Origin: Saccharomonospora viridis DSM 43017
GTDB lineage: Bacteria; Actinomycetota; Actinomycetes; Mycobacteriales; Pseudonocardiaceae
NCBI RefSeq assembly: GCF_000023865.1
Contig: NC_013159.1
Span: forward strand, 1,886,001-1,950,000
DNA: 64,000 nt
Direction: 5' to 3'
Positions within the stretch are counted from its first letter, which is position 1. Each line of letters opens with the position of its first letter. Below, one piece after another: positions 1 to 64,000 of this stretch. The position numbers were made by a program, and so were the translations under genes. The notes beneath the pieces are model-generated. The model had not been told where the DNA came from, did no database searches, and was given only the letters and a program-made list of their open reading frames with translations.

Positions 1-353
1 TCGGGCGTGCGGCAGATGAGTAGGCGGCGCACCAGCCCGTTGTCGGTCAACTGCGCGGTGGCGTTGAAGGACGCTTCGAAAACGCCGTCGCGGGTGGTCT
101 GTCCGAGCACGAGTTCCGTATCGTCCACGGTGGCTCCCACCATGATGTGGTGGACGAGCGTGCTTTTCTCGCGCTGTTCCAGGTAGGCGATCAGGCCGGC
201 CCGGTCACCGACGAACTCGGTGGATTGCCCGCTGCCTCTGGAAAACTGCACCGACATCGCGAAGTCGTCGGCGATCATGTCGAGTACGCGGTCCGGGTCC
301 GTGGAGTCCATGGTATCGAACCAACGCTCGAGTGTCGGGGTAGGAGAGGTCAC
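1..353 (-). CDS. SnoaL/NTF2-like protein, 3' end outside window
   Basis: The reading frame runs leftward off the window edge, so only about 117 N-terminal residues are visible. The start is a GTG at 353-351, chosen because GGAGG lies about 7 bases upstream. The protein begins MTSPTPTLERWFDTMD. An N-terminal helix with 'DPDRVLDMIADDF' followed by alternating beta segments is the usual layout of the SnoaL/NTF2 fold, a small alpha+beta barrel found in polyketide cyclases, isomerases and many proteins of unknown function. No catalytic residue can be assigned. It reads away from the pseudogene debris to its right and shares no operon with it. Family membership is inferred from length and pattern only. 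Confidence 0.55.
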   Translation of the reverse strand, partial: MTSPTPTLERWFDTMDSTDPDRVLDMIADDFAMSVQFSRGSGQSTEFVGDRAGLIAYLEQREKSTLVHHIMVGATVDDTELVLGQTTRDGVFEASFNATAQLTDNGLVRRLLICRTP

Positions 354-629
354 CGGGCACCTCCGGGTAACACGAGCTTCGGGTCAGCGGCCATTCGACG
401 AGGTGTGGCCGGGTCGTTCCGGTCGCTGCTCTGTTCACGGCGGCGAGTAGGGCAGAGGCGATCCGCCACCTTTTAGAATTGAAGTTATTTCGAGTCGTTC
501 CCGGATGTCCACCGTCGGCCGGCTGACTCTGGGTTCGAATTGCTCCGAATGGAGTTGGCGATTCGGCTGTTTGCCCGGTAGTCTACTTGGCGGTTCGGGA
601 AGTCCTTCGTGGGTGTGGTGACGTTGGAG

Positions 630-1098
630 AGTTCAACGCTTTCGACGCACTCGTCACCGACGGCGACGCCACGAATACCTATGGACCGCTGAACCGTCTG
701 ATCACTACCAGCGGGCGTGCGCTGACCTATGCCGGGACGGGTGTCAAGGCCATCTCCGATGAGCAGGCCGACTATTCCTACACGCCCGACGGCGTTCCAC
801 TGGGATGAGTTAGGTGGAGGGCCTCGCTGCCCTGGGCCGATCTGCATACCGGTCTGATGGGGTTGGCCCGGGCGTAGGTGGTCTGGCGGGGTCGCGGTCG
901 TACGGCCCGTTCGGCCAACAGCTGGCGGACTCCGGCATCCAGCCGGGACTGGGGGTATCAGCATCGGTACACCGACCTGGGCAGCGGAAACGTGAATATG
1001 GGGCCCGCTGGTACCAGCCGGGAACGGGGACGTTCGCCAGCTGCGATACCGCCATGCTCGACCCTCGCGATCTCGGTAACGTCAACCGTTACGCGTAA
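630..1098 (+). pseudogene. Rhs/YD-repeat protein remnant, frameshifted
   Basis: Fragments of an Rhs/YD-repeat C-terminal core occur in the right order but in different frames. 'YGPLNRLI', 'RALTYAGTGVKA' and 'YSYTPDGVPLG' lie in one frame that stops at 806-808. 'SYGPFGQQLA' follows, then 'GYQHRYTDLGSGNVNMG' in a frame shifted by one, then 'ARWYQPGTGTF' back in the earlier frame. The two shifts fall in G-runs near 946 and 1005. Rhs proteins are very large polymorphic toxin or wall-associated proteins; only the end of the core is left, with no toxin domain. I read this as decayed debris, probably from a once-complete rhs gene. Confidence 0.65.
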
Positions 1099-1300
1099 TC
1101 GGTATAGCTACACGGTCAGCCTCGTCGATGAGGTGAGCTGGCCGCTGTAGAGGACTACACCTCGGGATCCGGTTTCAGGCTTAGGAAAGGCACAGCAGGT
1201 TCGATCTGGTGGCGGTGGTGTCGATGCCAACGAACCGAGTCCTATAGCCACACCCAAGGGATCAGCCAACCGGGGCCTCTGCCGCCAACGAACATCCATT

Positions 1301-1399
1301 GAAGGACTCGCCGATGACATCTGCTATCTGGCCTCACCGGGTGCTTCCAACGTCGTCGGCGCTGTACTCCTCAGCAACGGAGGGCGCTTCACCGTGTGA
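1301..1399 (+). pseudogene. C-terminal scrap of a short-chain dehydrogenase (SDR)
   Basis: A 33-codon stretch ending in TGA at 1397-1399 reads 'DDICYLASPGASNVVGAVLL' followed by 'SNGGRFTV'. This matches the last helix-strand of SDR oxidoreductases, where 'YLASxxAsyvtGavl.vDGG' is the signature; the Asp of DGG is Asn here. No Rossmann GxxxGxG or YxxxK motif lies upstream in any frame, so it is a remnant at most. The assignment rests on one short motif. Confidence 0.4.
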
Positions 1400-1523
1400 T
1401 GCCTTGCGTCAGAGGGCTACTGAAGCTTCGTGGCCAACGGTGAGCGCGGATGACGATCCTCAGCATGCCGCCGATATCACTGTGCACACAGGACACCGAC
1501 GGTACGCCATGCGTTGCCCTGTG

Positions 1524-1558
1524 GCGGGAAGGGCGGGACTCGCCTTCGCCCTTCCCGC
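1524..1558 (-). terminator. Hairpin downstream of the subtilase gene
   Basis: Arms 1524-1535 and 1547-1558 form a perfect 12-bp GC-rich inverted repeat with an 11-nt loop. It lies 13 bp beyond the stop codon of the minus-strand protease. There is no T-tract, which is common for actinomycete terminators. Confidence 0.7.
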
Positions 1559-1571
1559 TCGGATGTCGTGA

Positions 1572-2987
1572 TTACTTGACGGCGGCCAGCGCGTTCACGA
1601 GCCCGTGGCCGTAGAACGAGTTGTACGCCGCAGGACCGGTGCACCGGTCGTCGTCGGGACAGGGCATGTTGTCGGCCTTGGCCCGCAGCAGTGCCGAGAT
1701 GGCCTGCGGCGGAAGCTGGGGACGTTTGCTGGCGATCAGCGCGGCCACTCCGGCGGCGTGTGGCGCGGCCATCGAGGTGCCGCACTTGGTGCCGTACTGG
1801 CCGTTGAACACCGTGGAGAGGATGCAGCCCGACGTCGCTCCCGGGGGCAACTGATCACGGTCGCCACCCGGTGCGGCCACGTCGACCTCGCGGAGGCCGT
1901 AGTTGCTGAACGAGGACTTGGTGGCTTCGTAGCCGACGGACGAAACGGTCACCACACCGTCGAGCCCCTTGGGCAGGATGGCGCACCCGGAGTTCACAGG
2001 GTGCTGGCGGTTGGGGTCGTCGGCCGGCGGGTCCGCCAGGTCGAAGTCGCTGTTGCCGGCCGCGGCGACGTTGAGCACGCCCCGCTTCTGGGAGTAGGCC
2101 ACCGCACGCCGCACGGCTTCGTAGGCCGCCGCGTCACCGGGTTGGCTCGGACAGTAGAACATCCCCGGGTCGACGTAGTAACTGTTGTTGGTCACCTCGA
2201 AACGGTGCTCGGCCGCCCACATGAAACCGCAGACCGCCGCTTCGGGGTAGATGTAGCCCTCGTCGTTGACGACCTTCACCGACGCGATCCGCACGCCGGG
2301 GGCGACACCGGTGAAACCGCGCTCGGTGTCCTTGCCGGAGATCGTGCCGGCGACGTGGGTGCCGTGGTCGATGTTCGTCGAAGCCCACGCCTCGGGGCGG
2401 GTGTCAGGTGCGCCCGTGTTGCAGCCGACGGAGGTTTCCGGGTCCAGCGAGTCGACCAGCGCCGGGTGAGTGGGTTCGATCCCGGAGTCCAGTACGCCCA
2501 CCGTGACCGAGGGACTGCCCTCATTGATCGCATGGGCTTCCGGCGCGTGGATCATGTGCATGTCCCACTGTTGCGCGGAGAGATCCGCGGTCGAGACCAC
2601 GTCGACGGTCTCCTCGGTCTCGACCTCCGCACGAGCCTGCGCCCGGGCCACCGCGGCCGCCGTGTCGGGGTGGGCGACCTCGCGGGAGCCGGAGTAGGCG
2701 CGGTAGACACCGATCCGGTCGGCGAAGTCGGCGTTACGGGAGCTGGCCACCGCCACCCCGATCTCCGGGTAGTAGGCGACCCGCTCCCCGCACTTGGCGG
2801 CCAGTTCGGCGTCGACCACGGCTTGCGGCGTGCGCGGGTGATACAGCACCACGTAGGTGTAGGGGGTGCTGGTGGTGTCGCACTCCGCCGCTGCGGTGGG
2901 TTCGGCGGCGGCCACGGGAGCGGCCAGCACACCGCCGACGCCCAAGGTCAGGGCGGCGGGTAACAGCAGGGATCTGAATCGGGACAT
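1572..2987 (-). CDS. Secreted subtilisin-like serine protease (S8)
   Basis: A 471-residue extracellular protease. The start is the ATG at 2987, preceded by GGAGGTGGC; an in-frame start 48 bp further upstream would precede an atypical cysteine-containing leader. Residues 1-28 are a signal peptide (MSRFRSLLLPAALTLGVGG..., ending AAPVAAA). Residues 40-155 look like an inhibitor-type propeptide. The S8 catalytic triad is complete: Asp167 in 'VGVLDSGIE', His208 in 'DHGTHVAG' and Ser405 in 'GTSMAAPHAAG', with oxyanion Asn312 in 'AAAGNSD'. Paired cysteines (for example in 'SGCAILPKG', 'SGCILS' and 'KCGTS') suggest disulfides in the exported enzyme. It has no membrane anchor, unlike type VII-associated mycosins. 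It appears monocistronic, with the hairpin at 1524-1558 as terminator. Its substrate cannot be told from sequence. Confidence 0.93.
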   Translation of the reverse strand: MSRFRSLLLPAALTLGVGGVLAAPVAAAEPTAAAECDTTSTPYTYVVLYHPRTPQAVVDAELAAKCGERVAYYPEIGVAVASSRNADFADRIGVYRAYSGSREVAHPDTAAAVARAQARAEVETEETVDVVSTADLSAQQWDMHMIHAPEAHAINEGSPSVTVGVLDSGIEPTHPALVDSLDPETSVGCNTGAPDTRPEAWASTNIDHGTHVAGTISGKDTERGFTGVAPGVRIASVKVVNDEGYIYPEAAVCGFMWAAEHRFEVTNNSYYVDPGMFYCPSQPGDAAAYEAVRRAVAYSQKRGVLNVAAAGNSDFDLADPPADDPNRQHPVNSGCAILPKGLDGVVTVSSVGYEATKSSFSNYGLREVDVAAPGGDRDQLPPGATSGCILSTVFNGQYGTKCGTSMAAPHAAGVAALIASKRPQLPPQAISALLRAKADNMPCPDDDRCTGPAAYNSFYGHGLVNALAAVK

Positions 2988-3408
2988 GCCACCTCCGGCT
3001 CGGTTTGTCGAACAGCACAGTCCGAACTCACACATTCGGGTGAACTTTAGACAAAGCCTTGCCGATTTCCCGCCGCCGAAAGTCGTAGGCCGAATGGCCG
3101 CACATCGGGAAAGACGGTGGCGTCACGATCGCGAAAAGAAGAGCGTCTGCCACGGAAATTTCATCCGCTGCGCCATGTCGTTGACTTCTTGTCCGCGATA
3201 ACGGGGAGGGCGTTGCGAGGCCGCCGACGTCCACGAAGTGAGCAGGGGTGCCGAATAGCGGACAGCCGGGCCTTTCCGGTAGCGATGGTCGACGGCGGCG
3301 AACCGATCGAGCCGATACGCCGCTGCACGGTTTCCGAACGCGTCCGGTGCGTCGAGGATCACGACGTGTTCCCGGAATATCCGCCTCGAGCGCAGGGTTA
3401 TCGGCGAT
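2988..3408. other. Intergenic region, divergent promoters expected
   Basis: This stretch separates the protease (leftward) from the FrnE-like gene (rightward) and must hold both promoters. ORFs on either strand here are short, compositionally random and without recognisable motifs. No operator palindrome stood out by eye. Confidence 0.4.
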
Positions 3409-4065
3409 ATGTCTGCTTCTGTCCGCGTCGACGTGTGGTCCGACATCGCGTGTCCGTGGTGCTACATCGGCAAGCGCAAGTTCGAAGCCGCCCTGGCCGA
3501 GTTCGACGGCGCTGCCGATGTCACCGTGACCTACCGCAGCTTCGAACTCGCGCCGGACACCCCGGTGGACTTCGACGGCAGTGAGATCGACTTCCTGGCC
3601 GGGCACAAAGGGATGCCCCGCGAGCAGGTCGAACAGATGCTGCGACAGGTGTCGGCGGTCGCCGAGTCGGTCGGTCTCCGCTACGACTTCGACGCGCTGC
3701 GCCACACCAAGACGCTGCTGGCCCACCAGGCGCTGCACCATGCCAAGAAGCACGGTAAGCAGCTCGATCTGGTGGAGCGGCTGTTTCAGGCCTACTTCAC
3801 CGAAGGGCGGCACGTGGGCCGAGCCGAAGAGCTGGCCGAGCTGGCCGCCGAGGTGGGGCTCGACCGCGACGAGACGTTCCGGAAGTTGCAGGAAGGCACC
3901 TACGCCGACGCCGTGCAGGACGACCTGCGGCAGGCCAAGGCCTTCGGCATCCGCGGCGTGCCGTTCTACGTGTTCAACGAACGCTATGCCGTCTCCGGCG
4001 CGCAGCAGCCCGACGTCTTCCTCCAAGCACTCCGAAAGGCGCGATCCGAGGGGGTGTCCTCATGA
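3409..4065 (+). CDS. FrnE-like DsbA-family thioredoxin-fold protein
   Basis: A 218-residue cytoplasmic DsbA-superfamily protein of the FrnE/2-hydroxychromene-2-carboxylate isomerase-like group. The N-terminal strand leads straight into the redox motif 'SDIACPWCYIG' (Cys15, Cys18, CPWC). A helical insertion with the family pattern 'HTKTLLAHQALHHAKK' follows near residues 100-115. The closing 'GIRGVPFYVFNERYAVSGAQ' (about 180-200) carries the cis-Pro 'GVPF' of the fold. Length matches the family. There is no signal peptide, so it probably acts as a cytosolic thiol-disulfide oxidoreductase; the substrate is unknown. Its stop overlaps the next start as ATGA, so the two are translationally coupled. 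Confidence 0.9.
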   Translation: MSASVRVDVWSDIACPWCYIGKRKFEAALAEFDGAADVTVTYRSFELAPDTPVDFDGSEIDFLAGHKGMPREQVEQMLRQVSAVAESVGLRYDFDALRHTKTLLAHQALHHAKKHGKQLDLVERLFQAYFTEGRHVGRAEELAELAAEVGLDRDETFRKLQEGTYADAVQDDLRQAKAFGIRGVPFYVFNERYAVSGAQQPDVFLQALRKARSEGVSS

Positions 4066-4271
4066 CCGAGCCGACGTCGCGGGAACCGGGCGGGACTTTC
4101 GGCACGTCGAGTCAGGAGGAGCCGACGGGCCTGCTGGAGGCGACGCCCGCGCAAGAGCGGAGTCCCTTCACCGTGATCGGCGCTTCGGACGCCGCGGTCT
4201 GCGTTGACGGAGTGTGTTCCGTGCCGCCGCAGCCCATCGGGGGAACCGAACGGCGTGGCCACGAGGCCTGA
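4062..4271 (+). CDS. Small two-cysteine protein coupled to FrnE-like gene
   Basis: A 69-residue protein whose ATG overlaps the FrnE-like stop by four bases. It has a disordered, Ser/Thr/Glu-rich first half, then 'PFTVIGASDAAVCVDGVCSVP', where two cysteines are spaced CxxxxC (residues about 47 and 52). I do not recognise a named family. The coupling to a dithiol oxidoreductase and the paired cysteines suggest a redox partner or substrate, or a metal-binding peptide; that is inference. GC-rich codon use matches its neighbours, so it is probably a real gene. Confidence 0.7.
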   Translation: MTEPTSREPGGTFGTSSQEEPTGLLEATPAQERSPFTVIGASDAAVCVDGVCSVPPQPIGGTERRGHEA

Positions 4272-4368
4272 GGACACCGCCGCGGAGACGCGTTGTCGGC
4301 GGATTCAAAAGGAATGTCGTCCCGCGGCGGGGGCATGCCGATCGCGATGAGTGGGTTTTTCGGACTCG

Positions 4369-5655
4369 CTAGTCGAGATTGGCGAGTTTGCGCCGCAACA
4401 GTGCCCGCTCACGCGCGTTACCGCACAGCTCGATGGCGCGCCGCAATTCGGTGCGCGCCTCGGAAGCGCGCCCCAACCGGATCAACAGCTCCCCACGAAC
4501 GCTGGGGAGCAGATGCGAGTTCGGTAGGGCGCCGGCGGCGACCAGATCGTCCACGATCCGTAACGCCGCCTTCGGCCCCTGAGCCATGGAGACCGCCACC
4601 GCGCGGTTGAGTTCCACCACCGGTGACGGCGCGAGGCGGTTGAGGGCCTCGTAGAGGAGCACGATGCGGTCCCAGTTCGTCGCGTCGACCGACGGGGCGA
4701 TGGCGTGGCACTCCGCGATCGCCGCCTGCAGGCCGTACGCGCCCAGGCCACGGCCGATCCGAGCAGCACGGCTCAGAGCCGCCCGACCTCGTCGGATCGC
4801 GGCCTGGTCCCAGCGGCGGCGGTCCTGCTGCTCCAACAGCACCGGCTCCCCGTCCGGCCCGGTGCGGGCGGGAAACCGCGCGGCGGTCAGCTCGAGCAGC
4901 GCCAGCAGACCGTGGACCTCCGGTTCGTCCGGCATCAGCCGAGCCAACACTCGTGCGAGCCGTTGGGCTTCGCCGGCGAGGTCGAACCGGATCAGGTCGT
5001 CACCGGAGCTCGCCGTCGACCCCTCGGTGAAGATCAGATAGATCACGTTGAGGACCGAGCCGAGTCGCCGAACCCGCTCCTCGGGTGGCGGCACCCCGAA
5101 CGGCACCCGGGCCGCCTTGAGCGTCTTCTTCGCCCGGGTGATCCGCGCCTGCACGGTGGCGGTCGGCGCCAGGAAGGCCTTGGCGATCTCGTCGCTGGTG
5201 AGGCCCCCGACCACGCGCAGGGTGAGCGCTATCCGCGCCTCTTTCGACAGCACCGGATGGCAGGCGATGAACATCAACGCGAGCACGTCGTCGTCGATCC
5301 GGTCCGGATCCCACAGCACGTCCTCGGCGCCGTCGGGTGGATTGGTGGGCGCGCTCCCCGAGGAGATGCCGCCCTCGCGTAGGTCGTGGGCGAGGGCGGC
5401 GTACCTCTTTTCAAGAGCGGTGTTCCGGCGGAACGCGTCGATCGCGCGGCGTCGACCGACGGTGAGCAACCAGCCCGCGGCGTTGCGGGGAACCCCCTCG
5501 CGTGGCCAGGTCACCAGCGCCTCGGCCAACGCCTCCTGGGCGAGATCCTCGGCCAACGCGAAATCGCCGGTGTATCGCGCGAGTGCGCCGACGATACGCG
5601 CGGACTCGATCCGCCAGACGGCGGCGACGGTGTCACGGCCGGAGGTGTCGGTCAT
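4369..5655 (-). CDS. ECF sigma factor with C-terminal TPR-like extension (ECF42 type)
   Basis: A 428-residue extracytoplasmic-function sigma factor, about twice the usual ECF length. Region 2 lies near residues 12-80 ('RIVGALARYTGDFALAEDLAQEALAEAL', then 'AAGWLLTVGRRRAIDAFRR'). Region 4 lies near 125-180, with the helix-turn-helix 'GLTSDEIAKAFLAPTATVQ' and 'RITRAKKTL'. The remaining 240 residues carry the conserved 'LNVIYLIFTEG' segment and a helical, TPR-like domain ('LYEALNRLAPSPVVELNRAVAVS', 'GELLIRLGRASEARTELRRAI'). This is the ECF42 architecture, in which the extension replaces a classical anti-sigma factor for control. As in that family, the gene lies 15 bp downstream of a DGPF/YCII gene in the same orientation, so the pair forms an operon. 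Confidence 0.92.
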   Translation of the reverse strand: MTDTSGRDTVAAVWRIESARIVGALARYTGDFALAEDLAQEALAEALVTWPREGVPRNAAGWLLTVGRRRAIDAFRRNTALEKRYAALAHDLREGGISSGSAPTNPPDGAEDVLWDPDRIDDDVLALMFIACHPVLSKEARIALTLRVVGGLTSDEIAKAFLAPTATVQARITRAKKTLKAARVPFGVPPPEERVRRLGSVLNVIYLIFTEGSTASSGDDLIRFDLAGEAQRLARVLARLMPDEPEVHGLLALLELTAARFPARTGPDGEPVLLEQQDRRRWDQAAIRRGRAALSRAARIGRGLGAYGLQAAIAECHAIAPSVDATNWDRIVLLYEALNRLAPSPVVELNRAVAVSMAQGPKAALRIVDDLVAAGALPNSHLLPSVRGELLIRLGRASEARTELRRAIELCGNARERALLRRKLANLD

Positions 5656-5670
5656 CGCTGGGCAGCCCGC

Positions 5671-6090
5671 TCACAGCTGACCGGTGGCCTCGCGCCACGC
5701 CCGTTCTTTTTTGACCCACTCGTTGTCCTGGGGGAACTCGTCGATCGTGGTGACCCGACGGATCTCGGTTTTGAATCCCGGCCCCCTCATCGGTGACCGC
5801 TTGGCCCATTCGATGGCTTCCTCCTTCGAGGCCACGTTGAGGATGTAGAAGCCGCCGAACAACTCCTTCGTCTCGCCGTACGGGCCATCGGTGACCACGG
5901 GAGGTTCGGAGGAGTAGTCGACGACCACGCCCTCGGAGGCGTCGTCGAGTCCCTCCGCGGCGAGGAGGACACCGGCGCGGATCATCTCGTCGTTGAACTT
6001 GCCGACGGTCTCCAGCATCTCGTCGAGATCGGCGTTCTGCATCGCCGCGAGTCCCTCGTCGGTGGCGCGCATGATCAGCATGTACTTCAC
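5671..6090 (-). CDS. DGPF/YCII-domain protein, partner of the ECF sigma factor
   Basis: A 139-residue YCII-related protein. The start is the GTG at 6090 (MKYMLIMRATDEG), set by GAAGGAG 8 bases upstream; the frame is open 72 bp further but reads non-family sequence. The hallmark DGPF motif appears as DGPY in 'TDGPYGETKELFGGFYIL' (residues 68-71). The family forms ferredoxin-like dimers of unknown biochemical role and is habitually encoded beside ECF41/42 sigma factors, as here, where it is the first gene of the operon. The F-to-Y change in the motif is conservative. Confidence 0.9.
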   Translation of the reverse strand: MKYMLIMRATDEGLAAMQNADLDEMLETVGKFNDEMIRAGVLLAAEGLDDASEGVVVDYSSEPPVVTDGPYGETKELFGGFYILNVASKEEAIEWAKRSPMRGPGFKTEIRRVTTIDEFPQDNEWVKKERAWREATGQL

Positions 6091-7462
6091 GGTTCTGTCT
6101 CCTTCGGGTTGTCCGTCCGGGCCCCCTTTCGGACCCGTCACCCCCAGGCCGAACGGGAACACCCGCCGATCGACACCCCACCGAGATTTTTTTCGGGGAT
6201 TCCGCGGGACGCACGGTGTGCCGGTCGTGGCTGTCCATGGGAGGGGACCGGTTGGACGGGCTGCGCGGCCGTTCGCGGGCGGCTCGGTCCGAGACTTACG
6301 CAGGCATGACCATCACCGTCGATTCAGGGTTCACTTCGTGTGCGTGACGGCGACGATGTCGTTCCTCGGGCGACGACGTTCGATCGTGATGACCTGACCT
6401 CCTGCGCTTATGGTGACTGTGCGATCGCTGTGAGCGACCCTGTCACCATACCGACAGGAGCCGTTGATTCACGGTGCGTATGGATTGCTTTCCGGTGGGC
6501 CAGCGTGGCCGAGGGAAGAATTTCAAGAATATTTCAACTTTCCGCTCGCTCTGCTTTCGTATCGGCAGGGAATGCGGGCATTCGATCTTGTGTTGAGCCG
6601 GCAAAACCGCTGGTCCAGGGCTTGACGAGGCTGCTTGGCCGGACAGAGGCCCGGCGTCACCGAGTGTGGTGGACGCTACCCAGTGGCCGGCCCCGTCTAT
6701 ACAGTTCGCCATACCGACATGCACCTACGCGGATCACGCGAGCCGAAACACGGAAGCGATGTGAACCGCGAGCGTCGTCGAGGCAGATGTGAGGTGCCCA
6801 GCGTTGAGCCCCGGAGAGCAGTCGGCGGACTTCGTCCGCGCGCTGACGTCGTCGGATGTTCCCGGCGATGCCGCTCGCGTCGTCCGCGGCATGGTTCTCG
6901 CCGTGTCGGGTGACGCTCCTGCCGGCGTGATCGGGTTGTGCGGCTCCCGTCCGCTCCGACCGAGCCGGGGACGGGCCGCGGAGTCGATGGTGATTCGCGG
7001 CTTACCGCATCGGTACGTCCGACCTCGGCGTTTCGGGTGTGACATCGCCAAGGATCCTCATGGTTCGTATTCGCGCTCTCGATGTCGCCCCGGACATCCC
7101 GAGAAGAAATCTACCGAAACGGCGACATATCGCGTGCTTTTTCGGTCGCGCCTTTTCTGTCGCGGCTCGTCCCGGGCCGCAGCGAAAAAAGTCGCGATTC
7201 GGGAATCGAAAGCGTCCAACATGTTGAGGGCATAGACGTTCTTGGTCGGGATCGGTTTTCACTGAGCGTGCACGGCTGCGTCATAGCCGCAATCTTCTCT
7301 TCGGGTTGTATGGGGTTGGGGTTATGTTGAGCGGTGAATCGGTGGCAGAAAGAGATTTCAGGTTCAGAGCCGATGGCTTCTCGTGGGGCACATCGGGCCT
7401 GGTAGTCGGTTAGTTGCGGGTCGTCGCCTGTCGTATTTCAGGCGCTCGTCAGGAGTATTCGT
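6091..7462. other. Long gene-free region, 1.37 kb
   Basis: I see no convincing gene. Open frames here have mixed codon position bias and no family motif. A 9-bp inverted repeat, TATGGTGAC (6409-6417) with GTCACCATA (6442-6450), could be an operator. The stretch must contain the promoter of the ECF/DGPF operon at its left end and that of the symporter at its right end. Local GC falls in places (for example 6480-6560 and 7250-7450), which may mark decayed DNA. Confidence 0.5.
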
Positions 7463-8779
7463 ATGTCCGTATCCACTCAAGTCTCCCGTTCCGGGCAAGG
7501 TGACGCCAAAATCACCAGGCGTGTCCTTGTTGGAACGGTGATCGGTACCACCATCGAGTGGTATGATTTCTTCGTCTACGCCACCACGGCCGCCCTGGTT
7601 TTCGGTGAGCTCTTCTTCGAGCCGCTCGGTCGGGAGAACGCGGTTCTGAACCAAGTGGTCGCTTTCGCCACCATCGGGATCAGCTTCCTTTTCAGGCCGC
7701 TAGGGGCGGTGATCGCCGGGCATCTCGGTGACCGGCTGGGGCGGAAGCAGACCTTGGTGTTGACCCTGCTTCTGATGGGCGGGGCGACCACGGCGATGGG
7801 ACTGTTGCCGACGTATGCCCAGATCGGCTTCTGGGCACCGCTCATCCTCATGGTCCTGCGGATCCTGCAAGGGCTTTCCGCCGGAGGGGAGTGGGGAGGC
7901 GCCGCGTTGATGTCCGTGGAGCACGCCCCTCGGGGACGGCGTGGCATCAGTGGCGCGTACCCGCAGATCGGTGCCCCGATCGGCATGTTCACGGCTTCTC
8001 TGGCAGTGAGCGTTATGACCGTGGCCGTCGGGATGGAGAACTTCGTCGCGTGGGGTTGGCGAATCCCGTTCCTCCTCTCGGCGGTGTTGATCCTGGCGGG
8101 CTACATCATCCGCAGGGCCACCGAGGAATCCCCGGTGTTCGAGGAGCTCCGCGCCCGTCGACGGGAGTTGTCGGCGCCGCTTCGGGTGCTCGTCAAGAAG
8201 CACCCGTGGGAGGTGGTGCGAGGCGCTCTCGTCTTCGCCGGTAACAACGCGGCGGGATGGGTGCTCATCGCGTACATCCCTTCCTACGGCGTGAACACCC
8301 TGGGGCTGGCGCAGGGTGAGGTCTTCGCGGTGACGGGCCTGGCCGCGGCGGGATGGGTCGCCACCACGCTGTGGAGCGGGTCCGTCTCCGACCGGCTCGG
8401 GCGGGGGAAGACGTTCCAGATCGGCTACGTCGCGCTCATCGTCTGGATGATCCCCATGTTCCTGCTGATCGAGCACGAGGCCATCTGGTCGCTCGGTGTG
8501 GCGGTCGTGGCCCTGACGTTCGGGTTGGGGTTCTCCTACGGTCCCCTGTCGGCCCTGTACGCGGAGATGTTCCCGGCCGAGGTGCGGTACTCGGGAACCT
8601 CCATCTCTTACGCCCTCGGCACCATCGTCGGCGGCGCTTTCGCCCCGATGATCGCCGAGATCCTCCTCGCGAGCACCGGATGGTCCCCCTCGATCGGCCT
8701 CTACCTGATGGCGCTCGCGTTCATCTCCCTGCTCGCGGTCAGGGGGGTGCAAGATCGACGCGATGCTCCGCTGACCTGA
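7463..8779 (+). CDS. MFS transporter, metabolite:H+ symporter (MHS) family
   Basis: A 438-residue membrane protein with about 12 predicted transmembrane segments. AGGAG sits 8 bases before the ATG. MHS hallmarks: 'GTVIGTTIEWYDFFVYAT' in TM1, 'FLFRPLGAVIAGHLGDRLGRK' at the TM2-TM3 loop (the MFS GxxxDRxGRr motif), and 'RILQGLSAGGEWGGAALMSVEHAP' in TM4. The second half repeats the loop motif as 'SGSVSDRLGRGKTF'. The family (ProP, KgtP, ShiA) imports small organic acids, betaines or aromatic acids with protons; the substrate cannot be decided here. It is monocistronic, with its own hairpin terminator just downstream. Confidence 0.93.
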   Translation: MSVSTQVSRSGQGDAKITRRVLVGTVIGTTIEWYDFFVYATTAALVFGELFFEPLGRENAVLNQVVAFATIGISFLFRPLGAVIAGHLGDRLGRKQTLVLTLLLMGGATTAMGLLPTYAQIGFWAPLILMVLRILQGLSAGGEWGGAALMSVEHAPRGRRGISGAYPQIGAPIGMFTASLAVSVMTVAVGMENFVAWGWRIPFLLSAVLILAGYIIRRATEESPVFEELRARRRELSAPLRVLVKKHPWEVVRGALVFAGNNAAGWVLIAYIPSYGVNTLGLAQGEVFAVTGLAAAGWVATTLWSGSVSDRLGRGKTFQIGYVALIVWMIPMFLLIEHEAIWSLGVAVVALTFGLGFSYGPLSALYAEMFPAEVRYSGTSISYALGTIVGGAFAPMIAEILLASTGWSPSIGLYLMALAFISLLAVRGVQDRRDAPLT

Positions 8780-8799
8780 CCCCGGCGGTTCGTGTCGAT

Positions 8800-8835
8800 G
8801 TGGGGCGTGGCCACGGCATCGTGGCCACGCCCCAC
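8800..8835 (+). terminator. Perfect 16-bp hairpin after the MHS symporter
   Basis: Arms 8800-8815 and 8820-8835 are exact reverse complements around a 4-nt GCAT loop. It lies 21 bp after the symporter stop. It has no strong T-run but is very stable, so it is very probably a terminator. Confidence 0.85.
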
Positions 8836-8949
8836 GTTCGTTCGGGCGGGATCGCGGCGAGGCGTGGCCATGGTCGCGACTCAGCCGTCGGATGTCTTGG
8901 CTTGCGGCAGCGGGCAGGAGCACTTCGGCCGCGTTCTCCATGAACCAGT

Positions 8950-9234
8950 GGATCTGCCGACCCCGCTCGACGGCACGGTACCGACTGGGCTTCCGTCGTC
9001 GATCCGGTGCTGCATGATGCTTTCGGAACGGTCGCTCGGTTTCGGCATGGCAAGCCGCCGCGTCCGGGGGCACCGTGTATCACGCTGTACTGCGTCGGAT
9101 CGGGGCACCCGCCGAGCCGTGGGGGTGTGGAGTGGTTGCACCTTCCGGGGAAGGTGCGTGACCTGATCCGGCTTCCCCGGCCTATGGGACTGCCACGGCC
9201 GTTACTTGACGTACTCGGTCTCGCGTTCACCTAA
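8950..9234 (+). pseudogene. Truncated, frameshifted copy of the phosphodiesterase-like gene at 14755
   Basis: Translations here match the N-terminal third of the product of 14755-15408: 'DAFGTVARFRHGKP', 'TVYHAVLRRIG' and 'IRLPRPMGLPRPLLDVLGLAFT'. The middle part lies in a different frame, because about one base is missing in the G-run near 9070 relative to the fuller copy, and the frame is restored later. The similarity ends at a stop codon right after 'LAFT', where the fuller copy continues. DNA similarity is visible from about 8950 to 9235. This is a decayed paralogous fragment on the left side of the cyclase island. Confidence 0.7.
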
Positions 9235-9508
9235 GGCTGCCCCATCCTCTGGGCGACGCGAATTCGCTAGTCTCTTACGGCGTTGCGGTGGGGGCACACC
9301 CGGCCGCTCGAGCGGACAATGTCATATTAGTCCTTTGTGTACCCATGGAGGGCTGCTGTTTTGCTGACCTGATATGTGTGCAGTCAGAAATGGGGCGAGC
9401 GGGGATCCGTTAGCCGAATGATCACTCAGCGTGTTCGGTGAGGAGATTTTCGAGTGATCTCCGCACTGGCGCCCCACAGGGCACCGACGGCCCACTACAT
9501 ACGATCAC

Positions 9509-10315
9509 ATGAATCACGACTCTGCGGCTCGGCGGCCACGTGGATTTCGCTCCCTGATCCCGGACCACATCTGGGCAAAGCTGGTTCAGCACGGAGTTCG
9601 CAAACCTCACTCCGCCGGCGAATGGCTGCTGCAGCAGGGAAGTCCCGGTGGATGGGTGCTGCTGTGTTTGGCGGGTCGTTCAAAGGTTGTGTACGCCGAG
9701 CCGGACGGTCGTGAAGTGTTACTCGCTGTCCGTGGCCCCGGCGATGTCCTCGGTGAGTTCTCCAGCCGAGACGGACTACCACGATCAGCCACGGTGCAAG
9801 CCATCGAACCCGGGATCACCTCAACACTACCCGACCAGCAATTCGCAGAACTGGTTGAGAGGCTTGGCGTCAGTGAAAAGCTGTCTGCCTACGTCATGGG
9901 GAAAATGCGGGAAAGTGCGGCCCATGCATGGCGGCTCGCCTACCGCACGACCGCGGTCCGGCTCAGTGAGCTCATCGGCATGCTCATCGAGGCGGCCGGA
10001 CCGGACCACCCACATCCGCACACAATCGCCATGTCGCAGGAGGAACTGGCATCGGCGCTCGGACTGGTGCGATCGGCGATCACCCCTGTTCTTGCCGAGT
10101 GGAAGACAGCAGGAGTGATCGCAACAGCCCGGGGCAGGTTCCAGGTTCTCGATTTCGCGCGCCTTCGCTGTCTCGCTGTGTCCAGTACTGGACAGAACGA
10201 TCCGCGCTCCTCCGACACCGTCGGTTACACCGCACAACGCGGTACTGGGAGGAGTACTGATGATTCAAGTCGACACGAACGATCTCGGCCAGCTCACGGG
10301 CATCCTCGCCGTTGA
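9509..10315 (+). CDS. Crp/Fnr-type cyclic-nucleotide-binding transcription regulator
   Basis: A 268-residue regulator. The cNMP-binding barrel spans about residues 15-125. Its phosphate-binding cassette, 'GDVLGEFSSRDGLPRSATVQA' (near 79-99), keeps the Glu of GE and the Arg of RSAT that contact the ribose and cyclic phosphate, so binding of a cyclic nucleotide is plausible. A dimer helix follows ('KLSAYVMGKMRES'), then a winged helix-turn-helix ('MSQEELASALGLVRSAITPVLAEW', about 175-198). A polar tail overlaps the next gene by 56 bp, which implies tight coupling with the cyclase-like protein. It probably controls its own operon in response to that protein's product; this is inferred from gene order. 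Confidence 0.9.
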   Translation: MNHDSAARRPRGFRSLIPDHIWAKLVQHGVRKPHSAGEWLLQQGSPGGWVLLCLAGRSKVVYAEPDGREVLLAVRGPGDVLGEFSSRDGLPRSATVQAIEPGITSTLPDQQFAELVERLGVSEKLSAYVMGKMRESAAHAWRLAYRTTAVRLSELIGMLIEAAGPDHPHPHTIAMSQEELASALGLVRSAITPVLAEWKTAGVIATARGRFQVLDFARLRCLAVSSTGQNDPRSSDTVGYTAQRGTGRSTDDSSRHERSRPAHGHPRR

Positions 10316-11264
10316 CGTACGCCGCTTCAGCAGGCACAACGACATCCAGCAGAAACAGATCGGGACGCTGCTGCCCGTCGTTCTGCATGAAGCCGCGGAG
10401 CGTGCCGGGTTGGACGAGATCATGCGGAGCACCGTGTTTCATGCCTTTCGGGGAGACGGCTATCTCATCGGTTTCGACCCGGGCCGAGTGACCGACGTTG
10501 TGGACCGGTATTTCGACTCACTGCAGGCCGTGCTTCGGTGTCGCTCCCCAGAACTGCGCGCGGCCGAGATCGAGCTGCGCCTGCGGGTGAGCCTGCACCT
10601 CGGCCCACTGCAGTCCTTCGACAAGCTGGTGGCCGATTCTCCGACGGGAAGGGTGATGGTGGAAAGCGGCCGGATGGTCGATGCGGATCCGGTGCGGGCG
10701 TTGCTCGACCATTCGGATCCCAATGTCACGCTCGTGGCCGCGGTGCTGTCGGAAGAGGTCATGAAGAATGTGATCGAGGCCGGGCGCACCGCTCGAAGGC
10801 CGAGTGAGTTCGTCGCAGCACCGCTGCGGATCGATGCGAAGGACTACTCCGGGACTGGTTACTTGCGAGTTCCCGTTCCCTCCGGTGACCTGCTTCGGTA
10901 CGGGCTGTTGTACGGTCAGCCCGAGCAAGCTACCGACGACGAGCAGGACAGCGAAGAGAGGTCGACTCGCTCCGAGGGGGCCGGGGGCAATACGTTCAAC
11001 GGAAGCGCGCCAAATGCGCGGCAGATCGGGTATGTAAGCGGCGGATTCAGCGACAATTCTGTTCAGAACATTGTCTCGGGAGACTCTGTTCACAATTCCG
11101 TCTCGGGCAACGGGAACAACATTGCAGGGGGAGACATCAACACAGCTCCCCACACAGTCGTCGATCAGGTGTACTCGGGATTCTTCAACACCCAAGGCGA
11201 CTCCAACTTCGGTCCGTCGAGCGGCCGCCGCATCAACGAGAGCGGCGTTGCTGAGGGCCGGTGA
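10260..11264 (+). CDS. Nucleotidyl-cyclase-like protein with C-terminal GDIN-repeat tail
   Basis: A 334-residue protein. The first 200 residues follow the class III nucleotidyl cyclase pattern: metal-binding Asp19 in 'ILAVDVRRFSR', Asp66 in 'AFRGDGYLIGF' and 'LRLRVSLHLGPLQ'. In 'VESGRMVDAD' the conserved Arg is present, but the usual Asn of the VNxAAR dyad is not. The enzyme may therefore use a non-standard chemistry or be a sensor only. Residues about 240-310 form a Gly/Asn/Ser-rich tail with short repeats ('SVQNIVSGDS', 'SVHNSVSGNG', 'NNIAGGDINT'). The last motif recurs in the next protein. Placement after a Crp-type receptor suggests a cyclic-nucleotide circuit. Stop and next start overlap as GTGA. 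Confidence 0.75.
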   Translation: MIQVDTNDLGQLTGILAVDVRRFSRHNDIQQKQIGTLLPVVLHEAAERAGLDEIMRSTVFHAFRGDGYLIGFDPGRVTDVVDRYFDSLQAVLRCRSPELRAAEIELRLRVSLHLGPLQSFDKLVADSPTGRVMVESGRMVDADPVRALLDHSDPNVTLVAAVLSEEVMKNVIEAGRTARRPSEFVAAPLRIDAKDYSGTGYLRVPVPSGDLLRYGLLYGQPEQATDDEQDSEERSTRSEGAGGNTFNGSAPNARQIGYVSGGFSDNSVQNIVSGDSVHNSVSGNGNNIAGGDINTAPHTVVDQVYSGFFNTQGDSNFGPSSGRRINESGVAEGR

Positions 11265-13495
11265 GAGAACCGATGCACAACTACGACATCGATGCCTTCG
11301 GCATGCTCGACACGCCCGAACCCGCGCAGCCGCCGACACCGAGCGAACCCACGTCCGAGGATGAAGTCGTCGGAGCTTCCACGCCGAACCCTGAGGGGGA
11401 GTACGTGCCGCCGACACCACCGCGACAGGGTGAGGCGGCACAGCGTTCCAGTACCAATTGGGTCCAAGGCGACAACAACAACGTCGCGGGCGGAGACATC
11501 AATACCGAGATTGGAAAGGCCGAGATCAATGTCTTCGGTTCTGAAATCGTGCAGGAGTTCGCACGTGCCCGGAAGAGAGAACGCGCTGGACGAGGTATCC
11601 AGGATCCCGAAGCGCTGCAGAGACTGGCGGACAAGTATGTAGCGCCGGACAAGCTCCTTGAAAGCTCGGAGGGTGGTGAGGAACCAGCGTTCCAAATCCT
11701 CAAAAACCGCAGAATCCTTCTGCTCTGGGCCAAAGAGCGTGCTGGTGGGCAGTTCGCTGCGGCGTGTCGGCTCGGTTACGAATTGAGTGAGCACGCCCGT
11801 CAGGAGGGTATTCCTCCCCTGATCGTCCGCGAAGAACTCGTGGACTCGGACTTGGATCTGAAACCGGGGAAATTGCTGGTCGAGAACGAACCAGCCACGG
11901 TCATCCTCGATTACCGTGATGCCGGTGAGGAGGAGTTTCAGGCCGTTCGACGCAACCTGGGTGACCTGGGTAGACAGCTACCTCACTACCGAAGCTACCT
12001 CATCGTCATTCTTCCTCACGGGCAGGAACGCCGCTTCGAGGAGAACTTCCCCGGCAGAGTGCACGAGCTGGGCAAACCTTCGTCCATCGCCGTGCTCGAA
12101 AGGCATATCGGCCCCGAGGACCTCTCTGGAATCCAGGACGATTCGGCCATCATGGGGAAGTTGGAAGTCCTCTGGCCGCCGGCGATCGCCCGCGTCGCGG
12201 ACCTTGTTCGAGAGCGCCTTACCACGGGGGTCGACCCGGTCGACATCGTCCGCGCCGCACTCGACGACGAGACCGTCGGTCGGAGCGACAAGCTTCGGGC
12301 GGTGATCGAGGAGAAGCAGCAGGACAAGGACGCTGAATGGCTCTCGCTTCTTCTGTCCTCCGCGGTGTTGGAAGGAGCCTCACCGCAGCACATCGCCGCG
12401 GCATCCGATGTGCTGATGAAACACAACAAAATCAATGCCGTCGATGAGGCGGTGCCGATACTGCGCGCCACCCCGTTCGCTCGACTACGGCGGCTGGAAG
12501 GGGAAGGTTGGTTCGATCTCGGCCAGCGGAAGCTCATCCCTTCCGGGGTAGGTGGCGAGGTAGTCCGCCACTTCTGGCGAGAGCACCCCGACCTGCAAAA
12601 GCCGATGCGGAACTGGCTTATCGAACTGCCTGAGAAGCTGTGTGCTCTCGAGCAGGAGGAATTGGAACGGCTCGCTGACCGGGCCGCCGAGCTCGCTGCT
12701 GAAGGTGGTGCCGGACTCGCCCTCAATCTCGCGGAGAATTGGGCCAAAACGAAAACCGGCCAGGAGTCGAATGGACAGCGCACCTCCACCGCTCCCGCCG
12801 ACAGGGCCCGGCGATCGATCGCCGTGCGCTTGTTGACCACTGCCGCAATGGACTCAGCATTGGGCAGGCAGGTGCGTAACCAACTCTGGCGTTGGTCACG
12901 AGACGGCAGCGCGGATCTGAAACTGTTGACCGCCGAAGTCTGTGCCGGTATCGGAGTCGCGTTCCCGCGTAACGCGCTCACCAGGCTCAAACACCTGGCG
13001 AACTCCGACAACGAGACCGTGCGGGAGGCGGTGCTCAGGGCACTGCGTCAGCTTGGTGATGAGCTCGGCGTGCCCCGGTTCCTGCGTTACTTGACGGAAT
13101 GGTTCGACAAGGCTTCCCCCAGCCGATTGGCGATACTGACCACCGCCGTCAGTCAGGTGTTCGCTGAACAGTCGACTCCCGTGGAGACCGCCGCGGCCGA
13201 ACTGTTCTGGCGTCATGCTGTCACCGGCATGCTGCCGGACGACCTCCGGGTGATGATGAGCAGCTGGCTGCACGCCACCGCGCGGATGGACCCGGATGAC
13301 CGCAGCAGCATGTTGGAACCACTTGTGCGGGCGACCGGCCGCGAGACCCGCTACATCGCTTACATGCAGTACGCCAGCAAACCTCAGCTCGCGGCTTTGG
13401 ACGTTGACTATTTCCCGGATGAAGCCATCGCGGAGGTAACGCAGCAGTTGTGGACTCGGCTGGATGAGATCGATCCTCTCTGGACAGAGGGGTGA
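11261..13495 (+). CDS. Large uncharacterised protein, GDIN motif, possible inactive STAND-like NTPase
   Basis: A 744-residue soluble protein I cannot place in a named family. Residues 1-65 are acidic, proline-rich and probably disordered. Residues 69-82 contain 'GDNNNVAGGDINT', shared with the cyclase-like partner. Near 150 'ILKNRRILLLWAKERAGGQFAAA' sits where a P-loop would be, but lacks GKS/T; 'TVILDYRDAG' near 210 resembles a Walker B strand. This looks like a degenerate STAND/AAA-type NTPase. The last 350 residues are helical and HEAT-like ('RLKHLANSDNETVREAVLRAL'). The start is GTG 11261 (coupled GTGA) or ATG 11273. It is the candidate scaffold or effector of the four-gene operon. Confidence 0.8.
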   Translation: MREPMHNYDIDAFGMLDTPEPAQPPTPSEPTSEDEVVGASTPNPEGEYVPPTPPRQGEAAQRSSTNWVQGDNNNVAGGDINTEIGKAEINVFGSEIVQEFARARKRERAGRGIQDPEALQRLADKYVAPDKLLESSEGGEEPAFQILKNRRILLLWAKERAGGQFAAACRLGYELSEHARQEGIPPLIVREELVDSDLDLKPGKLLVENEPATVILDYRDAGEEEFQAVRRNLGDLGRQLPHYRSYLIVILPHGQERRFEENFPGRVHELGKPSSIAVLERHIGPEDLSGIQDDSAIMGKLEVLWPPAIARVADLVRERLTTGVDPVDIVRAALDDETVGRSDKLRAVIEEKQQDKDAEWLSLLLSSAVLEGASPQHIAAASDVLMKHNKINAVDEAVPILRATPFARLRRLEGEGWFDLGQRKLIPSGVGGEVVRHFWREHPDLQKPMRNWLIELPEKLCALEQEELERLADRAAELAAEGGAGLALNLAENWAKTKTGQESNGQRTSTAPADRARRSIAVRLLTTAAMDSALGRQVRNQLWRWSRDGSADLKLLTAEVCAGIGVAFPRNALTRLKHLANSDNETVREAVLRALRQLGDELGVPRFLRYLTEWFDKASPSRLAILTTAVSQVFAEQSTPVETAAAELFWRHAVTGMLPDDLRVMMSSWLHATARMDPDDRSSMLEPLVRATGRETRYIAYMQYASKPQLAALDVDYFPDEAIAEVTQQLWTRLDEIDPLWTEG

Positions 13496-14304
13496 CTCCT
13501 GTGTCAATGGGATTTCGTGGATGGTGGAACCGTCTCTACGCCGATGAGAATGCTGGTCCGGTGAATCAAGAGCCTCTTCGAGTGGCTCTACAGTTGGCCA
13601 GCGCTGACAACTTTCTGTACTTCACCGCTGACATTGCCTTCTGGGTCCACTGCGGCAGTAGCGACAAAGTTCCTGACATCGAAAGCATGTGGGACATCGC
13701 GAGAACCGGAATAACCCATCGTGCTGAGGAGGTCAGCACACAGTACCGGTTGATCGCAACTGAGCGAGTGCGTGCGGAGCTCAACGTAGTTCTGGGACCG
13801 TGGAGACCGGTCGGGCAGTCACCCGTCCAGGCGCGTGGGCGCTGTTTCTCGGTCACGGCGGACCCCGAGCTCGTGGCCGCCGTGGCGGAGCACGAGCGAA
13901 GCAAGAGCCAACAGCTTGTGATCTCGTGGGACGAGCAGCGGCGTCAACAACAGCGGAGACAAATGTGTTCGTTGCTTCTTAACCCGCTCCAGGCCACGGC
14001 TTGGTGGCTGCTGGACAACCCGGACAAAGTCAGTGAGGTATTGGAGGTCGCGAAGACGTTCCAAGAGGTTCAGAACATCCTGGAACCTGCGACCACCCCA
14101 TCCGAGTCCGCGGGGAAGCTGGTCGACGAGCTTTTGACCACGAAAGACGAAGCGCTCAGGGCAGGGGCGATCCACACTTTGAAGAAGTTCTTTCTCTCTT
14201 ACGGTCGGGAAGACCTGGCAGCTCAGCTACAGGTGTTCGATGACCAAGCTTGCGATACAGCTCGGCAACGGACGGGAAGCCCGACCTCACCTGACAAAGC
14301 GTAG
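13492..14304 (+). CDS. Uncharacterised protein, last gene of the cyclase operon
   Basis: A 270-residue (or about 265, depending on start) soluble protein without a recognisable domain. The GTG at 13492 overlaps the upstream stop as GTGA; ATG 13507 (MGFRGWWNRLYADEN) is an alternative start. The N-terminal half mixes helices and strands ('ADNFLYFTADIAFWVHC'). A long charged helix follows ('HERSKSQQLVISWDEQRRQQQRRQM'), then a second helical region ('LLDNPDKVSEVLEVAKTFQEVQNIL'). There is no signal peptide or membrane segment. It is always read with its three upstream partners, so it is probably an effector or adaptor of the same system. A 13-bp inverted repeat lies downstream. Confidence 0.75.
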   Translation: MTPVSMGFRGWWNRLYADENAGPVNQEPLRVALQLASADNFLYFTADIAFWVHCGSSDKVPDIESMWDIARTGITHRAEEVSTQYRLIATERVRAELNVVLGPWRPVGQSPVQARGRCFSVTADPELVAAVAEHERSKSQQLVISWDEQRRQQQRRQMCSLLLNPLQATAWWLLDNPDKVSEVLEVAKTFQEVQNILEPATTPSESAGKLVDELLTTKDEALRAGAIHTLKKFFLSYGREDLAAQLQVFDDQACDTARQRTGSPTSPDKA

Positions 14305-14754
14305 TCCGTCCTGCGGCTACGACTCGGTCTGACGGTATTACGAACTCTGGTGGGGCGACTACCGTTCTCCGGACGGACACGAGGCAGTGGGAGATTTCTG
14401 GCCGGAGAACGGTAAACGATCTGAACGGCCTGCCATTGTCAGACTGCTTGCAGAGACATTTCCGTCACCGTTGGACCAAAACCACGTGATGCTCATGAAG
14501 TGATCTCTACGTAAGGCTCGTCCGGTGGTGTGGGATGAGCACTCCCGGGTTTCTACGGTGGTCGACCTCGATGCCGGAAGCTGTATCTCGTCGAGCAGCT
14601 GGTCACCGGATCGGTGCTGTGGGCAGAGGACGTGGCCACGATCTGTAACCCCGGGTCGGTTTCGCCATGGAAAGCCGAACCACTGAGATCGGCACTGACC
14701 CATTACATGAGCTGACCTCGAAATCCATCCGTGTAGTGGCCGATCCCGCCGGGT
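14305..14754. other. Gene-free stretch after the cyclase operon
   Basis: It holds the inverted repeat at 14360-14414 and no convincing gene. The part from about 14600 to 14715 has a faint resemblance to the start of the phosphodiesterase-like gene ('ggtttcgccatggaaagcc'), possibly another decayed copy, but I could not align it reliably. Confidence 0.4.
14360..14414. terminator. 13-bp inverted repeat after the cyclase operon
   Basis: TACCGTTCTCCGG at 14360-14372 pairs exactly with 14402-14414, with a 29-bp spacer. The location, 56 bp after the operon stop, suits a terminator. The long spacer also allows a recombination or protein-binding site. Confidence 0.5.
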
Positions 14755-15408
14755 ATGACACCGTGGATGTGGACTTCCGCCGTCGGTTCGGTGTTGGGTG
14801 ATGTCTTCGGGACGATCGCCCGGTTCCGGCACGACAAGCCGTTGCATCCGCGGGGTACCGTGTACGACGCTGTGCTGCGGCGGACCGGGTCGTTCGAGCC
14901 ATGGGGTGTGGAGTGGCTGGATCTTCCGGGCGAGGATCACGGCGTGGTCAGGCTTTCCCGGTCGGTGGGACTGCCACGGCCGCTGCCCGACGTACTCGGT
15001 CTCGCGTTCACCTTCAACGGACCCGCCGGTGATCGCCACGATCTGCTGCTGGCGACCACCGGTCTGCGCCCGGGGACCCGGTTCGCGTTGCTCCCGCGCC
15101 GGGACCCGTTCGCGGTGCCGTACAGTTCGCTGCTGCCGTATCGGGCGCCGCGGGGGTTGGTGCTGCTCGCCGCGATGCCGACGGCCGGTGCGGGGTTCCG
15201 GCTGTGCGCCGCCACACCGGCCGGTCGGTGGCAGGGGTTCGCGACACTCGAACTGAGCGGACGCACCGGTTCGGGACCGGACCGCCCGATCCGCTTCGAC
15301 CCGGTACTCCACCCCTTGCCAGGACTGTCCTGGCCACCGGAGTTGGCAAGACTCAGGGAGCCCGCGTACGCGGCCGCACGCCGCACCGGACATCCGGCCG
15401 GGAACTGA
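14755..15408 (+). CDS. Conserved protein often annotated as phosphodiesterase
   Basis: Up to 217 residues. It belongs to an actinobacterial family marked by 'RFRHDKPLHPRGTVYDAVL', 'VRLSRSVGLPRPLPDVLGLA' and 'VPYSSLLPYRAP'. Databases often call members phosphodiesterase, but I know of no firm biochemical evidence, and catalase-like folds have also been proposed for such 'HPRG' proteins. The start is uncertain: the ATG at 14755 has a weak ribosome site and the first 14 residues do not look like the family, so the 5' end may be damaged. A shorter, frameshifted copy lies at 8950-9234, on the other side of the cyclase operon. Confidence 0.65.
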   Translation: MTPWMWTSAVGSVLGDVFGTIARFRHDKPLHPRGTVYDAVLRRTGSFEPWGVEWLDLPGEDHGVVRLSRSVGLPRPLPDVLGLAFTFNGPAGDRHDLLLATTGLRPGTRFALLPRRDPFAVPYSSLLPYRAPRGLVLLAAMPTAGAGFRLCAATPAGRWQGFATLELSGRTGSGPDRPIRFDPVLHPLPGLSWPPELARLREPAYAAARRTGHPAGN

Positions 15409-15510
15409 CTCCGTGACGACCTCACCGTCCGCCCCGGCCGGCGAGGCTCGGCACCGGTTCACTCGTCGGCCGGTACCCGATGTGTCCTTTGAACACCATC
15501 GAGTCCCCGA

Positions 15511-15909
15511 TCATCGCTCCGAAGGCTGGGACCGGAGGAAAGCCGCGGTGTCGAAGTACGTGGCGAACCGGCGTATCCGACCTTCGTCGTCGAAGTTCAA
15601 CAGCGAGGTCCCGCTGTATTCGATCGGCCGGCCGGTGGTGAGGGTGCCACGGGAGACCCACTCGAGTACACCGAGATCGCCGGACTCCATCACCCGGACG
15701 AACTCGGTGGACAGCTGGGAGAACTGGGAGCGGTATTCCTCCCAGAATCGGGTCACGTCGGACGTCCCCTCGTTGCCGGTGGCCACCTGCGGCCGCAGCA
15801 GTTCCGGATTCGGGGCGAACAGCTCACGCAGCTGGGAGCTGTCACCGGTGTCCTCGAAACTCCGTAGTGCGGTGGCGAAACTATCGGCCCGTGCGTGTGC
15901 TTTCGTCAT
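15511..15909 (-). CDS. SnoaL/DUF4440-like NTF2-fold protein
   Basis: A 132-residue protein starting at ATG 15909 (MTKAHARADSFATALRSFEDTG). The open frame continues upstream to 16371, but that part lacks family character. Features of the NTF2 fold are an N-terminal helix pair ('FATALRSFEDTGDSSQLRELF'), the strand pattern 'EYSGTSLLNFDDEGRIRRFATYFD' and a closing aromatic patch. Such proteins are small ligand-binding proteins or isomerases of unknown substrate. No good Shine-Dalgarno sequence precedes the chosen ATG, so the start is tentative. It is convergent with the phosphodiesterase-like gene. Confidence 0.75.
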   Translation of the reverse strand: MTKAHARADSFATALRSFEDTGDSSQLRELFAPNPELLRPQVATGNEGTSDVTRFWEEYRSQFSQLSTEFVRVMESGDLGVLEWVSRGTLTTGRPIEYSGTSLLNFDDEGRIRRFATYFDTAAFLRSQPSER

Positions 15910-16325
15910 CGCGCGGAGGTACCCGCGGCCGGCCGAGACAAACCGCCCGGTGGCGTGGGGCCCCTGGTTCACCGGATCGACCCACCGAGATGCCGGGTGG
16001 CGGTTCGCGCAGCCCAGCGATCTCGTCGCGGCCGGACGCGAAGAGTGACCATCCCATTGCTTTAAGCGTAAGAGCGATCCGAGTGATCTCGTTGCCCGTG
16101 TCGTTGTGAGTGACGGAGACGGCGACCGGGCAGCGTACCGATTCCGTCCCGATGACCGGCACGCGTTCAGGAGGTGCCCAGCACACTGCCGGTGGCGGCC
16201 GCGCTCGTACGTCGATCCTCGATGCTCGTTTCGACGAATCCCTTGGGAACGCGAGCAGCGTGATGCTTTCGGGGCTTCCCGTCGTCGAGACCGGACCCGC
16301 GGGTTCCGCGTGGAGGGCGAGCGCC
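15910..16325. other. Gene-free stretch
   Basis: No gene is supported on either strand. The open frames extending into it are upstream extensions of the SnoaL-like frame or antisense shadows. It presumably carries the SnoaL-like promoter and the terminator of the interrupted membrane-protein gene. Confidence 0.4.
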
Positions 16326-17026
16326 TCAGTTGAACTCGCGGACCTTGAGGGGCCGCACCGACTCCACGCACCGGTCCGTGCCTTCTCCGCTGACGTCGAT
16401 CGAGTATTGACTTGGCTGGTCGCCCGTGAGGTTGTCGGCGTGGATGCCCGCCGAGGTCAACGACATGTTGATCATGACCTTGGTCGACTGCTCGAGCTTG
16501 AGGTTGGGGTCGAGATCACTCACGACGTCCGGGGAGCACACCAGCTCGTTGCTGGTGGTGGTGTCGTTACTGTTCACGGCGTCGATGAACTCGTCGAGGA
16601 AGTCCTGCACGATGGCGATCGCTTCCTCTTGGGTGAGTTCGGGTTCGGAGTCCGTTCCCGGTCCGGAGTCGTCGTCCGAATCGCCTGGTCCGGGGGGTGT
16701 CACATCGGGGCCGGGTGGTACGGGCTTGAGGGAGGCTGTCAGGGTCGGGCCGGGGTCCGCGAGGTCCGGGTCGGCTGCCTTGTCGTCATCGTCGCCGGTC
16801 AGGACGAGCACCAGGACGACGATGCTGGCGATGAGAATGACCCCTGCAGGGAGAGGCCGACGATGAGACCGGTCCTCTTCTGTCTACCCGGAGGAAGGGG
16901 GTCGTTTCCCATGGGGTGCATGCCGTAGGGCGGCTGACCGGGGTACTGCTGTTGTTGTCCGTACCCCGGTCGGGGGTTCGGCGTCGGTCCGACGGGTTGG
17001 TCGGGATAGGGCGGGTGTTGGCTCAT
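16326..17026 (-). pseudogene. Proline-rich single-pass membrane protein, broken by a 1-nt frameshift
   Basis: The gene starts at ATG 17026 (MSQHPPYPDQPVG...) after a GGGGGAAG ribosome site. It encodes a Pro/Gly/Gln-rich cytoplasmic segment, then 'RQKRTGLIVGLSL', where the frame is lost. One base restored near 16847-16851 would give a continuous transmembrane helix ('LAGVILIASIVVLVLVLTG') and an extracytoplasmic domain with 'EEAIAIVQDFLDEFIDAVNSND' and two cysteines, ending at 16326. As given, the first frame stops near 16799. Proteins of this plan are common actinobacterial envelope proteins of unknown role. This is either a recent pseudogene or a base error in the sequence. Confidence 0.7.
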
Positions 17027-17921
17027 CGTGTGCTTCCCCCAGTGTCGTGGCGGCACAAGATCGGCGGCAGTGTAGTCAGGCGGCGTACCGAATCGGTCCG
17101 AAATCCGCAGATGAGCGACAGGATCGTAAAACTCCGCAGCTGAAACGCTTCTCGCAAGAAACGGACAAGGTGCACATGGGGGCCTGGGCGACTATGAGGC
17201 CACATGTGGACACGGGCCGACCGCTTCGGATCGGCCGCTCCTGCTCGGGGTGTCGCCTTCGTGAACCTGCGCGTAGTGGGAAGGGTCGGGGTGTCGCGGT
17301 TTCCGGTTCGACGATCGTCGAGGCGTGCTGCCGTGTCGGCCGTGGTCGAGGAGGGGTCCTTCTTGGATTGCATCCTCGGATGTTCGCGCATCTACGGCCG
17401 TCCTTTCTTGGGGAATTCAATGGTTCACCGCGTACCTTCGATCGGTGGTTCGTATTCTGTTCTGGTGTCTGATTTATATGGATATCTCCCTGGTCGGGTG
17501 CGTATTTACCGCTTCGATATGAATGGTGGAGGAGTGTCTCTTTCCTTGTCGTGGTGACCCCTGAAGAATTCTCGGCCGAATCTTGAGGGGTGGTTCTTCG
17601 CCTGTATCGACTGTTGATTCCGCTTCCTGTGGTGAGTGGCTTCGGAGGCTCGCGGTGTTCCGGCACCGCAGCCATCGTGGCTGGTGGTTCGGTGTCGCGT
17701 CCCTGGTCAACGGGGCTGTCTTCGAAGAATTCTGGATTAATCGGGTAGATGATTTCCCGATGTTGTTCATCGGGTGGGAAGGGAGTCGTCACCGACGTGG
17801 CCCAACCCTTTCCCAGACGGCTGAATGTCCCGCATCGGACACGTCGCGGAACGATCGGATGTCTTCTGTCTGTTACCCTCCACAGGACAGCGTTTTCGCT
17901 GGATTATGACCGGAGGGGCGA
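17027..17921. other. Gene-free region left of DedA
   Basis: About 0.9 kb with comparatively low GC (notably 17380-17600) and no supported gene. A 238-codon open frame on the minus strand (17076-17792) has no hydrophobic core or motif and overlaps two similarly long random frames, so I leave it out. An imperfect inverted repeat at about 17552-17590 (CCCCTGAAG...CTTGAGGGG) might be a terminator or operator. Confidence 0.4.
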
Positions 17922-18614
17922 ATGTCATCGGTGGGTTCCTGGTTGGACACGATCGCCGAATTCCCATTACCGGCCCTGTTGGGGGTCGCCGCATTATTCG
18001 GCGTAGCCGAGTCCGGCCTCGGAGTCGGGATGTTCGTCCCCGGTGAAACCGTGGTGCTGGTGCTCGCCGCGAGCATCCAGGGGAACGAGGCACTCGTTGC
18101 GTTGTTCGTGATCGCGGGTGTCAGCAACTCCGTCGGCGACCATATCGGGTACCTGTTGGGCTACAGATACGGTGAACGACTACGGGACACGGCGTTGGTC
18201 CACAGGATGGGTGTCGAGAAATGGGACCGGGCCACCGTCGCGTTGCGCAAGTACGGGGCCGCCGCCGTCTTCCTGACGAGGGTCGTGCCCGTCGTACGGA
18301 CCATCACGCCCGCTGCCGCGGGCGTGGCGAAAGTGCGATACCGTTTCTTCCTCCCCGCCTCGCTGGGTGGTGCCTACACGTGGGCCGCGGTGTATGTGAC
18401 GGCCGGCGCCCTGGCCGGCGCATCGATCGGCCGGGTCGAGAAGGCCCTCGGCGACGCGGGGTTGATCGTGCTCGCGGTCATGGTGGTGGCCGTGGTCGTG
18501 GCGGTGATGTGGCGACGGCGCCGGCGGGCGGAGTCAGCCCTCGCCCCAGGGCGTGGCGAACTTGCGCACGGCGACCGTCATGGCCAGTGCGATGAGCACG
18601 CCGCCGGTGAGTAA
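17922..18614 (+). CDS. DedA/SNARE-associated family membrane protein
   Basis: A 230-residue integral membrane protein with GGAGG upstream of the ATG. DedA signatures: 'ESGLGVGMFVPGETVVLVLAA' (the F(I/V)PGE motif, residues about 30-50), 'GVSNSVGDHIGYLLGYRYGERL' (GxxxGDxxxYxxGrxxG) and 'FLTRVVPVVRTITPAAAGVAKVRYRFF' (the conserved Arg/Pro/Gly helix hairpin). The family flips or transports lipids such as undecaprenyl phosphate or phosphatidylethanolamine across the membrane. The last 27 codons run antisense into the convergent ABC permease gene (81-bp overlap). It lies next to the lipopeptide locus, but membership in that cluster is not shown. Confidence 0.9.
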   Translation: MSSVGSWLDTIAEFPLPALLGVAALFGVAESGLGVGMFVPGETVVLVLAASIQGNEALVALFVIAGVSNSVGDHIGYLLGYRYGERLRDTALVHRMGVEKWDRATVALRKYGAAAVFLTRVVPVVRTITPAAAGVAKVRYRFFLPASLGGAYTWAAVYVTAGALAGASIGRVEKALGDAGLIVLAVMVVAVVVAVMWRRRRRAESALAPGRGELAHGDRHGQCDEHAAGE

Positions 18615-19382
18615 CGCGGCCAGCGACAACAATCCGGCATCCGGCCAATCCAGCGAGAGCGCGCGCGAGGCGTTGACCGCGTAGGTCACCGGGTTCACGA
18701 TGGCGACGACCTGCAGCCACCTCGGCAGTACGTCGATCGGTACGAAGGCGCTCGAGGCGAACATCAGGGGGAACGTCACGAGGAACCCGATGCTGGACAG
18801 CATCTCGATGTTCCGCAGCCAGGTGGCGAGCGCGATGAAGATCCAGATGAGGGCCCACACGATCAGCAACGTCAGCAGCACCGACAAGCCGAGGTTGACG
18901 AATCCGCCCGCGGGGGCGAAACCCATGGCCAGCACACAACAAGCCGTCAACACGACCAATTGCATGAGCACCTTGGTCAAGTCCGCCAACGACCGGGCGA
19001 GCAGGACCATGACCCGGTTGACCGGCAGGGTGCGGAATCTGGCCACCATGCCCGATTCCATGTCGCGGACCAGGCCGAGTCCGGCCCCTTGCGATGACCC
19101 GATGCCGGTCGTGACCAGCAGCGCCGGCACCAGGTAGTCGATGTAGCGGACCCCCTCGGGAAGCACGGCGGTATCGACCATCCGGCCGAACACCTGGCTG
19201 AACAGCATCAGCATGATCAGCGGCTGGAGCAGGGTGAAAAGGGCGACCCGACGGTCGGCGTAGATCACCCGGAGCTGCCGGAGGAACAGCACCCACAGCT
19301 GTGATGAGGCCGTGGGGCGCGGCCACGATCCCGGGTCCGTGTCGGCTTGTGACGTCCGGTTCGGTGCAGGGCTGGCTCGCAT
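18534..19382 (-). CDS. ABC-2 type exporter permease (DrrB/DptN-like)
   Basis: A 282-residue permease with a cytoplasmic N-terminus and about six transmembrane segments ('VLFLRQLRVIYADRRVALFTLLQPLIMLMLFSQVFG', 'YIDYLVPALLVTTGIGSSQGAG', 'LLTLLIVWALIWIFIALATWL'). The 'DMESGMVARFRTLPVNR' loop is the typical drug-exporter ABC-2 signature for the nucleotide-binding-domain contact. It begins one base after the ATPase stop, so the two form an operon. In daptomycin-type clusters an equivalent pair (DptM, DptN) precedes the ligase gene and serves export or self-resistance. Its 3' end overlaps dedA antisense by 81 bp. Confidence 0.93.
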   Translation of the reverse strand: MRASPAPNRTSQADTDPGSWPRPTASSQLWVLFLRQLRVIYADRRVALFTLLQPLIMLMLFSQVFGRMVDTAVLPEGVRYIDYLVPALLVTTGIGSSQGAGLGLVRDMESGMVARFRTLPVNRVMVLLARSLADLTKVLMQLVVLTACCVLAMGFAPAGGFVNLGLSVLLTLLIVWALIWIFIALATWLRNIEMLSSIGFLVTFPLMFASSAFVPIDVLPRWLQVVAIVNPVTYAVNASRALSLDWPDAGLLSLAALLTGGVLIALAMTVAVRKFATPWGEG

Positions 19383-19383
19383 G

Positions 19384-20325
19384 TCACTTCCCGTCGGTCG
19401 TGGTGCCGGTCAGCGCCAGGTACACGTCGTCGAGGGTCGGTTCGGTGAGTGTCAGCCCGGTGATGTCGACACCCGTGCCGACGAGCACACGCATCACCGA
19501 GCCCAGCTCGGCCGCATCGGTGACCGGCAGCGTGATGCCCCCGTTCCCGTCGTGGACGGGGGTGAATTTCCCGTTGCGCAACGCCGTCATCGCGCGGTGG
19601 GTGTCGGTGTCGCCGTCGAGTGTCAGGTGGATCGTGCGCGTGCCGACTTCGGCCTTGAGCCCCGCGACGGTCCCCGACGCGACGACCCGTCCCGAATTCA
19701 ACACGGTGATGTAGTCGGCGAGGTGGTCGGCCTCTTCGAGGTACTGGGTGGTGAGCAGGACGGTGCTGCCGTCGTCGACCAGCGACTCGATGGTCGCCCA
19801 GAGGGCACGGCGGGACTCCGGGTCCAGTCCGGTGGTCGGTTCGTCGAGGAACAGCACACTGGGACGTCCGATCAGGCTGATCGCCAGATCGAGCCTGCGA
19901 CGCATTCCCCCGGAGTAGGTTCGGGCGGGGCGGTGGGCGGCCTCGGTGAGTCCGAAGTGCTCCAGCAGTTCATCGGCGCGCCGCCGTGCCTGTCGTTTGC
20001 TCGCGCCGAGCAGCCGGGCGACCGTCATGAGGTTGTCTAGACCGGATAGTTGAGTGTCGAGCGCGGCGAACTGCCCGGTCACACCGATCCTTCGCCGGAT
20101 CTCGGCTCCCTCACGTCGCACGTCGTAGCCTGCGACCTCGGCCGTCCCGCTCGACGGCGGGGAGATCGTGGCCAGGATGTTGACGAGCGTGGTCTTTCCT
20201 GCGCCGTTGTGTCCGAGTAAGCCCAGTATCGTGCCCTCGGCTACCTCGATGTCGACATTGTCCAGAGCCCGGACTGTGCCGAAGTGTTTGCTGAGTCCGC
20301 TCGCACGTATCGCGGTGGCGGCCAC
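19384..20325 (-). CDS. ABC exporter ATPase (DrrA/DptM-like)
   Basis: A 313-residue nucleotide-binding subunit, started at GTG 20325 behind GAGGGG. All ABC motifs are present: Walker A 'GLLGHNGAGKTTLVN' (about 33-47), Q-loop 'VTGQFAALD', signature 'TYSGGMRRRLDLA' (about 138-150), Walker B 'VLFLDEPTTGLDPESR' and the switch region 'LTTQYLEEADHLAD', in which Gln replaces the usual switch His as in DrrA-type drug exporters. The C-terminal 90 residues match the DrrA extension ('PTLDDVYLALTG'). With the adjacent permease it probably exports the lipopeptide. It is divergent from the biosynthetic operon, so both can share the control region at 20326-20636. Confidence 0.95.
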   Translation of the reverse strand: MAATAIRASGLSKHFGTVRALDNVDIEVAEGTILGLLGHNGAGKTTLVNILATISPPSSGTAEVAGYDVRREGAEIRRRIGVTGQFAALDTQLSGLDNLMTVARLLGASKRQARRRADELLEHFGLTEAAHRPARTYSGGMRRRLDLAISLIGRPSVLFLDEPTTGLDPESRRALWATIESLVDDGSTVLLTTQYLEEADHLADYITVLNSGRVVASGTVAGLKAEVGTRTIHLTLDGDTDTHRAMTALRNGKFTPVHDGNGGITLPVTDAAELGSVMRVLVGTGVDITGLTLTEPTLDDVYLALTGTTTDGK

Positions 20326-20636
20326 GATGTCCCCTCGTGTGTCGTGTTCTCGGCCTGAGTAGCGGGTGGGGCGGCCTGCGCTTGCCTGGCGTTTGTGCCG
20401 GTGGGAGCGTCCTCGCTCGATGTCCTCTTCGGCCGTGGCACAGAAGGCCGGAACAATCTTTACCGCATCATTCTTCCCGTAGCAAACTCTTGACTGCCCT
20501 TCTGAGGGGCTGTTAGTCTGCCGACAAGATCAAGATCTACTGGGTTTCAAGGAAGCGAATCGAGATTCTTTGTGAATCTGATCGATTTATTGTCGCTTGG
20601 CGTCCGGGTGGAATTCGTGGGCTGATTGGCGGACTA
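20326..20636. other. Divergent control region of the lipopeptide locus
   Basis: This AT-richer 311-bp segment separates the exporter genes from the biosynthetic operon. It contains a promoter-like element (separate entry). The half from 20530 to 20600 is unusually AT-rich for this genome ('aagatcaagatctactggg', 'gagattctttgtgaatctg'), as expected for regulator binding. I cannot name the regulator. Confidence 0.5.
20490..20519 (+). promoter_or_regulatory. Candidate sigma-70-type promoter for the lipopeptide operon
   Basis: TTGACT (20490-20495) and TAGTCT (20514-20519) lie 18 bp apart. They sit about 110 bp upstream of the acyl-AMP ligase start and point toward it. Confidence 0.4.
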
Positions 20637-22370
20637 ATGCGCGAGAATGGTGATCCTTCGAGAGGGTCAGAATCTACGCTCGTGTCGGCGGTTTCCCGGT
20701 GGGCGGAAATCGACGCCGAACGGCCAGCCTTATTCTTCGTCAGAGATCCGGAAAACGCCGCCGCGAATGATTCGCTGACTTACGGGCAGCTCTATGAAAA
20801 AGCGTGCGCAGTGGCGGGATGGTTGAAAAACAACCTGCCGCGGGGTTCCCGTGTCCTGCTGCTGTATCCGCAGGGGATTGAGTTCGCCGTCGCGTTCCTG
20901 GGCTGTCTGCGTGCCGGCATGATCGCGGTGCCTGCACCCCTGCCGACCGGCCGTGACCAGGAAGATCGTCGGATCGAGGGCATCGCGAAAGACTCCGGTG
21001 CCGTCGTCGTGATGACTTCCCGGAACGGGGCCGAAGCGGTCGGTCGCTGGTTGCGTGACACAGGCTCCTGTCGGTTGGATTCGTTCGTCACGGACGATGC
21101 GGAACCGTCGCCCGGTATTGAGGAATGGGGGAGTGAACCGGTCGACCCGGATTCGTTGGCCGTGCTTCAGTACACCTCCGGATCGACCAATGCGCCGAAA
21201 GGCGTCATGGTCAGTCACCGGGCCATGCACGTCAGCGTGACGAACCAGATATCCGCCCTTTGTCTCGAGTCGGGAATGCGCATGGGCGGCTGGCTCCCGC
21301 TTTATCACGACATGGGTTTGCTGGCCACTCTGGCGCCGGCGTTGTTCCTCGGTTCGTCCTGCGTCCTGCTCGACGTTCGAACTTTTTTGAAACGGCCTAT
21401 CTCGTGGTTGAAACTCATTGATCGGTTCGACGTGGCGTTCTCCGCGGCACCGAATTTCGCCTACGAGATGTGCTGTAAGCGGATCTCCGACGAGGAGTTG
21501 TCCGGGCTCGACCTCTCCCGATGGAGGTACGTGGTCAGCGGCTCGGAGCCCATCCAAGCGGAGACGATGCGGCGATTCGCGCGTCGTTTCGCCGCCGTCG
21601 GGTTGGACGTGGACGCCCTGGTGCCCGCATACGGACTTGCGGAGACGGTCGTCTTCGTGTCCGCTGCGAACGGACTGCGCACCAGGTCGATGGGAGACGA
21701 GCGTGAGGTGGTCGGTTGCGGCCCCGTCGAGGGGTTGGAGGCCGTGATCGTCGACCCCGTGACCATGACCCAGCGGCCAGATGGGCAGACCGGCGAATTA
21801 CTGCTGCGCGGATCGAGCGTGTGCGCGGGTTACTGGCAGAACGAGGCCGCTACGGAGGAGACGTTCCGGGTGGAGGTACCCGGACGCGGAACCGGGTGGC
21901 TGCGTACCGGTGACCTGGCGGCGCTGTGGGAAGGGGAGCTGTTCCTCGTCGGCCGGATCAAGGAGACCCTGATCGTGCACGGCCGCAATGTGCATCCCCA
22001 CGACCTCGAGTACGAGGTGCGGCTGCATCATCCGGAGCTCGGCCACGTGGGCGCGGCCTTCGCCGTCCGCGCGAGCGACGGTGGCGCCGAACAGGTGATC
22101 CTCACGCACGAGGTGTCCGACTCGGTGCCCCGGGAACGGTTACCGGACCTGGCCGTCGCCATGCGCCGGACCGTGGCGCGGGAACTCGGGATCACGGTCG
22201 CCGGCGTCGGCTTGCTGCCGAAAGGCGGTGTACTCAGGACCACCAGCGGAAAGGTCCGCAGGCTCTCGATGCGAAAGCTGTTCTGTGACGGCACGTTGGA
22301 GCACGTCTACCTCGATCGAGGTGCCCGGGAACTGTTCGGCGCGAGACGGCGGAATGCGAGCACGACGTGA
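20637..22370 (+). CDS. dptE-like: Fatty acyl-AMP ligase (DptE-like)
   Basis: A 577-residue adenylate-forming enzyme that activates the free fatty acid as acyl-AMP and passes it to the carrier protein encoded three genes downstream. A3 phosphate loop: 'LQYTSGSTNAPKGVMVSH' (from about residue 177). The FAAL hallmark 'GWLPLYHDMGLLATL' (about 216-230) separates it from CoA ligases. A5 is 'PAYGLAETVVF', A7 'GWLRTGDLA' and A8 region 'LFLVGRIKETLIVHGRNVHPHDLE'; the catalytic Lys is probably in 'TTSGKVRRL'. The ATG at 20637 has only a weak ribosome site (GGCGG), but no better in-frame start lies just upstream. Its stop overlaps the next GTG as GTGA. DptE of the daptomycin pathway has the same role. 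Confidence 0.93.
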   Translation: MRENGDPSRGSESTLVSAVSRWAEIDAERPALFFVRDPENAAANDSLTYGQLYEKACAVAGWLKNNLPRGSRVLLLYPQGIEFAVAFLGCLRAGMIAVPAPLPTGRDQEDRRIEGIAKDSGAVVVMTSRNGAEAVGRWLRDTGSCRLDSFVTDDAEPSPGIEEWGSEPVDPDSLAVLQYTSGSTNAPKGVMVSHRAMHVSVTNQISALCLESGMRMGGWLPLYHDMGLLATLAPALFLGSSCVLLDVRTFLKRPISWLKLIDRFDVAFSAAPNFAYEMCCKRISDEELSGLDLSRWRYVVSGSEPIQAETMRRFARRFAAVGLDVDALVPAYGLAETVVFVSAANGLRTRSMGDEREVVGCGPVEGLEAVIVDPVTMTQRPDGQTGELLLRGSSVCAGYWQNEAATEETFRVEVPGRGTGWLRTGDLAALWEGELFLVGRIKETLIVHGRNVHPHDLEYEVRLHHPELGHVGAAFAVRASDGGAEQVILTHEVSDSVPRERLPDLAVAMRRTVARELGITVAGVGLLPKGGVLRTTSGKVRRLSMRKLFCDGTLEHVYLDRGARELFGARRRNASTT

Positions 22371-24118
22371 CGGTGATCGGGACGCGCCCGCATGATCAGG
22401 CGATGATCGAGTCGGTCGCGGCTCGACTGGCGGAGGCGAGTGCCGAGCCCGATCAGGCGTTCCACCCGGCCACCGTGGCCGCATTGGACGAGCGTGACGA
22501 GTTCCCGACGACAGCGTGTCGGATGCTGACCGAGTGGGGACTGTCCCGGTGGTACGTCCCAAAGGAGCACGGCGGTGAGCTGGTCGACTACCTGACGTTG
22601 GTGCGTCTGGTCCGACTGGTCGCACGCAAGGATCTGACCTCAGCCGTCGCGCACGCGAAGACCTTCCTCGGTGCCGTCGCGGTGTGGTTGGGCGGTGACG
22701 CCGAACAGGCGAAGGATCTCGCCGCGCGGATCAACGACGGTGCCGTCGTGTCGTGGGCGCTCACCGAACGGCGACACGGCAGCGATCTGCAGGCCAGCGA
22801 GGTCACCGCGTCGGCCGTCGACGGCGGATGGCGGATCACCGGCGAGAAATGGCTGATCAACAATGCGACACGGGCCGATGCGGTGTGCCTGCTCGCACGC
22901 ACGGAACCGGTCCCGGAACGCCCCTCGGGTGGGTTGAGCTTCTTCCTGCTCGACAAGTCGGCCCTGGCGGGTGGGGCCTATCGGCATCTGCCGAAGGAAC
23001 GCACACTCGGCATCCGTGGTGCCGACATCAGCGGTATCGCGGTCGACACCGTCGTACCACCGGAGGCCCTCGTCGGGGACGTGGGCGACGGACTGCCACT
23101 GGTCGTCCGTTGCCTGCAACTCACGCGGACGATGTGCGCCGGACTGTCACTGGGCGCGGCGGACCATGCGCTGCGGCTGGCCATGACGTACGCCTCGGAA
23201 CGGGTCGTCTCCGGTAGCCGACTGATCGAGCTGGCGACGGTGCGTCGGACGTTGGGTGAGGTCGCGGCCTCGGCGCTGCTCGCCGAGGCGGCCTCGATCA
23301 CGGCGGCGCGTGGGGTGGCCACGCTCACCGGAGAACAAGGCGTGGCGGCCCCGGTGGTCAAGGCACTGGTGCCGAACCTGGTGCAGGAGGGGATCGAGCG
23401 GATCGGCGAACTCCTCGGTGCCCGGGGGTTTTTGACCGACGTCTACGCCGACGGCAGCTTCGCCAAACTCGATCGCGATCACCGGATCGTCGGCATCTTC
23501 GACGGGACCACCTCGGTGTGCCGTCACAGTCTGATCGCCCAATTCCCGTGGCTGGTCCGCGGCTGGAACGGTCGAAGGTGCGATCTCGAGGGCGTGAGAG
23601 CCGCCTCGGCACTGCACACGGTGCCCCGCCGACCGGATCTCTCGCGGTTGAGCGTCGTCGCCCGCACCGGATGCAGCCAAGTGCAGAGTCTGCCGACGCT
23701 CGTCGAACACGTCGAGCGGATGGCGAGGTCCGGTGCCGTTCCCGACGCGGTGGCACGACTGGCCGACGCGGTGCGGTCGGCCGCGGACCGACTGCATCAG
23801 GAGCTCGCCGCCCAGCGGCCCTCCGCGGCAGGAGCGCCCGCCACCGCGTTCGAACTGGCCGAGCGGTACGAGCTCTGCTACGCCGCCGCGTCCTGCCTGA
23901 GCCTGCTGTGCTTCGCCGAGTCGCCGACCCCGGCGGCCCATGTCCTGCGGGTGCGTGCGGCGCTGGCGATCGCGGTGATGAGACTTCGCGAATTCGACGA
24001 GGAGACGACGGACCCCTCCGCGTCGGCCGCCGATGCGTTGGAGGACCTCGTCACGGAATGGCAGCACACCGCGACGGTCCCGTCGTGGTTCGACGCCGAC
24101 CGGGACGGTGACCGATGA
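22367..24118 (+). CDS. Acyl-CoA dehydrogenase-like protein 1, tail desaturation
   Basis: A 583-residue acyl-CoA dehydrogenase homologue with a C-terminal extension. N-terminal helical domain: 'WGLSRWYVPKEHGGELVDYLT'. Middle beta domain: 'VVSWALTERRHGSDLQASEVTA' and 'GEKWLINNATRADAVCLLAR'. C-terminal helical domain from about 235. At the position of the catalytic Glu ('YEGT' in classical enzymes) it has 'GIFDGTTS', so Asp379 may be the base. The substrate is probably the acyl chain bound to the downstream carrier protein, giving a double bond. It overlaps both neighbours (GTGA and ATGA), so the pair with the next dehydrogenase is made in equal amounts. Daptomycin's cluster lacks such genes; ramoplanin, enduracidin and friulimicin clusters have them. 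Confidence 0.9.
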   Translation: MTVIGTRPHDQAMIESVAARLAEASAEPDQAFHPATVAALDERDEFPTTACRMLTEWGLSRWYVPKEHGGELVDYLTLVRLVRLVARKDLTSAVAHAKTFLGAVAVWLGGDAEQAKDLAARINDGAVVSWALTERRHGSDLQASEVTASAVDGGWRITGEKWLINNATRADAVCLLARTEPVPERPSGGLSFFLLDKSALAGGAYRHLPKERTLGIRGADISGIAVDTVVPPEALVGDVGDGLPLVVRCLQLTRTMCAGLSLGAADHALRLAMTYASERVVSGSRLIELATVRRTLGEVAASALLAEAASITAARGVATLTGEQGVAAPVVKALVPNLVQEGIERIGELLGARGFLTDVYADGSFAKLDRDHRIVGIFDGTTSVCRHSLIAQFPWLVRGWNGRRCDLEGVRAASALHTVPRRPDLSRLSVVARTGCSQVQSLPTLVEHVERMARSGAVPDAVARLADAVRSAADRLHQELAAQRPSAAGAPATAFELAERYELCYAAASCLSLLCFAESPTPAAHVLRVRAALAIAVMRLREFDEETTDPSASAADALEDLVTEWQHTATVPSWFDADRDGDR

Positions 24119-25764
24119 CGGCGGAAGCGGTGGGTACGCGCGCAGCGAAGTTGCGCGCCCGACTCGGTGACCTGTTGGACCCGGACAACCCGCTCGGCTA
24201 CGCGTCGGTGCTGGCCGCCGACGAACGTGCGGAGATGTTCGCCGAAGGCGAGCGAAAGCTCGACGAGTTCGGCTTGGGAGCCGAGTTCGTCCCCGCCGAG
24301 CTGGGGGGTCGGTTACGCGGGCTGGACGAACTGATCGACGTGCTCCGTGTGGTCTACGGGCACGATCCGTGCCTCGGCGCCGGATACGGGGTGAGTTCGT
24401 TCATCGCCGCCACCAACGTGTGGACGGCGGGTAGTGCCGAACAACGAGCCGACGTGGCGAGCCTGTTGCTCGACAACGGGAAGCTGGCGACCGCCTACAA
24501 CGAACTCGCGCACGGCAACGACCTGTCCGCCTGTGAGGTGGCGGTGACCTCCCACGGCAACGGCCGGGTCCTGAACGGTCGGAAGGAGGTCATCACCAAC
24601 GCCGCGCGGGCCGACGCGTTCGTGGTGTTCGCCAGGACGAGCCAGAAGCCGGGGAGTCGAAGCCACACGCCGATCCTCGTGGACCCCACGACGGCGCCGC
24701 CGGGGACGGTGGTGACATTGCCGCGCTACCGCACCGATGGACTGCGCGGACTGCCGCTGGCCGGAGTGGAGTTCCGGGACCACCCGGTCCCCGACGACCG
24801 ACTGATCGGAGAACCCGGACACGGACTCGAGACGGCGTTGCGTGCCTTCCAGGTGACCAGGATCGCCCTGAGCGGGATGGCGACCGGCCTGCTCGACACG
24901 GCGCTGCGGATCACGCTGCGGCACGTGTCCCGACGCGCCCTCTACGGAGGCGCCGTGATCAACCTGCCGTTGATCCGCGCCCAACTGGCCGCCGCGTACG
25001 CCGACCTGGTGGTGTGCGAGACGGTCGCGGACGTGGCCGCCCGGGCGGTGCATCTGACACCGGCCGAGGCGAGTATCCCCGCGGCCTCGACGAAATACCT
25101 GGTCTCCGGGTTGGTGTCGCGTGCCCTCGGTGGTCTGGCCGCCGTTCTCGGGGCGTACTCGTATGTGCGTAACGGCGAGACCGGGATCTTCCAGAAACTG
25201 GTGCGTGACGCGAAATCCGTCGCCATCGTGCATGCCTCGCGCGTGGCGTGCCAACAGACCATCCTGCCGCAACTCGTACTGCTGGCGCGCCGTAGTTGGC
25301 ACGGCGAGGCGACGCCCGTCGAAGAACTGTTCCACTTCGGCGAGGAGCTTCCGGAACTGCCCTGGGACCGGCTGTCGGTCAGTGCGAAAGGGATCGACCG
25401 ACTGACCCCGCTGGTGTTGCGTGAGGCCGACCGCGACCAACCGGATGTCCGGCTAAGACGAATGGTCACCGACTTCGCGGGCGAGTTGCGGGAACTGGCC
25501 GGAGAATGCGCGACCTTGCCCATGGCGCAGCTTCAGCCCACCGCAGGGCCACACAGCTACGAGCTGGTCTCTCGGTTCATCAACGTCACGGCGGGCGCGG
25601 CCTGCATCGGGCGTTGGCGAGACCGGGATCCGGTTTACGTCTCGGCGTTGCTGAGCAGGTTGCCGTTGAGAGGGAAACGGCGATGCGCTCCTTTCGACGA
25701 GGAGCAGACCGAACGGCTGATCACGGACATGCGGAAACGGTATCCGAATGACCTGCCGAACTGA
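24115..25764 (+). CDS. Acyl-CoA dehydrogenase-like protein 2, lacks canonical catalytic Glu
   Basis: A 549-residue acyl-CoA dehydrogenase homologue, coupled to the previous one by ATGA. Family features: 'GLGAEFVPAELGGRLRGLDELI', 'ATAYNELAHGNDLSACEVAVT', 'VLNGRKEVITNAARADAFVVFARTS' and the FAD-domain helix 'FQVTRIALSGMATGLLDTALR'. In the active-site segment the classical 'YEGT' is replaced by 'IVHASRVACQQ' (His373-Ala-Ser), so no acidic base is present there. It could use another residue, or act as the partner of dehydrogenase 1 in a heteromer, as in the Mycobacterium FadE28-FadE29 type. Together they may make the two conjugated double bonds of a 2,4-dienoyl tail; this is inference from gene content. 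Confidence 0.88.
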   Translation: MTAEAVGTRAAKLRARLGDLLDPDNPLGYASVLAADERAEMFAEGERKLDEFGLGAEFVPAELGGRLRGLDELIDVLRVVYGHDPCLGAGYGVSSFIAATNVWTAGSAEQRADVASLLLDNGKLATAYNELAHGNDLSACEVAVTSHGNGRVLNGRKEVITNAARADAFVVFARTSQKPGSRSHTPILVDPTTAPPGTVVTLPRYRTDGLRGLPLAGVEFRDHPVPDDRLIGEPGHGLETALRAFQVTRIALSGMATGLLDTALRITLRHVSRRALYGGAVINLPLIRAQLAAAYADLVVCETVADVAARAVHLTPAEASIPAASTKYLVSGLVSRALGGLAAVLGAYSYVRNGETGIFQKLVRDAKSVAIVHASRVACQQTILPQLVLLARRSWHGEATPVEELFHFGEELPELPWDRLSVSAKGIDRLTPLVLREADRDQPDVRLRRMVTDFAGELRELAGECATLPMAQLQPTAGPHSYELVSRFINVTAGAACIGRWRDRDPVYVSALLSRLPLRGKRRCAPFDEEQTERLITDMRKRYPNDLPN

Positions 25765-25793
25765 TTCCCGGAGCAGAGAAATGGGGAGTGACG

Positions 25794-26054
25794 ATGCCTG
25801 ATGCCGGTGAGAAGGGTTCTTCGGATCAGATCGGGAAATGGCTTGTCCAGCAGGTTTCCGCCTTCTCCGGAGTCGCGGCCGAGCAGATCGATGTAACGGC
25901 ACCGTTGTCCGAATACGGTTTGGACTCGGTTTCCGCGTTGGCGATCTGTGCGGCGATCGAGGACGAATACGACATTGAGATAGAGCCGACGTTGCTGTGG
26001 GACGTGGACACCGTGTCCGCCCTGGTCGATTCCATCGTCGAGCGATTGCCGTGA
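25794..26054 (+). CDS. dptF-like: Acyl carrier protein for the lipid tail (DptF-like)
   Basis: An 86-residue stand-alone carrier protein. The phosphopantetheine site is the Ser in 'YGLDSVSALAICAAIEDEYDIEIE'. ATG 25794 is chosen because GGGGAG lies 5 bases upstream; a GTG at 25788 overlaps that site. The N-terminal extension is short and polar ('MPDAGEKGSSDQIGKW'). It receives the acyl group from the acyl-AMP ligase, presents it to the dehydrogenases and donates it to the starter condensation domain of NRPS-1, encoded 54 bp downstream. DptF is the counterpart in the daptomycin pathway. Confidence 0.93.
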   Translation: MPDAGEKGSSDQIGKWLVQQVSAFSGVAAEQIDVTAPLSEYGLDSVSALAICAAIEDEYDIEIEPTLLWDVDTVSALVDSIVERLP

Positions 26055-26108
26055 CGCATCCCAGAACACTTTCCGGATCCGGGTGAGCTGTTGAAAGTGG
26101 GCGAGAAC

Positions 26109-43405
<17,297 letters not shown>

Positions 43406-43409
<4 letters not shown>

Positions 43410-46400
43410 GCACGAACTCCAACAAGGGATCGGCAATCGAGGAAGTTCTTCCCGTTCTGCCCCTGCAAGAGGGTTTGCTGTTCCACGCGAGCTTGGCCGA
43501 CGGCGGGACCGACGTCTACATCGGTCAGTTCGTCCTCGAACTGACCGGATCGGTCGACGTCGGGCGGATGCGGAATGCGGTGGCGGGCCTGTTCGACCGG
43601 CACGCCGGATTGCGGCTGTGCTTCCGCCAGGTGCGCTCAGGGGAGTGGGTCCAGATCGTCCAACGGCGGGTGGCCACGCCGTTCGAGGTCGTCGACCTGT
43701 GCGATGCGAGCGACGCCGACGCGGAACTTCGGCGACTGATCGAGCGGGAGCGTTCGCGCGGTTTCGACGTGACCTCCGGACCGTTGGCACGGTTCGTGCT
43801 GGTGCGATCGTCGGAGGACACCTTCCGATTCGTGGTGACCCATCACCACGTGCTCTGGGACGGCTGGTCGGTTCCGGTGTTGCTGCGGGAACTGCTCGCG
43901 CTGTACCGCGGTGAACACCTGGAGCAGGCACCCGATTTCGGCGCCCTGGTGCGCAACGTGCTCGGTCTGAGCGGCAGCGGACGGCGGTTCTGGGCCGAGA
44001 GGTTGAGCGGTGTCGAGCCCTGTCTGGTCAGCGATGGCGGGGTCGACCCCGGCCAGCTGCCCGGCTCGGTGACACGGGAGTTGACCGTGGCCGCATCGCG
44101 CGGGCTTCGGGACTTCGCCCGACGCCACGGAGCCACCCTCAGCGTCGTCGTCCAGGCCGCGTGGGGCGTGGTGCTGTCGTCCCTGCTCGGCCGAGACGAC
44201 GTGGTGTTCGGGATGACCGTCTCCGGTCGCCCCGACGGCGTCCCCGCAGCGGAGGACGTCGTCGGGCTGTTCATCAACACGGTCCCCGCCCGCATCGTGT
44301 TGGGCGCCGGGGAATCCGCCCCGGAGCTGGTATCGCGGGTCCAGGAGGACTTCGGCCGGACACTGGACAACCAGTTCGACCGGCTGGTCGACATCCAGGC
44401 CGCCGCAGGCCACGGCGGGGAGTTGTTCGACACGGTCGTCGTGTTCGAGAACTACCCGCTCGGGGAGTTCGCCGGGAAGACCGAACTGGACGTCGAGGAC
44501 TTCCGCGTCACCTCCGTCGAAGGGCGGGACGCGACACACTATCCGCTCTTGCTGACGGTGGTCCCCGGCAACACCGTCGCGCTGCGCCTCGACCACCGCC
44601 AGGACCTCTTCGACGAGGCCGCCGCGACCGCCGTGCTCGACCGGTTGGTGCGGGTCCTCGACCGGTTCGTCACCGACCCGGACGGCCCGGTGGCCCGGAT
44701 CGACCTGCTGACCGACGTCGAACGGGACCGGGTCCTGCACCACTGGAACGACACCGCCGTCGAGCACCCGCCGACGACACTGCCCGAGGCCTTCGCCCGG
44801 CGCGCCGCGGAGACTCCGGAAGCGACCGCGCTCGTGTTCGGGAAGACCACACTCACCTTCGCCGAACTCGACATGCGCGCGAACCGCCTCGCGCACCTGC
44901 TGCTGTCCCGCGGGGTCGGCGCCGAGGACATCGTGGCGCTCGCGATCCCCCGCTCCGCGGAGACCATCGTCGCGCTGCTGGCCGTGTTGCAGACCGGTGC
45001 CGCCTACCTGCCGGTCGACCTCGACCAGCCCGCGGACCGCGTCGCATACGTGCTCACCGACGCCCGCCCCACCCTGGTGCTCACCACGATCACGAGCGAC
45101 CTGCCCGACCATCCCGCGCCGACGCTCGTGCTCGACGACCCCGTGACCGAGGCGGCACTCCTCGCCGCGCCGACACGGAACCCGCACGATGTGGACCGGG
45201 TGGTCCCCATGCACCCGGCGCACCCGGCGTACGTCATCTACACCTCCGGGTCGACGGGTCGGCCGAAGGGCGTCGTACTCACCCATGCGGGCCTGCGCAA
45301 CCTCTACCACGACCATGTGGCCGGACTGATCGAACCGCACGCACCCAAGACCCGGAGACTCCGCACCGGACTGTCCGCCGCGCTGTCCTTCGACACCTCC
45401 TGGGAATGTCTGCTCTGCCTGGTCGCCGGACACGAACTGCACCTGCTCGACGACGAGACCCGCCGCGACGCGGACCTGCTGGTCCGCTACGTGGCCGAGC
45501 ACCGTCTCGACCTGCTCGACCTGACCCCGTCCCACGCGCAGGAACTGGTGGAGACCGGGCTGCTCGCCGAGGACGGCCACCGTCCCGCGGTGCTCATGCT
45601 CGGCGGCGAGGCCGTGCCCCCGGCCCTGTGGACACGGTTGCGCGCGGCACCGCACACGCGCTGCTACAACTACTACGGGCCCACCGAGTTCACCGTGGAC
45701 GCGGTCGCCTGCGCACTCGACGACAGCGAGCAGCCGACCATCGGCAGGCCGCTGGACAACACCAGGGCGTACGTGCTGGACGCGGCGTTGCTGCCCGTCG
45801 CCCCCGGTGTGCCCGGTGAGCTGTACCTGGCCGGACCACAGCTCGCGCGAGGCTACCTGGGCCGCGCCGGACTGACCGCCGAACGGTTCGTCGCGTGCCC
45901 CTTCGGGGCTCCCGGCGAGCGCATGTACCGCACCGGCGACCTGGCCAGGTGGACCGAACACGGCACGCTCGAGTTCCTCGGCCGCGCCGACGGACAGGTC
46001 AAGATCCGCGGCTTCCGGGTCGAACTCGGCGAGGTCGAGCACGCGCTGCTGACGCATCCGTCGGTCGGCCAATGCGCCGTCGTCGCCACCGAGGCGGAGC
46101 CGGCCGGAACCCGACTGGTGGCCTACGTCGTGCCCCGCGCCTCGCACACCGATGCCGTGGACACCGGCGTGCTCGCCCGACACGTCGCCGCGACGTTACC
46201 GGACCACATGGTGCCCGCCGCGTTCGTCGTGCTCGACGAACTGCCCCGGACCCAGGCGGGCAAACTCGACCGTCGGGCCTTGCCGAGCCCGGACTTCGGC
46301 GTGGTGGCACGGGGCCGGGCGCCACGGGGACCGCGCGAGGAGATCCTGTGCACGCTGTTCGGCGACGTGCTGCGAGTGCCGCCGCCGAGCATCGACGACG

Positions 46401-49400
46401 ACTTCTTCGCCCTCGGCGGGCACTCCCTGCTGGCGAGCAAACTGGTCAGCAGGGTGCGTTCGACGCTGGGGGTCGAACTGAGCCTGCGCACCCTGTTCGA
46501 GACCCGCACGGTCGCCGCGCTCGCCGCCGCGCTGGACGCGGCGGAGCGTGAGGACGACACCCGCCCCGCGCTGCTGCCCCGACCGCGGCCGGAGACCGTC
46601 CCCGCGTCGTTCGCGCAGCAACGGCTGTGGTTCCTCAACCGGTTCGACCCGGAAAGCGCCGCCTATCACATCCCGGTGGCGTTGCGGTTGACAGGAGAGC
46701 TCGACGCGACGGCCATGGTGGACGCCCTCGCCGACGTCGTCGCCCGACACGAGGTGTTGCGGACGGTCTACGACGACGGCCCGGACGGCGCCGTCCAGAT
46801 CGTGCTCCCCGAGGACCGGGCGAAGGTGACGCTGCCCAGACTGCGAATCCGGGCCGACGACCTCGACGCGCGGTTGGCCGACTGCGTCCGACGACCGTTC
46901 GACCTCACCACCGACCTGCCCCTGCGAGCCTGGCTGTTCGAGCTGGCCCCGGATGAGCACGTCCTGTTGCTGGTGCTGCACCACATCGCGGCCGACGGCT
47001 GGTCGATGGGGCCGCTGGCGCGGGACCTCACCGCCGCCTACCGGGCCCGTACGGCCGGGACCGCGCCCCGGTTGCCGGCGTTGCCGGTGCAGTATGCGGA
47101 CTACGCGCTGTGGCAGCGGGACGTCTTCGGCGACGAGACCGACCAGGACAGCGCCATCCGAGCTCAGCTCGACCACTGGCGACGTACCCTGGCCGACCTG
47201 CCGGAAGAACTCGGACTGCGACGATCCACAGTGGCGGAGACCACGACACCGCCCGAGCCGGTCACCGTCGAGATCGACGGCGAGCTGCACGCCGCGTTGG
47301 TGGCGCTGTGCAGGCAGCGCCGCGCCACCCTGTTCATGGTGTTCCAGGCGGCGCTGGCCGGGGTGTTGTCCAGGCTGGGCGCGGGCACCGACATCCCGAT
47401 CGGCACCCCGATCGCCGGACGCGGCGACGACGCACTGGCCGAGTCGGTCGGGTTCTTCGTCAACACCCTCGTGTTGCGCACCGACGTCAGCGGCAACCCG
47501 ACGGTGGCCGAGCTGATCGACCGCGTCCGCGAGGTGGCCCTGACGGCCTACGCCAACCAGGACGTGCCGTTCGAACGGTTGGTGGAGGAACTCAACCCGG
47601 ACCGGTCCACGGACCGCCATCCGCTGTTCCAGGTCATGTTGACGTTCAACAACGTCGACCAGCAGGCCGCGTTGGACACGATCCACGAGCTGCCGGGCCT
47701 GCGCGCCGAGGGATATCCGGTGGCCGCGGGGGAGGCGAAGGTCGACCTGGCGCTGACCGTCACCGAGAACTTCACCGACGACGCCGCGCCCGCCGGGCTG
47801 CGGGTCACCATCCAGTTCCGCGGTGACTCCTATGAACGGGCCTGGGTCCGCGACCTCGCCGACCGACTGGTGCGGATGCTGTCCGGATTCCTCACCGCGT
47901 CCGAGCGGGTCGACCGGATCGAGTTGCTCTCGGCCGAGGAGCGGTCCCGGATCACCGGGTGGAGCGGACTCGGCGTCGCACCGACCCCCGGCGCGCTGTT
48001 GCCGGATCTGATCGCCGAGCAGGCGGCTCGCACCCCGGACGCGGTGGCGGTGAGCGCCGACGGAGTCGAACTCCGCTACGCGGAGCTGCTCGCCCTCGCC
48101 GACCGCGTCGCCCGGGCGTTGCGCAGGGCCGGGGTCGGGCCGGAACGCCTGGTCGCCGTGTTGCTGGGCAAGTCGGTCGATCTGCTCGTGGCGCTGCTGG
48201 CGGTGTGGCGTGCCGGCGGTGGCTATGTGCCGATCGACCCGGACCAACCCGCGGACCGGGTGGCGTACCTGATCTCCGACGCCCGGCCCGTCCTGACGTT
48301 GACCGAGCCCGACCTGGCCGCTCACCTGCCCCCCGACACACCGACCCTGATCGTCCGCGATCTGGTGGACGAGTCCTCCGCCACGACGCCGTCCACCGCA
48401 CCGCCGCCCGCCGTGACGTCGCCCGGGCAGATCGCCTACGTGATCTACACCTCCGGCTCGACCGGGCGGCCGAAGGGAGTCGCGATCCCCCACGAAGCGC
48501 TCGCCGCATACGTGCGGCGCAGCGCCCGCGCCTACCCCGATGCGGGCGGGGTGTCGTTGGCGCATACCTCGATCGGGTTCGACCTGACGGTCACCGCGCT
48601 GTTCACCCCACTGGTGCTCGGCGGCCGCGTCGTGCTCTCCGACAGCATCGAGGACGGTGCCGAGGCGACGTTCACGAAGGCGACGCCGTCCCACCTGACC
48701 CTACTCGCCGACCTGCCGGAGATCGCGCCGTCGACCCTGGTGCTCGGCGGCGAGGCCCTGACCGGACAGGCGTTGGCCGACTGGCGCGCGGACCATCCCG
48801 ACACGACCGTGGTGAACGCCTACGGTCCCACCGAACTGACGGTGAACTGCACGGAGTTCACGGTGCCGCCCGGTACCGTGCTCGATCCCGGCCCGGTACC
48901 GATCGGCAGACCGTTCCCCGGAACCGCGGTCTTCGTGCTCGACCGGGGGTTGCGTCCCGTCCCGGTCGGAACGGTCGGCGAACTGTACGTGGCCGGGTCC
49001 GGACTCGCTCGGGGTTATCTGCGTCGTCCGGGGTTGTCCGCCGAGCGGTTCGTCGCGTGTCCGTTCGGTGAGCCGGGGGCGCGGATGTATCGGACCGGGG
49101 ATCTGGTGCGGTGGTCGCCCGACGGTGATCTGGTCTACGTCGGTCGGGCGGACGATCAGGTCAAGGTGCGCGGCTTCCGGATCGAACCCGGCGAGATCGA
49201 GTCCGTCGTCGCCGACTGTCCGGGCGTGCTTCGGGCCGTGGTCGTGCTGCGCGACGACACGCCGGGGGAGCGACGCCTGGTGTGCTACGCCCTCGCCGAG
49301 CCCGGTTCCGACGTCACGCCGGAGCGCCTGGCCGAGTGGGCCGGTGAACGGTTGCCGACCCACCTGGTGCCGTCGGCGTTCGTGGTGCTCGACGAACTAC

Positions 49401-52400
49401 CGCTGACCGCCAACGGCAAGGTCGACCGGCGGTCGTTGCCCGCACCCCCCACGACGAACCGAAAGAGCACCGGCAGAGCCCCGCGCACCCCGGTCGAGGA
49501 GATCCTGTGCGGACTGTTCGCCGAGGCGCTCGGCGTGGCCGCCGTGACCGTCGACGACGACTTCTTCGCCCTGGGCGGACATTCCCTGCTGGCGATGCGG
49601 CTGATGAACCGGGTGCGCGCGGTCCTGGGCGTCGACCTGCGGTTGCGGGCCCTGTTCGACACCCCGACCGTGGCCGGGCTCGCCGAGGGCATCGCACGCG
49701 GTGCCGGCGTGCGGCGTGCGCTGGTGGGTCGTCCCCGGCCCGCACGGCCACCGCTGTCCTTCGCCCAGCAACGCCTGTGGTTCCTCTACGAACTGGACGG
49801 CCCATCACCCACGTACAACGTGCCGATGGCGTTGCGCCTGTCCGGCGACCTGGACGTGGCGGCGCTGCGGCTCGCACTGCGCGACGTCGTCGCCCGACAC
49901 GAGAGTCTGCGCACGGTGATCGAGTCCGACGAGCACGGCGCCTACCAACGGATCGTGCCCGTCGAGGCGGTCGATGTGGAACTGGCCGTCGAGACACTCG
50001 ACGAAGCCCGCTTGGCCGACGCGCTCGCCGACAACGTCGGCCACGGCTTCGCGTTGGACCGGGACATCCCGGTGCGGGCCTGGTTGTACCGGATCGCGCC
50101 TCGGGAACACGTGTTCCTGCTGCTCGTCCACCACATCGCCACCGACGGGTGGTCGAAGGGACCGCTGACACGGGATCTGACCGTCGCCTACGCGGCCCGG
50201 CGACGAGGGCGGCAGCCACAGTGGTCACCGTGCCCCGTGCAGTACGCCGACTACGCGGTATGGCAACGGGAGACACTGGGGGACACCGAAAGGGACGACA
50301 GCGTACTGGCCCGACAACTGGCCTACTGGCGCGACGCCTTGGCCGGCCTGCCCGACGAACTGAACCTGCCCGTGGACCGGCCCCGGCCGGCGGTGCCCAG
50401 CCACCGAGGAGACCGTGTCGAATTCACCGTCGACGCAAAGCTCCACGCCCGGCTGGCGGAACTGGCCCGCGCCCACGGGGTCACGGTGTTCATGGTGTTG
50501 CAGGCCGCGCTGGCCACGCTGCTCACCCGGCTCGGGGCGGGCACCGACATCCCGATCGGCTCCCCGGTCGCAGGTCGCGATGACGAGGCGACCAACGACG
50601 TGGTCGGGTACTTCGTCAACACGCTCGTGCTGCGCACCGACACCGAGGGAAATCCCACCTTCGCCGAACTGCTCGCCAGGGTGCGGCGCACCAACCTCGC
50701 CGCGTACGCCCACCAGGACGTGCCGTTCGAGTTGCTGGTGGACGCCGTCCAACCGGAACGGTCGTTGGCACGGCACCCCCTGTTCCAGGTGATGCTGGCG
50801 TTCAACAGCACCGATCACGAGGTCCCTCCCGAGTCGGCCATGGCCGACTCCGGCCTCACCGTGACACCGGTGCGGACCCCCACCACGTCGGCCAAGTTCG
50901 ACCTGTTGTTCGGCTTCGCCGAAGAGGAGTCCGGGGGCTTGGTCTGCTCGGTCGAGTTCAGCACCGACCTGTTCGACCGGGCGACGGTCGACGACATGAT
51001 CGCGCGGTTGTCCCGCGTGCTGCGCACCGCCGTGACCGCACCGGATCTGTCGATCGGCGGTTACGACGTGCTCGCCGCCGACGAACGACACCGGCTGCTG
51101 TCCGGCTGGAACGACACCGACCGGGACACCAGTGGTCGCTCACCGATCGAGTTGTTCGAGGACCAGGTGCGCCGCACCCCGGACGCGGTGGCCGTGTGCT
51201 CCGGTGACGTCCGGCTCACCTACGCGGAGCTGAACACGCGGGCCGACCGGTTGGCCGCCGTCCTGTGTGCCCTGGGAGTGGGGACGGAACGGCTCGTCGC
51301 GGTCGCGTTGCCGCGGACCGAGCAACTGGTCGTCGCGCTGCTTGCGATCCTCAAGGCCGGTGGGGCCTACCTCCCGGTCGACGCGGACTACCCGGCGGAA
51401 CGCCTCGCGTACCTGTTCGCCGACGCTCGCCCGGCCCTGCTGCTGAGCTCACGCAGCCAGGTCGAAAGACTCGCCGTCGAGCCCGAGATCCCGACGCTGC
51501 TCCTCGACGAGGCCACTGTCGAACCGGTGGACCCGCAGCAGAGCGAGCCGAACGAGCGGGACCGTGCCGCAGCGCTCGATCGCCTGTCCTACGTGATCTA
51601 CACGTCCGGATCGACCGGGCGCCCCAAGGGGGTCGGCGTCTCCGCGCGGAGCATGGCGAACCTGCTGGAGTGGGCGCGCGCCGAATTCGGCGCCGACGCG
51701 TTCACCCGGGTGATCTTCGCGACGTCGCTGAACTTCGACGTCTCCGTGTTCGAGCTGTTCGGACCACTGGTCAGCGGTGGCACCGTGGAGATCGTCGACG
51801 ACCTGTTGGCCCTCCTCGACCGTCCCCGCGGCTGGTCGGCCGGGATGCTCAGCGCGGTACCGTCGGCGTTCGCGAGACTGCTGGCCGCGGGCGCGTTGGA
51901 CGCCCACATCGGACTGATCGTGCTCGCGGGTGAGGCGTTGCCCTCGACGCTGGTCGACGACATCCGCAGGCGCCTGCCGACGACTCGGGTGGTGAACGCC
52001 TACGGGCCGACCGAGGCCACGGTCTACACCACCTGGTACCGCGACGACTCCCGGAAGCATGCGGAACTGCCACAGGTGCCGATCGGGCGGGGACTGCCGA
52101 ACACCCGGCTGTACGTCCTCGACCGGTACCTCGAACCCGTCCCGGTCGGCGTGGTCGGGGAGCTCTACCTCGCCGGGTCCGGACTCGCTCGGGGTTATCT
52201 GCGTCGTCCGGGGTTGTCCGCCGAGCGGTTCGTCGCGTGTCCGTTCGGTGAGCCGGGGGCGCGGATGTATCGGACCGGGGATCTGGTGCGGTGGTTGCCC
52301 AGCGGTGATCTGGTCTACGTCGGTCGGGCGGACGAGCAGGTCAAGGTGCGCGGCTTCCGGATCGAACCCGGCGAGATCGAAGCGGCTCTGACGGACATAT

Positions 52401-55400
52401 CCGGTGTCGCTCAAGCGGCGGTGGTGGTGCGGGAGGACGTCCCCGGCGATCGGCGCCTCGTCGCGTACGTGGTGCCCGCCGATACGGGGATCGGAATCGA
52501 CGAACACGCACTGGCGACCGCCCTGCGGTCCCGCCTGCCGGAATACCTCATCCCCTCGGTGTTCGTGCTGCTGCCCGAACTGCCGATGAACCGGAACGGC
52601 AAACTGGACCGCAAGGCACTGCCCGCGCCCACGGTCGAAACCGAGTCCTTCACCGGTCCGCGAACGCCCACCGAACAGGTGCTGTGCGAGTTGTTCTCGG
52701 CGGTGCTCGGTGTGCCCGAGGTCGGCGTCCACGACGGGTTCTTCGCGTTGGGCGGCGACAGCATCCTGTCCATCCAGCTCGTGGGACAGGCCCGCCGAGC
52801 CGGACTGAGGATGTCGGTGCGGGACGTCTTCGAACACAAGACCGTCGCGGGCCTGGCCGCCGCGCTGGACGAGACGAGCCCGACCGGGCATCCCCAGGCG
52901 AGCGAGGCCGAATCGGACGGCGACACCGGGGACGAGGGGATCGGTGAGGTCGTCGTCACCCCGATCATGGAATGGCTGGCCGAGCGCGGCGGTGAGATCG
53001 CCGAGTTCAACCAGTCGATGGTGGTGCACACCCCCGCCGGGGCGAGCCTCGAGCGGATCGTCGCCACGTTGCGTGCGGTGTCGGACCACCATGACGCACT
53101 CCGCATGCGACTGTCCGATGAGGATGGACTGTGGCGGCTGTTCGTCGACGGGCCGGGCGGCGTCCGCGTCGACGACCTCGTCACCGTGCTCGACGGGACC
53201 GGACTCGACGACGAGGAGATCCGGCCGCTCCTGCGCGACGCCGCGGAATCCGCCCGGAGCCGGTTGAGCCCCTCGGACGGGGTGATGACGCGGTACGTCT
53301 GGTGCGACCGGGGAGCCGAGGAACAGGGCTTGTTGCTGCTGGTCGCGCACCACCTCGTGGTGGACGGCGTGTCCTGGCGGATCCTGCTCGGCGACCTCGC
53401 CCGAGCCTACGCGGACCTCGACGCGGGTCGGACCCCGAGACTGCTGCCGGTGGGCACGTCGTTCAGACAGTGGGCCGACCACCTGGCGGAGCTGGCGAGC
53501 CGACCGGAGCGACTCGATGAACTGAGCCACTGGACACGGACACTGCGAGCGGTCGAACCGCTCGCCGACGACGAACTCGACCCGGCACGCGACACCCACG
53601 CCACGGCCCGGTCGTTCGAACGGACGTTGCCGGCCGAGGTGACCGGCACGTTGCTCACCGGACTGGTCGAGAGGTTCCGGGTCGGTATGAAGGAGGTCCT
53701 GCTGGCGGGCCTGTCGGTCGCGCTGTCCCGTTGGCACGGCGGCACGGCCACCGTCGTCGACCTCGAAGGCCACGGCCGGGAAGAGCACCTCATGCCCGGT
53801 GCGGATCTTTCCCGCACCGTCGGGTGGTTCACCACCCTGTACCCGGTCCTGTTGGACACCGGGCCGGTCGACTGGGGTGATGCGTCGGCCAGGTCCGAAC
53901 TGCTCACCCGGACCCTGCGGACCACCGCCGAGGCACTGGCCGCCGTCCCGGACAACGGCATCGGCTACGGCCTGCTGCGCTACCTGCACCCGAGGGCGGG
54001 ACGGAAACTGCGCCGGTTCGCCGAACCCGACCTGTGCCTCAACTACCTCGGCCGCATCCGGTCGACCGTCGACGGCGCCGAGACGTCGACGGACTGGGCA
54101 CCGGCCACCGGCCCGGCCGCGATCGGCGCCGGCCAGCACCCCGACCTGCCGTTGGCGCACGCGATCGAGCTGAACGCGGTGATCCAGGACGACGGCGTGG
54201 CCCCGAGACTGGCCGCCACCTGGACGTGGGCCGGGAGGATCGTCGACGAGGACCGGGTGCGCAGGCTGGCCGAGCTGTGGTTCGACACGCTGACCGAATT
54301 GGCCGCGCTCGTCACCGAACCGGCGGACGACTCGCACCCCGCCGGACTCGACGGCGTATCCGAGGCCGAACTGTCCGAACTGGTCTCGAACTTCGACGGA
54401 GGGGTCGAGCAGGTCCTGCCCGTACTACCGCTGCAGGAAGGCCTGCTGTTCCACGCCGCGCTGGCCGACGGCGGCATCGACGCGTACGTGGGGCAACAGG
54501 TCTTCGAGTTGGTCGGTGCGGTCGATGTCGAACGGATGCGTGAGGCGGTGGCGGGCCTGTTCCGGCGGCACGAGGGCCTGCGGGTGTGTTTCCGACAGGT
54601 GAGCTCGGGAAGCTGGGTACAGGTCGTGGCGCGGACGGTGACGACACCGTTCGACGTGGTCGATCTGCGGGACTCGGACGACGCCGAGCGCGAGTTCGAG
54701 CGCCTGGCCGAGGAACAGCGGGCGCGTGGCTTCGACGTGACGTCGGGCCCGCTGGCGCGATTCGTCCTGGCGCGGGTGTCGGAGGACGTCTTCCGGTTCG
54801 TGGTGACCAATCACCACGCGATCTGGGACGGTTGGTCGATCCCGATCGTGTTGCGGGACCTGCTCGCGCTGTACCGGGGCGACGAACCCGGTCGGGCACC
54901 CGGCCTCGGCGCCGTGGTTCGGGAGCTGGTCGCATCGAGCGGTGGCGGTCGGGAGTTCTGGGGCCACGTCCTGGGTGGTGTCGAACCGTGTCTGATCGGC
55001 ACGGGCGACGCCACCGGAAGCGGCGCCGCCGAGTCGCTTTCCAGGGTGATCGACTCGGAGCTGTCGGCCCGGTTCACGGAACTGGCCCGAGACAACGGCG
55101 TGACGGCCTCCACGGTGGTCCAGGCGGCGTGGAGCGTGGTGCTGTCGGGTCTGCTCTGCCGTGACGACGTGGTGTTCGGGGCGACGGTGTCCGGCCGCCC
55201 CGACGACGTCGAAGGCATCCGGGAGACCGTCGGCATGCTGATCAACACCGTTCCGGTGCGGGTCGGTTTGACCGCCGACGAACCGGTCGCCGACCTGCTT
55301 TCGCGGTTGCACCGGGAATTCGGTCGAATCCTGGACCACCAGTTCGACCGGCTGGTCGACGTCCAGACCTGGTCCGGAGTCGGCGGTGACCTGTTCGACA

Positions 55401-58400
55401 CCGTGGTGGTGTTCGAGAACTTCCCGGTCGCGGAGGTGACCGAGGACCAGAAGGGCGGTGACCTCACCGTCCGCCGAATCGGAGGCGCCAGCGGCACCCA
55501 CTACCCGTTGACCCTCAACGCGTCGATGCGTGGTCGGGAACTGGAACTCCGGCTCCTCTACCAGCCGGGCCTGCTCGCCGACGAGGTCGCGGTCCGGGTG
55601 TTGGACTCGTTCACCACGGTCCTCGAGGGATTCGTCGCCGGCGACCGACGACTCGGCGAACTCGACCTCCTGCCGCGACCACAACGCTCCCGCCTGTTGC
55701 GCGACTGGGGCGAAACGGGGCCCGCGTCCCCCTGGGACCCCGCGGTGACCGTGCCGGAACTGGTCGCCGAACAGGCCCGCCGTACCCCGGAGGCGGTCGC
55801 GGTGGTGTGTGCCGATTCGACGTCACCCGCGTCCGCGCTCACCTACGCCGAACTGGACGCCCGCGCCAACCGCCTCGCGCGACGGTTGGTCGAACTCGGG
55901 GTCGGGCCGGAACGACTGGTCGGGGTGCTGTTGGGCAAGACTCCCGACCTGGTGGTCGCCTTGCTCGCGGTCCTGCGGGCCGGCGGTGCCTACGTCCCCA
56001 TCGACCCCGAATACCCGGACGACCGGATCGACTACGTGGTCAGGGACGCCGCGCCGGTGTTGGTGTTGACCGACACGGCGTCGGCCACGCGCGTCCCGGC
56101 GGGACACCGGAGGCTGGTGCTCGACGATCCGGCGACGGCCGAAGCCGTGGCCGAGCTTGCCGAGGGGCCGCTGAGCGATGCCGAACGCGGCGGACCGGTC
56201 GAACCGGATCAGGCCGCGTACGTGATCTACACGTCCGGTTCGACAGGACGGCCGAAGGGCGTCGTGGTCTCGGTCGGGGCGATGTCGGCGTACGTGCGTC
56301 GTAGTGCCGCGGCCTACCCGGACGCCGCCGGGAGCGGGCTCGTGCACTCCTCGGTGGCCTTCGATTTGACCCTCACCGTGCTGTTCACACCGCTGGCCGT
56401 CGGCGGGGCCGTGCACCTCGTCGACCGGCTCGACGAACACTCCGCGGCGGTGGACGTGTCGCTGTTGAAGGTGACCCCCTCGCACCTGCCCTTGCTGGAG
56501 GAGTTGCCCGAGCTCGTACCGTCGACCTTGGTGATCGGGGGCGAGGCGCTGTTCGGTCGTGCCCTGGTCCCGTGGCGGGCCGCGCACCCGGAGAGCACGG
56601 TGATCAACGCCTACGGGCCGACCGAGCTGACGGTGAACTGCGCAGAGTTCGTGCTCCCACCACACACGCCACAGGGGAACGGACCCGTGCCGATCGGTAA
56701 GCCGTTCCCCGGCTTCCGGGTGTTCGTGTTGGACCACTGGCTGCGCCCGGTACCGGTGGGTGTGCCCGGTGAACTGTACGTCTCCGGGGTCGGGATGGCC
56801 CGCGGCTACCTGGGTCGGTCCGCGCTGACCGCCGAACGCTTCGTCGCCTGCCCCTACGGGGAACCGGGACAGCGGATGTACCGGACCGGAGACCAGGTCC
56901 GTTGGTCGCCGGACGGCAACCTGGAGTACGTCGGGCGAGTCGACCACCAGGTCAAGGTGCGGGGCCACCGCATCGAACTCGGCGAGATCGAAGCGGTCCT
57001 CGCCGAACACCCCGAGGTCTCCCGTGCGGTGGCCGTGGTGCGCGAGGACACCGCGGGCGATCGACGGATCGTGGCCTACCTGGGCACCGATTCCGACACC
57101 CCGGTGAGCACCGCGGACGTGGCGGCCCACGTCAGGAGCCGGTTGCCCGACTACATGGTGCCCTCGGCGTTCGTGACGCTCGCCGAGTTCCCGCTGACCG
57201 CCAACGGGAAGATCGACCGCGCCGCGTTGCCGGAACCGCGGACGACCGGCACGGTCGACAACGGGCCCCGCGATCCGTACGAGGAGATCCTCTGCGGCCT
57301 GTTCGCCGATGTACTCGACGTACCCGCGGTGGGCGTCGACGACGACTTCTTCGACCTGGGTGGGCACTCCCTGCTGGCCATCCGGCTGATCAGCCGGGTG
57401 CGGTCGGTCTTGGGCGTGCAACTCGGCATCCGTGAGTTCTTCGACCGGCCGACGGTCGCCGCACTCGCCGTGGGACTGGGACGGTCCGCGGACGCCGCAC
57501 CCTCCAAAGTGGTCGCGGTGTCACCCAGGCCGGAGCGGGTGCCGTTGTCGTTCGCGCAGCGACGGTTGTGGTTCCTCTACCAGATGGAGGGGCCGTCGGC
57601 GACGTACAACGTGCCGTTGATGCTGCGTATCCGCGGGGACCTCGACGTGGAGGCCATGGCGGCGGCGTTGACCGACCTCGTCCACCGGCACGAGACGTTG
57701 CGCACCCTCTTCCAGGCCGATGAGGACGGTCCCTGGCAGCGGGTGCTGCCCGCCGAGGACGTGCGGGTGGAGCTCGTGCCGGTCGAGGTCACCGAGGACG
57801 GACTGGCCGAGCGGCTGAGGGCCGTCGCTCGATACGAATTCGCGTTGCACGCAGAAATCCCCGTCCACCCCCGGCTGTTCCGGCTCTCCGCGGACGAGCA
57901 CGTACTCGTCGTGGTGGTGCACCACATCGCGACGGACGGGTGGTCGTACGAGCCCTTCGTGCGGGACCTCACCACGGCCTACCTCGCGCGTCGGTCGGGC
58001 GAACCGCCCGTTTGGGAGCCCCTTCCGGTGCAGTACGCCGACTACGCGCTCTGGCAACAGGCGCACCTCGGCCACGAACACGACCGAAACAGCGCCGTGG
58101 CCGCCCAACTCGCCTACTGGCGTGACGCGCTGGCGGACCTGCCGGAGGAGCTGAACCTTCCGTTCGATCGACCCCGACCCGCCGTCGCCACCTACCGGGG
58201 TGACCGGGTCGAGTTCACCGTGCCCGCCGACCTGAGCGAGCGGATCACCGCGGTGGCGAGGGAACGCAGGGTCACGGTGGTCATGGTGTTGCAGGCCGCC
58301 GTGGCCGCGCTGTTGACCAGGCTCGGCGCGGGCACCGACATCCCGATGGGCTCGCCGATCGCCGGTCGGACCGACGAGGCGACCAACGACCTGATCGGGT

Positions 58401-61400
58401 TCTTCGTCAACACCCTGATCCTGCGCACGGACACCTCCGGCGACCCCACCTTCGGCGAACTGCTCGACCGGGTGCGAAAGGTCGATCTGGCCGCCTACGC
58501 ACACCAGGACATCCCGTTCGAGCGATTGGTGGAGGTCGTCAACCCCACCCGGTCGATGGCCCGGCACCCGTTGTTCCAGGTGCTGTTCTCGGTCAGCCAG
58601 TTCGCTCCCCGCGACGACACCGTGTCGACGTTGTCGGGCGCCGGGATCGAGGTGCGACGCGAGTCGATCGAGGCCCGGATCGCGAAATTCGACCTGAGCT
58701 TCTCGTTCACCCGCTCGGACGCCGAGTGGCGCGGCATGATCGAATTCAGCGTCGACCTGTTCGACCGGGAGACCGTGACGGCCATGAGCGAACGGTTGCT
58801 CCGGCTGCTGGCGGCGGCGGTGGCCGCCCCGGACGTGCCGATCGGGGCGCTCCCCGTGTTGGACAGTGTCGAACGGCGGCGAGTGCTGACCGAATGGAAC
58901 GACACGGCGCATCCGGTGGAAACCGGTTTGCTCGAGTCGTTCCAGGCACAGGTCGCCGCCACGCCCGATGCGATCGCCCTCGCGTACGGGGACGGCACGC
59001 TGACCTACGCCGAGCTCGACGCGAAGGCCAACCGACTGGCCGCGTTCCTACGCGCCCGCGGTGCCGCGTCGGAACGGCTCGTCGCCGTGGCGTTGCCGCG
59101 CACCCCCGACCTGCTCGTCACGCTGTTGGCGATCCTCAAAACCGGTGCCGCCTACCTGCCGATCGACACCGGGTATCCGGCGGACCGCATCTCCTACATG
59201 TTCGACGACGCCGCCCCGGCGTTGGCCGTCACCACCGGCGAGCTCGTCGAGCGTGTGCCGACTCGCGAGGGCACGCAGGTGCTGCTGCTCGACGACCCGG
59301 ACGTGATCGACGCCGTCGACGCGGAGTCCGAGGACTTCCCCACGATCCCCAGGGACGCCGACACCGCCGCATACGTGATCTACACGTCCGGCTCGACCGG
59401 CCGCCCGAAGGGCGTGGTCGTGACGAGCGCCAACCTGGACAACTTCCTGGTGGACATGCGCGGTCGGATCGGCCTGGACGCCGACGACCGACTGCTCGCG
59501 GTCACTACGATCGGCTTCGACATCGCCGCGCTCGAACTGTTCCTGCCGTTGGTCAGCGGAGCCCGGGTGGTGCTGGCCGATCCGGATGTGGTGCGCGACC
59601 CGGCCGCCGTCGTGCGACTGTGCGAGCGGGCGGGGGTCACCGCGATCCAGGCGACGCCGAGTTGGTGGCGGGCGCTCGTGCAGGACGGCGAGACCGGCCG
59701 GCTTGACCTCGGTACGGCACTGGTCGGCGGGGAAGCCCTCCCCGGCGACGTGGCCCGCGCGTTGACCGGGATCGCCGCGTCCGTGACGAACGTGTACGGG
59801 CCCACCGAGACCACGATCTGGTCGACGGCCGCGTCGGTGACCGGGGAACCGGACATGCGACCGTCGATCGGGGTGCCGATCGGCAACACCTCGGTGTTCG
59901 TGTTGGACGAACGGCTCGCACCCGTGCCGGTCGGCGTGGTCGGCGAACTGTACATCGCCGGTGCCGGTGTCGCGCGCGGCTACCTGGGGCGGCCGGGGCT
60001 GACCGCGGAACGGTTCGTGGCATGCCCGTTCGGCGAACCCGGCGAACGGATGTACCGCACCGGGGACCTGGTGCGGTGGCTGTCGGACGGCACCTTGGCC
60101 TACGTCGGTCGGGTGGACGACCAGGTGAAACTACGCGGGTTCCGCATCGAACTCGGCGAGATCGAGTCGGTGTTGCGGGAGCTGCCGGAGGTCGCCGGCG
60201 CGGCCGTGGTGGTGCGGGAGGATCGGCCCGGCGACCACCGGTTGGTCGGGTATGTCGTGCCCGCACCCGGTGTCGAACCCGACCGGGCACGGTTGGTCGC
60301 GCAGCTCCGTTCCCGGCTGCCCGACTACATGGTGCCGGCGGCGTTCGTGGTCCTCGATGAGCTTCCGATGACACCGAACGGGAAACTGGACCGGCGCTCG
60401 CTGCCCGCACCGCAGCTTGAGGCGGCGGCCGCGTCCAGAGCACCGAGGAACCCCCGTGAGGAGATCCTGGCCGAGCTGTTCGCGGACGTGCTCGGGGTGT
60501 CCACAGTGGGCATCGACGACGACTTCTTCGCGCTCGGCGGACATTCGCTGTTGGCCACGAGATTGGTGAGCCGGGTGCGCTCGACGCTGGGGGTGGAGCT
60601 GAGCCTGCGTGCGTTGTTCGAGGCGCCCACCGTGGCCGGGTTGTCGGCGGCGCTCGACGGTGCCCAGGCCACGGGCAGGCCCGCGTTGCGGGCTGTGGAG
60701 TCCCCGCCGGATCGGTTGCCGTTGTCGTACGCGCAGCGCCGCCTGTGGTTCCTGCATCGGATGGAAGGACCGTCGGCGACCTACAACGTGCCGCTGGCCT
60801 TGCGGCTGATCGGAACGCTCGACCCCGCCGCGTTGCGCGCCGCGCTCACCGACGTGATCGACCGGCACGAGCCGTTGCGAACGGTGGTCGCGGAGGACGA
60901 CCAGGGCCCGTACCAGAGGGTGCTCCCGACCGGATCGTGCGAGCTCCACCATCGACGGGTCGACGAGGACGACCTGGCCGCGGAACTGTCCCGCGCCGGT
61001 CGGCACGGCTTCGAATTGGACCGGGAGCCGCCGATTCGGGCGTGGCTGTTCGAACTCGCCGAGGACGAGAACGTGCTGCTGGTGGTGATGCACCACATCG
61101 CCACCGACGGCGCCTCGATGTCGGTGTTCCTGCGGGATCTCACCACCGCCTACGCGGCGCGTCGGCTCGGCGGGAAACCGGTGTGGAAACCGCTTCCGGT
61201 GCGATACGCGGACTACGCCCTGTGGCAGCAGGAGGTGCTCGGCAGTGAGACCGACCCGAACAGCATGCTGTCCGGCCAGATCGAGTACTGGAAGACGGCG
61301 CTGGCCGAGCTGCCCGAGGAGATCCGACTGCCCACCGACCGGCCCCGACCACCGGAGTCGTCCTACCGCGGTGAGCGAGTGCACTTCACCGTGCCCACGG

Positions 61401-64000
61401 AGCTTTCCCGGCGACTCGCCGAGCTGGCCGCCACCCGGCAGGCCACGGTGTTCATGGTGGTGCAGGCCGCGCTCGCCGCGTTGCTCACCCGACTCGGCGC
61501 GGGTACGGACATCCCCATCGGCACGCCGGTCGCCGGGCGGACCGACGAGGCGACCGACGAGTTGGTCGGACTGTTCGTGAACACCCTGGTCCTGCGCACG
61601 GACACCTCCGGTGACCCCAGCTTCACCGAGCTGCTCGATCGAGTGCGGGAGGTCGACCTGGGTGCCTACGCGAACCAGGACCTCCCGTTCGAGCGGCTCG
61701 TGGAGATCGTGAAGCCGGCGCGTGCGCTGAACCGGCATCCGCTGTTCCAGGTCATGTTGACCTTCGCCGGAACCACCGGCGAGGACGCCGACCGGCCCGT
61801 CGACGACGGGCTGCGGATCCGCCGGGAACCGCTCGAGGCGACGGTGGCGAAGTTCGACCTGCTGGTGAACATCGTCGAACAACCGGCGAACGGCCTGCGC
61901 GGCGTGGTCGAGTTCAGCACCGATCTGTTCGACCGCGCCACGGTCGAGACGTTGCTCGAACGACTGTTGCGCTTCCTGCGCGCGGTGGTGGCCGACCCGG
62001 CCGAGCGGATCGGCGCGCACGAGATCCTCACCGCGGACGAACGACACCGACTGCTGGCTGAATGGAACGACACCGGCACGCAGCGGACCGCGACGCTGCC
62101 GATCGAGCAGATCGAAAAACAGGCCGCCCTCCGTCCCGACGCCGTCGCGGTCACCCACGCCGACGCGACGCTGACCTACGCCGAACTGAACACGAGGGCC
62201 GACCGGCTGGCCCGGGTGTTGGTGGAGCGCGGCGCCGCACCGGAGCGGTTCGTGGCCGTCGCCATGGAACGCACCGTCGATCTGGTCGTGGCGGTGGTCG
62301 CGGTGCTCAAGACGGGGGCCGCGTACCTGCCGATCGACCACCGTTACCCGACGGAGCGCATCGAGTACCTGCTGACCGACGCCGACCCCGTGTCGTTCCT
62401 CGCCTCCTCGGCGACGTGGCCCACCCTGGCGGGTCTGGTGGCGGAGGAGGCGGTACTCCTGGTCGACCGACTCGAGCTGGACACGGCCGTCGAGGGAGCC
62501 GAGCCGATCGGACGGCACCGCTCGGCCCACCGGGACGGGGCCGCATACATGATCTACACGTCCGGGTCGACCGGCCGCCCGAAAGGCGTGGTCGTCACCC
62601 ATGGGAACCTGGCCGAGCTGATGGCCTGGGCCCGCACGGAATTCGGCGCCGAACGGTTGGCGCAGGTGGTGCTGTCCACCTCGCTGAGCTTCGACGTCTC
62701 GGTGTTCGAACTGTTCGCGCCGCTGTCCGTCGGCGGGACGGTGGAGATCGTCGACGACCTGCTCGTCCTCGCGGACCGTTCGGAGGCATGGTCGGCGAGC
62801 CTGGTCAGCTCGGTGCCGTCGGCGTTCTCCCGGCTGCTGACGGGAGGTCTGCTCGACCGGGCCGACATCGGCACGTTGGTGTTCGCGGGGGAGGCGTTAC
62901 CCGCGGCGACACTGGCCCGCATCCGCGAGGTGCTGCCGCACAGCGAGGTGTTCAACCTCTACGGTCCGACCGAGACGACCGTCTACTGCACCGGCGGTGC
63001 GCTCGACGTCGCCGACGGCGGCCGTTCGGCTCCTCCGATCGGCAGGCCGATGCCGAACACCCGGGCGTACGTATTGGACGAACGGCTCCGACCGGTCCCC
63101 GCGGGGGTCCCCGGAGAGCTGTACGTGGCCGGGGAACGCGTGTCACGCGGCTACCGGCGCCGCGCGTCACTCACCTCGACCCGGTTCGTCGCCTGTCCCT
63201 TCGGCCCGCTCGGTAGCCGGATGTACCGCACCGGAGACCTGGTGCGCTGGCTGCCCGACGGACGACTGGAGTTCCTCGCCCGGGTCGACGACCAGGTCAA
63301 GATCCGCGGGTTCAGGGTCGAACTGGGGGAGATCGAATCCGTCGTCGCCGCCCATCCGGACGTCGAACGCGTCGCCGTGGTCGCCCGCGAGGACACCCCC
63401 GGTGAGCCCAGGCTGGTCGCCTACGTCGTGGGCACGGTCGACCGGGCCGACCTGACGAGCTATGTCGCGGCCCGGCTGCCCGAGTACATGGCGCCGTCGG
63501 CGTACGTCGAGTTGACCGACCTGCCGTTGACCAGCAACGGCAAACTCGATCGTCGGGCGTTGCCCGCACCCGATGTCGAGGTCACGACCGAGGCGACACC
63601 GCGAAACGAGCGGGAGGAACTGCTGTGCGGTCTGTTCGCCCAGGTGCTCGGACTTCCGGAAGTCGGCATCACCGACGGGTTCTTCGCCCTGGGTGGCGAC
63701 AGCATCCTGTCGATCCAGTTGGTGGGGCTGGCCCGACAGGCCGGATTGGGACTGTCGGTGCGGGATGTGTTCGAACACCAGACGGTGGCCGGGTTGGCCA
63801 CCGTGGCGCGGGACCTGCCGACGGCGGGGACCGCACCGGTGAGCCGGGAGGCCGCCGTCGGGGAACTGCCACTGACCCCGATCATGGCGTGGCTTCACCA
63901 GCGTGACAGCGGTTCCGCCGGTTCCGCCCTGGCCGGGTTCAACCAGAGCCGGGTCGTGGCCGTCCCCGCCGGGGCTCGATACGACGACGTCCTGGCGGCG
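43406..64000 (+). CDS. dptBC-like: NRPS-2, six modules visible, residues 6-11 (DptBC-like), 3' end outside window
   Basis: The frame is open from GTG 43406 to the window end (6865 codons), preceded by GGGGGAG about 7 bases upstream and overlapping the NRPS-1 stop as GTGA. Domain order: C-A-T, C-A-T, C-A-T-E, C-A-T, C-A-T, C-A-T-E (last E cut at 64000). Specificity residues give a basic residue (Orn), Asp, Ala-like (epimerized), Asp, Gly and Ala-like (epimerized). Module count and E positions equal DptBC. The Asp-x-Asp-Gly of residues 7-10 is the calcium-binding motif of this antibiotic class. A near-identical 209-bp tract is duplicated inside modules 7 and 8. The protein should end within about 1.3 kb beyond the window if it matches DptBC. 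Confidence 0.96.
43430..46555 (+). other. NRPS-2 module 6: DCL-like C, A(Orn), T
   Basis: C about 43440-44710 starts '[17 protein letters not shown]' with '[12 protein letters not shown]', grouping with the post-epimerase C domains of modules 3 and 9. A about 44740-46290; the A4 region '[13 protein letters not shown]' is one residue short. Code read D-T-W-D-M-G-Y-V-D-K. Acidic residues at positions 278 and 331 suit a cationic side chain; Orn is proposed by position. Carrier '[11 protein letters not shown]'. Confidence 0.75.
46556..49720 (+). other. NRPS-2 module 7: C, A(Asp), T
   Basis: C about 46570-47930 ('[11 protein letters not shown]'). A about 47970-49440, code D-L-T-K-V-G-A-V-N-K (Asp), assembled from 'GFDLTVTAL', 'FTKATPSHL', 'LVLGGEAL' and '[13 protein letters not shown]'. 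Carrier '[11 protein letters not shown]'. Its C-terminal A subdomain contains the duplicated tract 48992-49200. Confidence 0.87.
48992..49200 (+). repeat. Duplicated A-domain tract, copy 1 (module 7)
   Basis: 209 bp matching 52172-52380 at 205 positions; the first 124 bp are identical. It encodes motifs A6-A8 (from '[15 protein letters not shown]' to '[10 protein letters not shown]'). Offset is exactly 3180 bp, in frame. Confidence 0.95.
49721..54400 (+). other. NRPS-2 module 8: C, A(Ala-like), T, E, D-residue 8
   Basis: C about 49740-51060 ('[11 protein letters not shown]'). A about 51100-52630, code D-V-F-S-V-A-A-V-Y-K. Carrier '[13 protein letters not shown]'. E about 52930-54310 with '[11 protein letters not shown]' and 'LNYLGRI'. 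D-Ala is proposed because this is position 8 of the daptomycin order; the code itself only says a small or hydrophobic pocket. Confidence 0.75.
52172..52380 (+). repeat. Duplicated A-domain tract, copy 2 (module 8)
   Basis: Partner of 48992-49200. Differences are only at the bases matching 49116, 49121, 49122 and 49156. Similarity drops sharply on both sides. Confidence 0.95.
54401..57520 (+). other. NRPS-2 module 9: DCL-type C, A(Asp), T
   Basis: C about 54400-55690 begins '[18 protein letters not shown]' with '[11 protein letters not shown]', as expected after an E domain. A about 55740-57230, code D-L-T-K-V-G-A-V-N-K (Asp). Carrier '[11 protein letters not shown]'. Confidence 0.87.
57521..60690 (+). 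other. NRPS-2 module 10: C, A(Gly), T
   Basis: C about 57530-58860 ('[11 protein letters not shown]'). A about 58900-60400, code D-I-L-Q-L-G-V-I-W-K, one residue (Val for Leu at 322) from the textbook Gly code. Carrier '[11 protein letters not shown]'. Confidence 0.9.
60691..64000 (+). other. NRPS-2 module 11: C, A(Ala-like), T, start of E
   Basis: C about 60690-62030 ('[11 protein letters not shown]'). A about 62060-63570, code D-V-F-S-V-A-L-V-Y-K, nearly the same as module 8 and unlike the Ser code D-V-W-H-L-S-L-I-D-K. Carrier '[13 protein letters not shown]'. '[14 protein letters not shown]' opens an epimerase that is cut by the window end. Confidence 0.78.

Follow-up and report, generated by a model that had tools for sequence, protein, structure and literature searches.

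The locus described here is almost certainly the complete cryptic cluster already on record for Saccharomonospora viridis DSM 43017, and its predicted product is des-chloro-taromycin, a cyclic, calcium-dependent lipopeptide from the daptomycin family. Earlier accounts of this desCl-taromycin cluster were reportedly given by Baltz in 2010 and in 2018. The analysed stretch of DNA (the window, 64,000 nucleotides) spans 1886001-1950000 in the one contig of the genome (4,308,349 bases) and holds 11 of the 13 modules of the nonribosomal peptide synthetases (NRPSs), the last two and further accessory genes lying beyond its right end. The same length is given for the complete genome of this strain (CP001683.1; PMC7990883). 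A sequence-only reading of the window had proposed a daptomycin/taromycin-type lipopeptide cluster; this identification is correct and already known from print, not new. Indeed, S. viridis DSM 43017 is entered with a finished "(desCl-Taromycin)" cluster, termed cryptic, in Baltz 2021 (PMC9113097), and taromycin-like compounds from S. viridis have been suggested independently (PMC7990883).

Gene content and organization of the assembly line

The genes, the domains and their order are direct observations, as are the codes of the adenylation (A) domains given in the next section. The features, with coordinates past 64000 continuing the window numbering (position in L009 plus 59000), are as follows:

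17922..18614, forward strand: dptP homologue (dptP-sv), DedA/VTT-domain membrane protein (Pfam VTT_dom, 1.6e-17)
18534..19382, reverse strand: ABC-2 permease, DptN-like exporter (Pfam ABC2_membrane, 6.6e-32)
19384..20325, reverse strand: ABC ATPase, DptM-like, DrrA-type (Pfam ABC_tran, 1.2e-31; NCBIfam drrA above cut-off)
20637..22370, forward strand: fatty acyl-AMP ligase (FAAL), Tar4/DptE-like, putative fatty-acid activation (AMP-binding, 3.9e-70)
22367..24118, forward strand: acyl-CoA dehydrogenase-family enzyme, Tar5-like, putative fatty-acid desaturation (three Acyl-CoA_dh Pfam domains)
24115..25764, forward strand: Tar6-like enzyme, the second of the acyl-CoA dehydrogenase family (three Pfam matches to Acyl-CoA_dh, of which the N-terminal is weak)
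25788..26054, forward strand: free-standing acyl carrier protein (ACP), DptF-like (an ORF of 88 aa; GLDSVSA motif of the carrier type; Pks13 model matched only weakly)
26091..43409, forward strand: NRPS 1, modules 1-5, predicted Trp, D-Asn, Asp, Thr, Gly (carrier and E motifs, five A-domain codes, C and E domains; ATG start possible at 26109)
26133..27437, forward strand: starter-type C domain of module 1 (Condensation, 1.2e-54; own branch in C-domain trees)
32442..33530, forward strand: E domain of module 2 (Pfam Condensation match; EGHGR motif)
43406..64000 in the window, on to 65338, forward strand: NRPS 2, modules 6-11, predicted Orn, Asp, D-Ala, Asp, Gly, D-Ala (motifs, A-domain codes)
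43439..44728, forward strand: C domain of module 6 (Pfam Condensation match; groups with C3, C9 and C12)
53003..54061, forward strand: E domain of module 8 (Pfam Condensation match; E motif)
63935..65032, forward strand: E domain of module 11, of which the first 66 bases (63935..64000) are inside the window (Pfam match; E motif)
65274-72491: NRPS 3, 2405 aa, CAT-CAT-TE, modules 12-13 (thioesterase match, 6.4e-29)
72488-72706: MbtH protein
72703-73752: DptI-type glutamate methyltransferase
73765-74496: tryptophan 2,3-dioxygenase, the sole one found in the genome
74662-75630: alpha/beta hydrolase (Abhydrolase_3, 2.8e-14)
75698-76441: type II thioesterase (1.3e-53)
next after the type II thioesterase, opposite strand: LysR gene

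The genes at 20637-64000, the span first assigned to the cluster, do belong to it, but its true start is further left, at the ABC transporter pair and the DedA-family gene (17922-20325). The lipid-initiation set is present, comprising the FAAL (20637-22370), the free ACP (25788-26054) and the starter-type C domain (C1), and the FAAL is adjoined by two fatty-acid dehydrogenases, as expected of a taromycin cluster, the first of which has 78% identity to Tar5 (PMC9113097). The top NCBIfam model for the FAAL is fatty-acid--AMP ligase (4e-113, under the model cut-off). Left of the cluster, at 8001-18000 of the window, G+C is 0.61-0.65 versus ~0.70 in the NRPS genes, and this region contains a Crp-family regulator (9509-10315), with several of its frames having no match in Pfam; G+C is also low (0.625) in the acyl-AMP ligase region.

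The 11 A domains of the window, with A3 motifs from 27933 to 62549, fall within two NRPS reading frames, 26091-43409 (5772 aa, five modules) and 43406-65338 (7310 aa, six modules), so the proposed 5+6 protein split is real, and the full assembly line is 5+6+2: 13 modules, of which 2, 8 and 11 have E domains, ending in a thioesterase. These E positions had been rightly called, but E11 lies almost wholly past the window end and, as it starts only at 63935, could only be inferred from the window, inside which the LGGDSI carrier motif preceding it is found. Pfam Condensation matches are far beyond chance for the 13 C domains (1.2e-54 to 3.4e-101) and the three E domains (2.1e-43 to 1.7e-48) of the cluster, which account for 16 of the 21 matches in the genome. 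The other five lie outside the window in a second, separate NRPS at ~2.21-2.22 Mb (genome positions 2212012-2222481), in one open frame of 3551 aa.

The two-module NRPS with thioesterase, the MbtH protein, the glutamate methyltransferase and the tryptophan dioxygenase, all anticipated to the right of the window, are present within 12.5 kb. The dioxygenase is short and divergent (138 bits versus an NCBIfam cut-off of 390.7), and the neighbouring alpha/beta hydrolase is, from its gene position, probably a kynurenine formamidase that removes the formyl group. A halogenase, which had been named as optional, was searched for throughout the genome with PF04820, and no tryptophan halogenase was found in the cluster. 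Two matches outside the cluster, each of 22.8 bits (cut-off 21), are located at 310 kb (a 427-aa open frame) and 2002 kb (an 822-aa open frame, ~40 kb past the last cluster gene); since they span only ~60 of the 458 model positions each (163-220 and 2-62), they were rejected as tryptophan halogenases and are probably other flavoproteins.

Residue codes and the predicted product

The 13 A domains were aligned and nine code positions were read, the final K being assumed; to locate the columns, the FD, P, GGE/TGD and NxYGPTE motifs were followed in module 12 and in module 13, with identical columns as the outcome. The codes of modules 1-5 are DVSTVGAVEK, DLTKMGDVHK, DLTKVGAVNK, DFWNIGMVHK and DILQLGLIWK, and those of modules 6-11 are DTWDMGYVDK (crossing a one-residue alignment gap, and the least certain of the 13), DLTKVGAVNK, DVFSVAAVYK, DLTKVGAVNK, DILQLGVIWK and DVFSVALVYK. 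From specificity tables and the known order of the family, we take these eleven to read Trp, Asn, Asp, Thr, Gly, Orn, Asp, Ala, Asp, Gly and Ala. The residue calls of the sequence-only reading hold and are sharpened by the code tables: module 2, with an acidic residue at code position 322, is Asn-like, module 6 Orn-like, and modules 8 and 11 Ala-like. By the same tables, the proposed Asp-x-Asp-Gly stretch at 7-10 is in place as Asp-Ala-Asp-Gly, and module 4 has a code read as Thr. The case confirms that raw sequence by itself is enough for a reader to recognise a family of clinically relevant antibiotics with single-residue detail.

The next NRPS, which had been expected to carry Glu and Kyn modules, has the codes DLGKTGVVNK (module 12) and DAWTTTGVGK (module 13). 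These are letter for letter the codes published for S. viridis, where they are assigned to 3-methyl-Glu (3mGlu) and Kyn (Table 7, PMC9113097); as the published codes were known while the columns were being placed, the agreement is an identity check rather than an independent prediction. The A-domain codes thus agree with the peptide Trp-Asn-Asp-Thr-Gly-Orn-Asp-Ala-Asp-Gly-Ala-3mGlu-Kyn, which suggests a calcium-dependent cyclic lipopeptide as the product.

The reactions and the stereochemistry can be predicted from the gene set. The acyl-AMP ligase would transfer a fatty acid to the free-standing ACP, the two acyl-CoA-dehydrogenase-like enzymes would probably desaturate it, and the starter C domain would couple it to Trp1. 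The three NRPSs would then assemble Trp-D-Asn-Asp-Thr-Gly-Orn-Asp-D-Ala-Asp-Gly-D-Ala-3mGlu-Kyn, and the last thioesterase would close the ring, Kyn13 onto Thr4. Kyn could be supplied by the tryptophan dioxygenase together with the neighbouring hydrolase and 3-methyl-Glu by the methyltransferase, while the ABC pair may serve for export of the lipopeptide and the DedA protein likely for self-protection of the producer.

That the cluster makes daptomycin itself, from a laterally moved dpt cluster, is very improbable: the module order and the Kyn/3mGlu ending are identical, but the code of module 11 (DVFSVALVYK) is Ala-like and not Ser, the last NRPS shows 82% identity to Tar10 versus 56% to DptD, and the two fatty-acid dehydrogenases match Tar5 and Tar6 (PMC9113097). 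Taromycin is the better-fitting of the two proposed names, and the Ala-like module 11 code agrees with it.

We also consider it highly unlikely that the cluster is decayed and non-functional. It is labelled cryptic (PMC9113097), and no report of a lipopeptide product from S. viridis was found in the literature searched (subscription papers being mostly outside its reach); however, the three NRPS frames contain no stop codon, the 13 carrier motifs and 16 HHxxxD motifs amount to one per expected domain, and the accessory frames are open too.

Finally, an A54145-type cluster, on the same 13-residue scaffold with 3-methyl-Glu at 12, Ile/Val at 13 and Lys at 8, is scarcely credible. The 3mGlu code is identical to that of A54145, the set of DedA and ABC transporter genes is the same, the length is equal, and the A54145-like NP-1717 cluster (Streptomyces sp.; described below) has its E domains at the same positions; yet there are three NRPS proteins here and not four, a tryptophan dioxygenase is present, module 13 has the Kyn code DAWTTTGVGK instead of DGLFVGIAVK, and modules 8 and 11 are Ala-like. 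A54145 itself has Asn at position 11 and is made by four NRPS proteins.

Relatives of the cluster and the domains around position 5

Relatives were sought with the methyltransferase, which matched 6 of 390 genomes of the family at E <= 1e-30 and 4 of 394 in a class-wide sample at 1e-40, S. viridis included in both cases, and none of the 11 other genomes listed for the same genus. The five other loci in the family (36-47% identity, 20-40 kb around) had scattered HHxxxD matches but neither A-domain nor carrier motifs, and the three other class-wide loci had no A or T motifs, with one EGHGR and two HHxxxD in one locus. A similar motif pattern recovers 13 of 13 carrier domains but only 9 of 13 A domains of the S. 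viridis cluster itself, and an isolated A domain in these relatives may thus have escaped notice. A single-protein scan of genome contigs gave no relative, and the plasmid collection gave 19 records with short matches only (<=17% of the query). A profile scan yielded 65 loci, all of which were searched for A-domain motifs and one of which (L038) was examined closely.

This locus belongs to Streptomyces sp. NP-1717 (L038, L107-L110; NZ_JAAPBF010000002.1) and contains an A54145-like 13-module cluster split 5+2+4+2 between its proteins, in which modules 2, 8 and 11 have E domains. Seven of its 13 codes were read by alignment, the other six A domains being seen as sequence only. The module 12 code is DLGKTGVVNK (3mGlu), and the last code, DVQYVGHVVK, is Pro-like instead of Ile/Val. 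Since A54145 ends in Ile/Val, and DVQYVAHVVK is given as a Pro code (PMC9113097), the NP-1717 cluster may be an A54145 variant, possibly an undescribed one. The 80 kb read revealed no counterpart of DptP-sv and none of the dioxygenase, and a text search of the literature for the strain name returned no paper. In the genus of NP-1717, the methyltransferase matched 2 of 392 genomes at 1e-70, NP-1717 (the centre of this set) and G937. In the latter (L113, contig C7), near a contig end, the methyltransferase is 60% identical to that of S. viridis and adjoins an MbtH gene; this is possibly another daptomycin-family cluster, perhaps the one that Baltz gives for Streptomyces sedi (PMC9113097).

When the 13 C and three E domains of S. 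viridis were placed in a tree, C3, C9 and C12, each preceded by an E domain, formed a single clade separate from the remaining elongation C domains. C6 is a member of this clade too, even though glycine is the residue of module 5 and an E domain is lacking there. We presume this clade to be the D-accepting type. When the 16 domains of NP-1717 were added, eight such C domains grouped together with a support of 0.994, both C6 among them. The carrier domains display a similar pattern. The LGGDS signature marks E-linked carriers, and it occurs in 4 of the 13 S. viridis carrier domains: the three before E domains and T5 (motif at 43152), 85 residues past which the NRPS 1 protein ends. In NP-1717, where the carrier-motif pattern caught 11 of 13 carrier domains (T8 and T13 were missed), T5 is also LGGDS and its protein ends 91 residues on; T1 is LGGDS too, without an E domain, and the signature alone is therefore not decisive.

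From these domain sequences, there is roughly an even chance that, in the daptomycin/taromycin line, position 5 once had an epimerase, lost as the module came to load glycine; in that case the line may still accept a D-residue there. CDA and friulimicin carry a D-residue at position 5, and the T5/C6 features of S. viridis and NP-1717 are perhaps a relic, with Gly or Sar in place of the former D-residue. A rival reading is that the C6 type reflects docking features common to subunit-first C domains rather than a lost epimerase, which is consistent with C12 being likewise subunit-first. If the T5/C6 pattern is general, it would explain the achiral residue at position 5, and D-residues could be tried there.

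The dptP homologue and comparison with known clusters

DptP-sv is likely a self-resistance protein, a role predicted from its similarities and location. It shares 52-61% identity in the best segment with the DedA genes that neighbour the ABC transporter genes of six A54145-type loci (L062, L064, L069, L070, L074 and L102), versus 44% at best with the five DedA paralogues of the S. viridis genome, two of which gave no match. Four of the six loci belong to species given for A54145 (PMC9113097), and the remaining two were called A54145-type from their neighbours. Streptomyces roseolus JCM 4411 (L070) and S. fulvorobeus NBRC 15897 (L102) present an LptI-like methyltransferase, MbtH, the ABC pair and the DedA gene; both species are absent from the A54145 strains in the available part of the PMC9113097 tables.

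The dptP gene has been termed DedA-family (PMC8212052), and an immunity role of DedA within the daptomycin cluster is in print (PMC10127716). DptP confers daptomycin resistance in S. ambofaciens, although Baltz prefers a role as export partner (PMC9113097). Arg120 and Arg126 of DptP-sv have the spacing of six of Arg112 and Arg118 in Bacillus subtilis UptA, a match by motif spacing only, and these UptA residues are important for C55-P binding (PMC11474028). The idea of DptP as a lipid-carrier flippase with target-based immunity was set aside as a new proposal, because the immunity role is already contained in PMC10127716. Text searches found no mention of dptP in PMC11474028 or PMC12826051 and none of daptomycin in PMC9876793, and a search of solved structures with DptP-sv gave no match up to E = 1.

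Among the known systems, lpt (A54145) of Streptomyces fradiae has in common with the S. viridis cluster the 3mGlu code and the 13-residue scaffold, and in its relatives a DedA-type gene adjoins the ABC transporter genes; in contrast, it differs in its Ile/Val end, D-Lys8, Sar and another protein split. The dpt cluster of Streptomyces roseosporus has E domains at 2, 8 and 11 and 5+6+2 modules, as here. It also shares the 13 residues, the 3mGlu-Kyn ending and dptMNP-type transport and immunity genes (PMC9113097). The two differ at position 11 (Ser in dpt versus Ala here), in the identities of the S. viridis proteins to DptE (the FAAL), DptD and DptI (47-56%), and in the acyl-tail dehydrogenase, absent from dpt in the available part of the PMC9113097 table.

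The tar cluster of Saccharomonospora sp. CNQ-490 is closer, with D-Ala at 11, two fatty-acid dehydrogenases, FAAL, ACP, the peptide order, the termination NRPS and the 3mGlu methyltransferase in common, and with identities of 74-82% between S. viridis proteins and Tar4, Tar5, Tar10 and Tar13 (PMC9113097). Nevertheless, tar has a tryptophan chlorinase, not found here, its Kyn code is DAWTTTGVAK versus DAWTTTGVGK, and the S. viridis acyl chain may be longer and di-unsaturated, as Baltz suggests (PMC9113097). The Kyn-loading termination NRPS and the FAAL/ACP pair are useful parts for lipopeptide engineering, and the S. viridis cluster is a known cryptic source of chlorine-free taromycin. Indeed, the published desCl-taromycin cluster of S. 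viridis DSM 43017 contains FAAL, ACP, two acyl-CoA dehydrogenases and homologues of DptD, DptI and dptMNP and has no chlorinase (PMC9113097). Its gene set, termination codes and missing chlorinase are identical to those found here, with no difference in the features compared, and it is therefore the same cluster.
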